Below are positions 1 through 54,359 of a stretch of DNA of 54,359 nucleotides, one piece after another. Each line of letters starts with the position of its first letter. Within the stretch, counting starts at the first letter, position 1. The stretch is taken from assembly GCA_025362495.1 (NCBI GenBank), contig JANYGI010000226.1, positions 1 to 54,359 of the forward strand, given 5' to 3'. The notes below the pieces were generated by a model that was not told where the DNA came from, did no database searches, and worked only from the letters and a program-made list of their open reading frames with translations. Source of the DNA: Byssovorax sp. (GTDB taxonomy: Bacteria; Myxococcota_A; Polyangia; Polyangiales; Polyangiaceae). The position numbers and the translations under genes are program-made.

Positions 1-1
1 A

Positions 2-1138
2 TCAGCCCGCATCCAGGCTCTTCAGCGCGGCCTCGACGCGAGCCAGCGCCTCCTCCGAGGTCGCGCCCGACGCGAGCAAATGGCCCATCTTGCGGCCGGG
101 CCGCGCCTCGCGTTTCTCGTACAGATGGAGACGCACGCCGGGGATGGCGAGCGCGCGCGCGAACGCGGGAGGGCCGTTCGTCCAGCGATCGCCGAGGAGG
201 TTGCCGAGCGCCGCGGGGCGCACCAGCTCGACGCTCCCGAGCGGGAGCCCGAGGATGGCGCGTATCCCCTGCTCGAACTGGCTCGTCACACAGGCCATCT
301 CGGTCGGGTGAAAGGTGTTGTGCGGGCGCGGCGCGAGCTCGTTGACGAGCAGGCGCCCGTCGCGCACCACGAAGAGCTCCACCGTGAGCAGCCCTTCGAT
401 GTCGAGATCGACGGCGATCGCGCGGGCGATGGCGCAGGCCTCGGCGAGGATCGACGCGGGCAGCGACGCGGGCATCCGCGACCAGGCGAGCACGCCGCCC
501 TCGTGGTGGTTCTGCGCCGGCGGGTAGACGGCGATCTCCCCGCGCGAGCTGCGGGCGACGAGCACCGAGATCTCGGCCTCGAGGTCGAGCGCCTGCTCGA
601 CGACCGCGGAGGCGCCGCCCGTCAGGAGCGCTCGCGCGGCAAGGAAATCGTCGGTGCCGCGCACGCGTGTCTGGCCGCGACCGTCGTACCCGCCGCGGCA
701 TCGCTTGACGAACGACGCGCCCAGCTCCGCCAGCGCCAGGTCGAGCGCGGGGGTGTCGGCGACGGCCCGGTACGGGCCCACCGGATGGCCGTGCTGCGCG
801 AGCCAGGCCTTCTGCGCTGCGCGATCCTGGATGATCGCCAGCGCCGCCGGACGAGGGCGTACCGGCGCGTGGAGCGCGGCCGCGTCGAGCGCGGCGATGC
901 CGGCGGCCTCGATCTCGAACGTCACCACCGCGGCGCCGCGCGCGAGGTTTTCGATCGCCTCGACGTCGTCGAGGCGCGCCGTCACCAGCTCGTCGACCAC
1001 GCGGCGCGCGGGGCAGAACGGATCCGGATCGAGCACCCGCACGCCGAAGCCGAGCGTGCGCGCCGCGATCGCCAGCAGGCGTCCGAGCTGGCCGCCGCCG
1101 ACGATGGCGATAGGCGTCGCTGCCCAGGCGCCGCTCAC
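2..1138 (-). CDS. purK: PurK, N5-carboxyaminoimidazole ribonucleotide synthase
   Basis: ATP-grasp enzyme of purine synthesis: it carboxylates AIR with ATP and bicarbonate to N5-CAIR, the substrate of PurE next door. The N-terminal glycine loop GGGQLGR, the ATP-grasp stretch [12 protein letters not shown] and the C-terminal block [14 protein letters not shown] followed by TSQFEQ are all typical of PurK. At 378 residues it has the usual length. I place the start at a GTG whose bases overlap the purE stop (GTGA). An open frame continues further upstream, but there it only runs through purE in another frame. The complete 3' end lies at the very edge of the window, with stop TGA at positions 2-4. 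Confidence 0.95.
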
Positions 1139-1638
1139 GGGATCTCCCGCGTCGCGAGCACCTCGTCGCGACGAGCCTCCTGCAGGGCGCGCACGCGCTC
1201 GCGCAGCGATGGATCGTGGAGCGCGAGGATCCGCGCCGCGAGCAAGGCCGCGTTCTTCGCGCCGGGCACGCCGATGGCGAGCGTTCCGACGGGCACGCCG
1301 GCGGGCATCTGGACGATGGAGAGCAGAGCGTCGAGACCGGCGAGCCCGGTCGTCGGCACGGGGACGCCCAGCACCGGCAGCACGGTGCTGCTGGCGATCA
1401 TCCCCGGCAGGTGCGCGGCCCCGCCCGCCCCCGCGATGATCACGCGGAGGCCGCGCGCCTCGGCCGTCGTCGCGTACTCGAGCATCCACGCGGGCGTCCG
1501 GTGGGCCGAGACGACCCGCGCCTCGTGCGCGATCCCGAGCTGGTCGAGCAGATCGCGCGCGGGCTGGAGGTGCTCGAGATCGGTGCGGCTCCCCATGATC
1601 ACGCCGACCAGCGGCCCCGACGAAGAGTGATCGCTCAT
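1135..1638 (-). CDS. purE: PurE, N5-CAIR mutase (class I)
   Basis: Cytosolic mutase that converts N5-CAIR to CAIR in purine biosynthesis, acting directly after PurK. The protein has 167 residues, normal for class I PurE. Visible signatures are GSRTD near the N-terminus (phosphate binding), SAHRTP with the catalytic His, [12 protein letters not shown], and [19 protein letters not shown]. It overlaps purK by four bases, so the two are translationally coupled, as expected for enzymes that hand over an unstable intermediate. The gene starts three bases after the end of the isocitrate dehydrogenase gene and may be in the same transcript. Confidence 0.96.
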
Positions 1639-1641
1639 CGA

Positions 1642-3102
1642 TCAGTCCTCCCCTTGCGCGCGGGTATACGCGGGCGCTCCGTCGATCTCGGCGAGCTTCT
1701 CCAGGTGCATCCACCGGTGCTCGGCGGCGACGCGCTGGAGCAGGCTGAAGAGCACCGGATCGGCGAGATCCACCGCGGGATCGCGGAGCACGAAGCGGCA
1801 GCGCCAGTGATCGACGCAGTCGGTGAGCGCGATGCTGTCGGGGTAGACCTTGGTGCCGCGGTTGGAGATCATCTTGAGTCGGAGCGGCGTCTCGACGGCG
1901 AGGCGATCGAGGCTCCGGCCGAGCTCGTCCGGCGTGACGGCGGACTCGATGAAGACGTCGAAGCCCACGGTGCGGCGGCTCCTGGCCCGCACGAAGTCGG
2001 CGGCGGCGTCGACCTCGGGCAGGCGGATGGGACGGTGCTCGCGGACGACGCAGCGCTCGGGCTTCTGGCCGAGGCGAGCGATGACGGCGTCGGTGAAGGC
2101 CGTCATGGAGATGCTCCCGCTCGCGCGCACGTCGCGGGTGTACGCGCCTTGCTCCAGCGCGGCGAAGACGGCGTTCTCGATCCGGCTCGCGGCCACGTGC
2201 TCATCGAGGTGCCGCAGCAGCATCACGCCGGAGAGGATCACCGCCGTCGGGTTGATCAGATCCCGGCCGGCGTAGCCGGGCGCCGTGCCGTGCACCGCCT
2301 CGAAGATGGCCACCTCGCTGCCGAGGTTGGCCGACGGCGCGAAGCCGAGCCCGCCGATCAAGCCCGAGGTGAGATCGCTCAGGATGTCGCCGTTCATGTT
2401 GGTGGTGACGATGACCTCGAACTGCTCGGGCTCGCGCACGAGCTGGTGGGCGCAGTTATCGACGATGATGTGCGACGTCTCGAGGCCGGGGTACTCGGGC
2501 GCGATCTCCTCGAAGGTGCGCTTGAGCAGCCCCTCGGTGAGCTTCATGATGTTGGCCTTGGTCGCGCATGCGACCTTGCGGCGGCCCTCGGCGACGGCGA
2601 CCTCGAACGCCAGGCGGACGATCTTCTCGCAGCCCTTCCGCGAGATGAGCTTGAGGCACTGCGCCACGCCGGGCGTCTGCATGTGCTCGATGCCGGCGTA
2701 GAGATCCTCGACGTTCTCGCGCACGATGACGAGGTCGATCCCGCGCCCCGAGAACGGCGTGATCACCCCCGGCATCTCGCGCACCGGGCGGATGTTGCCG
2801 TAGGTCTCGAAGAGCTTGCGCAGCGTGACGTTGGCGCTCTTCTCCCCGAAGCCGACCGGCGTCGCCAGCGGGCCTTTGAAGACGACGCGGGTCTCGTGGA
2901 TCGAGCTGATGGTCTCCGGCGGTACGCCGCTCGGGAGCCCGCGGAGAAAGACCGACGCGCCGGCCTGGCGCTCCTCCCACGCGAGCGAGACGCCCGCGGC
3001 CTCGATGATCCGCCGAGCGGCCGCGATGACCTCGGGCCCGACGCCGTCGCCGGGGATCACCGTGACGCGCTTGAGACCGGCCTGGTTGGTGAAGTAACGC
3101 AT
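1642..3102 (-). CDS. icd: Isocitrate dehydrogenase, Thermus type with C-terminal extension
   Basis: Oxidative decarboxylation of isocitrate to 2-oxoglutarate in the TCA cycle. The first ~335 residues form the isocitrate/isopropylmalate dehydrogenase core: IPGDGVGPEV at the N-terminus, the substrate-binding stretch SANVTLRKLFETYGNIRPVR, TKANIMK, the metal-binding Asp region TTNMNGDILSDLTSGLIGG, and EAVHGTAPGYAGRDLINPTA near the cofactor site. About 140 further residues follow, as in the 480-500 residue Thermus-type enzymes. NAD versus NADP preference cannot be read safely. An SD-like CGAGGT lies six bases before the ATG. The promoter region is shared with the divergent regulator gene and contains the 3173-3192 palindrome. 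Confidence 0.9.
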   Translation of the reverse strand: MRYFTNQAGLKRVTVIPGDGVGPEVIAAARRIIEAAGVSLAWEERQAGASVFLRGLPSGVPPETISSIHETRVVFKGPLATPVGFGEKSANVTLRKLFETYGNIRPVREMPGVITPFSGRGIDLVIVRENVEDLYAGIEHMQTPGVAQCLKLISRKGCEKIVRLAFEVAVAEGRRKVACATKANIMKLTEGLLKRTFEEIAPEYPGLETSHIIVDNCAHQLVREPEQFEVIVTTNMNGDILSDLTSGLIGGLGFAPSANLGSEVAIFEAVHGTAPGYAGRDLINPTAVILSGVMLLRHLDEHVAASRIENAVFAALEQGAYTRDVRASGSISMTAFTDAVIARLGQKPERCVVREHRPIRLPEVDAAADFVRARSRRTVGFDVFIESAVTPDELGRSLDRLAVETPLRLKMISNRGTKVYPDSIALTDCVDHWRCRFVLRDPAVDLADPVLFSLLQRVAAEHRWMHLEKLAEIDGAPAYTRAQGED

Positions 3103-3172
3103 GTGGACCTCGGGCTGGCTGGGAGAGCGCGCGGGCGGTAGGATGGGCGCTGTCCGGTTACTGAATGCAGAA

Positions 3173-3192
3173 ACATGAAAACGGTTTCATGT
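3173..3192. promoter_or_regulatory. Perfect inverted repeat, candidate operator
   Basis: ACATGAAA-ACGG-TTTCATGT: two perfect 8-bp arms with a 4-bp spacer in the AT-rich part of the divergent region between icd and the winged-helix regulator at 3232. A TATTAG element overlaps its right edge (3192-3197) and could be a -10 box for the regulator. Position and symmetry suit a dimeric DNA-binding protein, most simply the regulator itself. This is inferred from position only. Confidence 0.5.
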
Positions 3193-3231
3193 ATTAGCTA
3201 GCCCATGTCACGTCCCCGGTGAAGCCCGAAA

Positions 3232-3579
3232 ATGATCAAGCGCGCCGATCCTCCGTCCGCCCCGTCGGCTCCCTCGCCTCCCGCGTGGACCTTCCTCACC
3301 AACCACGCCCACGTCCTGCTCAGCGTCGCCAAGGATCCGGCGGCGCGTGTCCGCGATCTCGCCGCGGCCGTGGGCATCACCGAGCGGGCCGTGCAGCGCA
3401 TCCTCGCCGAGCTCGAGGAGGCGGGGTATCTCACGCGCGAGCGCGAGGGGCGGCGGACCTCCTACGAGGTCGACGGCGATCTGCCGCTCCGTCACCCGGT
3501 CGAGCAGCACCGGCGCGTCGGCGAGCTGCTCGCGCTGGCGGGACCGGCCGGCGCGCACAAAGCCAAGCGGAGGGCCTGA
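3232..3579 (+). CDS. Winged helix-turn-helix regulator (MarR/ArsR-like)
   Basis: Small cytosolic DNA-binding protein of 115 residues. After a Pro-rich N-terminus (about 18 residues) comes WTFLTNHAHVLLSVAKDP, then the helix-turn-helix VRDLAAAVGITERAVQRILAELEEAGYL and the wing TREREGRRTSYEV. This layout is common in one-domain MarR/ArsR-type regulators. There is no visible metal- or ligand-binding cysteine cluster, so the signal is unknown. It is divergent from icd with a perfect palindrome between them, which suggests autoregulation and possibly control of icd. An 8-bp hairpin begins at its stop codon. Confidence 0.8.
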   Translation: MIKRADPPSAPSAPSPPAWTFLTNHAHVLLSVAKDPAARVRDLAAAVGITERAVQRILAELEEAGYLTREREGRRTSYEVDGDLPLRHPVEQHRRVGELLALAGPAGAHKAKRRA

Positions 3580-3598
3580 CTCGGAGCGCTCTCCGAGT
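3579..3598 (+). terminator. Hairpin at the stop codon of the regulator gene
   Basis: ACTCGGAG-CGCT-CTCCGAGT forms a perfect 8-bp stem with a 4-base loop. The first base of the stem is the last base of the TGA stop. No T-tract follows, so it may work as a weak or Rho-assisted terminator or as a 3'-end stabiliser. Confidence 0.45.
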
Positions 3599-3696
3599 CT
3601 GGCCGGAAATCGTTCAGACTGTTGCCGGTCTCACGGGAGGCAACGTGCCTCTCCGCCTCGCGGAAGGGCCTTTGCCGCGGCGCCCACCCCCGCTTC

Positions 3697-3723
3697 GAGG
3701 GTGGCGGCGGAATAGCCACCCTC
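3697..3723 (-). terminator. Hairpin just after the stop codon of the 3724 lipoprotein gene
   Basis: On the minus strand, directly after the TGA of the lipoprotein gene, 9-bp arms GAGGGTGGC and GCCACCCTC enclose a 9-base loop. There is no T-run. It faces the hairpin of the convergent regulator gene, so the 140-bp convergent gap holds one hairpin for each direction. Confidence 0.45.
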
Positions 3724-4125
3724 TCAGGGCTTCGCGGGCGGCGCCGGCTCGGCCGAGGGCGCAGTCCGCTTCTGCACGACCGCATAGACCGTCGCGCTGG
3801 TCGGGCCCGCGGCGCCGCCGGTGCTCTTGGCGTCGGCGAGGATGGTGACGGCGTCCCCGCCCATCGCGCACGCGCGCGGCCGCAGGACATCGCGGTAGCG
3901 GGACTGATAAGGATCCTGAACGCCGGTCTCGGCGAGGATGAGATCGCCGATGATCATGTGAGTGCCGCCCGTCGAGAGCTGCTCCATCGTCAGCGTGAGA
4001 AACTCGATTTCGCACGTGGGCCCCCGCGGCGGCGCCACGACCAGGCGCACCTCGGAGAGCGACGGGCTACAGCCGGCGCCGAGGGCGAGGACGAGAGACG
4101 CGATCACGAAGGAAGCCTGGCGCAT
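3724..4125 (-). CDS. Predicted lipoprotein of unknown function
   Basis: 133 residues with a lipoprotein signal: short basic N-terminus, hydrophobic SFVIASLVLALGA and lipobox LGAGC, with the acylated Cys at about residue 19. The mature part carries no motif I can name. Its segments CEIEFLTLTMEQL and RYRDVLRPRACAMGGDAVTILADAKS look like a compact alpha/beta envelope domain, and the tail is Ala/Pro-rich. It probably sits at the inner or outer membrane facing the periplasm. It is transcribed alone, divergent from the TSP3 surface protein at 4309. The 183-bp region between them holds the promoters, but no clear -35/-10 pair stands out. Confidence 0.7.
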   Translation of the reverse strand: MRQASFVIASLVLALGAGCSPSLSEVRLVVAPPRGPTCEIEFLTLTMEQLSTGGTHMIIGDLILAETGVQDPYQSRYRDVLRPRACAMGGDAVTILADAKSTGGAAGPTSATVYAVVQKRTAPSAEPAPPAKP

Positions 4126-4308
4126 GTCACGTGCCTATCGGAACGCGATGAACGTGTCAACGCGCGCCCGGCGGCGAGCGACCTGGTCGAGGCTGGTTGC
4201 GGGAGAGCGCGGGTGAAGCCTGGCGCCGTTCTACCGTCGATTGGCGCCTCCGTGCGGGGGATTCCGTGCGACCGTGCCGCTTCGTTCCCACGCCCCGGAG
4301 GCCTGACC

Positions 4309-5694
4309 ATGCCGCGAGCTCGTCGTCTTCATCTGCCCGCCCTGCTCCTCGGTTCTTCGCTGACGATCCTCGCGATGGTGGGCTGCTCGACCGCCGGCGT
4401 GGACGACGCCGAGGACGAGGACCTCGGCACGGCGACAGAGGCCGTGTGTGGCCCGGCGTCGGGCAACTGGTCGTCGTTCCCGGCGGGCAATGGCACCCTC
4501 CAGTGCGTCGGCGGCGTGCGGCAGTTTTACAAGGCGAAGTTCAACGTCACCGTGCCGGCAGCGAGCGGCGGGCCCGTCAATGGTTGCAAGCAATACGGCG
4601 CCTGCAACATCTGGGTGAACCCGGCCAACCGACCCAGCCCGAGCACCTGGAATCGCTACAAATGGGGCGCGACCCCGGCGCACACCTACGACATGGTCGT
4701 GTTCCCCCCGACCGCGTCGAACGGCTATGGCCACATCGCCAGCGTCGATCACATGAAGAGCAGCACGCTCTTCGTGATGGACGCCAACTGGAGCCCCTGG
4801 AAGGGGAAGAAGGCGGCCTGTGTGCACGACGTCGGAACGTACAAACCGTACGGCTTTTACCGGCTGAAGTCGCTCGACAAGGACACCGACGGCGACAAGA
4901 TCCCGGACGCGATCGACAACTGCGCCACTGTCGCCAACAAGACGCAGACCGACACCGACAAGGATGGCAAGGGCGACGCCTGCGACACCGACGACGACAA
5001 CGACGGGGTGCTCGACACGAAGGACAATTGCACGCTGATCAAGAACGCGGATCAGGCCGACACCGACAAGGATGGCAAGGGCGACGCCTGCTCGACGGAC
5101 GATGACGGCGACGGCGTCACCGACAAGGCCGATAGTTGCCCCAAGGCCGCCAATCCCGACCAGGCCGACGCGGACGCGGACGGGAAGGGCGACGCGTGTG
5201 ACGACGACATCGACGGCGATGGAGTCCTCAACGCCGTCGATGATTGCCCCGACGTCGTCAACGAGGATCAGGCCGACACCGACGGTGACGGCAAGGGCGA
5301 CGCCTGCGACGATGATCTCGACGGCGATGGCATCCCCAACGAGACCGACGTTTGCCCGCAAATCCCCGATCCCGATCAGGCCGACACCGACGGTGACGGG
5401 ATCGGCGACGCGTGCAACGACGACAACGACGGTGACGGCGTGGTCGACGAGCTCGACAACTGCCCTGGAGTCGCCAATGCCGATCAGGCGGACACCGACG
5501 GCAATGGCGTCGGCGACGCGTGCGAGCCGCCCGTGGAGGTGGTGCCGCCGCCCGTCACCGTCGGTACGCCGTCGACCCCCGCGAGCACGCCTGGCGCTGC
5601 CGGCAGCTGCGCCATCTCGCACGACGACAGCTCCTCCGCGCCGTGGCTGCTGCTCGTCGGCGTCGGCCTGCTCGCGCGGCGGCGCCGTCGCTGA
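4309..5694 (+). CDS. CHAP-like, thrombospondin type 3 repeat lipoprotein with MYXO-CTERM tail
   Basis: Secreted surface protein of 461 residues. It has a signal peptide ending in a lipobox-like MVGCS. A domain at ~45-180 resembles a CHAP amidase/peptidase fold: Cys in QCVGGVRQFY, His in YGHIASVDH and a polar residue in MDANW could be the catalytic set. About nine calcium-binding DxDxDGxxD thrombospondin type 3 repeats run from ~185 to 405. A Pro/Ser/Thr linker leads to a C-terminal Cys, a hydrophobic helix and an Arg cluster, which matches the MYXO-CTERM surface-sorting tail. The start is fixed by GGAG eight bases upstream. The CHAP call is from pattern only; peptidoglycan cleavage is an inference. 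Confidence 0.82.
   Translation: MPRARRLHLPALLLGSSLTILAMVGCSTAGVDDAEDEDLGTATEAVCGPASGNWSSFPAGNGTLQCVGGVRQFYKAKFNVTVPAASGGPVNGCKQYGACNIWVNPANRPSPSTWNRYKWGATPAHTYDMVVFPPTASNGYGHIASVDHMKSSTLFVMDANWSPWKGKKAACVHDVGTYKPYGFYRLKSLDKDTDGDKIPDAIDNCATVANKTQTDTDKDGKGDACDTDDDNDGVLDTKDNCTLIKNADQADTDKDGKGDACSTDDDGDGVTDKADSCPKAANPDQADADADGKGDACDDDIDGDGVLNAVDDCPDVVNEDQADTDGDGKGDACDDDLDGDGIPNETDVCPQIPDPDQADTDGDGIGDACNDDNDGDGVVDELDNCPGVANADQADTDGNGVGDACEPPVEVVPPPVTVGTPSTPASTPGAAGSCAISHDDSSSAPWLLLVGVGLLARRRRR
4885..5530 (+). repeat. Tandem thrombospondin type 3 repeat DNA
   Basis: Degenerate in-frame repeats of 60-75 bp encode Asp-rich units. Almost identical cores such as GACACCGACAAGGATGGC recur, each ending in GGCGACGC(G/C)TG. 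They are protein repeats, not a CRISPR array: there are no unique spacers of constant length, and the frame stays open. Confidence 0.8.
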
Positions 5695-5715
5695 CGCCTT
5701 CTCACACGCGCTCTC

Positions 5716-5741
5716 CTCGCCGACGCGCGCGCGCCGGCGAG
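5716..5741. terminator. GC-rich hairpin between convergent genes
   Basis: CTCGCCG and CGGCGAG arms (7 bp) enclose 12 bases of alternating GC, placed 21 bases after the TSP3 gene stop and 12 bases from the end of the opposite gene. It could end transcription in both directions. It has no T-tract. Confidence 0.4.
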
Positions 5742-5753
5742 ATCAGCCGCTCG

Positions 5754-7178
5754 TCAGGGGTGCCCGGCCGCCTGGAGCGCGATCATCGCGTCGCCGGACT
5801 GGCTCCCTTGATTGACCACGTAGACGCGGTTACCCACGATCACCGGGTTCACCAGGATGCCTGTCACGCTCTGCTTGCCGGTCCAGGTGGTGGCGCCCGT
5901 CGCGAGCGACATCACCGTCACGTCGGTGCCTTGAACGGCGACGATCGTGCCGCTCCCGAGGGCCACGGCCATCGTCGTCGCGGGGAGGTTGCGCAGCGGC
6001 TGGATCCCGCCGCAGCCGTTGCTGATCGGGGTGTCGTTGGGTGACGCGACCGCGGCGACCTGGTTGGTCCACGCGGCTTTGCCGTCGGCCTGCGTCACGG
6101 CCATGATCCCCGTGAACGTCGCGACGAGCACCTTGCCCGCGGCGAGCACCGGGGCCTGCGCGCCGGCGTTCGGTACGTCGAGCGACCAGGCGACGCTGCC
6201 GTCGGTCTGCTTGCGCGCGACCAGCTTCGTCATGCCCTGGGGACCCTCGAGCAGGAACACCAGCCCTCCCGCCGCGCTGACGGCGCTCGCCGGCGAGGTG
6301 GGTACGTTCCAGAGCGGCTTGCCCATCGCCGACGTGTCGAACGCGTACACCCCGGAGGCGATCGTGGGCGGCGTCGCCGAGCCCGAGGCGTAGAGCGGCG
6401 CGTAGAACAGCGTGGTCCCATCGAGGGCGATCCCGCCGGTCCGATCGGCGAAGCCCTGGCCGCACATCGTCCCTTGCTCGTTCTGCTTCCAGATCACAGC
6501 GGCCTTCTCGTCGAGCGCGCCGACGAACAGCCCCGGCCCATCGGACTTGCTGGTGTCCGAGAGCAGCAAAGCACCGTCGGTGGGGATCGTCTGGCCCCAC
6601 CAGTCGACTCCCGTGCCTCCGACGCCGTGGCCATCGAGCTGATCGAGCAGGTAGATGCCGTCCGAATTCAGCGCGACCTTGTCTTTCCAGAGAGAGGCCC
6701 AGTCGCCGAGATCGGTGTCGGTCCCGCTGTCGAACGTCCAGGTGCGGGCGCCGTCGAGCGTCACGCGGTCGGCCGCGCTCGTGCCGGTGTACGGCGGATC
6801 CGACGCCGACCAGTGGACGAAGGCCGCGTCCTTCGTGGCGAGAGGGTGAAACACGCGATTCAGCATCTTCCCCGCGGGCGCAGCGGGGCTGTAACTCCAG
6901 AGCGTGGTCAGCGGCCCATCGATGCAACCATCGCTGGCGAAGGTGCGCTGAGCGTCGTGGCCATAAGTGACCCACGCGCCGTCACCACAGGTGGGGCCGC
7001 CGCCGCCGGTGCCGGTCGATGCGCTGCTGGTCGACGCGCCGCCGCTGCCACCGCTGCTGCCGGTGCTGGTCGAGGCGCTGCCGCCGGTGCCCGTCGCGGT
7101 GGTGCCCGTGCCCGGGGACCCGCCGCAGGCAGCGAAGAGGAGTGAAGAAAACCCGAGGCTCACCACGGCAAAGCGCAT
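5754..7178 (-). CDS. PQQ-like beta-propeller lipoprotein
   Basis: 474 residues. A lipoprotein signal ends in the lipobox LFAAC at about residue 18, followed by a Gly/Ser/Thr-rich linker of about 45 residues typical of myxobacterial exported proteins. The rest reads as a PQQ-type beta-propeller, with recurring units such as GVYAFDTSAMGKPLWNV, LVARKQTDGSVAWSLDV, IMAVTQADGKAAWTNQV and VMSLATGATTWTGKQ. These are the W-motif blades seen in PQQ dehydrogenases and BamB. There is no dehydrogenase active site, so the likely role is scaffold or binding protein. It is a single gene, and an older relative of BamB is one possibility. Confidence 0.8.
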   Translation of the reverse strand: MRFAVVSLGFSSLLFAACGGSPGTGTTATGTGGSASTSTGSSGGSGGASTSSASTGTGGGGPTCGDGAWVTYGHDAQRTFASDGCIDGPLTTLWSYSPAAPAGKMLNRVFHPLATKDAAFVHWSASDPPYTGTSAADRVTLDGARTWTFDSGTDTDLGDWASLWKDKVALNSDGIYLLDQLDGHGVGGTGVDWWGQTIPTDGALLLSDTSKSDGPGLFVGALDEKAAVIWKQNEQGTMCGQGFADRTGGIALDGTTLFYAPLYASGSATPPTIASGVYAFDTSAMGKPLWNVPTSPASAVSAAGGLVFLLEGPQGMTKLVARKQTDGSVAWSLDVPNAGAQAPVLAAGKVLVATFTGIMAVTQADGKAAWTNQVAAVASPNDTPISNGCGGIQPLRNLPATTMAVALGSGTIVAVQGTDVTVMSLATGATTWTGKQSVTGILVNPVIVGNRVYVVNQGSQSGDAMIALQAAGHP

Positions 7179-7325
7179 GCGCGCACAATGCGGGAAGGGC
7201 TCGCGTCAATGCAAATTGAATCGGATCGAGCCCTCGAATCGAGGGCGGGATGCGCGGGAGGAGCGGCGGCAAGGGCCTTCGAGGCCCCAGCACCTTTTCG
7301 ATGGATTGCCGCGCTGCGTGAACCG

Positions 7326-8402
7326 TCAGGACGTGAGCGCCGCGGACTCGGCGGGCCACTCCGCGATCGGGTGAACCCGGGATTTCAGCAGCGCGATCAC
7401 GTCTTCGTTGCTGCGCGGCGCGCCGTCGAGGCGGACGAACCGGTTGGCGAGGACGTTCCACTGGCCCGTCCACAGGAGCACCGAGACGAGGAAGAAATCG
7501 ATGCCCTGGAACACGATGGCGCCGTGCTGGGCGTAGAGAGCGCGGTTGTCGAGGAAGTCCTGGGGCATCTCGGTCCAGTGGCGGTTGGCCTTGAGGTGAT
7601 GGCCAATGTGGTAACCGTCGTTGAAGGCGCGGTGGTTGTATCCGGCGTTGATGCAGGTGATCGAGTTCGACAGGCCGTCGTTCCGGTACGCGGTGTTGAT
7701 GAAGGCGTGCTGGCCCCAGTTGCCCGTCATCATCAGGAAGCGGACCATGAAGTAGGGAATGGCGAACGCGACGAGGCCAAAACGCCAGTCGAGCAGCAGC
7801 ATCGCCACGACGACGGCCTGGTGGCAGAGATCGCCGATCACCAGGCGCCGGGCCATCGCAGCGCGGCGCTTGCGCACGAGGTAGAGCGTCACCTCGATGA
7901 GGCCGAGCGCGGCGAAGCGCAGGAAGTACACGAGGAAGTTCAGGAAGCTGTCGCGGCGGTAGCGCAGGGTCGACGAGAGATCGTCCTGCATGTTGTCCTC
8001 GACGTGGTGCATCCCGACGTGGTGCTCGGTGTAGCCCATGGGGATCCCGAAGAGGATCGACAGCGCGTACGGGTGCACCTTCTTCAGCCACTTCGGCGAG
8101 CGGATGAAGGGCCGATGCATGGTGTTGTGCAGCATCAGGATCACCGGCGCCGAGAACCAGCCCCACATCGCGAGGTAGAGCGGGACCACGATCCAGACCG
8201 GGACGAGCCTCCAGTGCAGCGTCACGAAGAGGGCCACCATCGCCGGCACCATCAGCGCGATCATCCGCAGCGAGAGGCGGACGAAGACCTCGTCGCGGGC
8301 GTCGTAGAGCGCGTCCTTGCACCAGCGGTGCAGGGGACCGTCGCCGTAGGTGGGGACCTGGGTCGGATCGGTGAGCTCGAAGGGCGCGGTTCGGGACGTC
8401 AT
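7326..8402 (-). CDS. Fatty acid desaturase family membrane protein
   Basis: 358 residues with several hydrophobic segments and the three histidine boxes of membrane di-iron desaturases and hydroxylases: HNTMH at residues 92-96, HHVGMHH at 127-133, and YHIGHH near residue 264, followed by NRHW. These bind the two irons that activate oxygen. The family introduces double bonds or hydroxyl groups into acyl chains at the membrane face; the substrate cannot be told from sequence. The gene is separated from the JmjC-like gene by 142 bp, which contains a direct repeat (8462-8487) that may be a regulator site. Confidence 0.85.
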   Translation of the reverse strand: MTSRTAPFELTDPTQVPTYGDGPLHRWCKDALYDARDEVFVRLSLRMIALMVPAMVALFVTLHWRLVPVWIVVPLYLAMWGWFSAPVILMLHNTMHRPFIRSPKWLKKVHPYALSILFGIPMGYTEHHVGMHHVEDNMQDDLSSTLRYRRDSFLNFLVYFLRFAALGLIEVTLYLVRKRRAAMARRLVIGDLCHQAVVVAMLLLDWRFGLVAFAIPYFMVRFLMMTGNWGQHAFINTAYRNDGLSNSITCINAGYNHRAFNDGYHIGHHLKANRHWTEMPQDFLDNRALYAQHGAIVFQGIDFFLVSVLLWTGQWNVLANRFVRLDGAPRSNEDVIALLKSRVHPIAEWPAESAALTS

Positions 8403-8461
8403 GGACTGTGGGTTCGATAGCGCAGGAGCGGGCCGATCTCCAGGGGCGTACCGGGCCCTGT

Positions 8462-8487
8462 CGCAAAGCGGGGTGACCGCGCAAAGC
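8462..8487. repeat. Direct repeat CGCAAAGC x2 upstream of the desaturase gene
   Basis: Two exact copies of CGCAAAGC at 8462-8469 and 8480-8487, starts 18 bp apart, lie 60-85 bp upstream of the desaturase start. The spacing of under two helical turns would suit a regulator binding one face of the DNA, but a chance repeat in GC-rich DNA is possible. Confidence 0.3.
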
Positions 8488-8544
8488 CCGCGGCGTGAAG
8501 GTGTTTACGCGGTGCGGGACGCCGCGCTGCCGCGTGCAGCGGTG

Positions 8545-9330
8545 TCAGCGGCTCAAGCCGCGCACGCGCTTCCAGCCATCGGCCGCGAGCGCGAGCAGGG
8601 CGCCGCCGCCGTTGGCCCACCAGAAGTTCACGGCGAGGGTCAGCTCGAGGCCTCGGGCGTGATGCCACCAGAAGCGCGGGATGTAGAGCGCGTCGCCCGG
8701 CCCGAGCTCGGCCACCCACGGGCGCGCGCCGGCGTAGCGGGGATCGTCCGCTCCGCGCTCGGGATCCACCTCCGCATACTGGGCCTGGCCCGAGAGCAGC
8801 GACTTCGGCCGCACGTTCCACGAGTCGCGCGGCGAGACGAGGGTGAAGCGCTTGCGCCCCTCGACGACGACGTAGAGGTTGTCGGGAACGTCGAAGTGCA
8901 TGGGCGAGACGATGCCTTCGGGGCCGAACCACAGCGTCGACTGGCTCCATCGGGCGACGCCGCAGATCGCCGGCCAGAGTACGTCGGCGCGCAGCGACTC
9001 GGGGAGCTCTTCCCACAGCGTCACGAGGTAGCCGGGATCGGCGGCGCCGGCCTCGAGCGCGTCGATGTAGCGGGCAAAGGTGCTCGCGTCGTGGGTCGTG
9101 CCGCCGCTCCCCGTGGAGTCGACGCGGCCGCCGGGCGCGCGCATGAGCTGGACCTTCGCGTCGGCGAAGCGCTCGCGGAGGGCGGGCAGCGTCCAGCATG
9201 TCGAGGCGGGCCACGCGGCCGCGACGTCGGCGATCACCACGGGCAAGCCCGGGCGCACCCAGCGGCGGCGAAACTCGTCCGGCGAGCACGCTGCGAGGCG
9301 CGGGACAGGGCTCGGGACCGGCGCGCTCAT
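8545..9330 (-). CDS. JmjC/cupin-like Fe(II)/2-oxoglutarate oxygenase
   Basis: 261 residues of the cupin-like JmjC family (hydroxylases of proteins or small molecules). The iron ligands are visible: HFD (His145, Asp147) in SPMHFDVPDNLYVVVEGRKRF, and the distal His in IPRFWWHHARG at about 223-224. The N-terminal RPGLPVVIADVAAAWPA is also typical of the family. A basic Arg-rich stretch could be read upstream in frame, but it would overlap the next gene, and the ATG at 9330 has a GCGAGG element in the right area. The substrate is unknown. It precedes the desaturase gene on the same strand, so both oxygen-using enzymes may be co-regulated. Confidence 0.82.
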   Translation of the reverse strand: MSAPVPSPVPRLAACSPDEFRRRWVRPGLPVVIADVAAAWPASTCWTLPALRERFADAKVQLMRAPGGRVDSTGSGGTTHDASTFARYIDALEAGAADPGYLVTLWEELPESLRADVLWPAICGVARWSQSTLWFGPEGIVSPMHFDVPDNLYVVVEGRKRFTLVSPRDSWNVRPKSLLSGQAQYAEVDPERGADDPRYAGARPWVAELGPGDALYIPRFWWHHARGLELTLAVNFWWANGGGALLALAADGWKRVRGLSR

Positions 9331-9361
9331 GCGGCGAGGCCTCGCACGGATCGCCTTCGAT

Positions 9362-10021
9362 TCAGGCTGCGGGCGGCGTGGAACGGGGGACGGGCGCGGG
9401 CGCCGCGACCGGCTCCGGGGGCGTCGTCGGCGCAATCGAGGCGGCGTTCGAAGCTGCCTTGTTGCGACGACGCGAAAGCCAGAAGCCGACGGCCGCGGCG
9501 ACGACGAGCGCGCTGCCCGCGGAGCCCGCGAGGATCTGGTTGCGGCGCGAGCCCAGCCGCATCGGCGTCTCCACGCCGTGGCGCACCGGATCCCCGTCGC
9601 GGATCGTCAGCGAAGGATCCTGGGCGAGCGCGGAGAGCACGCCCGCGAGGGCCTTCTTCATCGGCTCCGGGGCCACGTCCCAGTTGACGTCGGCGATGGG
9701 CGAGACGCCGAATTTCCCGTCGGCGGTGCGCTGGAATCCGCGCGCGGGCGCCACTTCGAAGTCGCACCCGGCGCCGGTCACCTGGAGACGCACGACGCCG
9801 ACCGGGCACGCGACGGCCGCGATCGTGAGGCCAGTGCGCGCCGACGCGCTCTTCGTCCACGCGGCGACGCCCGGATCGCAGGCTTCGGCGGCCGGCGCGC
9901 CCGACGCCGACGGCGGCGCGCCGCCGGGAGGCCCGCCCGGCTCGGCGAGCGCGACCGCCGCACCGAAGATGAGCGCTGCGAGGATCGTCGTCGCGGTCGC
10001 GTGGCGCCAGGCTCGGGACAT
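9362..10021 (-). CDS. Exported protein with C-terminal membrane anchor, unknown function
   Basis: 219 residues. The signal peptide (to about Ala26, ALA|EP) is followed by a Pro/Gly-rich linker and a ~100-residue domain with three cysteines (EACDPG, AVACPVG, GAGCDFEV), which may form disulfides. Near residue 165 a transmembrane helix (ILAGSAGSALVVAAAVGFWL) precedes a positively charged stretch and a Pro-rich tail, so the folded part should face the periplasm. I recognise no family. It lies 45 bp after the SGNH hydrolase gene and 31 bp before the JmjC-like gene, so the three could form one transcript. Confidence 0.65.
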   Translation of the reverse strand: MSRAWRHATATTILAALIFGAAVALAEPGGPPGGAPPSASGAPAAEACDPGVAAWTKSASARTGLTIAAVACPVGVVRLQVTGAGCDFEVAPARGFQRTADGKFGVSPIADVNWDVAPEPMKKALAGVLSALAQDPSLTIRDGDPVRHGVETPMRLGSRRNQILAGSAGSALVVAAAVGFWLSRRRNKAASNAASIAPTTPPEPVAAPAPVPRSTPPAA

Positions 10022-10066
10022 GGGGGGCGACAGTAGCTGCCCGCGCAGAGGCTGTAAAGACGCGCG

Positions 10067-11269
10067 CTACGGCGCGGCGGGCGCCTTCAGGAGGTCGCGC
10101 ACCGCGGTCGCGATCGCGTCGCCGATGCGACGGTGACCCTCGCTGTTCGGGTGCGCGACGTCGCCGCGCTCGCCGGGCTTGGCGAAGAAGGAAGCCGGCT
10201 CGCCCTTGAACGCGTCGGCGACGCGCACCGAAGGGAACCCGACGTCGCGCGCGACGCCGAGGACCTTGTCGTAGAGCCGCGAGCAGACCGGATCGCCGTA
10301 CTCTTCGACGACGGGCAGCACCGCCACCATCACCCGAAAATGGTGAATTTGCCGCAGCAAATCCAGCCTTTCGAGCGAGCCGCGCACGATCAGATCGAAG
10401 GTGTAGCTGTCGTGGAACGGGGCGAACATGCTGCAGATGCTGCCGGTCCTCGCCACGGCGACGAGGGGCAGGAAGCGGAACAGGAAGAAGCTGTTCCCGA
10501 GGCGCCGGTAAGCCCCGTTCTGGATCGCCGCGCTGGTGAGCATGTACGCGACGATCACCAGATCGGGCTCGTAGCGCAGGCCGACCTTCTCGAGCAGGCG
10601 GACCTGCTGCGCGGTGTTGTAGCCCTCGCACGAGACGTTGATGACCTCCACCTTGCGGCCGTCGGGCACCACTCCCGCGAGCTGCGATTCCAGGCGGCGA
10701 AAGAAGCGGTCTTCGAACGCGATGGCGCCGTCGTTGGCGATCGAGCCGGTGAGGACCACGACGCGAAAGGCGTCCTTCGGCTTGGGGATCACGTGCTCGG
10801 TGTCGAGCAGGCCGAGCGAATTCACCACGAAGGGCGTGTCGTGCTTCGGGCCGATCCGCACCTCGGCGCCCGGGCGATAGTGGTAGCGGAGCACCACGTC
10901 GTCGGTGCGCTCGATGCGATCGGCCCCCGATCCGGCCTCGCGAAAGCGCACGCGGGCCTCGGAGACGAGCATCGCGCCCACGGTCACGAACCCGAGGACG
11001 CGCACGCCCTTGCGGAGCGCGTTCCACCGGATCCACCCGCTGAGAGCCACGACGGCGATCAGCGCGAGGGCGACGACGCGAAAGGGATCCGGCAGGTAGA
11101 AGTCGGGATCCGTACACCAGAAGGCCCAGGCTTCGAGGCCGAACACCAGGGCGAGGAGCGTCAGGGCGGCGCGTTCGCCGAGCCTCCAGCGCCGCGCTCT
11201 CGGCGGCGGCGCTGGCGTTTTCGGCGGCGCTTCGGCCTCGGTGGGTGCGATCGGCGGCGGGGTGGACAC
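10067..11269 (-). CDS. SGNH/GDSL-like hydrolase with membrane anchor
   Basis: About 400 residues. A Pro-rich cytosolic N-terminus leads to two or three hydrophobic segments (residues ~33-50, 62-80 and 90-105) and then an extracytoplasmic alpha/beta domain of the SGNH type. The nucleophile is likely Ser176 in LTGSIAND, Asn lies in INVSCEGYNTAQQ, and the Asp-x-x-His pair is GDVAHP near the C-terminus. Relatives remove or add acetyl groups on sugars or lipids; no substrate can be named. The start is uncertain: GTG 11269 gives a clean Met-Ser-Thr-Pro start, and TTG 11308 is the alternative. Neither has a clear SD. Confidence 0.75.
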   Translation of the reverse strand: MSTPPPIAPTEAEAPPKTPAPPPRARRWRLGERAALTLLALVFGLEAWAFWCTDPDFYLPDPFRVVALALIAVVALSGWIRWNALRKGVRVLGFVTVGAMLVSEARVRFREAGSGADRIERTDDVVLRYHYRPGAEVRIGPKHDTPFVVNSLGLLDTEHVIPKPKDAFRVVVLTGSIANDGAIAFEDRFFRRLESQLAGVVPDGRKVEVINVSCEGYNTAQQVRLLEKVGLRYEPDLVIVAYMLTSAAIQNGAYRRLGNSFFLFRFLPLVAVARTGSICSMFAPFHDSYTFDLIVRGSLERLDLLRQIHHFRVMVAVLPVVEEYGDPVCSRLYDKVLGVARDVGFPSVRVADAFKGEPASFFAKPGERGDVAHPNSEGHRRIGDAIATAVRDLLKAPAAP

Positions 11270-11426
11270 GGGGAGATGGCGGCCGCCGAAGCGGCGGATC
11301 GGCGGCAAATTGCGGCGATCGGCGCGTCCGCGTCAAGGGGTCCACCGCGGCGTCGCGGCGGCGGCGGGAGCGCACAAGATCGTTCCGCGGGGTGCCTCCG
11401 GGTGCTACCGTCGAGCCGGGATCTCC

Positions 11427-14366
11427 ATGACGCGATCGAGCACCCTCGCCGGCACGTTCTCCGACGAGGTGGTGCGGCTCCCCAAGGTCGAGATCTACGT
11501 CACCGACGTCTGCAACAACCGTTGCAGCTACTGCACGACGGGCTGGGAGAACACCGAGAACAAGCGGAGCACGCTGAAGAACGTGCCGCGGGAGATGATC
11601 CGCGCCCATCTCGACCAGCACTTCGCGAAGGGCGCGCGGCGCGTGGTCTTCCAGGGCGGCGAGCCCACGGTGCGCCGCGATCTGGGCGAGCTCCTCGCCG
11701 ACGCGCGGGCCGCCGGATACGAGGCGACGACGGTGTTCACCAACGCCCGCGCCGCCGCGTCGCCCATCGGCGCGCGCTGGCTCGCGTCGATGGGCGTCAC
11801 CTGGTTCCAGGTCTCGATCCAGGGCGGCACGGCCGAGGCGCACGACGCGTCGGTGGTCGCCGCGCGGGCCTTCAAGCAGACGATCGAGGGCACGCGGCGC
11901 CTCCTCGCGCTCGGGCAGCGCGTGAAGGTCAACGGGGTGCTCACGGTGCACTTGCTCGACACGCTCCGCGAGTTCGCGGCGCTGATGATCGAGCTGAAGC
12001 CCGAGGAGGTCGGCCTCGACGTGGTGCGGCCTTCGCCGGCGTTCGCGCCGGATCGCGCCAGCTACGCCGAGCTGCTCCCGCCGCTCTCGCGCTACTCGGA
12101 GGCGCTGCGCGACGCGCTGCTGTCCATGAACGCGGCGGGGATCATCGCGCGCGTCATCAGCTGCCCGCCGTGCCTCGTCCCGGGCGCCGAGCACCTCGTG
12201 TCGGAAGAGCAAGCCACGACGGTGACGCAGATCCCGAGCGGCGAGTTCATGGACAAGCTGGCGCAGCGCCGCTCGCTCCAGGTGAAGGCCGAGAGCTGCG
12301 CTTCGTGCGCCTACGACGCCACGTGCCCTGGCCTCTTCGGCCTCTACGCCGAGCAGCACGGCACGGGGGAGCTGCGCCCCGCGATGCAGCGCCGCACCAT
12401 CGAAAAGCCTCGCTCCACCGGCCCCGAGATCCCCACCATGAGGACGCAGACCATCGTCGTCACCCGCCGCTGCAACCAGGGCTGCGGCTTCTGCGATCGC
12501 GTGCAGCACGACGCGGTCGATCTCTCCGCGAGCGCCGTCGGCGACTCGGTGCGCGACGCGATCGCGAAGGGCGCGCGCACCATCGTGCTCTCCGGCGGCG
12601 AGCCCACCTTGCGCCCCGATCTCGCGGCGATCGCGCGGCGGGCGCGCGCCGACGGGGCCGCCGAGATCGTCCTCGAGACCAACGGCACGCGCATCGATTC
12701 GAAGGCCACGGCGGAGGCGCTCCGCAGCGCCGGCGTCACCGCCGTGCAGATCTCGCTCGTGACGAGCAACGTCGATCGGCACCGCGATCTCGTGGTGATC
12801 CCGCCCCCGCGCAGCGTCGAGACGCGGCCGCAGCACGTATTTCGTGGCATCCGCGCCTGCCTCGAAGCGGGCCTGCCGGTGACGATGCGGATCCCGGTAG
12901 CGCGCGGGTTGCCGCCGGCTGCAGCGCGCATCGCCGGGCTCCACGAGGCGTTCCCGGCGCTCGATCGGTTCGTGCTCGCGCCGCTCGGCTCCGGCACCGC
13001 GACGTTCCGATCCGATCAGGCGTTGAGCCGCGAAGCGCTGAGCGAGGAGCTCGAGCAGGCCTACAAGGTCGGTGATCGCTCGAAGGTCAACGTGGCGCTC
13101 GCGGCTGATTTCCCGCTGCCGCCCTGCGTGACCGACGTGCGCGGCGGGGCGCGCCGCCTCTTCGCGGGGCTCCTGCGCGACGTCGACGGGGCGCGCAACG
13201 AGGCCTGCTCGGCGTGCGCATCGTGCGCGCTCGCGCCCCGCTGCGCGGCCCAGGCGCGGCACATCGAGGCCGCCGGCGGCGCGAGCGCGGCCCGCCCGAT
13301 CGTCGACGCCTCGAGCTACTTCCGGCCAGGAAAGAGCGCGGGGAGCCGCCTCCGCGTCCTCGGCCCGGCCGAGGTCGAGACCTTCTTCCACGTCGACTAC
13401 GAGTACGACGTCGAGGCGCCCGAGCCCACGAGCCGCCTCGGCATCGTCTACCGCTGCAACCAGGTCTGCACCTTCTGCGAGCTCGCGGACATGGACACCG
13501 ATCTCGCCCCCGAGAAGGTGCGCGCGGCCATCGATCACAGCCGCGCGCGCGGCTCGCGGCGCCTGATCGTCACCGGCGGCGAGCCCACGCTGTCGCCGAA
13601 CCTCGTCGAGTACGTGCGCTACGCCAAGGACGCGGGGATGGAGAACATCGAGCTCCAGACCAACGCCGTGCTCCTCGACAAACCGGGCGTCGCCGAGGCC
13701 CTCCGCGAGGCGGGGCTCACCAGCGCCCAGGTGTCGCTGCACGGGCCCGACGCCGAGATCAGCGATCGCCTCACGGCCGCGCCGGGCACGCACAAACGCA
13801 CCCTCGTCGGCGTCGACAACCTGCTCCGCGTCGGCGTGCGGGTGCTGCTGAATCACCTCATTTTCAAGGACAACTGTCACTTGCTCGGCGAGTTCGTCGC
13901 CATGGCGGAGCGCCGCTGGGGCGAGCACCGCAAGCAGATGGTGATCCAGTTCCACTCGCCGCGAAACGAGTTCCAGGATCGGCAGGAGAGCCTGCGCCAC
14001 ATCGCCCGCTACAGCGACTACGTCGAGCCGCTCCGCGCCGCGATCGATCGGGCCCGCGCCTTCGGCTTCAACGTCCACGATCTGCAAGATCCGACCGGGA
14101 TCCCTTCGCTCTGCGTGCTCGGCGCCGACGAGCGCTACCTCGGCCCGATCCTCGCGCAGGCCGAGCGGCCGCGCCTCCACGCGTGGGAGACCGAGTGGAT
14201 CACGCGCGTCGACGCGTGCAAGACGTGTGACGTGAAAGAGGCCTGCATGGGCGTGCCGCGGCACTACCTCGCGCTCCACGGCGACAGCGAGTTCACGTCG
14301 ATCCGGCTCGCCGCGGGCAGCTCCGCGACGCGGGAGCCCGCAGGGAAGGTCGACGTTCATGGATAA
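11427..14366 (+). CDS. RS1: triple radical SAM protein (modules A-B-C)
   Basis: 979 residues with three complete radical SAM modules in one chain. Each has a CxxxCxxC cluster site and a GGEP SAM motif: A, Cys29/33/36 (CNNRCSYC) with QGGEPT; B, Cys349/353/356 (CNQGCGFC) with SGGEPT; C, Cys677/681/684 (CNQVCTFC) with TGGEPT. Each module ends in an auxiliary pattern of one Cys, ~40-60 residues, then CxxCx5C (CASCAYDATC, CSACASCALAPRC, CKTCDVKEAC), like a SPASM/twitch half. The chain could hold up to six Fe-S clusters. The start is the ATG at 11427; an upstream open stretch is non-conserved Arg-rich sequence. It overlaps RS2 by 8 bp. Chemistry and substrate are unknown. Confidence 0.9.
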   Translation: MTRSSTLAGTFSDEVVRLPKVEIYVTDVCNNRCSYCTTGWENTENKRSTLKNVPREMIRAHLDQHFAKGARRVVFQGGEPTVRRDLGELLADARAAGYEATTVFTNARAAASPIGARWLASMGVTWFQVSIQGGTAEAHDASVVAARAFKQTIEGTRRLLALGQRVKVNGVLTVHLLDTLREFAALMIELKPEEVGLDVVRPSPAFAPDRASYAELLPPLSRYSEALRDALLSMNAAGIIARVISCPPCLVPGAEHLVSEEQATTVTQIPSGEFMDKLAQRRSLQVKAESCASCAYDATCPGLFGLYAEQHGTGELRPAMQRRTIEKPRSTGPEIPTMRTQTIVVTRRCNQGCGFCDRVQHDAVDLSASAVGDSVRDAIAKGARTIVLSGGEPTLRPDLAAIARRARADGAAEIVLETNGTRIDSKATAEALRSAGVTAVQISLVTSNVDRHRDLVVIPPPRSVETRPQHVFRGIRACLEAGLPVTMRIPVARGLPPAAARIAGLHEAFPALDRFVLAPLGSGTATFRSDQALSREALSEELEQAYKVGDRSKVNVALAADFPLPPCVTDVRGGARRLFAGLLRDVDGARNEACSACASCALAPRCAAQARHIEAAGGASAARPIVDASSYFRPGKSAGSRLRVLGPAEVETFFHVDYEYDVEAPEPTSRLGIVYRCNQVCTFCELADMDTDLAPEKVRAAIDHSRARGSRRLIVTGGEPTLSPNLVEYVRYAKDAGMENIELQTNAVLLDKPGVAEALREAGLTSAQVSLHGPDAEISDRLTAAPGTHKRTLVGVDNLLRVGVRVLLNHLIFKDNCHLLGEFVAMAERRWGEHRKQMVIQFHSPRNEFQDRQESLRHIARYSDYVEPLRAAIDRARAFGFNVHDLQDPTGIPSLCVLGADERYLGPILAQAERPRLHAWETEWITRVDACKTCDVKEACMGVPRHYLALHGDSEFTSIRLAAGSSATREPAGKVDVHG

Positions 14367-16326
14367 GCGCCTGGTCGTCTCGGCCGCCTGCGCCACGCGC
14401 TGCCCCTCGTGCACCGGGTGCCACCCCGACGCGCGCGAGGCCACGCTCGATCAAGCGCGCGCGCTCCACGATGTGTCGGATCTCTTCCTCGGCGGCGGCG
14501 ACGCCACGCGCTGGCCGCACCTGGCGACGCTGCTCGCCGAGAACGCCGCGCGCCTCGATCCGCAGCGGATCTGGATCGAGGGGCCCGCCGCGGCGTTCAC
14601 GCCCGAGGTCCTCGCGTCGCTCGCGAGCGGCAAGGCGCATGGCATCCGCGTCCTGATCGAGGGCGTGGGCGAGAAGATGACGCGCCTCATGCGCGTGGGC
14701 GACGGTGAGAAGGTGATCGCCCTCGCCGAGTCGCTCGGCCTCGTCACCGAGGTGCGCCTCGCGGTGCGCCCGAAGACGTTCCCGATCGTCGTCCCGCTGG
14801 CGCGACGCCTGCGCCCGCGCCGCGTGTGGCTGGAGATCATCCGGCAAGACTGGTCGGGCCCGGCGGTGACGATGCCCGTCGAGCCGATCGATCAGACGAT
14901 GCTCACCAGCCCCAACGTCGAGTTCGCGGCGCACCGCCTCTCGCACACCGGCTACCTGCCGCCGTGCGTGCTGGCGAAGACCTGGAGCGTGCGCTCGGGC
15001 GCCTGGCGCGCGACGCTCGGCGATCGCCCCACGCCCAACCGCGCGCTGCCGATCTGCGACGAGTGCGCGCTCAACCGACGCTGCCAGTGGAACGACGTCG
15101 GCGCGCTCAGCGACGAGGCCCGCGCCGAGGCGAAGCCGATCGCCAACCTGCGCGAACGACGCCGCGCGACCGAGCTGCCGGTGCCGGAGATCATCGTCAA
15201 GCGCCGCCCCGAGACCGAGGTGGTGTGCGTGACGCCGTGGACGACGATCGAGATCGTCGATCCCGACGGCAAGGCGCGGCAGTGCTGCTCCACCTGGACC
15301 ACCGGCGATCGCGGCGTCGTGCTCGGCTCGTCCATGCTCGACGTGTGGAACGGCCCCGGCTACCAGCAGGCCCGCCGCACCATGGCCAGCGCCGCCCTCG
15401 GCGATCTCTGCATGCCGATCTGCTCGCGCCTCCACGACCGGAAATTCGAGGAGAGGCGCTTCAAGATCCAGAGCGGCAGCGACGTGTTCGTGAAGAACCA
15501 GATCCTGCTCGCCGACGAGATCGCCCAGCGCAAAGAGGTGCTCGAGGCGCTCCCCCTTCGCCTGGCGATCTGCCCGAGCACCTACTGCAACTACAACTGC
15601 ATCATGTGCGATCACGGCCGCTCGCCGCGGCGCGATTTACCCGAGTCGATCTGGGAAGAGCTGCCGCGCTTCCTGCCGACGCTGCAGTCGCTGACGCTGC
15701 TCGGAGGCGAGCCGCTCGCCAACCCGCACACCTGGCAGTTCCTGCGATCGTTCGACGTCGAGAAGTACCCGGACGCGTCGCTCGATTTGGTGACCAACGG
15801 GAGCCTGCTCACCGAGCACGCGCTCAAGCACATCCAGAAGTGCGCGCTCGGCGACGTGATCATCAGCTTCAACGCCGGCACCGCCGAGGCCTACGAGCGC
15901 GTGCAGCGCGGCATCGCGCTCGAGCAGGTGCTGAAGAACGTCGACGCGCTGATCCGTTTCCGCGAGTCGCGGCCGTGGTGGTTCGGGATCACGCTGAGCT
16001 TCGTGATCCAGCCCGCGGCGGCCCACACGATGATCGCCTTCGGCGAGATCGCCCACGCCCGCAATCTGCGGATCCGGCTGATGGCGCTGAACCCGGAGAA
16101 CCACGAGGGCCTCGATTTTTACGAGGATCCGGAGGAGGTCGCGCGCATTCTCGAGCACGTCGATCGCTTCGTCGCGTGGGTGACGGCGGTGCGGCCGGAG
16201 TGGCTGCCCGAGGTGCTCGCGGCGCGCACGGCCATCCTCGGCGAGGCGGCGAGCCGCGTCGCGCGGCCGGCGGCGCTGGTGCCCCTGCGGCGGTCGGCGT
16301 CGGATCCCCGGCCGGTGGGAAACTGA
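14359..16326 (+). CDS. RS2: two radical SAM modules with an internal SPASM-like segment
   Basis: 655 residues. The N-terminal module keeps CxxxCxxC (Cys11/15/18, plus Cys21) but has GGGDAT where GGEP is expected, and an auxiliary set PPC...CDECALNRRC at ~200-235. A SPASM-like stretch (~290-375) reads CVTPWTTIEI, then QCCSTW and CMPICSRLHD. A normal radical SAM module follows, with Cys410/414/417 (CNYNCIMC) and LGGEPL. A SPASM segment placed before its radical SAM domain is unusual; the two could work together or the segment could belong to the degenerate module. The ATG overlaps the RS1 stop by 8 bp, so translation is coupled. The TGA stop lies inside a perfect palindrome. Confidence 0.88.
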   Translation: MDKRLVVSAACATRCPSCTGCHPDAREATLDQARALHDVSDLFLGGGDATRWPHLATLLAENAARLDPQRIWIEGPAAAFTPEVLASLASGKAHGIRVLIEGVGEKMTRLMRVGDGEKVIALAESLGLVTEVRLAVRPKTFPIVVPLARRLRPRRVWLEIIRQDWSGPAVTMPVEPIDQTMLTSPNVEFAAHRLSHTGYLPPCVLAKTWSVRSGAWRATLGDRPTPNRALPICDECALNRRCQWNDVGALSDEARAEAKPIANLRERRRATELPVPEIIVKRRPETEVVCVTPWTTIEIVDPDGKARQCCSTWTTGDRGVVLGSSMLDVWNGPGYQQARRTMASAALGDLCMPICSRLHDRKFEERRFKIQSGSDVFVKNQILLADEIAQRKEVLEALPLRLAICPSTYCNYNCIMCDHGRSPRRDLPESIWEELPRFLPTLQSLTLLGGEPLANPHTWQFLRSFDVEKYPDASLDLVTNGSLLTEHALKHIQKCALGDVIISFNAGTAEAYERVQRGIALEQVLKNVDALIRFRESRPWWFGITLSFVIQPAAAHTMIAFGEIAHARNLRIRLMALNPENHEGLDFYEDPEEVARILEHVDRFVAWVTAVRPEWLPEVLAARTAILGEAASRVARPAALVPLRRSASDPRPVGN

Positions 16327-16342
16327 GCATGCTCAGTTTTTT
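16321..16342 (+). terminator. Palindromic terminator containing the RS2 stop codon
   Basis: AACTGAGCATGCTCAGTT is a perfect 18-bp palindrome followed by T-rich sequence (TTTTTT at 16337-16342). It folds as a 7-bp stem with a CATG loop and looks like an intrinsic terminator. The RS2 stop TGA (16324-16326) is part of the stem. RS3 begins only 39 bases further, so this may act as a partial terminator or attenuator within the RS1-RS2-RS3 transcript. Confidence 0.65.
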
Positions 16343-16380
16343 GCGAGCGCTGAAATCAGCCAGGAATCGCGGGTAATTCG

Positions 16381-18222
16381 ATGCGATCGGACCGGGTCTT
16401 CACCAACCTCACGTGCAACCAGAACTGCACGTACTGCACCGATCGACGCCCGACCGAGCAGCGCGCGTTCATCCTCGGCGGCGCGGTGCGGGCGCGCATC
16501 GACGCGGCGCTCCGGGGCGGCGCGAGCGAGCTGGTCCTCACCGGCGGCGAGCCCACCCTGCGCGCCGATCTGCCCGCGCTCGTGGCGCACGCGCGCGCCG
16601 GCGGCGCGGCGGCCGTCGTCCTCGAGACCAACGCGACCACCCTCGATGCCGCGCACGTGACGGCGCTGCGCGACGCGGGCCTCGCGTCGGCGCGGGTGAA
16701 CCTCTCCGGCTGGGGCGAGGCCCTCGACGAGGTGACGCGCGATCCCGGCGGCCACGCGCGCACGCTCGCTGGCCTGCGCGCGCTGCTCGACGCGGGCCTC
16801 CCCGTGGAGATCTCGGTCGTGGTGATCCGCTCGACGCTGACGATGCTCGCCGATCTGCCCGAGCGCCTCGCCGAGGCTCTGGGCGAGCAGATTTCAGGGG
16901 TGAAGACCATCGTGGTGCGCACGCCGGTCGCGAGCCCCGACGTCTCCGAGCTGGTGTCGTACGAGGAGGCCGCGGAGGCCATCAGCGCGCTCGAAGCGTC
17001 GGCGCGCCGCGTCGGCGTGGCCGTGAAGCTCGGCCCCGACAGCGGCCCTCCGCCGTGCGCGTTCCCGCACCCGAACCGCGTAGCGCACCTGTTCTCGATG
17101 ACGCCGGGCACCGCGCTGCGCAGCGATCACCGGCAGCTCGAGGTCTGCTCGCAGTGCCAGATGAAGGATCGCTGCTCGGGGATCGCGGTCTCGTACCTCG
17201 CGCGCCACGCGCCCCCGCCGATGCGGCCGATCACCGAAGATCGCGTGCGCCGCCGCCTCTCGCTCATCGCCACGGTGGAAGAGCAGATCGCGCGCGAGCT
17301 CTCGCAGCCGAACCGCTTCGAGCGCCCCGACACCGGCGTCGTCGAAGAGCACATCATCCGCGTCAACTTTCACTGCAACCAGGCCTGCCGCTTCTGCTTC
17401 GTCTCGACGCACCTCCCGCAGGCGGGCGACGAGGCGGTGCGCCGTGCGATCCTCGCGGCCGGCGAGGCGGGCGCGCGGGTGATGCTCTCGGGCGGCGAGC
17501 CGACGCTCAACGCCAACCTCGTCGAGTACGTGAAGCTTGCGAAAGCGAGCAATCCGTTCCCGGTCGGCCTCCAGTCGAACGCCATCCGCCTCGCCGATCC
17601 GGCGCTGACGCGGGCCCTGGTCGAGGCCGGGATCGAGGAGGCGTTCATCTCGCTCCACGGCACGACGGCGGAGATCTCCGACGCCATCACCGAGGCCCCG
17701 GGGACGTTCGCGAAATCGGTGATCGGGATCGACAACCTCCATCGCGAGCACGCGGTGTTCCTGATCTTGAACTTCGTGATCCACGAGAAGAACATCGACG
17801 ATCTGGTGCCTTACGTGCGCCTCGTCGCGTCGCGCTGGCCGCGCGCGTACGTGAACATCTCGTTCGTGGCACCCTCGAGTGACGTGGTCCCGAAGGAGAA
17901 GGCGCTCGTGCCGCGCTACGCCGACGCGCTCCCGAGCCTGGCCGTCGCCGTGAAGGAGGCGAAGGCGCTCGGCCTGCAAATTGGCGGGTTCGAGTCGATG
18001 TGCGGCATCCCGCTCTGCCTCGTGCCGACCGAGCTGTCGTCGTACTTCGAGCTCAGCGACATTCCCGAGGGCTTCGATCGCGGCGAGTTCGTGAAGACGC
18101 CCGCGTGCCAGTCCTGCGAGCTGCGGACGAAGTGCTACGGCCTGCGGCGCGGGTATCTCGCGCTCCATGGCGACGACGAGCTGCGGCCGGTGCACGCGCC
18201 GGAGGCGATCGCGACGAGCTGA
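16381..18222 (+). CDS. RS3: double radical SAM protein (modules B'-C')
   Basis: 613 residues with two full modules. The first has Cys12/16/19 (CNQNCTYC), TGGEPTLRADL and the auxiliary set PPC...CSQCQMKDRC. The second has Cys332/336/339 (CNQACRFC), SGGEPTLNANLVEYV and the auxiliary set PLC...CQSCELRTKC, ending in RRGYLALHGDDEL. Module by module it matches the B and C parts of RS1: compare SLHGTTAEISDAITEAPGT with SLHGPDAEISDRLTAAPGT, and YLALHGDDEL with YLALHGDSEF. It therefore looks like a duplicate of RS1 lacking module A. It follows RS2 after a 54-bp gap with a palindromic terminator. The SD is weak. Confidence 0.9.
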   Translation: MRSDRVFTNLTCNQNCTYCTDRRPTEQRAFILGGAVRARIDAALRGGASELVLTGGEPTLRADLPALVAHARAGGAAAVVLETNATTLDAAHVTALRDAGLASARVNLSGWGEALDEVTRDPGGHARTLAGLRALLDAGLPVEISVVVIRSTLTMLADLPERLAEALGEQISGVKTIVVRTPVASPDVSELVSYEEAAEAISALEASARRVGVAVKLGPDSGPPPCAFPHPNRVAHLFSMTPGTALRSDHRQLEVCSQCQMKDRCSGIAVSYLARHAPPPMRPITEDRVRRRLSLIATVEEQIARELSQPNRFERPDTGVVEEHIIRVNFHCNQACRFCFVSTHLPQAGDEAVRRAILAAGEAGARVMLSGGEPTLNANLVEYVKLAKASNPFPVGLQSNAIRLADPALTRALVEAGIEEAFISLHGTTAEISDAITEAPGTFAKSVIGIDNLHREHAVFLILNFVIHEKNIDDLVPYVRLVASRWPRAYVNISFVAPSSDVVPKEKALVPRYADALPSLAVAVKEAKALGLQIGGFESMCGIPLCLVPTELSSYFELSDIPEGFDRGEFVKTPACQSCELRTKCYGLRRGYLALHGDDELRPVHAPEAIATS

Positions 18223-18249
18223 TCGCGCCTCGAAACCGAGGCGATTTCA
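18220..18249. terminator. Palindromic hairpin joining the stop codons of RS3 and RS4
   Basis: A 30-bp imperfect palindrome begins with the RS3 TGA and ends with the reverse complement of the RS4 TGA. The inner 7-bp stem is CGCCTCG/CGAGGCG with an AAAC loop (18226-18243). The arrangement suits a bidirectional terminator between convergent genes. Confidence 0.55.
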
Positions 18250-20940
18250 GTCGTCGGGCAGCGCGCGAACCAGGACGCCGAGCGCGACGCGGGCGGCCGT
18301 GGGGAGGCTCTCCGGCGCGTCGAGATCGATCGCCCATCCACCGCGGCGGATCGTGTGCGCGCGCGCCGGATCGTGGGCGCGGACGCGCACCGTGAAGCGG
18401 TGCTGCGCGTTGGCGAGGACGATCTCCCGTGCGGCGCCGCGAGCGTCGATCGAGAGGATCCGGTACTCGTGCACGCGCACGCCTGGGCGGAACGTCGCGG
18501 GGAGCGGTCGCGCCGACGTCGAGGCCTCGCGCGCGGGCTCGGCGCTCGGAGGCGATCCGAGGGCGTTCACGGCCGCGGGCGCGAGCTCTCCGCCGGGGTT
18601 CGTGAGCAGCGGAAGCGGCGTCTGGATCTCGCGGATCGAGCCGTCGCGCAGCGTGAAGCGCACCCGCGTCGGCGAGAGCTCGATCGCCGCGATCTGCGCC
18701 GCGTCGACGCCGAGGTGCCGAGCCTCGTCGAGCGCGAGGGCCTCGTCGACGACGAAGCGATCGCCGCTCCACGCGCCCTGGAGCTCGACGCGGCGCTGGT
18801 AGTCGATGAACAGGACGGGGCGCTCCATGCGCGCCCGCGCGCGCTCCGCCGCGGGCGCGTCGATCGCCGCGAGCGCTTCGAGGATGTGCTCGCCGACGCG
18901 GATCGAGCCCGCGCACGAGGGCGAGCACGGGTGATGGGACAGCAAGCGGACGCCCCCGACGCGGTGGAGCAGCGGGTGCAGCGCCTCGTCGGGCGCGCGG
19001 CGAAACGTGAGCCGTTCGTTGTCGAGGTTGTCGCCGCGGGTGCGCTGCCCGAGGAACGCCTGCACGCAGCAGGGCGGGTAGCCCATGAGCGCGCCCATCG
19101 CCTCGACAGCCGCCTTGCCCTGCGCCGACGCGTGCGCGCGCTGCGCGGCGAGCACCTCGTCGAGCGACGCCTGGTCCTTCGCGACGGCGACGATCGCGTA
19201 GTCGGCGCCGCGCTCGTGCGCGTCGCGGCCTTGCTCGAGGCCGTGCAGCTCGACGATGTCGGCGACGAGGCCCATCGCGCGGTAGGCGCGGCAGAGCCCG
19301 TCGGCCTCGGCCCGCAGCACCGCTTCCTTCAAGCAAGCGCGCTTGTGACCGCGGGCGATCAGCTCGATCTCGGGATCGACGCCGAGCAGCGCCGCGTCGA
19401 TCCGCAGCACGCCTCCGGGCCCCGCGCCGCCCCACGCGCGGAGCGCCTGGCGCAGCGGGAGCCACGCGACGTCGGGCGCGGCGGCGAGCCCCGGATAGCG
19501 CGTGACGAGCCGGGTCGCGGCCTCGATCAGATCGGCGTCGGCGAGCGAGCACGCCCGCCCGAAATCGTTGGCGGCGCGGAAGATCGCCTCCATCGCTTCG
19601 TGCTGGAATCGCCACGGGACGCTGGCGTCGTAGCCCTGTTCCGCGGCGCGATCGGGCCGCCCTTCTTCGAACGCGGAGACGAGCAATCCATCCTTCGCGG
19701 CGAGCGCGTGGAGCGGCACGCGCGGGTAGAGCCGGAGGCGCGTGCGGATGGCCTCCGAACGAAACTCTTCGAAGCGGACGGCGCGCATCCACCGCGCGTT
19801 CTCGAGCAAGGACTCGGGCGTCGTCCATGGCGTGAAGAGCACGATCCCGTGGGCGCGATAGCGCCCGTACTCGAACGATCGCGGGAAGCGCGCGCCGAGC
19901 TCGCGGACCTTCTCGATGGCCGCCGCGTTGTCGGCGACGCTCACGCCCTTGTTGAAGAGATCGAGGTGGAACTGGTCGAAGCTCTCGAAGCCGACGAGGT
20001 AGAGATGAAGCACGCTGCCGTGCTGCTCGGCTAGCGCGGCGGCCTCGGCGACGGCGGTGTCGGCGAACTCCAGCAGCCAGTCGACGCGGCTCTTGAAGAG
20101 CAGCTCGACCGGGGCCATCGAGGGATCGCCCCGCAGCGCGCGGAAGAAGCCGGGCAGGTACGGATGCGGCCGCTCGTCGGTGAGCAGAAGCTCGCGAACG
20201 GAAGGGTTTTGCGCGCGCAGGCTCCGGAGCTGCGCGAGCCAGGAGTCGAGCACGGCGGCCTCGGTGGGCGCCGCGAACGAGCCGGTGTTGTCGAGGCAGA
20301 AGGTGCAGCCCTTCATCTGCAGCTTCGATTGATCGGCGCCGAGCCCCGCGAAGATCGGGTTCTTCCCCGCGTCGAGGAGGAACGGGCAGCCCGACGCCGG
20401 CCCCGAGATCGTCGGCCGCGCGGCGAGCTCGCCCTCGATCGATCCCGGCAACGCAGAGGGCGCGAGGACCCGCAGCCGGCTCGGCGCGGTCGCGGCGCGC
20501 GCTCGCAGCTCGGCTGGCTTCACCTTCTTGAACGCGGCGGGCGAGGGGTTGTCGTCGCCGTCGAGCAGGCGCTTGAGGCCCTCGAAATCGAGCACGTGAT
20601 CGAAATGATCGTCGAGCGCGGCGCGCACGCCCGACGTGAGGCGGACGATGCGCGCGTCGGCGCGCAGGGCGCCGCGGAGCACGGTGATCGTCGCCTCGTC
20701 CCAGACCCGCGCCAGGACCGCGAGATCGAAGGAGCCGCGGCTCACGAACTCGGCGAGGCGCGCGTGCCACGCGACCGCTCCGCCGGGCTCGGCGGCGAGG
20801 ACGCTGCGCACCAGCGCGACCTCGTGCCCCTCGACCTCGAGCTCGGCGGCGAGCGCCCCGAGCGAGGCGTCGTCCTGGAACTGATCGGACCGCGCATGCA
20901 GATCGAGCAGCGCGACCGACCGCCGCGGGGCCGCGCTCAC
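18247..20940 (-). CDS. RS4: atypical radical SAM protein fused to a GYPxCC domain
   Basis: 897 residues. Residues 1-125 form a Rossmann-like domain similar to the B12-binding half of cobalamin radical SAM enzymes, but without DxHxxG. The iron-sulfur site is atypical: SGCPFLLD (Cys185), then KGCTFC (Cys212/215), spacing C-x26-C-x2-C. A TIM-barrel-like region follows to about 430. From ~500 to 720 comes a second domain with MGYPPCCVQAF (near 620) and HHPCSPSCAGS (near 670), the same signature as the gene upstream at 21032. I think this is DUF483-like. The last ~75 residues resemble a small beta-rich domain also seen in RS5-RS7. The start is GTG 20940 with AGAGG seven bases before it; TTG 20955 is weaker. 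Confidence 0.75.
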   Translation of the reverse strand: MSAAPRRSVALLDLHARSDQFQDDASLGALAAELEVEGHEVALVRSVLAAEPGGAVAWHARLAEFVSRGSFDLAVLARVWDEATITVLRGALRADARIVRLTSGVRAALDDHFDHVLDFEGLKRLLDGDDNPSPAAFKKVKPAELRARAATAPSRLRVLAPSALPGSIEGELAARPTISGPASGCPFLLDAGKNPIFAGLGADQSKLQMKGCTFCLDNTGSFAAPTEAAVLDSWLAQLRSLRAQNPSVRELLLTDERPHPYLPGFFRALRGDPSMAPVELLFKSRVDWLLEFADTAVAEAAALAEQHGSVLHLYLVGFESFDQFHLDLFNKGVSVADNAAAIEKVRELGARFPRSFEYGRYRAHGIVLFTPWTTPESLLENARWMRAVRFEEFRSEAIRTRLRLYPRVPLHALAAKDGLLVSAFEEGRPDRAAEQGYDASVPWRFQHEAMEAIFRAANDFGRACSLADADLIEAATRLVTRYPGLAAAPDVAWLPLRQALRAWGGAGPGGVLRIDAALLGVDPEIELIARGHKRACLKEAVLRAEADGLCRAYRAMGLVADIVELHGLEQGRDAHERGADYAIVAVAKDQASLDEVLAAQRAHASAQGKAAVEAMGALMGYPPCCVQAFLGQRTRGDNLDNERLTFRRAPDEALHPLLHRVGGVRLLSHHPCSPSCAGSIRVGEHILEALAAIDAPAAERARARMERPVLFIDYQRRVELQGAWSGDRFVVDEALALDEARHLGVDAAQIAAIELSPTRVRFTLRDGSIREIQTPLPLLTNPGGELAPAAVNALGSPPSAEPAREASTSARPLPATFRPGVRVHEYRILSIDARGAAREIVLANAQHRFTVRVRAHDPARAHTIRRGGWAIDLDAPESLPTAARVALGVLVRALPDD

Positions 20941-21031
20941 GCCCGGCCTCTGCAACGCGAGGACGCGCGCTCGCGCTCTCTCCGGGGGTGAACGCGCATC
21001 ACGACCACTATCGCCGTGGCCGCGCGGTCCG

Positions 21032-22033
21032 TCAACACGCCGCGCCGAAGGGCAGGAGCATCGCGTCCGGGGCGCGGAGCACCGGCTCGCCGCCCGCGTG
21101 GATCACACCGTCAACGATGGACACCGAGCCCCGCGCTTCGAGGAGCGCGACCAGCCGCGCGGCGGCGTCGACCTCGATCTCGCCGAGCCCGGCGTCGGGG
21201 TGACGATCGCGCGCCGTCGGCCACGCGCGATCGACGCGCACCTCGTGGCCGTCGAAGGCGCCGACGATCGAGACCTGCACGTCCTCCAGCACCAGGAGCC
21301 GGTGCGCCGCGTGGGCCGCGTCGATCGCGGCGACGAAGCGCTCGTGGCGGCAGTCGGGCGGGCAGCTCGCCCGCGGCGCGCGGCCCGTCGCGCCCGTCGC
21401 GGCGCCCGCGAGGAACTGCCCGTGCTTCGTTGCGATGTGATCGGCGACGGCGTCGGCGAAGGCCCGCGAGAGCGCGCACGAGAACGAGCACGGCAGCCAC
21501 GAGAGGTAGTGGAAGATCGCGAGGTCGACGGTGTTGAGCCGCGGCGCGAAGACGCCGCCGGACGCCCGCGCGGCATGAGCGAACGCGTCGACGTTGCGCC
21601 GCGGCGTCGGGATCTCGAGGTACGCCTCGACACAGCAGCGGGGGTAGCCGAGCAGGCGGCCGAGCTCGTGATCGTGATCGGGCGCGCCCTCGCAGCGCAC
21701 GGCCTCGTCCACGCGGCGCGGATCGCGCCCGACGAAGAGCACCGTCCCCTCGGTCGAGGGCAGCGCCGCGCGGTGCGCCGCCACGCCGACGGCGAGCCCG
21801 AGCGCCTCGAAGCGCGCGCGCGCGGCGGCGAGCTGCGACCGCGGGAGGATCTGACGGATCAGCGGCTTGATCCCCGCGTACAGCGCGACCTCGTCGGCCT
21901 CACCGCTCCCGAGCGCATACGCGAGGGGGCGTGATCGCGCCTCGACGCGGGCGGCGTCGACGCGCGCGGCGTCCACGAAATCGAGGGCCGCGGCGAGATC
22001 GTGCGGCGTTTCGCAGAGCGGGAGCACAGCCAT
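21032..22033 (-). CDS. GYPxCC / PCSxSC domain protein (DUF483-like)
   Basis: 333 residues, no radical SAM motif. Signatures are LLGYPRCCVEAYL near residue 130, WLPCSFSCALSRAFAD near 180 and CPPDCRHERF near 225. The same two Cys signatures, in the same order, form the C-terminal part of RS4, so these genes share a module of roughly 200-250 residues. I recall GYPxCC proteins as DUF483, a family without a firm function. The cysteine pairs could bind iron or zinc or a cluster. It lies 91 bp upstream of RS4 on the same strand and is divergent from RS5. ATG 22033 is chosen because the longer open frame upstream only mirrors RS5. Confidence 0.7.
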   Translation of the reverse strand: MAVLPLCETPHDLAAALDFVDAARVDAARVEARSRPLAYALGSGEADEVALYAGIKPLIRQILPRSQLAAARARFEALGLAVGVAAHRAALPSTEGTVLFVGRDPRRVDEAVRCEGAPDHDHELGRLLGYPRCCVEAYLEIPTPRRNVDAFAHAARASGGVFAPRLNTVDLAIFHYLSWLPCSFSCALSRAFADAVADHIATKHGQFLAGAATGATGRAPRASCPPDCRHERFVAAIDAAHAAHRLLVLEDVQVSIVGAFDGHEVRVDRAWPTARDRHPDAGLGEIEVDAAARLVALLEARGSVSIVDGVIHAGGEPVLRAPDAMLLPFGAAC

Positions 22034-22121
22034 GATCGGGGCGACGGCAACGTAGCCCCGCGGAGCGCGCAGCGGAAGCGCGGCCGGGGCCAGGACGGCG
22101 CGCGCCTCGTCGCCGCGATGA

Positions 22122-22147
22122 GGTATCCTCGCGGCGACGAGGATGCC
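22122..22147 (+). promoter_or_regulatory. Hairpin covering the ribosome binding site of RS5
   Basis: GGTATCCTCG (22122-22131) pairs with CGAGGATGCC (22138-22147) across a 6-base loop. In RNA all ten pairs form, one of them G-U. The right arm includes GAGGA (22139-22143), the only good SD for the TTG start at 22151. The structure could hide the SD until it is melted or bound by a protein. If translation starts at ATG 22118 instead, the repeat would be coding. Confidence 0.5.
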
Positions 22148-22150
22148 CCT

Positions 22151-23479
22151 TTGAGCGCCGATTTCCCGAGCGACGTCGAGCTCCCCAAGGTGGAGATCCA
22201 CGCCACCGACGCCTGCAACAACCGCTGCAGCTTCTGCACGACGGGCTGGCTCATGCGCGAGAAGGGGGAGGATCTCGGCCACCCGCCCCGCGCGATCCTC
22301 CGCATGCAGCTCGAAGAAGCGTACGCGAAGGGCGCTCGCCGCGTGCTCTTCCAGGGCGGCGAGCCCACCCTCCGACGCGACCTCGGCGATCTCCTCGCCG
22401 ACGCTCACGCCGTCGGCTACCAGGCGACGACGATCTTCACCAACGCGCGGATGGCAGCCTCGCGAGCGGGCGCCCGCTGGCTCGCGGCGATGGATGTGAC
22501 CTGGTTCCAGATCTCGATCCAGGGCGGCACAGCCGAGGCCCACGACGCATCGGTGGGCGCGAAGGGCGCGTTCGAGCAGACGGTGCTGGGCGCGCGCCGG
22601 TTGATCGAGGCCGGGCAGCGGGTGAAGATCAACGCGGTCTTGACGGTGCACCTGCTCGACACGTTCCGCGAGCTCGCCGCGCTGATGATCGATCTCTGCC
22701 CCGAGGAGGTCGGCCTCGACACCGTGAAGCCGTCGAATGCGTTCGAAGAGAATCGCGAGAGCTACGCCGCGCTGCTCCCGCGCATGTCGGGCTACTCCGA
22801 CGCGATCCGCGACGCGATGATCGCCATGGATGAAGCGGGGATCGTCGCGCGGTTGACGAGCTTCCCGGCGTGCCTCGCGCCCGGCGCGAAGCACCTGCTG
22901 GCCGAGGAGGCGGGCACCACGCAGACGCAGCAGCACCGCGGCAACCTCGTCGACAAGCACCGGTGGAAGCGCTCGCTCCAGGTGAAGGGCGAGCGCTGCG
23001 GCGAGTGCGCGTACGACGCGACCTGCGGCGGTGTGTACGCGCCCTACGCGGCGCTCCACGGCGTCGGTGAGCTGGTGCCGCTCGCGGAGCGAACCGACCC
23101 GCCGACGGGCCGCCCACGCCATGCGCCCGACTCACCGTTGACCCGCGCGCTGCGGGCGATGCTCGTGCGCGGCGCGCCCGCGGCGATCGGCGTGCGCGAC
23201 GTTCGGCGCTTGCCCGACGGCTCGCACGAGCTCGCGTGCTTCGCGCCGTCGGGCGAGTCGACCGTGCTGATCGCGGCGCGGAGCGAGGCCCCGGCGTTCG
23301 TTCACACCGCGCGCTTCAGCGTGCGCTACCGCGTCGGTGCGAGCGGGGCGCGCCCCGACGCGCGGCTGCTCGCGGCGATCATGAAGCGGCTCGAGCGCGC
23401 CGAGGACTACCAGCGGGCCCACGAAGAGCCTGCACCCCCGCCGCCGCACGACCTCGCGCCGGGCGCCGATCAAAAATGA
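22151..23479 (+). CDS. RS5: single radical SAM protein, paralogue of RS1 module A
   Basis: 442 residues. The radical SAM domain has Cys22/26/29 (CNNRCSFC) and QGGEPTLRRDLGDLLADA. The auxiliary set is PAC...CGECAYDATC, then YAALHGVGELVP. It follows module A of RS1 almost line by line: LPKVEI, WFQISIQGGTAEAHDASV, KINAVLTVHLLDTFRELAALMIDL, CPEEVGLD. The DNA is also closely similar, which points to a fairly recent duplication. Beyond residue ~315 it carries an extra ~90-residue C-terminal part that resembles the N-termini of RS6 and RS7. The start is TTG 22151 (GAGGA seven bases before it, conserved frame begins here); ATG 22118 is the alternative. Confidence 0.85.
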   Translation: MSADFPSDVELPKVEIHATDACNNRCSFCTTGWLMREKGEDLGHPPRAILRMQLEEAYAKGARRVLFQGGEPTLRRDLGDLLADAHAVGYQATTIFTNARMAASRAGARWLAAMDVTWFQISIQGGTAEAHDASVGAKGAFEQTVLGARRLIEAGQRVKINAVLTVHLLDTFRELAALMIDLCPEEVGLDTVKPSNAFEENRESYAALLPRMSGYSDAIRDAMIAMDEAGIVARLTSFPACLAPGAKHLLAEEAGTTQTQQHRGNLVDKHRWKRSLQVKGERCGECAYDATCGGVYAPYAALHGVGELVPLAERTDPPTGRPRHAPDSPLTRALRAMLVRGAPAAIGVRDVRRLPDGSHELACFAPSGESTVLIAARSEAPAFVHTARFSVRYRVGASGARPDARLLAAIMKRLERAEDYQRAHEEPAPPPPHDLAPGADQK

Positions 23480-23493
23480 GCAAGCTCAGTTTT
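23472..23493. terminator. Palindrome formed by the stop codons of convergent RS5 and RS6
   Basis: TGAGC-AA-GCTCA: the left TGA (23477-23479) is the RS5 stop and the right TCA (23486-23488) is the RS6 stop on the other strand. A-rich sequence before and TTTT after extend the stem and give T-tracts in both directions. It is a near copy of the element at 16321 (TGAGCATGCTCAGTTTT). Confidence 0.6.
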
Positions 23494-24679
23494 GCGCTCC
23501 GGGCCGCCGCAGCGCCACGAGCCCCCGCGTCCCCACCGCGCGCTCCACCGTCGCTGCGATGCCCGGGCAGCCCGATTTGAGTTCGCACCCGCCGCAGATC
23601 GCCGCGGGATAGCTCACGTGAAGGCGCTCGTCGGTGCGATCGAGCCGGGCTCCGCCGCGCGCTCGCATCGCCTCTGGCAGCACGCAGAGCGGCAGCGCAT
23701 CGACCGTCACGCCCGCCGTCGCGATCGGCGCGAGCGCCGCGCGCAGCTCGTCGAGCGGCGCGACGACGGCGTCGAACCCGTCACCGACCATCGAGTCTGG
23801 CGCGTACGCGAGCAGCGTGTGGCCGCCGTCGGTCAGCTCCGCGGCGAGCGCCGTGATCGCCGCGAGCTCCGCGAGGACCGGCCGGATCAGCGGCGTCACC
23901 AGCTCGACCCGTACGCCCGCCGCGCGCATCGCGGACACGGCCTCGCGCACGGCCCCGAGCGCGCCGTCACGACCGTTGATGCGATCGTGCGTCTCCTCCG
24001 AGGCGCCGAGCAGCGCGGTGATGTACTTGCGCAGCCCTGCGCGCGCGAGCTCGGGCGCCCGCCGCGCGGTGACGCCGCGCCGCGGCGGACCGATCACCGC
24101 GACGTGACGCCCTCGCTCCGACGCCATCGCCACCCAGGCGACGATGCGCGGGTGCGCGAGGGCGTCGTCGCCGGTGAACAGGATTGCCCCTGCTGCCGCG
24201 GCGATCGCGCGCTCCACGTCCTCGTCCGAGCCTCGCGGGGTGCGGTCCGCGATCGGCCGCCGCGAGATGTGACAGAAGACGCAGGCGCGATCGCAGACCG
24301 AGGGCACGTCGATGATCGTGGCGGGCCCTTCGCCTCGCGGTTCCGCGGCGATCCGCGCGCGCTCCGCCGCCTTCTCCTTCACCACCCGCTCGCGCGCGAC
24401 CACGTCGGGATCGAAATCATCCGCGATCCTCGGCCCGAGGAGATCCACCGCGGCGCGGAGCAGCGCGCGCCCGCGCGGGTCGGCGGGGTTGCCGAGCACG
24501 CGCAGCGCGATGGGCCCGAGGCGCACCGGCGCGTCGTCGGTGCGCGCGACGATTTCGAGGCGGAACGGGCGGCGTGAATCGCCGAGCAGCACCCCGTTCG
24601 CCGACCGCCTCACCGCGCTGCCGAGCCCGAGCCTCGCGCGCTCGGCGTCGTCGAGCCACCACCACGGTCGGTCACCCAT
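23486..24679 (-). CDS. RS6: radical SAM protein with altered SAM motif
   Basis: 397 residues. The N-terminal ~100 residues (after MGDRPWWWLDD) look like a small domain shared with RS5 and RS7. The radical SAM site is Cys129/133/136 (CDRACVFC). The usual GGEP is replaced by FTGDDAL, so SAM binding may differ. The C-terminal auxiliary cysteines read PLC...CGGCELKSGC as in the rest of the cluster, supporting a second cluster. The ATG at 24679 has an excellent GGAGG six bases before it; an upstream basic extension is ignored. It is divergent from RS7, with 91 bp between them, and convergent with RS5. The substrate is unknown. Confidence 0.8.
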   Translation of the reverse strand: MGDRPWWWLDDAERARLGLGSAVRRSANGVLLGDSRRPFRLEIVARTDDAPVRLGPIALRVLGNPADPRGRALLRAAVDLLGPRIADDFDPDVVARERVVKEKAAERARIAAEPRGEGPATIIDVPSVCDRACVFCHISRRPIADRTPRGSDEDVERAIAAAAGAILFTGDDALAHPRIVAWVAMASERGRHVAVIGPPRRGVTARRAPELARAGLRKYITALLGASEETHDRINGRDGALGAVREAVSAMRAAGVRVELVTPLIRPVLAELAAITALAAELTDGGHTLLAYAPDSMVGDGFDAVVAPLDELRAALAPIATAGVTVDALPLCVLPEAMRARGGARLDRTDERLHVSYPAAICGGCELKSGCPGIAATVERAVGTRGLVALRRPGAQN

Positions 24680-24758
24680 GCGCTGCCTCCGCGGCGAAAC
24701 TGCCACGGATCGCGCCGCGCGCCTCCGCAAAGGCGACGTCCCGCCGCGGCGTTTTCAG

Positions 24759-24764
24759 TATAGT
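24759..24764 (+). promoter_or_regulatory. -10 box placing RS7 as a leaderless gene
   Basis: TATAGT in otherwise GC-rich DNA ends seven bases before the GTG start codon of RS7. If it is a -10 element, the transcript would begin at or next to the GTG and have no leader. No SD is present, which fits. A matching -35 is not obvious. Confidence 0.45.
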
Positions 24765-24770
24765 GGCCGC

Positions 24771-25928
24771 GTGGACCTCCGGGCTCACCTCCTCGAGCTG
24801 CTCGCGCCGCTCCGGCCCGGCGACGAGCTGGTGCCCGGCGCGCGCCTGCTCGGTATCTCCACCGAGATCGGCTTCTGGCTCTCGCTCGAGCTCGCGGCGG
24901 GCGAGGTGCAGATCGAGGTCTCGCCCCTCGGCGAGGGCCGCTTCGCCGCGCGCACCGCGCAGTTCGCGATCTCGTACCGTGACGAGGGCGGCCGCAACCG
25001 CATCGACTCCGCGCTCGGTCTCGCGCTCTGTCGCGCCGTCGCCGAGCGCGTGGGCCGCAACGAGGCGCGCGTCGCCGGAGCACTCGCGCAGCGCACGCGC
25101 GACGCCGTCCCCGCGGCCCGCATCCGCGAGGTGCGCGTCGAGAGCCTGCTGGAGACGGCGGGCCACGGGGCCGAGCGCTTCTTCAAGCTCTCGCCCTACG
25201 CGGGCTGCCTGATCGGCTGCCGCTATTGCTACGCGCAGACGCCGATGAGCGCCGTCCGCCGCCTCGAGATGCTGCCCGAGGCGCCATGGGGCTCGTACGT
25301 CGACGTGCGCGTCAACGCGGCCGAGGTGCTCCGGGGCGAGCTCGCGACGCTCGCGCCGCGGCCGATCAAGTTCTGCCCGATCCTCAGCGATCCCTACCAG
25401 GCGGTCGAGGCGCGATTTGCCGTCACGCGCGCCTGCCTCGAAACCATCGCGGCCGCCGATCGCGTCTGGCCGACGCTGCTGCTGACGCGGAGCAAGCTCG
25501 TCACGCGCGACACCGCGCTCCTCGCCTCGCTCCCGTCGGCGTGGGTCGGCGCTTCGATCCCCAGCATCGACGACGAAACGCGCCTTCATTTCGAGCCTCG
25601 CGCCGCCTCGATCCCCGAGCGCCTCGCGTCGCTGGCCACGCTCCGCGCCGCGGGCGTGCGCACCTTCGCCGTCGTGCAGCCGCTGCTGCCCGGCTCGATC
25701 GACGAGCTCGCCGACGCGCTCGCGGAGGTCGTCTCGTCGGTGAGCATCGACGTGCTCCGCGGCGAAGAGGCGGCCTCCGGCGACTTCGACGATCCGCGCT
25801 ACGCCGAGTCGCGCACCGACGCCTGGCAGCAGGCCCGCGCGGCCGAGCTCGTCGCGGCGCTCACGGCGCGCGGCGTCGCGGTATGGCCCGGCGAGCTCCC
25901 GCCCGAGCTGCTCGCCGCCACGTCCTGA
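24771..25928 (+). CDS. RS7: radical SAM protein of the SplB/Rv2578c type
   Basis: 385 residues. The N-terminal ~100 residues form a non-catalytic domain (LSLELAAGEVQIEV...ISYR) resembling parts of RS5 and RS6. The radical SAM domain starts with SPYAGCLIGCRYCYA (Cys146/150/153), then FCPILSDPYQAVEARFAVTRACLE, LLLTRSKLVTRD and SIPSIDDETRLHFEPRAASIPERL. These are hallmarks of the SplB-like/Rv2578c family distantly related to spore photoproduct lyase. Unlike the others it lacks GGEP and the auxiliary CxxCx5C set, so it is probably unrelated in origin though in the same locus. The GTG start has no SD but has a TATAGT just upstream. DNA repair is only a family-based guess. Confidence 0.82.
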   Translation: MDLRAHLLELLAPLRPGDELVPGARLLGISTEIGFWLSLELAAGEVQIEVSPLGEGRFAARTAQFAISYRDEGGRNRIDSALGLALCRAVAERVGRNEARVAGALAQRTRDAVPAARIREVRVESLLETAGHGAERFFKLSPYAGCLIGCRYCYAQTPMSAVRRLEMLPEAPWGSYVDVRVNAAEVLRGELATLAPRPIKFCPILSDPYQAVEARFAVTRACLETIAAADRVWPTLLLTRSKLVTRDTALLASLPSAWVGASIPSIDDETRLHFEPRAASIPERLASLATLRAAGVRTFAVVQPLLPGSIDELADALAEVVSSVSIDVLRGEEAASGDFDDPRYAESRTDAWQQARAAELVAALTARGVAVWPGELPPELLAATS

Positions 25929-25935
25929 TCGCGGT

Positions 25936-26973
25936 TCACTCGGCGGCGGCCGCGTCGTCGCGCGGGGTCGCGAGGACAGGCACGAGCTCGTCCCAGCCGA
26001 AGCGCCGCAGGTAGTTGTTCCAGACGCCCTCGCAGGCCGTCGTGTACTTGCACGTCGCGCACTCCGCGCGCTTCTCGCGCTGCGCGTCGTCGAGGTCCTC
26101 GCGCTTGACCATCACGAGGCCGCGGCCCTTGCCCTGCTGCGCGCGATCTTCCTTCTGCGTCTCGGGCAGCTTCGCCTGGGTGTCGAGATCGAAGTGCCGA
26201 TACCGCTCGACGTAGCCGCGGTTGAAATCGGGGATCTTCTCCGTCGTGCAGAGCGGGATATCGACGAGGAACGCCATCGGGCGGGGCTCGCCCACCTCGG
26301 CGCAGAAGCGCTCGAACGTGGCCGCGATCTCGGTGTAGCGCGGGAAAATTTGCTCGAAATAGGTGTTCGCCCGGCCGTTGGCCTGCATCACGTTGAACAC
26401 CACCTGATCGACGCCGTGCGAGCGGAGGAAGCGATAGATGTCGAGCAGGTGAGGGAGGTTGCGCTCGGTGACCACCGTCGAGGTGTGGAGCTCGACCCCG
26501 AAGCGCTTGAGCTTCGTCACCGAGTCCAGCCCGGCGACCGTCTGCTCGAAGCTGTCGGGCGTGCGCGTGAGCCCCTCGTGGAGCTTCTTCGTGTGGCCGT
26601 GAATCGAGATGTAGAACCGATTCATTCCGGCCTTCGCCAGGGCCGCAGCATAAGGCAGGTGGCTGAGCCGACGGCCATTGGTCATCGTGCTGATGCGGTC
26701 GTAGCCGAGCTTGCGGGCCTGGGCGACGAAGTCCGCCAGCTCGGGGCGCGTCGTCGGCTCGCCCGAGGTGAAGCACACCTCCTCGGCCCCGCGGCTCTCT
26801 TCGAGGATCCAGCTCACCCGCTCCGGCGTCATCGCCGAGTTGTTGATGTAGCGGCCGTCGCGGTCTTCCTCCATGCAGAAGACGCAGTTGTTGTTGCACA
26901 CCGCGCCGATCGAGATGTGCACCCGCTCGGCCTGCTTCGCGACCCGCTCGACGATGCTCTGCTCTTCGACCAT
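25936..26973 (-). CDS. RS8: single radical SAM protein with auxiliary cysteines
   Basis: 345 residues. Cys26/30/33 (CNNNCVFC) and TSGEPTTRPELADF define the radical SAM core. The barrel continues with STMTNGRRLSH and YISIHGHTKKLHEGLT. The auxiliary set is IPLC...CATCKYTTACEGVWNNYLRRFGWDELVPV, the same Cys...CxxCx5C plan as RS1, RS3, RS5 and RS6. The ATG at 26973 begins the conserved part and has GGAAG close before it; an upstream 47-residue extension looks non-coding. It ends eight bases after the convergent RS7. It is divergent from the kinase gene, with 146 bp between them. The substrate is unknown. Confidence 0.85.
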   Translation of the reverse strand: MVEEQSIVERVAKQAERVHISIGAVCNNNCVFCMEEDRDGRYINNSAMTPERVSWILEESRGAEEVCFTSGEPTTRPELADFVAQARKLGYDRISTMTNGRRLSHLPYAAALAKAGMNRFYISIHGHTKKLHEGLTRTPDSFEQTVAGLDSVTKLKRFGVELHTSTVVTERNLPHLLDIYRFLRSHGVDQVVFNVMQANGRANTYFEQIFPRYTEIAATFERFCAEVGEPRPMAFLVDIPLCTTEKIPDFNRGYVERYRHFDLDTQAKLPETQKEDRAQQGKGRGLVMVKREDLDDAQREKRAECATCKYTTACEGVWNNYLRRFGWDELVPVLATPRDDAAAAE

Positions 26974-27047
26974 TGCTTCCGATGGAAACGCCGCCGCGCC
27001 GGGAATGCAATCGTCCCGGGTGCCGCGATCGGGGGAACCTGAGGGCC

Positions 27048-27073
27048 GCCACACGAGTCTTCCCCGGTGTGGC
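27048..27073. promoter_or_regulatory. Inverted repeat in the RS8/kinase divergent region
   Basis: GCCACAC (27048-27054) and GTGTGGC (27067-27073) are perfect 7-bp arms with a 12-bp spacer, midway between the divergent RS8 and kinase genes. The size and position fit an operator read by a dimer, but there is no other support. Confidence 0.35.
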
Positions 27074-27119
27074 CGCAGACTTGACGGCTCGTCTCGACTG
27101 AGAAACCCTGGCATCTCCG

Positions 27120-28652
27120 ATGATCGTACCCTCCGACGCCCCGACGATGCGCTCGCGCGCGCGGGTCGGCCTGGTCCTGCGGGACAAGTGGAAGCTGGAG
27201 GCCTTGCTCGGGGTCGGCGGCATGGCGGCGGTCTACTCGGCCACCCACGTCAACAACGGGCGTCGCGGTGCCATCAAGATCCTCCACCCCGAGCTCTCGA
27301 TGAACCCCGAGGTGCGCACGCGCTTCCTCCGCGAAGGGTACGCCGCCAACAAGGTCGATCACCCCGGCACCGTCGGCGTGCTCGACGACGACATCGCCGA
27401 GGACGGCTCGGTCTTCCTCGTGATGGAGCTGCTCGACGGCGAGACGCTCGAGGCGCGCCGCGAGCGCCTCGGCTTCATGACGCCCTCCGAGGTGCTGTTC
27501 GTCGTCGACAAGATCCTCGACGTCCTCGCGGCCGCGCACCCGAAGGGCATCGTTCATCGCGATCTCAAGCCCGAGAACATCTTCCTCTGCCGCGACGGCG
27601 TGGTGAAGGTGCTCGACTTCGGCATCGCCCGGGTGCGCGAGGCCTCGGGCGGCAAGCAGACGATGACCAGCGCCGGGCCGATGGGGACGCCCGCGTTCAT
27701 GCCGCCGGAGCAAGCGCGCGGCCGCTGGAGCGACGTCGGCCCGCGCACTGATCTCTGGGCGGTCGGCGCGACGATGTTCACGCTCCTCACGGGGCGGCTC
27801 GTCCACGAAGCCGAGACGGTGAACGAGCTGCTCCTCGCCGCGATGACGAAGCCCGCGCCGCCGCTCGCCTCGCTGTTGCCCCGCGTGTCGACGGCGCTCG
27901 CCGCGACGGTCGATCGCGCGCTGGCGTACGCGCCGGCCGATCGCTGGGCCGACGCCGTGACGATGCAGGGCGCGGTGCGCCTCGTCCTGCGCGGCCTCGC
28001 CGTCGACGCGAATGCCGGCGGCGACATGGAGCTCGCCGCGACGGCGAACTACGTCGCGCCGCCGTCGCCGCTCGGGACCCCGCTGCTCGCGATGAAGCCG
28101 CCGGTGGTGGTCGCGCCGAGCGGTCCGCTGCCCGCCGTGGGAGCGCCCGACCCGGGCTCTCCCCGGTTCGGTGGATCAGCTCCTTTCGGCGCGCCGCCGT
28201 TGCCGCCGGCCCTCGCGGCGCCGGCCGCCGCCGCGGGGTTCGTCCCGCTCGTTCCCGCCGCGAGCATGGCCACGGGGCAACCCGTGACGCTCGGCCCCGA
28301 GCTCCTCGCCGCGCGAGCCGGTGTCCGCGCCGCGCCACGCAGCAAGGCTGGCTTCCTTGTCGCCGGGGTCGCCGTCGCCGCGCTGGTGGTCGGCGCGGGA
28401 GCGTGGGCGGCCTTCGGGCGCAGCACGCCTGTTCCGGCCGAGCGGCCGCCCGCCACGCCGTCGGCGGCCTCGTCGGTCGCTGACGTCGCGCCGGCGCCGT
28501 CCGCCGCCGATCCCGCGCCAAGCGCGGTGATCCCGACCGCGCCGACCGCGTCGGCCTCGGTCCCCACGAAGACGCCGGTCAAGGTGCCAGTCGTCGTCCC
28601 GCCGAAGCCGAAGCCGAAGAGCGAGCAAGAGCTGCTCAATCGCCGGCACTGA
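27120..28652 (+). CDS. Eukaryote-like Ser/Thr protein kinase with C-terminal membrane helix
   Basis: 510 residues. The kinase domain (~25-290) is complete: glycine loop GVGGMAAVY (31-39), Lys53 in AIKIL, HRDLKPEN (His146-Asp148), DFG at 166-168, MPPEQARG and TDLWAVGATMFTLLTG. A long Ala/Pro-rich linker leads to a single hydrophobic helix at ~410-432 and a Pro/Lys-rich tail outside, so the kinase faces the cytosol and the tail may sense the envelope. Myxobacteria carry many such kinases. It is divergent from RS8, and whether it controls the radical SAM genes is unknown. The start could also be the ATG at 27147. Confidence 0.92.
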   Translation: MIVPSDAPTMRSRARVGLVLRDKWKLEALLGVGGMAAVYSATHVNNGRRGAIKILHPELSMNPEVRTRFLREGYAANKVDHPGTVGVLDDDIAEDGSVFLVMELLDGETLEARRERLGFMTPSEVLFVVDKILDVLAAAHPKGIVHRDLKPENIFLCRDGVVKVLDFGIARVREASGGKQTMTSAGPMGTPAFMPPEQARGRWSDVGPRTDLWAVGATMFTLLTGRLVHEAETVNELLLAAMTKPAPPLASLLPRVSTALAATVDRALAYAPADRWADAVTMQGAVRLVLRGLAVDANAGGDMELAATANYVAPPSPLGTPLLAMKPPVVVAPSGPLPAVGAPDPGSPRFGGSAPFGAPPLPPALAAPAAAAGFVPLVPAASMATGQPVTLGPELLAARAGVRAAPRSKAGFLVAGVAVAALVVGAGAWAAFGRSTPVPAERPPATPSAASSVADVAPAPSAADPAPSAVIPTAPTASASVPTKTPVKVPVVVPPKPKPKSEQELLNRRH

Positions 28653-28659
28653 CGCTGTC

Positions 28660-29022
28660 TCAGAACCTGTCGGCCGGCTCTCCCGCGGGATCGGGCAGGG
28701 TGACGCCGTCCTCGCCGAAGAGCAGCGGCGTCTTCGGGTAGGTGTGTCGACTCAGCACGTCGGTCACCATCAGCGCCACGAGCAGCAGGACGTAGCCGAC
28801 GGCGAGCGCCGGCACCACCGCGACGGAGAACCGCTCCTCCACGAGGTGCATGAAGAACAGGAGCACGACGGTGCTCTTGGCGGCGGCGATCACCAGCGAA
28901 AACACGGTGTCAATCGCCCCGAGGTGCGTGAGCGAGAGCAGGAACGAGAGCGCCGTCAGCCCGACCAGAGCCAGCCAGACGGCGAGGTAATGAGTCCAGC
29001 GGTGGTGCGTGGTGGTGGTCAT
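28660..29022 (-). CDS. Cytochrome c oxidase subunit IV-like protein
   Basis: 120 residues with three predicted transmembrane helices (WTHYLAVWLALVGLTALSFLL, IDTVFSLVIAAAKSTVVLLFFMHL, VVPALAVGYVLLLVALMVTDV). The KSTVVLLFFMHL block is typical of the small bacterial subunit IV of aa3/caa3 oxidases, which helps assembly or stability of the CuB site. The ATG at 29022 begins eight bases after the coxC stop, and this is the last gene of the operon. It ends seven bases from the convergent kinase gene; no clear terminator hairpin is visible there. Confidence 0.85.
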   Translation of the reverse strand: MTTTTHHRWTHYLAVWLALVGLTALSFLLSLTHLGAIDTVFSLVIAAAKSTVVLLFFMHLVEERFSVAVVPALAVGYVLLLVALMVTDVLSRHTYPKTPLLFGEDGVTLPDPAGEPADRF

Positions 29023-29030
29023 GGAGCCTG

Positions 29031-29666
29031 TCAGCGGTGGAGCAGGTAGAGCAGCGGCCAGACGAAGATCCAGACGATGTCGACGAGGTGCCAGTACAGC
29101 GTCCCGAGCTCGAAGCGCACGTGCTCGTCGGGCCCGAAGCGGCCGCGCAGGCTCCCCGCGGTCATCCAGCACAGCACGGCGAGCCCCACCACGACGTGGA
29201 ACGCGTGGAGCCCTGTTATCAGGAAATAGAGCGTGAAGAACAGGACCACGCCCTGCCCGGTGAGCTCGGCGCTCCGGTAGCCCGCTCCGGGGTAGATCCC
29301 CGCCCGGAAATGCTGCCCGTACTCGACGCCTTTCAGCACCAGGAACAGCAGGCCGCAACCGATGCTGAAGATCAGGAGCCAGCCCGCGAGCCGCTGGAGG
29401 CCGCCCCGCACCGCCCAGAGCGCGAGCGCCACCGTCGCGCTGCTGGTGATCAGGATGAAGGTGTTGATCGTCCCGATCGCGAGGTTGTTGTGCGCGGCCG
29501 CGCGGGCGAACTCGTCGGGGTACATCGCCCGATACGAGGTGTAGAGCGCGAACAGCGCGGCGAACAGCAGGATCTCGCTCGCGAGGAAGATCCACATCGC
29601 CAGCCTGGCCGCGTGGTCTTGCTTCGCCAGATCCTCGAACTGCTCAGCGAGCCTGCGGGTCGACAT
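29031..29666 (-). CDS. coxC: Cytochrome c oxidase subunit III
   Basis: 211 residues with about five transmembrane helices, as in the shorter bacterial subunit III. Typical segments are LAMWIFLASEILLFAALFALY near the N-terminus, LKGVEYGQHF in the middle, FLITGLHAFHVVVG, and ELGTLYWHLVDIVWIFVWPLLYL at the end. It has no redox centre and supports the catalytic subunit in the inner membrane. The gene overlaps the end of coxA by 23 bp, so translation is coupled. Confidence 0.95.
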   Translation of the reverse strand: MSTRRLAEQFEDLAKQDHAARLAMWIFLASEILLFAALFALYTSYRAMYPDEFARAAAHNNLAIGTINTFILITSSATVALALWAVRGGLQRLAGWLLIFSIGCGLLFLVLKGVEYGQHFRAGIYPGAGYRSAELTGQGVVLFFTLYFLITGLHAFHVVVGLAVLCWMTAGSLRGRFGPDEHVRFELGTLYWHLVDIVWIFVWPLLYLLHR

Positions 29667-31323
29667 GGGGCATCTCCTCCGGGAGGTGGTAGTCGTAGGG
29701 ACCGCGCGTGATCACCGGCGGAGTCTCGAAATTGTGCTTGATCGGGATCGCTCTCGTCATCCACTCGTAGCCGTGGGAGCCCCAGGGGTTGGGCCCGGCG
29801 CGCCGCCCCCACTTGAGCGCGCAGAGGAGGTTTATCAGCGTCAACAGCAGCGCTCCGGCGAGGAGGTAAGCGCCCCCGGTCGAGACCACGTTGAGCCACT
29901 GAAAGCGCGCCGGATAGCTGTAGTAGCGCCGGGGCATCCCCGCGTTCCCGAGGAGGAACTGCGGCACGAACGTGAACAGGAAGCCGAAGAACACCGACAC
30001 CGACGTCAGGAGCCCCATGCGCTCGGAGTAGAGCCTGCCGAACATCTTGGGAAACCAGTAGTGCGCGGCGCCCAGGAAGGCGGTGATCGTCCCCCCGACC
30101 ATGATGAAGTGGAAATGGGCCACGACGAAGTAGGTGTCATGCCAGTGGACGTCGAGCGACTGGGTCGCCACCGCGACGCCCGTCATCCCCCCGAAGGTGA
30201 AGAGGAACAGGAACCAGAAGAAATAGAGCATCGGGGTGTTGAACGCCACCCGCCCCCGGTAGAGCGTGGCTGTCCAGGTGAAGACCTTGATCGCCGAGAA
30301 GATGGCCACGAACATCGAGAGCCCGCCGAAGATGCCGGCGTCGAGCTCGCTCATCCCGGCCACGAACATGTGGTGTCCCCAGCCGAAGAAGCCGACGAAG
30401 GCTATCCCCAGCGACGACATGGCGATCGCGTCGTACGAGCTCGGGGGCTTGCGCGAGAACGTGGAGACCAGCTCGCTGATCACGCCCATCGCCGGCAGGA
30501 TCATGATGTAGACGGCAGGGTGGGAGTAGAACCAGAAGAGGTGCTGGAAGAGCACGGGATCGCCGCCGAACCGGGCGTCGAAGATGCCGAAATGATAGAG
30601 CCGATCGGCGCCCACCAGCCCGAGCGAGAGCCCGATCACCGGGGTCGCCAGGAGGATGATGACGCTGGTCGCGTACATCGCCCAGACGAAGAGCGGCAGG
30701 CGGAACCAGTTCATGCCCTTGGCGCGGAGAGTGTGAGTCGTGACGATGAAGTTTATCGCCGTCATCATCGACGAGACCCCCACGATGAAGATCCCGACCA
30801 CCACGGGGAACACCGAAGACTCGGTGCTGGTGCTGTAGGGCGGGTAGAACGTCCAGCCGGTGTCGACGCCGCCCCAGACCATCGCCGCGAGCGTCACCCC
30901 GGTGCCGAGCAGGTAGACATAGAAGCTCGCCAGGTTGAGTCTGGGAAACGCCAGATCCTTCGCGCCGAGCATGATCGGCAGGACGAAATTCCCGAACGTG
31001 GCGGGGATCGAGGGGATCATGAAGAGGAACACCATCGTCACGCCGTGGAGCGTGAACATCCGGTTGTAGACCGGAGCGGTCATGATCGTCTGATCCGGGG
31101 TCAGGAGCTCGGTCCGCAAGAGGAGCGCAAAGATCCCGCCGAGCGCCAGCATGGCCACGATGACCGCGTAGAACATCAGCGCGATGCGCTTGTGATCGGT
31201 GGTGAGGAGCCAGGAGCGGATGCCGCGGCCGTCGCGCAGGTAGTCGGGCGGCGGCGGTGGCGGGACGTCGGCAAAGAGATCTCCGGCCTCGATGTCCTCA
31301 CGGTGGCGGCTCTGCTCGGTCAC
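29644..31323 (-). CDS. coxA: Cytochrome c oxidase subunit I, A2-type heme-copper oxidase
   Basis: 559 residues, the catalytic subunit that reduces oxygen to water and pumps protons. Heme and CuB ligands are seen in FTLHGVTMVFLFMIPS, WFYSHPAVYIMILPAMGVISE, GWGHHMFVAG and HDTYFVVAHFHFIMVGG. The YSHPxVY form, instead of xGHPEVx, marks the A2 class, which lacks the Glu of the D channel and uses Tyr-Ser instead. The start is a GTG overlapping the coxB stop (GTGA), with GGAGGA upstream at good spacing; longer frames upstream are only the coxB region. Electrons should come from the CuA and cytochrome c domains of CoxB. Confidence 0.97.
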   Translation of the reverse strand: MTEQSRHREDIEAGDLFADVPPPPPPDYLRDGRGIRSWLLTTDHKRIALMFYAVIVAMLALGGIFALLLRTELLTPDQTIMTAPVYNRMFTLHGVTMVFLFMIPSIPATFGNFVLPIMLGAKDLAFPRLNLASFYVYLLGTGVTLAAMVWGGVDTGWTFYPPYSTSTESSVFPVVVGIFIVGVSSMMTAINFIVTTHTLRAKGMNWFRLPLFVWAMYATSVIILLATPVIGLSLGLVGADRLYHFGIFDARFGGDPVLFQHLFWFYSHPAVYIMILPAMGVISELVSTFSRKPPSSYDAIAMSSLGIAFVGFFGWGHHMFVAGMSELDAGIFGGLSMFVAIFSAIKVFTWTATLYRGRVAFNTPMLYFFWFLFLFTFGGMTGVAVATQSLDVHWHDTYFVVAHFHFIMVGGTITAFLGAAHYWFPKMFGRLYSERMGLLTSVSVFFGFLFTFVPQFLLGNAGMPRRYYSYPARFQWLNVVSTGGAYLLAGALLLTLINLLCALKWGRRAGPNPWGSHGYEWMTRAIPIKHNFETPPVITRGPYDYHLPEEMPHVDPQAR

Positions 31324-32399
31324 GGTGCTCCTCCATCGCGCGTGGCCGGCGGCGGCGCGGGCTGGGCCTCCACGTCGCGGAGCGACTGGATGAAGGCCAG
31401 GATAGCCGCCACCTCGGCGGGCCGGATCTTCCCGAGGTAAGACGGCATCAGCGGCGGGAAGCCGCGGTGGAGCTTGGCCATGGGATCCATGATCGACTCG
31501 GTCAGATAGGCCCCGTCGGCGATCACCGTATCTCCCGAGGCCAGCGGGACGACGCTGCCCCAGAGTCCAGCCCACGTCGGGCCGATGTGCGGTGTTCCAT
31601 CGATGGAGTGGCAACGGACACAGCCCTGCGTCTCCGCGACCCGCTCGCCGATCACCACCGGATCGACCTCCGGCGCGCGCGCGGTCTGGCCCACCACCCA
31701 GGGCGGGTCGTACTGCTGCGGCGGGAGCTCCGCCAGCGGCGTTTCGAGGTCGGCGCCCCCGAGCCAGCGGTCGAAATCACCGGGATCGAGCGCCACCACC
31801 CGGCCGCGCATCATCGAGTGTCCCGTCCCGCAGTACTCGGTGCAGAGGACCTCGTAGACGCCGGGCGATCGGGCCTCGAACCACTCCGTGGTGTACCGCC
31901 CCGGGATGGCGTCTTGCTTGATCCGGAAGTCGGGCACGTAGAAGCTGTGGATCACGTCGCGCGACGTGAGGATGAGCTTCACCGGTCGCCCCGCCGGCAC
32001 GTAGAGCACCGAGATCGTGCGCGCGGCCCCGGGATAAGCGAACTTCCACATCCACTGCTTGGCCGTGACGTAGATCTCGAGGGCTCCCTCCGGCGCCACC
32101 CGGAGCTCGAGGTACTGTCGAATGCCGATTGACCACCAGATCACGAAGAGCAGGAAGAGGCTCCCAACCGCGGCGATCTTCATCCACAGGGGCGGCCGGG
32201 CCTGGACGTCGTACTCGTCGGGGTGCGCGTCGACGTAGGCGCGTCGATAGCGGATCAGGAACCACCCGCCGACGACCGTGACGAGCAGGGCCCCGAGCAT
32301 CGTCGAGATGATCACGAAGTAGTGCAGACCATCGATGTCGCGCGCCAGGGTCGAGGCCTGTGGCGGCAGGAAGAGCAGGCGGCGGAGCAGCTCGTTCAT
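31320..32399 (-). CDS. coxB: Cytochrome c oxidase subunit II with fused cytochrome c (caa3 type)
   Basis: 359 residues. Two N-terminal transmembrane helices precede a CuA cupredoxin domain, with metal ligands in CTEYCGTGHSMM (near residue 185) and the upstream His in VIHSFYVPD. A C-terminal cytochrome c domain follows: heme site CVRCH near residue 260 and axial Met probably in PPLMPSYLG. This makes the enzyme a caa3 oxidase, which can take electrons directly from ACIII. The ATG lies inside the stop of the SCO gene (ATGA) and has a near perfect GGAGGTG upstream. Confidence 0.96.
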   Translation of the reverse strand: MNELLRRLLFLPPQASTLARDIDGLHYFVIISTMLGALLVTVVGGWFLIRYRRAYVDAHPDEYDVQARPPLWMKIAAVGSLFLLFVIWWSIGIRQYLELRVAPEGALEIYVTAKQWMWKFAYPGAARTISVLYVPAGRPVKLILTSRDVIHSFYVPDFRIKQDAIPGRYTTEWFEARSPGVYEVLCTEYCGTGHSMMRGRVVALDPGDFDRWLGGADLETPLAELPPQQYDPPWVVGQTARAPEVDPVVIGERVAETQGCVRCHSIDGTPHIGPTWAGLWGSVVPLASGDTVIADGAYLTESIMDPMAKLHRGFPPLMPSYLGKIRPAEVAAILAFIQSLRDVEAQPAPPPATRDGGAP

Positions 32400-33262
32400 G
32401 GTGTCACCTCCCGGCGGCGCTCGCGCGCGCGGCGTCTTCGCTCCGCGAGCGAGAGCGCGCCCAGCAGCCCTCCGACGGTGATCAGGATGAAGGCCCCTCC
32501 GACGCGCATGAACCCGGTGATGTAAGGGCCGAATCGCCGGCTCGCGGGGTCGAATCGATAGCACGTGAGGAGCACGCGATCGACGAACGAGCCAGTCTTG
32601 CCCTCGCCGGCCTCCGTCAGCGCGAGGCGCAGATCGCGCGCGGAGAACTCGACTCCATAGAGGTAGCGCGACACGCGCCCGTCGGGGGTGAGCGCGAAGA
32701 TCGCCGCCGGGTGCGCGTAGGCGTCGACGCGGGCGTCGTAGGCGAAGCGAAACCCGAGCGTGTCGGCGAGGGCGCGGATCGAGGCCTCGTCGCCGGTGAG
32801 GAAGGGCCAGTCGCCCGGAGACGCGAGCGGGCGCCCGAAGCCGGCGAGCGTGCTTTGCCGCTTCTCCCGGCCGGCCTCGCTCGTGTCGCGAGGATCGAAG
32901 CTCACCGTGAGGACGCGGTACTCGCGCCCCGGCGTCCAGCCCAGCTCCGAGAGGCCCCTCTCGGCGCCGCGCAGCACGAGGCCGCAGAGCAGCGGACAGT
33001 GGTAGTAGGCGAGCACCAGGATCACCGGTCTGTCTCCGTCGAAGACCTCGCCGAGCCGCACCTCGCGCCCCTCGGTGTCCTTGAACGACAGCGATCCGTC
33101 GAGCCGAGCGCCGAGGTGCTCCTCGACGTCCGCCGACGCCACGGCGGCCGGCGCGTAGAGCGGGTGCGAGCCGCGGCGGCGATCCGGCCCTTCGCCGGGG
33201 CCGGTCGGGGCGCAGGCGCCGAGCAGCAGGGCGAGAGTGACAATGATCTGAAAGGCCTTCAT
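32396..33262 (-). CDS. SCO1/SenC-like copper chaperone with C-terminal membrane helix
   Basis: 288 residues. A lipoprotein signal ends in LLGAC. The thioredoxin-like SCO domain binds copper with YHCPLLC (about residues 87-93) and a distal His in DAYAHPAAIFALTPDG. It delivers or reduces copper for the CuA site of CoxB, encoded next. Unlike classic SCO proteins it has an extra C-terminal part with a transmembrane helix (GGAFILITVGGLLGALSL) and a basic tail, a version common in ACIII-oxidase operons. The ATG at 33262 is preferred over upstream starts because it opens the signal peptide. Confidence 0.9.
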   Translation of the reverse strand: MKAFQIIVTLALLLGACAPTGPGEGPDRRRGSHPLYAPAAVASADVEEHLGARLDGSLSFKDTEGREVRLGEVFDGDRPVILVLAYYHCPLLCGLVLRGAERGLSELGWTPGREYRVLTVSFDPRDTSEAGREKRQSTLAGFGRPLASPGDWPFLTGDEASIRALADTLGFRFAYDARVDAYAHPAAIFALTPDGRVSRYLYGVEFSARDLRLALTEAGEGKTGSFVDRVLLTCYRFDPASRRFGPYITGFMRVGGAFILITVGGLLGALSLAERRRRARERRREVTP

Positions 33263-33633
33263 CGCGCGCTCCCCTCGGCGATCCGGTCCATCGCCTGATC
33301 GATGGGCAAGGTCACGATTCCCCGGCTCCGGTCGAGCCATCGATACGTGGTGAGCGCCCGCGCCTCACCGGCGTTGAGCCGCTCGCCCAGGCCCGGCTGC
33401 TCCGTGAAGAGCGGCTCGTTGGCCTGCGGCGGGCTCGCGCTGGGCTGGAGGCGCTGCTCGGGGTAATCTCGCGTCGGCCGGAGCGTCGCTGTCACCTGCG
33501 CCGTCGTCGCCCAGGCCCATACCACCATCGCCGCCGAGATCGAGAGGACGATCAGCATCGCCACGATCACGTGGACCCGCGATACGTGATCTTCCTCCTG
33601 GAGGAGGGCCTTGTTCTCGCCGGGCGCGCTCAT
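33259..33633 (-). CDS. Small single-span membrane protein of the act/cox operon
   Basis: 124 residues with one transmembrane helix (VHVIVAMLIVLSISAAMVVWAWATT, about residues 20-45) and an extracytoplasmic tail ending in RGIVTLPIDQAMDRIAEGSAR. The end motif, a short stretch about a dehydrogenase-like IDQAM helix, is seen in small proteins of similar ACIII-oxidase clusters, where they may tie the complex to the oxidase or help assembly. I cannot name a family. It overlaps actF by four bases and the SCO gene by four bases. Confidence 0.75.
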   Translation of the reverse strand: MSAPGENKALLQEEDHVSRVHVIVAMLIVLSISAAMVVWAWATTAQVTATLRPTRDYPEQRLQPSASPPQANEPLFTEQPGLGERLNAGEARALTTYRWLDRSRGIVTLPIDQAMDRIAEGSAR

Positions 33634-34808
33634 CGGCTCTCGTAGCGGAGGGCCCGCGGCAGCTCGGGATCGTGGAGGGGGACGATGGGGCGCCCGCGGA
33701 GGCGGGTCGCGGAGAAGGCCGTGCACGCCCCGCCCACGGCGAGGAGCGCCGCCAGATCGAGCCAGTGGAACGGCGCTCTCGGCCGGACCGCCGGCATCAC
33801 CAGCCAGTGGACGTCGAGGTAGTGCGCCGCGAGGATCCACGCCGCCACGGCCGCGAGCTGCGGAGGACGGTGCTTGATGCGATAGCCGAGGAGGATGAAG
33901 AAGGGCGCCACGAACTGGGCGACAATCAGCACCACGCTGAGCGTGAGCCAGGGCCCCCGCGCCCGATCGGCGAAGAAGGTGACCTCGTCGGGGCGATTGG
34001 CGATCCAGATCAAAAAGAACTGGAAATAGGCTGCGTACGCCCAGAAGATCACGAACGCGAGCAGCATCCGCCCGAGCGCGTAGTAGTGCGAGAGCGAGAT
34101 CTCCGGGAGCCAGCCGCCCGCCTGCGCTTCGAAGGTGAGCAGCACGAGGAGCGCCAGCGCCGCCACGAACCCGCCCGCGAACCAGTACACCGGGTACATC
34201 GTCGAGAACCACGTGGGCGTCAGCGACATCAGCCAATCGAAGCTGGCGAAGCTGAAGGTGATGGCCACCGCGGGCAGGGCGCCGGCGCTGAGCGCGCGCA
34301 TCCTCGCGCCGGTGTCGATGCGGGGATCGGCGTCGCGCGCCAGCGACCACCGCCGGAGGAGAGTGCCAATCGCCACCCAGACGGCCAGGTAAATCGCGGC
34401 CCGGATCACGAAGAAGGGCACGTTGAGGTACGCGCGCTTGGCGAGGACGCTCCTCATGCCCTCCTCGCCCAGCGTCTCTGGCCGCGTCCAGGGGTAGAGC
34501 GTGTGGAGCCCGAAGAGGAGCGGCACGAAGAGCAGCGCGAGGAGCGGTAAGCTCGCCACGATGGTCTCGGTCAGGCGGCGCACCACGACGGGCCAGCCGG
34601 CGTTCATCGCGTGCCCGATCATCAGGAAGATCAGCGCCCCACCGGCGATGCTGACGGCGAACGCGTAGGCCGTCAGGTACGCATAGAAGAGCTGCTGTCG
34701 ATTGACGAAGGCGCCGATCGTGAGGCCGAACGCGCCGAGCGCGGCCAGCGCGATGGAGAGGCGGAGGAGGCGATCGCCGCCGCGGTAGAGGGTCCGATCG
34801 ACGTTCAA
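33630..34808 (-). CDS. actF: ActF, NrfD-like membrane subunit of alternative complex III
   Basis: 392 residues, about ten transmembrane helices. It belongs to the ActF side of the NrfD/PsrC family, which forms a quinol-facing membrane core. Recognisable parts are RAYLNVPFFVIRAAIYLAVW, SFASFDWLMSLTPTWFSTMYPVYWF, SHYYALGRMLLAFVIFWAYAAYFQFFLIW and HYLDVHWLVMPA. No methionine lies near the natural N-terminus. The start is a TTG that overlaps the actE stop (TTGA), with AGGAG five bases before it. It works with ActC and the cytochrome subunits in quinol:cytochrome c oxidoreduction. Confidence 0.92.
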   Translation of the reverse strand: MNVDRTLYRGGDRLLRLSIALAALGAFGLTIGAFVNRQQLFYAYLTAYAFAVSIAGGALIFLMIGHAMNAGWPVVVRRLTETIVASLPLLALLFVPLLFGLHTLYPWTRPETLGEEGMRSVLAKRAYLNVPFFVIRAAIYLAVWVAIGTLLRRWSLARDADPRIDTGARMRALSAGALPAVAITFSFASFDWLMSLTPTWFSTMYPVYWFAGGFVAALALLVLLTFEAQAGGWLPEISLSHYYALGRMLLAFVIFWAYAAYFQFFLIWIANRPDEVTFFADRARGPWLTLSVVLIVAQFVAPFFILLGYRIKHRPPQLAAVAAWILAAHYLDVHWLVMPAVRPRAPFHWLDLAALLAVGGACTAFSATRLRGRPIVPLHDPELPRALRYESR

Positions 34809-35413
34809 GGCAGCTCCTGCTCGGCGCGGCGGCGCGCCTCGGGTGGGAGGCTCGCGAGGGGCACGCCCACGCCCTGCGAGAGCTGGAGGGCGCGGAGATA
34901 GGCCACCGTCGCCCACCGCTCCTCGGGCGTGGTGATATCCTCGGTGTAGGGGCGCATCAGCCCGTACCCGAGGACGATGACTTGATAGATCCGCCCGTCG
35001 GGGAACCCCTGGACGCGAGCGTCGACGAGCGAGGGCGGCTTGCGCAGGGTCATGTTCGCGGCGACGATCGACTCCCCATTTCCGCTGATCCCGTGGCAGG
35101 CAGCGCAGTAGGTCTGGAACCGATCCCGACCGACGTTGAGGACTCCCCGGGTGATCGGGAAGGGAGATCTCGTCAGGTAGGCGCCCGCCGCCTCGCCCAC
35201 GGCGATCCCGGGCTGGGTGTCGGCGCGCGTCATCGGCACGCTGTCGCGCGGCGGGGTGCGCATGGCGCGGCCGTCACGGAAATACGGCTCGTCGCCATAG
35301 GACTTGTCTTTCGACTGATCAATCATCCGCTCGAGATTGATGCTCGGCAGGAGGTCGTCGTCGCAGCCCGGGAGCAGCGCGGCCGCCGCGAGCACGAAGA
35401 GAGCGCCCCTCAC
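34805..35413 (-). CDS. actE: ActE, monoheme cytochrome c lipoprotein of alternative complex III
   Basis: About 202 residues. A short lipoprotein signal ends in LLPGC. The mature protein has one heme c site, CAACH, in TYCAACHGISGNGES and a likely axial Met in GYGLMRPYTEDI. It passes electrons on the periplasmic face to the caa3 oxidase. I place the start at a GTG overlapping the actD stop (GTGA), as at other junctions of this operon. Two further GTG codons upstream (35422 and 35437) are possible and would lengthen the signal. Confidence 0.9.
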   Translation of the reverse strand: MRGALFVLAAAALLPGCDDDLLPSINLERMIDQSKDKSYGDEPYFRDGRAMRTPPRDSVPMTRADTQPGIAVGEAAGAYLTRSPFPITRGVLNVGRDRFQTYCAACHGISGNGESIVAANMTLRKPPSLVDARVQGFPDGRIYQVIVLGYGLMRPYTEDITTPEERWATVAYLRALQLSQGVGVPLASLPPEARRRAEQELP

Positions 35414-35946
35414 GGCGCCCACCGCGGTCCGGCCCACGCGACCCGCGCGGCGCCGAGCTCGACGAGCGCCTGCTCGACCGCCGCGCGATCGAACCGGGGA
35501 TCACCCGCGTCGACTCCCACCCAGAAGCGATCGATCGAGGCGCGCTCGAAGCCCTCGACCTCGAAGACCGGAGACCACAGCTCGGGCAGGCCGGTGAGCG
35601 CGAAATAGACAATCAGGCCCACGATCGCCGCGGTGAGCACGCCCATCTCGAAGGTGATGGGAATGAACGCAGGCGCCGAGTGCAGCGGGCGCCCACCCAC
35701 GTTGAGCGGGTAGTCGAAGGCGTTGCAGTACCACTGGAGCAGGTAGGCTGCGCCCGCCCCCGCGAGCGCGAACGGGAACACGATCCAGTCGATGCGTGAG
35801 CGCTTCATCTCTGCGGCCTCCTCGGCCCCGTGCACCGGATAGGGTGAGAAGGCGTCGATCCGTCGATAGCCTCGAGCGCGCAGCCCGACGATGGCCGCGA
35901 CCATGGCCTCGGGCGTCATCAGCTCGCCGAGCACGCCGGCGCGCAT
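35410..35946 (-). CDS. actD: ActD, DUF3341 membrane subunit of alternative complex III
   Basis: 178 residues, two transmembrane helices (WIVFPFALAGAGAAYLLQWY and FEMGVLTAAIVGLIVYFAL). This is the DUF3341 pattern with an N-terminal soluble part (GVLGELMTPEAMVAAIVGLRARGYRRIDAFSPYPVHG) and the stretch YPLNVGGRPLHSAPAFIPITFE. In characterised ACIII this subunit packs beside ActC in the membrane and holds no cofactor. The ATG overlaps the actC stop by one base. Confidence 0.93.
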   Translation of the reverse strand: MRAGVLGELMTPEAMVAAIVGLRARGYRRIDAFSPYPVHGAEEAAEMKRSRIDWIVFPFALAGAGAAYLLQWYCNAFDYPLNVGGRPLHSAPAFIPITFEMGVLTAAIVGLIVYFALTGLPELWSPVFEVEGFERASIDRFWVGVDAGDPRFDRAAVEQALVELGAARVAWAGPRWAP

Positions 35947-37340
35947 CAGACCTTCTCCTCGGCCCGGAGCTCGTGCGAGAGCTCGGCGACCTCGGCCACC
36001 GGGATGAAGGGGAAGAGTCGCAAGAACGCCAGGAAGAGCAGCATGAAGAAGCCCATTGTCCCCACGAAGAGGGCGATGTCCACGCGGGTGGGGGCGTAGT
36101 CGGCCCAGGACGAAGGGAGGTAATCGCGCTGGAGGGAGAGCACGATGATCACGAAGCGCTCGCTCCACATCCCGACGTTGACCAGGACCGCTATCACGAC
36201 GAGGAGGCCCGGACTCGCTCGCACCCGCCTCCACCAGAGGAGCTGCGGAACGAGGATGTTACAGACCTGCATGGTCCAGAACACCATCGAGCCGGGAGCG
36301 AAAGGGCGGGCCACGAAGAACTGGTATTTCTCGTACGGTGATCCGCTGTACCAGGCGATGAAATCCTCGATGAGATACGAGTAGATCACGATCCACGACG
36401 TCACCAGCATCATCTTGGCGAGGTTGTCGAGGTGACGGAGGGTGATCACGTTCTCGAGGCCGAAGATCCGCCGGATGGGCACGAGGAGCGTCACCACCAT
36501 GGCGAAGCCCGAGAAGATCGCCCCGGCGACGAAGAAGGGCGGGAAGATCGTCGAGTGCCAGCTGGGGACGAGGGTGATGGCGAAGTCTGCGCTCACGATG
36601 GAGTGGACGGAGAGCACGAGCGGTGTCGCCAGGCCGGCGAGCAGGCCATAAAGCAGCCGATAGTGCCGGTGCTGCTCGAGAGAGCCGCGGAACCCCAGGG
36701 CGAAGATGCCATAGATCATCCGCCTCGTCCGGCCCGGCGCGGCGTCGCGGAGCTTGGCCAGATCCGGGAGGAGGCCCAGATACCAGAACACGAGCGACAC
36801 GGTGAAGTAGGTGAACACCGCCGCCGCGTCCCAGGGCAGCGCGCTCCGGAAGTTCGGCCAGGCCTGCATCGTGGCCGGGTAGGGGACGAGCCAGTAGAAG
36901 AACCAGGGCCGCCCGAGGTGGAGGAGGGGAAAGAGGCCGGCCTGGACCACGGCGAAGAGCGTCATCGCCTCGGTGAAGCGGTTGATGCTCGTGCGCCAGC
37001 GCTGCTCGAGGAGCAGGAGGATCGCCGAGATGAACGTGCCGGCGTGGCCGATCCCGATCCACCAGACGAAGTTGATGATCCCGAACGCCCAGGCGACGGG
37101 GATGTTGTTACCCCAGACGCCGATGCCCTTCCACACCGTGACGGTCACCGCGTAGAGCAAGAGCGTCGTCCCCAGCGCCGCGACGCCGAACGCGGCGAGC
37201 CAGGCCGGCCGCGAGCGCGGGGTCCACACCGGCGAGATCAGCTGGTGGGTCAGCTCTGCGTCGGTGGGGTGACCGAGGAGGAGCGGCGCGAGCGGGGGAG
37301 TCGCGCTGGAGGTGAGCGCGGCTGTCTCTGTCTCACTCAC
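35946..37340 (-). CDS. actC: ActC, NrfD-family quinol-binding membrane subunit
   Basis: 464 residues, about ten transmembrane helices, NrfD/PsrC family. It binds quinol near the periplasmic side and gives electrons to the Fe-S clusters of ActB. Typical stretches are [67 protein letters not shown], and [27 protein letters not shown]. The start is a GTG just after the actB stop, with the GGAG of the actB tail as a likely SD. Confidence 0.95.
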
Positions 37341-37343
37341 GGC

Positions 37344-40259
37344 TCAACCGATCTCCGGGTTGGGGTTGTCGATCCGGGCGAGGTAGTTGACGCGAGGCTG
37401 GGTGCCGAGCTCGTGGAGCACCGCGAAATTCCGCGGCTCTCGCCGCCAGCGCGCCATTGCCGAGCCGGGGTTCGAGAGCGAGTCGAACTGGATGGCGCGC
37501 GTCGGGCAGGCCTGGGCGCAGGCGGTCGTGACCTCGCCCTCGCGGATGGGGCGGTTGCCCTCGATCCTGGCGCCGAGCTCCGTGGCGCGCAGGCGCTGCA
37601 CGCAGAAAGTGCATTTCTCCATCACGCCTCGCTGCCGCACGGTGACCTCGGGGTTCCGCTGCAAGCGCACGAGTCCCTGGTTCGCCGGCACGTGATCCTC
37701 CCAGTCGAACCAGTTGAATCGACGCACCTTGTAAGGGCAGTTGTTCGAGCAGAAGCGCGTCCCGACGCAGCGGTTGTAGATCATCTCGTTGAGCCCGTCG
37801 GGGCTGTGGACGGTGGCGTTGACGGGGCAGACGTACTCGCAGGGCGCGCGCTCGCAGTGCTGGCAGAGCATCGGCTCGTGGATCACCCGGGGCGCTTCGC
37901 TGGGCCCCTCGTAGTAGGTGTCTATCCGGAGCCAGTGCATCTCCCGGCTCTTCAGGATGCCCTCCTTGCCGACGACGAAGATGTTGTTCTCCGCCTGACA
38001 GGCCTGCTCGCAGGCGCCGCAGCCGGTGCAGATCGAGAGATCGATGGTCATCGCCCACTGCGGCGGCCCGCCGGCCCCCGAGCCGGGCAGGGGAGGCATG
38101 AGCGACGGCAACGGGCCCCGCTGCTCGGCGGTGAAATCGGGGTTCTTCTGGTACTCGGCGGCTGTGGCTCGCAGAGCGAGCGGGCGCCCCTCCGTCGACC
38201 AGTGCATCTGCGTCCGCGCGAGCGGGTGCTTCGCGCCGCCGAGCCTGGTGATCTCCAGCCCGACAGCGCCGGATCTCGCGGTCCAGGTACGGAGTCGATA
38301 GGCATCGAACCCGACGCCGCGGGCGACGGGCTCGGCGCGCCGCCGCCCGTAGCCGAGGTGTAGAGTCACCGCCTCGTCGGCGTGTCCAGGCGCGATCAGC
38401 GCCGGCGCCTCCACCGATCGTCCGCCGAGGGAGAGGCGGACGCGATCTTCATCCGTCACGCCGAGGCGCGCCGCGAGCGCCGGGCTCATCAGCGCGGCGT
38501 TGTCCCAGGTGAGCTTGGTCAGCGGCCTCGGCAGCTCCTGCAGCCAGGCGTTGTTGGCGAAGCGGCCGTCGTGAACGCGGGAGTCGGGCCGCAAAGCCAC
38601 CTCGATCCCCGCCGCCGGAGGGGCCTTTGCCGCGAGCGCGGAGAGGAGCGCGCCCGGGACGATAGGGGCCGTCACCGCCGGTGAGCTGCTCCCGGTGACG
38701 ACGCCGAGCTTGAGCGTATCCCGCCAGAACGCCTCGAAATCGCGGTCCTTCAGCCGATCCTGCCAGTGCGCCCGCAGGAGCAGGCGAGCCTCCGGGTGGG
38801 CGTCTCCCGCGACGACGGCGAGCATCTCCGCCGGCGACGAGCCCTCGTGGAGAGGCTCGATCAGCGCCTGGATGAGCGAGATCGTCCCGTCGTAGGCCCG
38901 CGCGTCGCCCCACGACTCCAGCGGGTGGCGCGCCGGGATGAACCACTGGCTCACCGCCGCCGTCTCGTCGTCGTAAGAGCCCAGATAAACCGAGGTGGCG
39001 ACCCGGGTGATCAGGCGCTCCAGATCCAGATCCGCGGGGGCGGCGTAGGCGGGGTTCCCCTCCAGGATCACCAGCGTATCCACGCCTCCCGCGTCGATCT
39101 CGCGGGCGAGCGCTGCGAGATCCTGCTCCTGGGCTCCGAGCGAAACCAGAGTCGGAGAGAGGAGGTCGACCGTGCTCTCCGAGCGGAGCATCGCGTTGCA
39201 GAGGTGCCCGAGCGCGTGCGTCTCGGGAGGTTGCCACTCTCCGACGATCACCGAGGCGGAGCCCGCGTGCCGCGCCAGATCGCGGGCGATGGCGCCGACC
39301 AAGGGTCGATCTTCCCTGGCCGCGTGGGGCGCGAGCGCCGCCAGCAAGGCCTCTTTCGGCACTGGTAAAGCCACGTCGGGCAGGCCCGCGAGCTCGACGG
39401 CGACGGCCGCGAGGACGCCGTGAACATCGCCGGGACGCCGCTGCAAGCGGTGATCCGCGAGGCTGCCTGTCGGGCTCAATGCCGCCTCCGCGACATAGAG
39501 TCGGCTCATTGGCGCTCCGGGCGCGGCGATCCGCCGGCGCCCGGCAAAGTGCTGGGCATGGCGCAGGTGAAACGGCCCGGACGCGAGGAAATCGGCGTCG
39601 AGCGCGAGGATCACGTCGGTCTTTCGAAGATCGTGGACGGCCTGCAGCGGCCGCCCGAACGCGAGGCCGGCGCCGAGAGAGCCGCTGTCCGAGCGCGCCG
39701 CGGCGTGGAACGTCACCCGCGCCGCGGGGAAGCGCCGGAGGACGCGATCGAGCAGCGCCCCCAGCAGCGGAGAGCCGGTGGGCTCGAGCAGGAAGCGGAG
39801 CCCCGCGCCGCGATCCGGGCGATCCTGGCCGAGCACGCGGGTGAGCGCGGGCCACGCCGCGGGAGCCCGCCGGTGGAGGATCGCTCTCGGGCGCTGCGGA
39901 TCGTAGAGGCCGAGCACCGAGGCTTCTTCCATCGCGCCGGTGGCGCCGAGGCTCGCCGGGTGCTCGGGGTTGCCTTCGATCTTCGAGGGCCTACCGTCGT
40001 TGACGCGCACGAGGACGCCTGTCGCATATCCATCGAGCGAGAGGCTGGTGGTGAAGCGCAGCGGGATGCCCGGCGTCAGATCCGGAGGATTGACCGTGTA
40101 CGGGAGCAGCTTGTCGCGCTTGTTCTGGCCGCACCCCGTGGCGGCGGCCAGCGCGACGCTCGCCCCGCAGAGCTCGAGCATCGCGCGCCGGGTGATCCCG
40201 TCGGGCTCGCCGTCCCCCGGTCGTCCCTCGGCAGGCTCGAAAGGCTCGTCGTCGTTCAA
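37344..40259 (-). CDS. actB: ActB, molybdopterin-like/ferredoxin fusion subunit of alternative complex III
   Basis: 971 residues. A twin-arginine-like ITRRAMLELCGASVALAAATGC sends it across the membrane, and the Cys could be acylated. Residues ~50-690 resemble a molybdopterin oxidoreductase, but in this family no cofactor is bound. From about residue 740 a ferredoxin-like part holds four Cys groups for Fe-S clusters: CTGCGACEQAC, CQHCERAPCEYVC, CVGTRFCSNNC and CTFC...CAQACP. It links quinol oxidation to the heme subunits. The start is a TTG with AGGAGG four bases before it; no early ATG is available without losing the signal. Confidence 0.95.
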   Translation of the reverse strand: MNDDEPFEPAEGRPGDGEPDGITRRAMLELCGASVALAAATGCGQNKRDKLLPYTVNPPDLTPGIPLRFTTSLSLDGYATGVLVRVNDGRPSKIEGNPEHPASLGATGAMEEASVLGLYDPQRPRAILHRRAPAAWPALTRVLGQDRPDRGAGLRFLLEPTGSPLLGALLDRVLRRFPAARVTFHAAARSDSGSLGAGLAFGRPLQAVHDLRKTDVILALDADFLASGPFHLRHAQHFAGRRRIAAPGAPMSRLYVAEAALSPTGSLADHRLQRRPGDVHGVLAAVAVELAGLPDVALPVPKEALLAALAPHAAREDRPLVGAIARDLARHAGSASVIVGEWQPPETHALGHLCNAMLRSESTVDLLSPTLVSLGAQEQDLAALAREIDAGGVDTLVILEGNPAYAAPADLDLERLITRVATSVYLGSYDDETAAVSQWFIPARHPLESWGDARAYDGTISLIQALIEPLHEGSSPAEMLAVVAGDAHPEARLLLRAHWQDRLKDRDFEAFWRDTLKLGVVTGSSSPAVTAPIVPGALLSALAAKAPPAAGIEVALRPDSRVHDGRFANNAWLQELPRPLTKLTWDNAALMSPALAARLGVTDEDRVRLSLGGRSVEAPALIAPGHADEAVTLHLGYGRRRAEPVARGVGFDAYRLRTWTARSGAVGLEITRLGGAKHPLARTQMHWSTEGRPLALRATAAEYQKNPDFTAEQRGPLPSLMPPLPGSGAGGPPQWAMTIDLSICTGCGACEQACQAENNIFVVGKEGILKSREMHWLRIDTYYEGPSEAPRVIHEPMLCQHCERAPCEYVCPVNATVHSPDGLNEMIYNRCVGTRFCSNNCPYKVRRFNWFDWEDHVPANQGLVRLQRNPEVTVRQRGVMEKCTFCVQRLRATELGARIEGNRPIREGEVTTACAQACPTRAIQFDSLSNPGSAMARWRREPRNFAVLHELGTQPRVNYLARIDNPNPEIG

Positions 40260-40272
40260 GAGGCCTCCTCGT

Positions 40273-40923
40273 TCAGCGGTGACAGGCGGAGCAGTCCAGG
40301 TTGCTCCGGACGCCCAGCTCGGCCGCGAGCGCGGCTCGCACCGACTCGGGCTGAGCCTCGGGCTCGAAGCGCATGTTGGTGATCTCCGAGAGCGGGCGGA
40401 GGTGCGCCTCCGGCCGTCGATGGCAGTTCAGACACCACCCCATCGTCAGCGGAGCGGCCTGATACACCTGCGGCATGGTGTCGATGCGACCGTGGCACGT
40501 CGAGCAGCCGACCCCCTTGTTCACGTGGATGGCGTGGTTGAAGTACACGAAGTCGGGCAGATCATGGACCTTGTTCCAGGGGATCGGCGTCCCCGAGAAA
40601 TAGGCCCTCCGCACCGGATCCAGCATCGGGCTCCGGGGCCAGATCTGGCTGTGGCACCCCATGCACTTGTCGGTGGAGGGGATACCGGCGTTCCCCGCCT
40701 TGTAGACGCTGGTGTGGCAGTAGACGCAGTGGATGCCGTCGTCCTGCGTGTGGTGTCGATGATCGAACTGCACCGGCTGATCGATGGGCTCGTTCTGGTG
40801 CCTCACCCACGGCGTGCGCACCCAGATCATCGGCGCGGTGACGGCGGCCGCGCCCCCGCCGAGCGCGGCGATCACGGCGACGCGAACTGCGGTGTTGCTC
40901 CAGCGTGGAAATAGTGCAGCCAT
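40273..40923 (-). CDS. actA: ActA, pentaheme cytochrome c of alternative complex III
   Basis: 216 residues. One N-terminal membrane helix (VRVAVIAALGGGAAAVTAPM) is followed by a periplasmic part with five CxxCH sites: CVYCH, CMGCH, CSTCH, CLNCH and CSACH. Extra His residues such as FDHRHH and FNHAIH are likely axial ligands. It collects electrons from the ActB clusters. This is the first gene of the act/cox operon. The ATG at 40923 has GAGG close before it; a GTG at 40956 is an alternative. Confidence 0.94.
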   Translation of the reverse strand: MAALFPRWSNTAVRVAVIAALGGGAAAVTAPMIWVRTPWVRHQNEPIDQPVQFDHRHHTQDDGIHCVYCHTSVYKAGNAGIPSTDKCMGCHSQIWPRSPMLDPVRRAYFSGTPIPWNKVHDLPDFVYFNHAIHVNKGVGCSTCHGRIDTMPQVYQAAPLTMGWCLNCHRRPEAHLRPLSEITNMRFEPEAQPESVRAALAAELGVRSNLDCSACHR

Positions 40924-41134
40924 GAACCTCGTCTCGAAGTCGAGAAGGGGTATCACGTGGCCGGAGGCGCGCCGCGTCGGCGATCGTCAAACGGATCAAG
41001 GCTTTGCCCAGCGCGTGTGGGGTCGGGTCACCTCGCCGTCATCGAGCGTGGAGAAAGCGTATCTGCGGGCATCGCGCCGCGGTGATGGCGGCCGGGCGGG
41101 CCCGGCGGGAGGGTCGAAGGCCGGGCGGAGAGGC

Positions 41135-42268
41135 TCAGCGAGCGCGCTTGGCGGGCGGCGCGGCCGAGGCCTGCGCCTTGCTCGATGCGATGCCGAAGTA
41201 CGCTTCGAGCACCCGGCGGCCGACGATGTTCCCCTTGGTGTGCCAGCGGATGTCGTTGCCGAGCATCACGGTGATGGCGATCTCGGGCTTCGTCGACGGC
41301 GCGAACGCGGCGAACCACGAGTACATGCGCGTGGGCTTGCCGCCGATGAGAGTGCCAGTCTTCGCCGCGACGGAGATCGACGGCAGCGCGGGCGTGCCGT
41401 CGGGCTTGCGAAAGGCCTTGGCGGCGGTGCCGCGGCGAGTGGTGATCTCCAGCATGCGCGTCATCGAGGCGGCGATGCCGGGGCTCATCGCGCGGCCCGC
41501 CGACGCGCGCGCCGTGGGCCCGCCGTGGTCGAGGATCGCGAGCCGCACGCGCTCGCCGTCGTTGGCGATGGTCTGCATAGCGAAGAGCGCGCCGAGCGGC
41601 GAGAGGTGGCCGTTCCAGAAGCCCGCGGAAGCGCGCGCCATGCCGAAGGGATCGTCGGGGATGGTGAGCTCGCTCGGCGCGACGCTGACGTCAATCGGGA
41701 CCTCGCCCGAGAAGCCGAGATCGGCCGCTTTGCGGCGGATCTCCGGGGGCGCGAGGTGCTTCTTCGCGAGCCGCGCGAAGACGAGGTTGACGCTGTTGCC
41801 GAGCGCATCGCCGAGGCTGGAGCACGCGGTCCCGCGGCGCTCGAGGTCCTCCGGCACGATGGCGTGCTCTCCGCCTTCGTAGCACTCGCGCGTGCCCGGG
41901 TTGACGTGGCCGCCCTCGAGCAGCGCAGTCGCCGTGACGATCTTGAACAGGCTCGCGCTCGGCGCGAACGGCGCGACGACGTAGTCGCGATCGCCCCGCG
42001 TGACCCACGCCAGGATGCGCCCCGTGCGCACGTCGGAGGCCACGATGGCGCCCTCGTGCGCGCCGGAGTCGGTGAGGATCCGGGCCGCGGCGCGCTGGAG
42101 ATCGGGATCGAGCGTGAGCTTGACCTCGGCGCCGCCGACGCGCGCGAACGCGGCCTCGTCGGTCACGCGGATGGTGCGGAGATCGACCGGGCTCGCAGCG
42201 GCGAGGCTCGTCGCGAGGACGAGAGCCGTGGAGAGGGCGGCGGCGAAGGCGAGGCGGATCGAGCGCAC
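41135..42268 (-). CDS. Short penicillin-binding transpeptidase
   Basis: 377 residues. A signal peptide (ALSTALVLATSLAAASP) precedes a stand-alone transpeptidase domain of the PBP/serine acyltransferase fold: nucleophile motif SLFK (Ser106-Lys109), SVN (Ser159-Asn161) and KTGT (Lys303-Gly305). The transglycosylase and dimerisation domains of normal PBPs are missing, so it is about half the usual size. It could be a specialised cross-linking enzyme, or a penicillin-binding relative with another role. The GTG start at 42268 opens the signal; TTG 42304 is weaker. A GC hairpin (41091-41106) lies downstream. Confidence 0.85.
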   Translation of the reverse strand: MRSIRLAFAAALSTALVLATSLAAASPVDLRTIRVTDEAAFARVGGAEVKLTLDPDLQRAAARILTDSGAHEGAIVASDVRTGRILAWVTRGDRDYVVAPFAPSASLFKIVTATALLEGGHVNPGTRECYEGGEHAIVPEDLERRGTACSSLGDALGNSVNLVFARLAKKHLAPPEIRRKAADLGFSGEVPIDVSVAPSELTIPDDPFGMARASAGFWNGHLSPLGALFAMQTIANDGERVRLAILDHGGPTARASAGRAMSPGIAASMTRMLEITTRRGTAAKAFRKPDGTPALPSISVAAKTGTLIGGKPTRMYSWFAAFAPSTKPEIAITVMLGNDIRWHTKGNIVGRRVLEAYFGIASSKAQASAAPPAKRAR

Positions 42269-42434
42269 GCAGCCTTGATAGGAGGCCCGGATCGCGAGGG
42301 CCAAGTTCCCCGAGGAGGGGAGCCCGATCGCGCCGACTGCCGCGCCGACGCGCAGAGGAGGCCTGGAGGCGGCTGAAACTCGTGGTTGGGCCGGACCAGA
42401 CGACGCACTCGGCGCCGACGCGCGCGAGAGAGCG

Positions 42435-42737
42435 TCAGTCCTTCTTGTCGGGCTTGATCACGTCGTAGGCGCCCTCGACAGCGCCCTTGACCTCTTGCCA
42501 GGCGTGCTCTGCGCCCTTCTTCACTTCGTCCCACTTGTCGTCGGTGGCGCCGGCGATCTCGTGGAGCTTGGCCTTCGCGGAATCCATCTTGACGTGGATC
42601 GCGTCGAGGCGCGGCTTGGCGTCGAGCTTGGCCTGCGCCGTGAGCTTGTCGGTGTGGGCGATGAGCGCCTCGAGCTTGGCGCTCCACTCGTGAATCTGGG
42701 CTTCGTACTTCTGCCTGTAAAGCTCGCGCGTTTCCAT
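42435..42737 (-). CDS. Small coiled-coil stress-type protein
   Basis: 100 residues, charged and helical throughout, with no signal peptide: YRQKYEAQIHEWSAKLEALIAHTDK, then repeated Lys/Ala/Asp stretches and an amphipathic KKGAEHAWQEVKGAVEGAYDVIK end. It is probably one long helix that dimerises as a coiled coil. Such proteins are common in myxobacteria and other proteobacteria; I know no proven function. It is a single gene with AAGAGAG before its start. Confidence 0.75.
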   Translation of the reverse strand: METRELYRQKYEAQIHEWSAKLEALIAHTDKLTAQAKLDAKPRLDAIHVKMDSAKAKLHEIAGATDDKWDEVKKGAEHAWQEVKGAVEGAYDVIKPDKKD

Positions 42738-42824
42738 GGGATCTCTCTTTCGTGGGACAGGTCGCGATCGGGGGATCGCGAGAAAAATTGATGCGGGGTC
42801 GAGGGGTTACCCGGCGGGGCAGGG

Positions 42825-43628
42825 CTAGTAACTGCCGCTCGAACCGCCTCCACCCGAGCTGCCACCGCCGCCGGAGAAGCCCGAGCCGCCGCCGCCGCCA
42901 CCCCCGCCGCCGCCAAAGCCACCTCCGCCGCGTCCGCCCCGCCCGCCGCGCCCGAAGAGCAGCATGAAGAACAGGAACCTGCGGAACCCGGGCGAGACGA
43001 TCGACAGCACGATCACCAGCAGGAGCAGCCCGAGCAAAAGCCCGTTGGAGAGCAGCTTCGACTGCGGCGCAGCCCGGGGAACCGGCGGGGCCGCGCCTCC
43101 GGGCACCTCGGCGCCGAGCGCCGTGGCGATCGCCGTGGTGCCGGCGTCGACAGCGTCGCGGAAACGATCCTCTTTCAGGAGCGGAGCTATCGTCTTGAGG
43201 ATGATGTCGTTGGACTGGAGATCGGTGAGCGCGCCGCCGACGCCGCGGCCCGTCTCGATGCGCACCTTCCGCTCCTCGGGCGCGATGATGAGCAAGATGC
43301 CGTTGTCGGCGCCCTTCCGGCCGAGCTTCCAGGCGTTGAACGTCTCGTAGGCGAAGTCTTCGATCTCCTCGCCTTGCAGCGATCGAGGGATGAACGCGAC
43401 GATCTCGGCGCCGCTTTTCTGCCGGATGGCCTCGAGCTTGGCGTCGAGAGCGAGGACCTCGGCCGGGCCGAGCTTGCCCGCGGTGTCGAGCACGTGGCCG
43501 TCGAGCGGAGGCGGCTGAAAGGCCGCGAGCGCGGTCGTCGTCGTGAAGAGCGCGAGGAGAAAGACGGAGAGCGCCGCGACGAGCCGCCCCGATATCCGCG
43601 TGCGTCGAGGCAGGGCCGCGGTGATCAT
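42825..43628 (-). CDS. TPM-domain membrane protein with Gly/Ser-rich tail
   Basis: 267 residues. After a signal peptide, a TPM domain (~40-175) reads LDTAGKLGPAEVLALDAKLEAI, then NGILLIIAPEERKVRIETGRGVGGALTD and RDAVDAGTTAIATAL. A membrane helix (GLLLGLLLLVIVLSIVSP) anchors it, followed by an Arg/Gly stretch and a Gly/Ser repeat tail of about 45 residues, seemingly disordered. TPM proteins are linked to envelope upkeep and usually sit beside LemA genes, as here; the ATG overlaps the lemA stop (TGATG). Confidence 0.9.
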   Translation of the reverse strand: MITAALPRRTRISGRLVAALSVFLLALFTTTTALAAFQPPPLDGHVLDTAGKLGPAEVLALDAKLEAIRQKSGAEIVAFIPRSLQGEEIEDFAYETFNAWKLGRKGADNGILLIIAPEERKVRIETGRGVGGALTDLQSNDIILKTIAPLLKEDRFRDAVDAGTTAIATALGAEVPGGAAPPVPRAAPQSKLLSNGLLLGLLLLVIVLSIVSPGFRRFLFFMLLFGRGGRGGRGGGGFGGGGGGGGGGSGFSGGGGSSGGGGSSGSY

Positions 43629-44245
43629 CAGAACGAGACCTTGGGGACGGCCTGCGACTCGGGCGTGGCGGTGAAGTACACCCGCGGCTTGAAGGGCTTG
43701 CCCGTGACGCGATTCACGACCTGACCGCTGATGCGGAGCAGCTCCGAGTTGTAGTCACGCGCCGCCGCATTGTACTCCTCGCGCGCGCGCAAGATGCGGT
43801 TCTCGGTCCCCTCGATCTGCACCTGGAGATCGTGGAAACCCTGGTTGGCCTTGAGATCCGGGTATTGCTCCTGGACGACCATCAGGCGGGAGAGAGCGCC
43901 GGAAAGCTGGGCTTGCGCCTTCTGGAAGGCGGCCATCTTGTCGGGATCGCTGAGATCGTCGGCCGTGAGGTTCACCTTGGTCAGCTGCGAGCGCGCCTCG
44001 GTCACCTTCGTCAGCGTATCTTGCTCGTACTTGGCCGCGCCCTTCACCACCGCGACGAGGTTCGGCACGAGATCGGAGCGGCGCTGGAGCTGCGACTCCA
44101 GATTCGACCATTTCTCCGCAGCGATCTGGTCCTTGTTGATCAGGACGTCGTAGCGCTGGCAGCTCGCCGCCGTGAATGCCAGGGCGAACATCGAGAAGAC
44201 GACCCACAGCGGGCGCGTGCTCCTGAGGAAGAGTGAGCTTATCAT
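43628..44245 (-). CDS. lemA: LemA family lipoprotein
   Basis: 205 residues. The lipoprotein signal ends in AASC. The mature protein is a four-helix LemA fold: YDVLINKDQIAAEKWSNLESQLQRRSDLVPNLVAVVKG, with ATLT-like KYEQDTLTKVTEARS, the YPDLKANQGFHDLQVQIEGTENRI block, and the AREEYNAAARDYN helix, all typical. The role is unclear; LemA is often paired with TPM proteins for envelope integrity. The upstream 180 bp holds a possible promoter (TTGTAA, 16 bp, TATCTC), but this is weak. Confidence 0.93.
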   Translation of the reverse strand: MISSLFLRSTRPLWVVFSMFALAFTAASCQRYDVLINKDQIAAEKWSNLESQLQRRSDLVPNLVAVVKGAAKYEQDTLTKVTEARSQLTKVNLTADDLSDPDKMAAFQKAQAQLSGALSRLMVVQEQYPDLKANQGFHDLQVQIEGTENRILRAREEYNAAARDYNSELLRISGQVVNRVTGKPFKPRVYFTATPESQAVPKVSF

Positions 44246-44426
44246 CGGGCGAGTGTCCTCATGGGTTGGTTGGAGATAAGACGTCAGCGCCGTTTTACAA
44301 GGGCTGGATCGTGATCCGGACGCGCTCGCGCGGCGAGGTCATCGTGAGGAAATGAGGCGCTGTCAAGGCTTGGCGCAGAGCGTGCGCCAGGGGCGCATTG
44401 CGCGCGCCCGCGACGACGATTGCAGC

Positions 44427-45323
44427 TCAGAGATATCGAGCGACGACAGCCGTGACGTTGTCTTTGCCGCCCTGCTCGTTCGCGAGCCGGATCAGCTCCT
44501 CGGACGCCGCGCGCGGCGTCGTAGCGCCCCGGAGGACGCTGGCTATCTGCTCGTCGGCGACCATGCCAGTCAGCCCGTCGGTGCAGAGGAGGAGGAGATC
44601 GCCCGGCTCGAGCGTCAGGCGGTGGACCTCGGCGTGGAGACCGGCCTTCGGGCCACCGACGACGTTGGTGATCACGTGTCGATACGGGTGCGCGCCCGCG
44701 TCCTCCGGCTGGATGAGGCCCTTCTCCACGAGCTCGCCCACCAGCGTGTGGTCGCGGGTGAGCTGCTGGAGCGCGCCGCCGCGGTAGAGGTAACAGCGGC
44801 TGTCGCCCACGTGCGCGACGAAGAGGTCGGTGCCGAGGTTGTACGCCATCGTCAACGTGGTTCCCATCCCGCTCAGGCCGGGATGGCCCGCTGCCGCGGC
44901 GCAGACCGAGGCGTCGGCGGTGCGGAGAGCCACCTTGAAGTCCCGGAGGACCTCGGCCTCTTCGGAGCCGTGGAGGGTGAGCAACCAGCGCAGCGCGTTG
45001 AGGAGGAACTGCTCGATCGCACCCACCGCGACCGCGCTCGCCGTCTCGCCGCCCTGCGCGCCACCCATCCCGTCAGCGACGATGAGCACGTGTCCGCGGT
45101 CGTCGCCGTAGTGCATCTGCGCTTGCTGAACGCTGGATTGCTCGATCCACAGCGCGCGCATCAGCGTGGCGGTCACGAACTGATCTTCATTGCTGGTGCG
45201 GACGCGACCCTGGTCCGACGCGCCGAAGCTCTCCAGCGTATGGGCGGGGGCGAGCGCGGGGTTCGCCGCGGCCCCGTTCTGCGGGGAGGGGCGGACCTGG
45301 GAGCTGGGAGCGGATTCAATCAT
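44427..45323 (-). CDS. PP2C-family Ser/Thr protein phosphatase
   Basis: 298 residues, PPM/PP2C fold: SDQGRVRTSNEDQF (first metal Asp), VADGMGGAQGGETAS (metal-binding Asp-Gly), GMGTTLTMAYNLGTDLFVAHVGDSRCYLYR, LTRDHTLVGELVEKG, LLLLCTDGLTGM and GGKDNVTAVV at the end. It would remove phosphate placed by Ser/Thr kinases such as the one at 27120, though pairing is only a guess. The ATG at 45323 has AAGGAG six bases before it; the ATG at 45380, overlapping the upstream stop, is an alternative. Confidence 0.93.
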   Translation of the reverse strand: MIESAPSSQVRPSPQNGAAANPALAPAHTLESFGASDQGRVRTSNEDQFVTATLMRALWIEQSSVQQAQMHYGDDRGHVLIVADGMGGAQGGETASAVAVGAIEQFLLNALRWLLTLHGSEEAEVLRDFKVALRTADASVCAAAAGHPGLSGMGTTLTMAYNLGTDLFVAHVGDSRCYLYRGGALQQLTRDHTLVGELVEKGLIQPEDAGAHPYRHVITNVVGGPKAGLHAEVHRLTLEPGDLLLLCTDGLTGMVADEQIASVLRGATTPRAASEELIRLANEQGGKDNVTAVVARYL

Positions 45324-45379
45324 GATGACTCCTTGGGAGTGGGCGGGAGCGGAGGTGATCGAGGGGGTGCGACGGTTCA

Positions 45380-45709
45380 TCAGTCCTCTTCGGGGACGTC
45401 CGCGGGCGCGTCGCCGGGGCCGCTCGGGCCACCGTGCGTGACGTCATAACCATGTGAGGCGCCATAGCCCTGGTCGGGCTCTTTCGGCGTCGCCGAAATG
45501 CGGGCGCGCCTGGCCGCGTCGTGCTCACCCGACACCGCAGCTCCCAGTTCGTGGAGGCCGCGCGGAAGCGGCTGAGGCGACAGCGGCGCTCCGCACTGGC
45601 AGACGAGCTCGGCGGAGTCGGAGCCGCCGAGATCGATGAAGCGGCGTGAGCAGGCCCCGCACAGGTAGGCTGACGCGCACTCCGGCGCCTTGGTATCGAC
45701 ATCGTTCAT
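45380..45709 (-). CDS. Small Cys-containing (zinc-ribbon-like) protein
   Basis: 109 residues. The N-terminal third holds CASAYLCGACSRRFI and LVCQCGAPL, so a CxxC...CxC zinc-ribbon-like knuckle is likely. The rest is polar, Gly/His/Asp-rich and probably disordered. It ends exactly where a possible start of the PP2C gene begins (TGATG), so the two may be coupled. The function is unknown. Confidence 0.6.
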   Translation of the reverse strand: MNDVDTKAPECASAYLCGACSRRFIDLGGSDSAELVCQCGAPLSPQPLPRGLHELGAAVSGEHDAARRARISATPKEPDQGYGASHGYDVTHGGPSGPGDAPADVPEED

Positions 45710-45804
45710 GGATCACCTCTACCGAGCAGCTCCACCGACGTTGCAAGGTCCATGCGCGCACGAGTAGAGCCCGAGCGGCGCGCAAGGGTGATTGGCAGCG
45801 TCGA

Positions 45805-46488
45805 TCAGCGCGGGCGCGACGGCGCGTCGCTGGACGATTCCGCGGTGGGCTGGTCCGGAGCGAGCGTCACCTTGCGGATGAACCCGCTGACGGAGGGACG
45901 ATGAGCAGGGCAGGTGGCCCGATGAGCCTGGTCCTCGTCGAAGGTCACGCGATCACACGCGTCGCAGATGCAGAGTGAACGATCGTACGTCTCTCGATTC
46001 GCCAGCACGTCGGCGGCGAACAGGCTGATCACGATGCCGCTCAGGGTGGCCGTGGGCTCGGGACGCACCACCCACCGATTGGGCCCTACCAGCCGCGTGC
46101 GACGAACCCGGCCGGTGAAGATGGCGGCCATGAGGAAGCGATCGTCGGTCGGCGACCCGCGCAGCCCGCGGAGAGCCGTGATGACGCGGATCCGAGCCTC
46201 CGTCACGATCCGGGTGAGCGTCAGCTGCGAGTCGGGATCATGCATCCTCGTCCCGTGCAGCGCGACGGCGCCCGCCGAGAGCTCGCTCACGACGAGCGGA
46301 GTCATCATCACGCCAGTCTGGACGAGGTGCTCGTCGAACCATCCGCACAGCCCGAGCGGGCTCCAGCGGCGCTCTCGACTCGCCTCCAGGAACGCGAGGC
46401 CCGCGACGAGCTCGGGCCGAGCCGTCGAGGCGGGCTCTGCCGTGGGGGTCGGCGGGGGCGAGGGCGAGAAAGCGAGAGTGTTTCCCAT
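45805..46488 (-). CDS. Protein of unknown function with a C-terminal Cys/His cluster
   Basis: 227 residues, no signal peptide or membrane helix. The middle looks like a folded alpha/beta domain (ELVAGLAFLEASRERRWSPLGLCGWFDE, then VVSELSAGAVALHGTRMHDP). Near the C-terminus CICDACDRVTFDEDQAHRATCPAHRP suggests a metal-binding knuckle. The tail is polar. I do not recognise the family. It is a single gene between the small Cys protein and the GlsB-like gene; 189 bp upstream hold nothing else I can support. Confidence 0.55.
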   Translation of the reverse strand: MGNTLAFSPSPPPTPTAEPASTARPELVAGLAFLEASRERRWSPLGLCGWFDEHLVQTGVMMTPLVVSELSAGAVALHGTRMHDPDSQLTLTRIVTEARIRVITALRGLRGSPTDDRFLMAAIFTGRVRRTRLVGPNRWVVRPEPTATLSGIVISLFAADVLANRETYDRSLCICDACDRVTFDEDQAHRATCPAHRPSVSGFIRKVTLAPDQPTAESSSDAPSRPR

Positions 46489-46677
46489 CTGCGCACCTTT
46501 CGCAATTCCCGGGCCAGCGCTCGAAGTCAGCCTTTTCCCCTCCGAGCCAGCGCAATCCGGCGCTCAGCGCGGGGATTCGAGCTGCGGCTCGCGACGGCCC
46601 CCGGCGCTCGAGTAAGAAAGATACGGAGTTGCCCCACTCCCGTCGTGGCGTGGGGCGTGGCCGCGCGGCGTTGTGCG

Positions 46678-46938
46678 TCAGGCTCTGCCGCGGCGGATGA
46701 GGCGGAAGATGAGCAGCAACACCACGGCTCCGATGAACGCCACGAAGATGACGCCGGGCAGCCCGTCGAAAGGCACCTTGATGTGAGTCTCCTTGAAGAT
46801 GAACCCGCCGAGGAAGGCGCCGACGACACCGACGACGATATCCCCGACCACCCCGTACCCGCCGCCGACGACCGCCGAGGCGAGCCAGCCAGCGATCAAA
46901 CCCACCACGGCCCACAGGAGGACTGTCTCTAATGTCAT
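46678..46938 (-). CDS. GlsB/YeaQ/YmgE family stress-response membrane protein
   Basis: 86 residues, three hydrophobic segments: TVLLWAVVGLIAGWLASAVVGGG, YGVVGDIVVGVVGAFLGGFIF and GVIFVAFIGAVVLLLIFRLIRRG. The pattern is that of the transglycosylase-associated (GlsB/YeaQ/YmgE) proteins, small inner-membrane proteins raised in stationary phase and stress. The molecular role is not known. Its place within a stretch of small stress-type genes agrees with this. Confidence 0.9.
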   Translation of the reverse strand: MTLETVLLWAVVGLIAGWLASAVVGGGYGVVGDIVVGVVGAFLGGFIFKETHIKVPFDGLPGVIFVAFIGAVVLLLIFRLIRRGRA

Positions 46939-47023
46939 GAATTTGCCTTGTGCTTTCGGAGAATCATCGGGGGAGGACAGCGTAGCTCGAGGCCGCCTCC
47001 GGACGGGAGAGCGGCGATGAGCG

Positions 47024-47773
47024 TCAATTTCTTTGCCAGACGATCTGGACGTCGGTGAAGCCGACTGACCGGAGCAGGCCGGTCAGGGCGCGCTCGGCGT
47101 CAGAGCGCGCGTGATCGAGGATCCCCCGGTCGATGGCGGCCTGTTCCATCGAGCGCACGGCCTCGGTGCGGGCGCGATCTTCGAGATCTTCGTGGCGAAC
47201 GGCCAGCAGATCCGTCGTCCGCGAGTAGACGCGGGTCGCCTTTTCATCGAGCGTCGCCGAGAACACCGAGGGGGGTGGCAAATGAAGCACCGCGCGCTTC
47301 GCGGGCCAGTCGGTGCTCACGTCCGCGGCCGTCAGCGCCTGGAGATCGACTCCGGCGACGACGTCACCGACGGCGACGAGGAGAATTGCATCCTTCGCCT
47401 GGACCAGTCCGAAGACGTGGGCCTCGTGGTCGCTCAGGTCGACGACGCGCTCCAGGTGGAAACTCTGGGTCTCGAGGCGGGCGAGGCTCTTCACCGCGAG
47501 GAGGACATCGGGTGTGGGCCGCACCTCGGTGCGGGTGGAGCTGGCCTGAGGGAGCGCGGTGAGAGCGAAGTGCAGAGCGAGCGCGAGCACGGCAGATACC
47601 GCCAGCACCGCGCCTATGAGGATGAGCCACGACGCGCCGACGACGGCTACGACGCGGGTTAGCAGCGAGGAGGGGCGGTGAGACGCCGCGAGCGGGGCCC
47701 CCGGGCTCCGACGGGCGTCGGCCGGGCGAACGGGGGAGTCTCGCGAAGCGTCTCGTCTGCCGTCATCGGTCAT
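47024..47773 (-). CDS. DUF4230 membrane protein
   Basis: 249 residues. A basic N-terminus is followed by a membrane helix (ASWLILIGAVLAVSAVLALALHFAL) and an extracytoplasmic domain: LLAVKSLARLETQSFHLERVVDL, AILLVAVGDVVAGVDLQALTAADV, VLHLPPPSVFSATLDEKATRVYSRTTDLL, then an amphipathic helix and GFTDVQIVW. This is the DUF4230 pattern, a family of anchored proteins with unknown role. Its ATG overlaps the stop of the 57-residue gene upstream (ATGA), so both are probably translated together. Confidence 0.85.
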   Translation of the reverse strand: MTDDGRRDASRDSPVRPADARRSPGAPLAASHRPSSLLTRVVAVVGASWLILIGAVLAVSAVLALALHFALTALPQASSTRTEVRPTPDVLLAVKSLARLETQSFHLERVVDLSDHEAHVFGLVQAKDAILLVAVGDVVAGVDLQALTAADVSTDWPAKRAVLHLPPPSVFSATLDEKATRVYSRTTDLLAVRHEDLEDRARTEAVRSMEQAAIDRGILDHARSDAERALTGLLRSVGFTDVQIVWQRN

Positions 47774-47943
47774 CCGACAGGGTCCTTTTGCCGGGTCGCT
47801 TTGACGCCCGTGAGCACGCCGATCCCGACCAGCACGATGGCGCCCATCACGACCCAGTGGGACGGGACGTGGAGCATGATCGCGCCGTAAACGAGGCCGA
47901 TCACCATGAGCAGGAAGCCACAGATGTAGATACCGAAAGACAT
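47770..47943 (-). CDS. 57-residue two-span membrane protein
   Basis: Short gene just upstream of the DUF4230 gene and overlapping it by four bases. Translation starts MSFGIYICGFLLMVIGLVYG and ends GVKATRQKDPVG. Two hydrophobic segments (about residues 4-21 and 30-48) flank MLHVPSHWVV, so it should be an inner-membrane hairpin. AGGAAG lies seven bases before the ATG. No family name is certain; such YqaE- or PMP3-size proteins are common in stress gene groups. Confidence 0.75.
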   Translation of the reverse strand: MSFGIYICGFLLMVIGLVYGAIMLHVPSHWVVMGAIVLVGIGVLTGVKATRQKDPVG

Positions 47944-48018
47944 GATTAACTTCCTGTTCGAGGTGCGACTATCGGCTCGTGTCGAAGGATGGTGCCGATG
48001 GACTGCGGCGGTCGGACA

Positions 48019-48360
48019 TCAGTGAGAGTGGCCCTGCTTCGCGGCCTTCTCGGCCTTGCGGAGCTCGTCGCCCTCGGGGCCGTCGAGGGCCTTGGCGGCC
48101 TTCTTGCCAAGCTCTTCCGTCTTGCCCGCGGCCACGCTGCGGGCGACGCCTTCATCGTAGCGATGGGTGGCCGTGTAGCTGCCCTCGCCCTCGACGCCGG
48201 CCTCGGTGGGCTCGGGCGCGATCATGCCTTCACCTTCAGCGCGCTCCCCGGAGAGGGACGCGCGCTCGCCGCCGGGGCGCTTGGCGTGCGCGTCGGGGGT
48301 GGTGGTCTTGGCGGGCTTGGCGGCGGGCTTGACGTTCGCCGTGGGACGATCGTGGTTCAT
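48019..48360 (-). CDS. Small hydrophilic protein of unknown function
   Basis: 113 residues, no hydrophobic segment. It is rich in Ala, Lys, Glu and Gly and probably unfolded in the first half (Pro/Lys/Thr repeats). The second half may form a helix (YDEGVARSVAAGKTEELGKKAAKALDG). It ends in a Lys/His-rich KAAKQGHSH. AAGGAG seven bases before the ATG is a strong SD. The composition recalls desiccation- or stress-related hydrophilic proteins; this is inference only. Confidence 0.65.
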   Translation of the reverse strand: MNHDRPTANVKPAAKPAKTTTPDAHAKRPGGERASLSGERAEGEGMIAPEPTEAGVEGEGSYTATHRYDEGVARSVAAGKTEELGKKAAKALDGPEGDELRKAEKAAKQGHSH

Positions 48361-48440
48361 TGCGAGTCTCCTTCGTGATGCCTGGAACTGCCGCTCGTGG
48401 CGGCGACGAAAGCCTGGGCTGCGGGCCGGACGGGCCGCGC

Positions 48441-49112
48441 TCAGCTCGGGTGATTGGTCTTGCCCTTGCCATTGCCAATCTCGGACACGGTCGCGGGGCT
48501 CTTCGCCGGCTGCACGGCTGCATCGACCTTGGTCGACGCGGCGTTCTTCAGCGCGCTCGCTCCGTCTTCGACCTTGTGCTCGGCGGCGATGACCGCGTCT
48601 TTGGCCTGCGAGGCGAGGTCTTCGACCTTGTGCGCAACCGCGTCGACGTCGGCCTTCATCTCGGCGCCAACGGCGTCGATGGTGCTTTTGGCGTCGCCCT
48701 TGAGGCCCGAGAACGCGCTCATCAGGCGGCGTCGCGTCTCCGTGCCCGCCATCGGAGCGAACAGGAGCGCGGCTCCGGCGCCGACGACGACGCCCGCGCT
48801 GAAGATGCCCATCGCCGCGACCGGGCTGCGGCGACGGGAGAGCCCGACCATGCCGAGGGCGTCGTCGGCCTGGAGGCCGCGCAGCATCGAGACCATCCCG
48901 GTGACCGCCTTGATACCATCGAACCAGGTCGTGCGCGCGCTCGTGGAGGCGTGCTCCGCTCCATCCCTGGCGCTGCCCATGACGTGCTTCGCGCCATCCG
49001 ACGCGCTGCTGACGGCCTGCTTCGCGGTGCCGACGGCGTGAACGGCTTCGTCGTTCGCGGAGTCGAGGACGTGCTTGGCGGCTTTGATGGTATCGTTCAG
49101 CGTGCTTGACAT
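48441..49112 (-). CDS. YtxH-like membrane protein with helical repeats
   Basis: 223 residues. The first ~60 residues are an amphipathic Ala/Ser-rich helix region with 11-residue-like periodicity (TIKAAKHVLDSANDEAVHAVG, KQAVSSASDGAKHVMGSARDG). A membrane helix (VAAMGIFSAGVVVGAGAALLFAP) leads into the YtxH-type GTETRRRLMSAFSGL, then a long charged helix. This layout fits YtxH family proteins, which resemble LEA-like stress proteins. AGGAG lies nine bases before the ATG. Confidence 0.8.
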   Translation of the reverse strand: MSSTLNDTIKAAKHVLDSANDEAVHAVGTAKQAVSSASDGAKHVMGSARDGAEHASTSARTTWFDGIKAVTGMVSMLRGLQADDALGMVGLSRRRSPVAAMGIFSAGVVVGAGAALLFAPMAGTETRRRLMSAFSGLKGDAKSTIDAVGAEMKADVDAVAHKVEDLASQAKDAVIAAEHKVEDGASALKNAASTKVDAAVQPAKSPATVSEIGNGKGKTNHPS

Positions 49113-49233
49113 GATGGGAATCTCCTGGACGTTGGCGGTTGTGCCAAACAGTCATTGCAGCGTCCGCGCCAACTCGTGATTCGCGCTATCGGAGGGATTT
49201 TTCGGCTGCGTCCTCGCGCGGTTGTGGCGCGAT

Positions 49234-49256
49234 GACACACCTGTCGCGAGTGTGTC
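49234..49256. repeat. Inverted repeat upstream of the YtxH-like gene
   Basis: GACACAC and GTGTGTC (7 bp arms) with a 9-base spacer, 122-144 bp upstream of the YtxH-like start and just past the end of the Cys-rich lipoprotein gene. It could be a terminator stem for transcripts coming from the lipoprotein side or an operator; neither can be decided here. The rest of the 259-bp gap shows nothing I can name. Confidence 0.3.
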
Positions 49257-49371
49257 GCCCCGCCGGGTCGGGCGAGACGGGAAGGAACGAAAAGACGCCG
49301 ACGGGGTGGCGTGACGCTCGATGGCTTCCCGCTACCCCGCCGGCGCTCCTGGCCAGCGTGTCGTTCCAGGC

Positions 49372-50448
49372 TCAGCCGCCGTGAACGCCGGCCTTGCCGC
49401 TCACGCTGGCGCTCGCCTGGATACTCACGTTGAGCGACGCCTGCGCGTGGACGACCGCGCTCGCCGAAGCGGCCACGCAGGCGGCCGCGTGGGCGCCGGC
49501 CTGTCCGATGACCGAGGGAAGCTCGCCGCTGACCTGGACGAGGCCCTGAATGTCTCCGGCGATCCGCTTACCGTAAGCCATCTCGGCGCGGATCAGCACC
49601 GGCAGGTTCGCCTCGAGCGTCGCCACCAGCTTGGCCATGTCGCCGGTCGCAGCGCTCGCGACCACGTTGATCTTCGGCTGGGTGCACTCCGCCGTGATCT
49701 CCGCGTGCGCCTTGCAGCTCGCGTTGCACTTCACGTCGGCGCTCGGGCCGGTCACGTCGGCGTCGCAGCGCGGCGCCTTCCAGGTGCCGTTGCAGCTCGC
49801 GTGGCAGCTGGCGTTGCATTTGCCGTGGCAGGTGCCCTTGCAGTGCCCGGCGCACTCGCCCTTGGCGTCACGGGCCGCGCATTCGCCCGCGCAATCGCCG
49901 TTGCAGACGCCGTCGCAGGTGCCGCCGCAGGTGCCCTCGCACGTGCCGCTGAGCTTGCCGGGATCGCAGTTGGCAACCACCGATCCCGCGTCCACATGGC
50001 CGCTGCAGACGCCGGAGCAGTCGGCCTCCGCCTGCGCGCTCGCATGGCACTCGGGCGGCGTGAACGTGGCTTTGACGCTGCCGCCCGCGCGGAGGATCGC
50101 GTCGATCCGCGCGTTGAGCGCGTTGCACTTCGCGGCGGTGCCGTCGCCCATTTCCTCGGTCTTGAGGCCGAGATCGTTGCCCATCTTCTCGCAGGCGCCG
50201 CCGACCTCCGCCTCGATCTTGGCGGAGAGCGTGGAGAGATCGCCCGAGGCCTGCACGAACGCGCGCAGCGTGGCGTTGGCCTTGGGGCTGGCGGTGAAGC
50301 TCGCGCCGAGCGCGCCGCCACGAAGCTCGGGGCACGCGAGGCCGTCGAGGCCACCGCCGCCCAGGCCTCCCAGGCTGGCGCAGGACGCGACCGACATCGA
50401 TACGAGAAAGAGCGCGGCGGCGCGCTGCACGAGGGTGATCTTGTTCAA
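49372..50448 (-). CDS. Cysteine-rich lipoprotein with CxGxC-type repeats
   Basis: 358 residues with about 25 cysteines. A lipoprotein signal ends in SVASC. Between two helical, Ala-rich parts (~60-120 and ~275-340) lies a dense run at ~150-250 with spacing of three residues: GTCEGTCGGTCDGVCNGDC, then ECAGHCKGTCHGKCNASC. Such regular Cys (every fourth residue) could bind metals or form a disulfide ladder on the surface. The start is a TTG with GGAG six bases before it. I know of similar Cys-rich proteins only in myxobacteria. The gene lies downstream of the encapsulin operon, separated by a terminator. Confidence 0.75.
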   Translation of the reverse strand: MNKITLVQRAAALFLVSMSVASCASLGGLGGGGLDGLACPELRGGALGASFTASPKANATLRAFVQASGDLSTLSAKIEAEVGGACEKMGNDLGLKTEEMGDGTAAKCNALNARIDAILRAGGSVKATFTPPECHASAQAEADCSGVCSGHVDAGSVVANCDPGKLSGTCEGTCGGTCDGVCNGDCAGECAARDAKGECAGHCKGTCHGKCNASCHASCNGTWKAPRCDADVTGPSADVKCNASCKAHAEITAECTQPKINVVASAATGDMAKLVATLEANLPVLIRAEMAYGKRIAGDIQGLVQVSGELPSVIGQAGAHAAACVAASASAVVHAQASLNVSIQASASVSGKAGVHGG

Positions 50449-50636
50449 GGTAATCTCCGTGGGAGTCGGCCTCGCCAGGCGAGGTCACGCTCGAGGGGGT
50501 CAATCGGGGGACGTGGGACCGAGCTCGAGACTCGAGGTGGAGCTCGCCGGGCCGGGTAGGGTGCCGGGGGCTCGCCGCTCGAACGCGAGGGGCAAGTGAT
50601 GCAGAGCAGGAACAGATGGAGCGCGAAAAGCGGCCG

Positions 50637-50662
50637 TGCAGGATCTCCGTGGAGACCCTGCA
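50637..50662 (-). terminator. Hairpin downstream of the encapsulin gene
   Basis: TGCAGGATCTCC and GGAGACCCTGCA pair over 11 of 12 positions with a two-base tip, 40 bases after the encapsulin stop. On the minus strand a TTTT run follows a few bases later. It probably ends the ferritin-encapsulin transcript. Confidence 0.55.
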
Positions 50663-50702
50663 GGCGCTCACCCCGACAGGGTGGCTCGAAGCGCGGTGAG
50701 CC

Positions 50703-51506
50703 TCAGGTGCTCTGGAGCCAGATCGCGGCCTTGGGCTCGAGCACGCGGAACGTGAACGACTCCGTCAAGTAGAGCTCTACCTGGTGCTTCTCGTGATAGG
50801 CATATCCGATCGACATGTCCTGACCCACCGTCAGCTCGAAGTCTCCGCCTCGCGTCGACATCAGTACCGCGCCAGTGAGCGCGGGGGCCCAGACGAACGG
50901 TCCATCGATGAGCGAGCGCTCGATGCGCTTGCGGAGGGGATAACCATCCTCGCTCGCGGACGAGAGCTCGTCGTAGGCGCGCGGCCCGAGCACGAGCGCA
51001 TAGGGGCCGCCCACGCCCGCGGCGCGGAGGACCTCTTTCGCCTGCGCCACGGCCTTGGGCCAGTCGGCGACCCTGGCCACCTGGACGCGCGGGTGCGGGC
51101 TGGCCTCGATGATCCCGACGATCCCGCCGGCCGGATAGCCGTGGAAGATCGCTTGATCTTCGAGGCGCGCCAGGCGCTCGGCGGCCTGCACGACCGGAGC
51201 GAGATCGGGGTTCTCGGCGCCGCGAGCGACGGTGTCGAGCTCCATGATGTCGAGCACCATCGGGGTGCGGACCTCGACGAGAGGCTGCACCACGCGGACT
51301 CCCGCGGACACGTCCTTGATCGGTTGCTCCGGGAGCAGCTCGAGCCGCCCGGTGCTCACCGCCGCGAATTTCCACCCGTGCGGACCGGAGAAGTCGACGA
51401 CCTTGCGGCCGGCGAGGTTGAGCTCGAGGACGCGAGTCGCCTCGTCGTCGATGGCCTTCCAGGCCTCGGGTAAGATGGGGGCGAGGCTTCGTTTCAAGAG
51501 GTCCAT
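50703..51506 (-). CDS. Encapsulin nanocompartment shell protein (family 1)
   Basis: 267 residues of the HK97-fold family 1 encapsulin: LKRSLAPILPEAWKAIDDEATRVLELNLAGRKVVDFSGPHGW at the N-terminus, RTPMVLDIMELDTVARG, YALVLGPRAYDEL, and FELTVGQDMSIGYAYHEKHQVELYLTESFTFRVLEPKAAIWL at the end. Many copies form a hollow shell about 24 nm or larger that holds cargo. The ATG at 51506 is one base after the stop of the cargo gene and has AGGAA six bases before it. Iron storage or detoxification is implied by its ferritin-like partner. Confidence 0.97.
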   Translation of the reverse strand: MDLLKRSLAPILPEAWKAIDDEATRVLELNLAGRKVVDFSGPHGWKFAAVSTGRLELLPEQPIKDVSAGVRVVQPLVEVRTPMVLDIMELDTVARGAENPDLAPVVQAAERLARLEDQAIFHGYPAGGIVGIIEASPHPRVQVARVADWPKAVAQAKEVLRAAGVGGPYALVLGPRAYDELSSASEDGYPLRKRIERSLIDGPFVWAPALTGAVLMSTRGGDFELTVGQDMSIGYAYHEKHQVELYLTESFTFRVLEPKAAIWLQST

Positions 51507-51507
51507 C

Positions 51508-51921
51508 TCACGTTCCTTTGAGGCTACCGATACCGAGCGAGCCATCGTTGCGGCGAGGCGCGCCGCGGGTGGGGGCTCTGGCTCCAGCGCTCGGCTTATC
51601 GCCCGCTGCGCCCGTCTTGCCCTCGGCCGCGGCCTCGAGCCCGACGATGGGGCCTTGCTTGTTGACGTATGTGGCGATGTTCTTGTCGAACACCGGGTTG
51701 TTCCGCCGGATCCACTCGAGCACCATCATGGCATGCTCGGTCTCCTCGTCGCGGTTGTGCTCGAGCACGGCGCGGAGCTCGGGATCCTGGGTGGCCCCCG
51801 CCCTCTGCTGATACCAGTCGACGGCCTCCAGCTCCTCCATCAACGAAGAGATCGCGCGGTGCAGATCCTTCGTGGGCTCGGAGATCAGCTCGAGGGGCTC
51901 GTGATACGTGTCGCTTGCCAT
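51508..51921 (-). CDS. Encapsulated ferritin-like protein (EncFtn) with targeting tail
   Basis: 137 residues. A ferritin-like half bundle: LMEELEAVDWYQQRAGATQDPELRAVLEHNRDEETEHAMMVLEWIRR. The Glu in EELEA and the ExxxH pair (EETEH) form the ferroxidase site when two chains meet. After a flexible Gly/Ala/Pro linker the C-terminus GSLGIGSLKGT is the peptide that docks cargo to the shell. The enzyme oxidises Fe(II) and the shell stores the mineral. Its stop is one base from the encapsulin start, so cargo and shell are co-translated. Confidence 0.95.
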   Translation of the reverse strand: MASDTYHEPLELISEPTKDLHRAISSLMEELEAVDWYQQRAGATQDPELRAVLEHNRDEETEHAMMVLEWIRRNNPVFDKNIATYVNKQGPIVGLEAAAEGKTGAAGDKPSAGARAPTRGAPRRNDGSLGIGSLKGT

Positions 51922-51937
51922 CGCTGTTTCCCTTTGC

Positions 51938-52489
51938 TCAGGTGCGCTTCTTCACGTCGGTGACGGCTTGATCGAGATCGGCCATCCGTCGCTCGATCGT
52001 CTTCTTGACAGTCTCGAACGTGGTGGTCGTCGCGGCGTCGATATCGGCCGCGTTGCTCTTCCGCGCTGCCTCGGAGCGAGCCTTGAGGTCCGCGATGACC
52101 TTGTCCGACTCCGCCTTCGAGGTCTTCTTCTCGAGCTTGGCGCGGAGCTCGACCACGTCCTTGTCGAGAGTGTCGAGCTTCTTCGTGGTCGCGTCGCGCA
52201 GATCGGCGCGGGCCTTCATCAGCGCGTCGCCGGCCTCGGCCATCTTCTTCTCGGCGACGGCGTCGACGGCGTCGATCTTCTTCGCGCCGTCCTGGGCCAG
52301 CTTGGCGGTGTCGTCCGCCGCCTTCTGCTGGACCTCGGCCGCCTTCTTGTTCGTGTCGGCCGCGACCTCGGCGATCTTCTTGTCGGCCTCGATCCGGGCG
52401 GCCTCGGCCTCTTTCATCTTGTCCTCGGGCGAGTTGCACGCGGCGAGGGTCAAGGCGGCTCCAGTGAGGAGAATACGTACGTTCCACAT
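51938..52489 (-). CDS. Coiled-coil lipoprotein
   Basis: 183 residues. A lipoprotein signal ends in LAAC. The mature part is an almost unbroken charged coiled coil, with heptads such as KMKEAEAARIEADKKIAEVAADTNKKAAEVQQKA and DLRDATTKKLDTLDKDVVELRAKLEKK. It resembles periplasmic spacer or lpp-like proteins more than any enzyme. It lies 16 bp upstream of the ferritin-like gene and could be in the same transcript. No function is known. Confidence 0.7.
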   Translation of the reverse strand: MWNVRILLTGAALTLAACNSPEDKMKEAEAARIEADKKIAEVAADTNKKAAEVQQKAADDTAKLAQDGAKKIDAVDAVAEKKMAEAGDALMKARADLRDATTKKLDTLDKDVVELRAKLEKKTSKAESDKVIADLKARSEAARKSNAADIDAATTTTFETVKKTIERRMADLDQAVTDVKKRT

Positions 52490-52591
52490 GAAATGATACC
52501 CTGGTTGAGTCTGGTGGAGAATGCAGGCCGAGCTGAAGCACTCATCGTGCCTCTCGGAGCCCTATCGGCGCCAGTAGCGCTCGGCCTCCGG

Positions 52592-52816
52592 TCAGGCCCG
52601 CTCGCGGTCGCCCTCGTCCGGCGCGGGCGTCGGCGGAATTTCCCGCGGCGGCGCCGGTGCGACCTCGCCGGGATCGTGGGGGACTTCGTCGGGCTTCTGC
52701 CCGGGATCGCCCGGCGTGTGGGGAGTGGGAGTGTCGATCGTGCTGGCCTGTTGCCGGGACGGAGCGCTCGACCCCGGCACCCTCACGCTGCCGTGAATGG
52801 CATTCTCTTCAATCAT
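52592..52816 (-). CDS. Short proline-rich protein of unknown function
   Basis: 74 residues, no membrane segment or Cys. It starts MIEENAIHGSVRVPGSS and is rich in Pro, Glu and Asp to its end PTPAPDEGDRERA; it is probably disordered. AAGGAG lies six bases before the ATG at 52816, which supports a real start. It may share expression with the stress-type genes around it. Little more can be said. Confidence 0.5.
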   Translation of the reverse strand: MIEENAIHGSVRVPGSSAPSRQQASTIDTPTPHTPGDPGQKPDEVPHDPGEVAPAPPREIPPTPAPDEGDRERA

Positions 52817-52850
52817 GTCCTTCTCCTTGGCGCCGGGTAGATCGTCCGGT

Positions 52851-54359
52851 TCACTTCGCCGCGGGCGCGGCTCGATCGAGGATGGTGAACGGCGTACGAC
52901 GGTTGAGGCGGCGGCCCTCCTCGGTGTCGTTGTCGGCCACGGGCGCGTCCTTGCCATAGCCCTTGGCGGTCAGGCGGTCCGCGGCGACACCACGCGTGAG
53001 CAGCTCCTTGCGCACGGCCTCGGCGCGCTTCTGCGAGAGCGTCTTGTTGTACGCCGCGCCGCCGACGGCGTCGGCGTGCCCTTCGATCTCGACCTTGAGG
53101 ATCTCCGGGTGCTCGACCATGACTGCGGCGATCTCGTCGAGGAGCTCCGAGCTCTTGGGGCTGATCGTCGCCTTGTCGAACGCGAACTGGATCTCTTCGA
53201 GGATCTTGATCTCCTTCTGGGTCACGCGAACGAGGCGGGGACAGCCGTTCTTCAGCGGATCAGGATCGGCCTTGCCCTTCTCGAACGGGCAGGCGTCAAG
53301 ATCGTCGCGGATGCCGTCCTTGTCGAAGTCGCCCGGGCAACCGTTGGTCGCGGGGTTGCTCGTCTTGATGCCCTTGATGTCCGGGCAAGCGTCCTGATCG
53401 TCGAAGATGCCGTCGCCGTCACGATCGGTGGGAGGACAGCCGTTCTTCTTCGGATCGGCGTTGGGCGGGCCGGCGACGTCGGGGCAGGCGTCGTCCTCGT
53501 CGAAGATGCCGTCGCTGTCACGATCGCTGCGCGGACAGCCGTTCTTGGCCGGATCCGAGCTCGCCACGCCGGGCACGTCGGGGCAGGCGTCGACGTCGTC
53601 GAGGAAGCCGTCCCGGTCCCGATCGCTCGCGGGACAGCCATTCTTCTTGGGATCGACGTTGGCGATCCCGGGCACGTCCGGGCAGGCATCGACAGGATCG
53701 ATGAACCCGTCGTGGTCGCGATCTCCCGGCGGAGGCTTCTGGGCCGGGGTGTAGGCCAGCATGAACACCCCACGTCGCGTCGCGGTACCGAGCCCGGGGC
53801 CGAACCCGGGGCCGAACCCGATGCCAGCCTCGAAGTCGTCCGTGAAGCGATACCGTACGTCCATCAAGGCCTCGACGTTCGAGTTGTGCTTGTTGACGTC
53901 CGCGAGGACGACCGAAGCGTTGAGCTCCGGCCCGATCTGGAGCTGACGATCATCGCCGAACAGGAAGCCGAAGCCGCCGCCCCAGCGGAGCATCGTCCCC
54001 TGCTGGATATTGTCCCAGAGCTGCGACTTGCGGAACTCGGGGCCCACGGCGCCGGACCACACCATGCGATTCTTGATCAACCCGCCGAGGACGAGCTGCG
54101 GCATCCCGCGCACCTGGCCGTCACTCACGTACGAGCCGGGGGAGCTCGTCGGCAGCCAGACGCTGCCGGCGACGGCGAGCTGGAAGGGATCGCTGTACCC
54201 GCCAAGAACGTTGAGTCGCAGGCCCAGGCGAACATCGCCGAACTCGACCCCGTGCGGCGAGTTGAAGAGCTGGCCGTTGTCGGACGGGCTCTCGCCATCT
54301 TGCACGAAGGCGACGGGGATGTTCACGTTGAAGTTGAGGCGGTGAAAGATGGCGATCGA
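52851..54359 (-). CDS. OmpA-family outer membrane protein with TSP3 repeats (5' end cut off)
   Basis: 502 residues visible, open to the right edge of the window, so the signal peptide and first strands lie outside. The first ~190 residues look like beta-barrel strands (LVLGGLIKNRMVWSGAVGPEF, LRWGGGFGFLFGDDRQLQIGPEL, ALMDVRYRFTDDFEAGIGFGPGFG). Five Asp-rich thrombospondin type 3 units follow (DRDHDGFIDPVDACPDVPG and relatives), then an OmpA domain that grips peptidoglycan: IQFAFDKATISPKSSELLDEIA, EIEGHADAVGGAAYNKTLSQKRAEAVRKEL, GYGKDAPVADNDTEEGRRLNRR. It ties outer membrane and wall. Confidence 0.92.
   Translation of the reverse strand, partial: SIAIFHRLNFNVNIPVAFVQDGESPSDNGQLFNSPHGVEFGDVRLGLRLNVLGGYSDPFQLAVAGSVWLPTSSPGSYVSDGQVRGMPQLVLGGLIKNRMVWSGAVGPEFRKSQLWDNIQQGTMLRWGGGFGFLFGDDRQLQIGPELNASVVLADVNKHNSNVEALMDVRYRFTDDFEAGIGFGPGFGPGLGTATRRGVFMLAYTPAQKPPPGDRDHDGFIDPVDACPDVPGIANVDPKKNGCPASDRDRDGFLDDVDACPDVPGVASSDPAKNGCPRSDRDSDGIFDEDDACPDVAGPPNADPKKNGCPPTDRDGDGIFDDQDACPDIKGIKTSNPATNGCPGDFDKDGIRDDLDACPFEKGKADPDPLKNGCPRLVRVTQKEIKILEEIQFAFDKATISPKSSELLDEIAAVMVEHPEILKVEIEGHADAVGGAAYNKTLSQKRAEAVRKELLTRGVAADRLTAKGYGKDAPVADNDTEEGRRLNRRTPFTILDRAAPAAK
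53240..53730 (-). repeat. In-frame thrombospondin type 3 repeat DNA in the OmpA-like gene
   Basis: Five to six degenerate units of about 100 bp encode the Asp-rich calcium-binding loops of the OmpA-like protein. The recurring words include GGGCAGGC(G/A)TC and ATCGA/ATCGCT clusters. They are protein repeats. Confidence 0.7.

Follow-up and report, generated by a model that had tools for sequence, protein, structure and literature searches.

A radical SAM gene cluster in Byssovorax as a probable accessory wing of an expanded His-Xaa-Ser peptide pathway

What might eight radical SAM (rSAM) genes lying together in a myxobacterial genome jointly make or modify? This question is raised by a 54,359-nt stretch of Byssovorax sp. 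(Polyangiaceae), hereafter the window, in which 11.4–27.0 kb is filled by eight rSAM genes, with about 12 modules, and a GYPxCC protein. Across the genome, PF04055 yielded 51 matches (E ≤ 0.001), 11 of them within positions 11493–26916, compared with ~0.07 expected from an even spread. Nine of these 11 passed the Pfam cut-off singly, the matches in RS4 and RS7 falling below it. The twelfth module is the N-terminal, CATRCPSC-containing half of RS2, which PF04055 misses; together with the PF04055 matches, it bears out a preliminary description of the locus as eight rSAM genes and about twelve modules in 15.5 kb. The CX3CX2C motif was found in 11 of the 12 modules, with a displaced version in RS4, and a Cys...CxxCx5C pattern was seen in nine. 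The latter had been described as private to the cluster, a view that does not hold, as CxxCx5C also occurs in HxsB, HxsC4, and other rSAM genes of His-Xaa-Ser (Hxs) loci.

The first three genes lie on the forward strand. RS1 (11427..14366, 979 aa) consists of three HxsC-like twitch rSAM modules (PF04055, three matches), RS2 (14359..16326, 655 aa; PF04055, PF13186) combines a divergent N-terminal rSAM/twitch module with a central SPASM/twitch region and a C-terminal rSAM module, and RS3 (16381..18222, 613 aa) holds two HxsC-like twitch rSAM modules, as judged by Pfam, NCBIfam, module comparison, and tree. Two reverse-strand genes follow: RS4 (18247..20940, 897 aa), in which motif and AlphaFold model indicate a Rossmann-like N-terminal domain, an rSAM barrel, and a C-terminal GYPPCC domain, and GYP2 (21032..22033), a DUF483 protein with GYPRCC, PCSxxC, and four conserved cysteines (PF04467, alignment). 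The GYPxCC domain is present twice rather than once, in stand-alone GYP2 and in the C-terminal half of RS4. RS5 (22118..23479, forward) is a paralogue of RS1 module 1 by module comparison, with one twitch rSAM module and a C-terminal extension. RS6 (23486..24679, reverse) is an rSAM/twitch protein (Pfam, module comparison, relatives' loci), RS7 (24678..25928, forward) an rSAM protein nearest to the PA0069/Rv2578c models (NCBIfam, relatives' loci), and RS8 (25936..26973, reverse) the Hxs rSAM maturase HxsC4 (NF038332). Starts were set by frame reading for GYP2 (22033), RS5 (22118), RS6 (24679), and RS7 (24678); an ATG was confirmed at the first three, and that of RS7 was taken from the reading frame. 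The cluster genes are thus on mixed strands, with open frames. Six genes compared with Minicystis had dN/dS values of 0.16–0.37 and are under purifying selection. Neighbouring genes include cytochrome oxidase genes, as well as GDSL and desaturase genes for which no relative was found in the other loci compared.

The identity of RS8 provides the first link to a named system. RS8 scored 608.5 bits against NF038332 (cut-off 500), the sole match to this model at E ≤ 1e-60 in the genome, and fell short of TIGR03977, an older model for HxsC (84.1 bits, cut-off 267.9). Among NCBIfam models, HxsC4 also scored highest against RS1, RS3, and RS5 (205.7, 143.9, and 85.4 bits, respectively), which, with scores all below 500 bits, are relatives rather than members of HxsC4 as judged by these models. 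RS1 module 1 and RS5 share 65% identity. RS2 and RS7 stayed under the cut-offs of their nearest models (NF033640, 91.6 vs. 170 bits, and PA0069/Rv2578c, 92.9 vs. 360 bits). In the tree, eight of the 12 cluster modules fell with HxsC4, consistent with the earlier view that most modules form a related set, and RS6, RS7, and the C-terminal module of RS2 were placed outside the HxsC-like side, on long branches. The branch splitting 19 modules from Hxs-type loci, including HxsC4, from all 11 other rSAM rows had support of 93/89, just below the program's star level. Like HxsC (TIGR03977) and other twitch/SPASM maturases, the cluster modules mostly combine CX3CX2C with a C-terminal Cys...CxxCx5C; unlike them, cluster modules are fused two or three in tandem, and RS8 alone reaches the HxsC4 cut-off.

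No precursor, HxsB, or HxsD was found within the window, and the link between cluster and Hxs core therefore rests on relatives. The other core components are encoded elsewhere in the same genome, split over three contigs rather than side by side. Three 92-aa HxsA4 precursors (NF038313, over cut-off) lie on contigs C41 and C99. Each has 13 HxS repeats and is composed of a leader, a (Ser-His-Gly)n core, (SHG)13 in all three copies, and a Ser-Trp end. They match HxsA4 rather than the precursor model TIGR03979, which gave weak matches only (best 21.8 bits, cut-off 121.65). HxsB (TIGR03978, cut-off 370) was identified on C41 (548.8 bits) and C33 (594.2 bits), and C41 further encodes HxsD (TIGR03976, 61.5 bits, cut-off 50) and an HxsD-like protein (NF038315, 62.6 bits, cut-off 41). 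Five further rSAM genes, of kinds typical of Hxs loci, lie beside the core on C41 and C99.

In some relatives, these components are found together. Minicystis rosea carries a single locus of ~25 kb, ordered HxsA4-HxsB-HxsD...RS4-RS3-GYP2-RS2-RS1-HxsC4, in which the RS1 orthologue is 82% and the RS3 counterpart 84% identical to those of the window; no homologue of RS6 or RS7 was found in this stretch, and RS5 is represented there only as RS1 module 1. Two Archangium MAGs encode HxsA4, HxsB, HxsC4, and HxsD with RS1–RS4, GYP2, and an RS5-type gene, the last fused to RS6 in one of them (L107), and in both genera the RS genes are interleaved with the Hxs core. The earlier suggestion that the cluster fits no described pathway at all is accordingly rejected, with RS8 being HxsC4 and the Minicystis and Archangium clusters continuous with HxsA4, HxsB, and HxsD. 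Elsewhere, the parts are spread over about 40–65 kb in G299 and G300 (our handles for genomes and loci), the latter having GYP2 and a 55% identical RS7 homologue adjoining HxsD. RS6 adjoins RS5 in G183 and G300, RS6 and RS7 homologues also sit in Hxs loci of relatives, and the C-terminal half of RS2 is fused to RS4 in L114 and L115. Relatives' genes were called by a simple codon-usage script that misses some genes. It overlooked RS7 and GYP2 of the window, the GYP2 genes of L109 and G300, which were recovered by tblastn, and some small precursors, which a six-frame scan brought to light. Togetherness in relatives, raised in the preliminary description, is thus partial: RS1–RS4 occur together in several genera of Polyangiales and other myxobacteria, mostly with GYP2, while parts are missing or dispersed in G201 (RS4 alone, far from the Hxs core), L112 (RS2 alone, no other RS gene within 10 kb), and G183 (no RS1 orthologue found). 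No HxsA4 was seen in G048.

RS4 and the GYPxCC proteins are additions to the known Hxs core. The RS4 cluster motif is C-x26-C-x2-C instead of CX3CX2C, and this displaced form (C-x24 to 31-C-x2-C) is kept in all 19 homologues covering the site, a 20th being truncated. Its AlphaFold model (pLDDT 80) has a cobalamin-rSAM-like predicted fold, i.e., a Rossmann-like domain followed by an rSAM barrel. When this predicted model was compared to known structures with VIA-align, residues 5–546 matched OxsB with Z 15.5 over 391 residues at an rmsd of 15.3, which indicates differently placed domains, and the barrel matched AprD4 with Z 12.7. The N-terminal domain resembled a corrinoid protein (Z 10.1, rmsd 3.1) nearly equally to a response regulator (Z 9.9), so that cobalamin binding by RS4 is a guess. 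MgmA and TsrM are cobalamin-dependent rSAM enzymes of the kind of OxsB, whereas MiaB, RimO, and AprD4, which also reach Z 12–13 against the model, are not known to be cobalamin-dependent. A profile search with RS4 gave no PDB chain at E 0.1, and the top Foldseek rows against PDB were low-TM matches to unrelated folds. Compared to cobalamin-dependent rSAM enzymes such as OxsB, RS4 has its first cysteine displaced and a GYPxCC domain fused on. GYP2 narrowly passes the cut-off of 25 for PF04467 (DUF483; 26.3 bits), a family for which Pfam lists the function as unknown, and the RS4 domain stays below this cut-off (18.3 bits). GYP2 homologues occur in Minicystis, both Archangium MAGs, G299, and G300. 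The structure predicted for GYP2 has intermediate confidence (pLDDT 70.5), with 2guk, a protein of unknown function, as best structural neighbour (E 0.06) and no Foldseek match at E < 0.001; a literature search returned no paper on DUF483 itself, judging by titles.

Taken together, these results make it probable that the cluster is an accessory wing of an expanded Hxs RiPP pathway whose substrate, HxsA4, is encoded on other contigs. The expectation of a target encoded elsewhere would then be correct, the target probably being the HxsA4 peptide of C41 and C99. Co-occurrence counts, all taken regardless of kinship, point in the same direction: HxsB is found in 30 of 30 genomes with HxsC4 vs. 45 of 144 overall, and in 26 of 29 genomes with, but 6 of 20 without, weaker RS4 relatives. 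Among 15 RS2/RS4 handles, HxsB is present in all and HxsC4 in 12 (the exceptions being G304, G307, and G308). Alternatively, RS1–RS7 and the GYPxCC proteins could constitute a separate pathway, acting on a small molecule, a cofactor, or another protein, which travels with Hxs through shared conditions of use. In L110, L114, and L115, genes of the RS2 and RS4 kinds, joined by RS3 in L110, have neither RS1 nor HxsC4 in their vicinity, which would fit such a pathway, as would the dispersal of parts in the Byssovorax genome and in G201, and the predicted RS4 fold is common to small-molecule enzymes, e.g., OxsB and AprD4, both of which act on small molecules. The universal presence of HxsB alongside RS2/RS4, the grouping of eight of 12 modules with HxsC4, and the interleaving with the Hxs core in Minicystis and Archangium nevertheless make a separate pathway unlikely.

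Another possibility is that many of the modules are Fe-S/electron or scaffold subunits feeding HxsB and HxsC4, with fusions forming a relay rather than an assembly line. The RS2 N-terminal module is divergent, and several Hxs-locus proteins (families f34 and f4) have two CxxCx5C and a single CX3CX2C, as might be expected for a relay; however, the near-universal retention of CX3CX2C across the cluster, the nine modules exceeding the Pfam rSAM cut-off singly, and purifying selection on the six compared genes render this explanation quite improbable. Finally, the cluster could be a decaying or horizontally gathered assortment of unrelated rSAM genes that share no role. The mixed strands and the proximity of RS7 to a different rSAM family could be cited for this reading, which was rejected and is very improbable given the open frames, the low dN/dS, two kinds of gene fusion (RS4-RS2 and RS5-RS6), and sets conserved across genera in Minicystis, Archangium, G299, G300, G185, G183, and G048, which largely refute it.

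For the accessory-wing reading, we propose a route that builds on observed gene content, family membership of the core components, co-localisation, co-occurrence, fusions, and phylogeny, together with the predicted RS4 fold; the action of these enzymes on HxsA4, the order of steps, cobalamin use, and all chemistry are inferred. HxsD and the HxsD-like protein would present the HxsA4 leader, and the repeats would first be modified by the radical chemistry of HxsB and HxsC4 (RS8). Most modules of RS1, RS2, RS3, RS5, and RS6 fall with HxsC-like twitch rSAM enzymes, and these five proteins might then introduce more oxidations or cross-links on the repeated Ser, His, and Gly residues. RS4, going by its predicted fold and its four-Cys GYPxCC domain, might use B12 for a further step, for instance C-methylation, partnered by RS2. 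This specific combination of cross-links or oxidations with C-methylation is offered only tentatively.

The Hxs system, reportedly first described by Haft and Basu, has a core that is already named and has curated family models. PMC9062424 cites Haft and Basu for this system. In the portions of the literature searched, no published account of an Hxs product or its chemistry was found, nor was any account of an expanded Hxs rSAM set, and a search combining histidine-rich repeat precursors, radical SAM, and Myxococcota returned no paper matching all terms. In the Byssovorax genome, HxsA4, HxsB, HxsC4, HxsD, and the HxsD-like protein all exceed curated cut-offs. Compared to the known system, the core is split over contigs, and two maturases have become ~19 rSAM modules through seven more rSAM genes in the window and five on C41/C99, along with GYPxCC proteins and a cobalamin-rSAM-like enzyme absent from the known core.

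Overall, we conclude that the cluster and the C41/C99 genes probably represent a greatly expanded Hxs tailoring set, in which a single repeat peptide is matched by ~19 rSAM modules. The fuller version of this reading, in which one (SHG)n peptide is served by ~19 modules in 14 genes that arose largely by HxsC-like duplication and fusion, plus a new class of cobalamin-type rSAM enzyme, is a real possibility, if somewhat short of an even chance. If true, the pathway would yield a structurally new kind of natural product, a hypermodified poly-histidine that might be active with metals or in redox reactions, and the new class would be defined by the displaced C-x24 to 31-C-x2-C motif and a fused four-Cys GYPxCC domain. 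RS4 also provides a variant rSAM cluster motif for study. Since Minicystis rosea DSM 24000 bears most of the set as a single locus, what is made, and how the many sister rSAM enzymes share the work, are directly testable in a myxobacterial Hxs system that appears to have expanded to a very large number of rSAM enzymes acting on a very simple repeat substrate.

Radical SAM (rSAM) genes are clearly concentrated in the window, which is C203 among the 240 contigs of a 10.8 Mb genome. The Pfam radical SAM model gave 51 matches genome-wide, 11 of which lay at 11493-26916, against about 0.07 expected per 15.5 kb under an even spread. This bears out the preliminary description of a dense cluster, with about 12 modules in eight genes (11427-26973): three in RS1, two each in RS2 and RS3, and RS4 to RS8. 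Nine of the 11 matches passed the Pfam cut-off (29.5) singly, RS4 (22.0 bits) and RS7 (26.1 bits) falling below it, and the first module of RS2 was missed by the model. The proposed private auxiliary Cys pattern held only in part: CxxCx5C with another Cys before it occurs in 9 of 12 modules, but is not private to the cluster, since HxsB, a maturase of the His-Xaa-Ser (Hxs) RiPP system, has CxxCx5C as well, and so do many further rSAM proteins encoded in related loci. The GYPxCC protein reported in the cluster is a stand-alone protein (GYP2; 21032-22033, minus strand; DUF483 26.3, narrowly passing a cut-off of 25), but a second GYPPCC lies in the C-terminal half of RS4. The six cluster genes compared with Minicystis, i.e., those other than RS5, RS6, and RS7, are maintained, with dN/dS of 0.19 (RS1), 0.17 (RS2), 0.16 (RS3), 0.21 (RS4), 0.37 (GYP2), and 0.26 (RS8). 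The genes flanking the cluster (27120-33340), which encode a Ser/Thr protein kinase and a cytochrome c oxidase/SCO1 set, look like ordinary neighbours. Three genes upstream of RS1, on the opposite strand (8545-9330, minus), lies a gene for a Cupin_8/JmjC-type protein (138.5 bits), a possible hydroxylase, with a 38% relative on contig C99 of the same genome (L059 3947-4717) and none in the other loci compared.

RS8 is HxsC4 (matching NF038332 at 608.5 bits; cut-off 500), a maturase whose name refers to the His-Xaa-Ser system. NF038332 also ranked first, though below cut-off, for RS1 (205.7), RS3 (143.9), and RS5 (85.4). A sample of 144 genomes of the class contained 30 with HxsC4 at E ≤ 1e-60 (29 of them over cut-off) and 45 with HxsB (44 over cut-off), the latter including all 30 with HxsC4 (Fisher p = 4e-20, kinship ignored). 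HxsC4 neighbourhoods, covered for 20 of these 30 genomes, contained the HxsB kind in 11, HxsD in 11, and HxsD-like in 10, in a family count whose names rest on three proteins of one locus. An (SHG)n repeat peptide accompanied HxsC4 in 15 of the 20, and was not found in neighbourhoods L034, L038, L048, L049, and L050. Each of six tested precursors, including three encoded by the window's genome, matched HxsA4.

These three are the only HxsA4 matches in that genome; the leader ends in AQHC, followed by Ser-His-Gly repeats and a final Ser-Trp. On contig C41 are genes for HxsA4, HxsB, HxsD-like, HxsD, and a conserved protein of 157 aa, along with a double rSAM gene; C99 has two copies of HxsA4, and four rSAM genes lie in its first 10 kb. 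The total is about 19 rSAM modules in 14 genes (12 in the window, three on C41, four on C99). One of the C99 rSAM genes, which belongs to the rSAM/twitch family f4 found in Hxs loci (L058 6247-8106, minus), has a C-terminal methyltransferase domain (PF13649, 38.2 bits; cut-off 27). A putative transposase gene with repeats at its edges (L058 242-1687) adjoins the HxsA4 copies on C99. Because the end of C41 (L057 1-146) matches a C99 stretch beside this gene over 146 bp at 98.6% identity, an insertion element within the Hxs locus may be where the assembly broke; the shared 146 bp is compatible with C41/C99 adjacency, short of proof. A second, separate Hxs-type locus on C33 (L056 155-3111) encodes HxsD (55.0 bits; cut-off 50), HxsB (594 bits), and then an rSAM protein of 369 aa, with no SHG precursor seen in the 14 kb covered there.

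In a tree of 36 rSAM modules, one branch set apart 19 rows from Hxs-type loci with support of 93/89 (bootstrap/SH-aLRT), slightly below the program's star level of 95/80. These are the RS1 modules (three), the RS3 modules (two), the RS2 N-half, RS5, RS8, five from C41/C99, one from C33, and five from relatives, two of the five being HxsC4. On the opposite side fell all 11 other rSAM rows, both HxsB, the first half of the double gene, RS6, RS7, and the RS2 C-half, although the places of RS2, RS6, and RS7 are unsure owing to long branches.

Several related loci unite these parts. Of 183 genomes from the order, 38 had RS4 relatives (E ≤ 1e-10), nine of them strong (at least 486 bits, own included), and we compared the neighbourhoods of the eight other strong and six weaker relatives, one only 3 kb long. 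In Minicystis rosea DSM 24000 (CP016211.1), a single stretch of about 25 kb contains HxsA4, HxsB, HxsD-like, HxsD, the double rSAM gene and two further rSAM genes, RS4, three ORFs without a name, RS3, GYP2, RS2, RS1, and HxsC4. RS2 as query against genome contigs recovered 13 loci, including the doubtful L117 (29% over 133 residues) and two from one assembly (L113, L116). Two Archangium MAGs (L107 with L128, L109 with L129) combine RS1-RS4, GYP2, and an RS5-type gene with HxsD, HxsD-like, HxsB, HxsA4, and HxsC4; genome G185 has HxsC4, HxsA4, HxsB, and HxsD alongside RS1-RS4 kinds. In G299 and G300 the parts spread across about 40-65 kb, an RS7 homologue (55%) adjoining GYP2 and HxsD in G300. 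RS1-RS4 are present in G048 and RS2-RS6 in G183, where RS1 was not found. The RS2 C-half and RS4 form a single gene twice (L114 7234-11034, L115 7226-11080) and an RS5-type gene is fused to RS6 once (L107 16666-18795), hinting at physical partners. In L109, RS1 module 1 (76% identical) is separate from the other two; RS1 in the window is thus a three-module version, with RS5 a paralogue of module 1.

Other results stand against a single locus throughout. No Hxs core was seen within 10 kb of RS2/RS4 kinds in L110 (which also has RS3), L114, and L115, and the neighbourhood comparison showed RS2 alone in L112 and RS4 alone in G201. Genome-wide searches of 15 RS2/RS4 entries, L117 not among them, covered 14 genomes (G184 and G306 share coordinates); HxsB was present in all 15 and HxsC4 in 12. 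HxsB also occurred in 26 of 29 genomes with weaker RS4 relatives versus 6 of 20 without RS4 (p = 3e-5, kinship ignored), the latter drawn from the order's 145 RS4-free genomes and all of the window's family. HxsA4 was found in 13 of 16 genomes searched, but not in G048, G145, and G146. In G101, G115, and G075, HxsA4, HxsB, and HxsC4 are widely separated or split over different contigs, so dispersal like that of the window's genome occurs also in family relatives. The three RS2/RS4 genomes in which HxsC4 was not found also have HxsA4-like peptides with altered leader ends (loci L121, L122, and L123; AQHMSHASHG in G307 and G308 and AQHVSHG in G304, instead of AQHCSHG).

RS4 homologues lack CX3CX2C and keep C-x24 to 31-C-x2-C in all 19 covering the region, a displaced motif as in QueE (CX14CX2C). 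CC...CxxxC in the GYP domain occurs in 13 of 20; the other seven lack the domain, are uncovered there, or are divergent. An AlphaFold model from 10 sequences (pLDDT 80.3; Cys loop partly low confidence, 216-223 under pLDDT 50) resembled OxsB (Z 15.5; 391 residues, rmsd 15.3), AprD4 (Z 12.7; 245 residues, rmsd 3.7), and a corrinoid protein (Z 10.1; 115 residues, rmsd 3.1), with response-regulator domains matching the same N-terminal part as the latter at Z 9.9. We read the predicted structure as a cobalamin-type rSAM fold with the first Cys displaced.

A few papers name the Hxs system. One paper, citing Haft and Basu, presents HxsB/HxsC as putative maturases (PMC9062424). The accessible part of the Minicystis genome paper counts radical SAM, with 70 members, as one of the over-represented families and does not mention the RS/Hxs locus (PMC8436480). 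No account of the locus was found by title or abstract start in a search that covered mainly open-access literature.

Gene content and co-occurrence were observed and the RS4 fold predicted; the substrate and chemistry of the enzymes we infer. In the most economical reading, HxsB and HxsC4 would carry out the common Hxs chemistry on HxsA4, and the HxsC-like radiation would add further reactions on the same Ser-His-Gly repeats. RS4, perhaps joined by the first half of the double gene on C41, would provide a cobalamin-dependent step, and the methyltransferase encoded on C99 would contribute another methylation.
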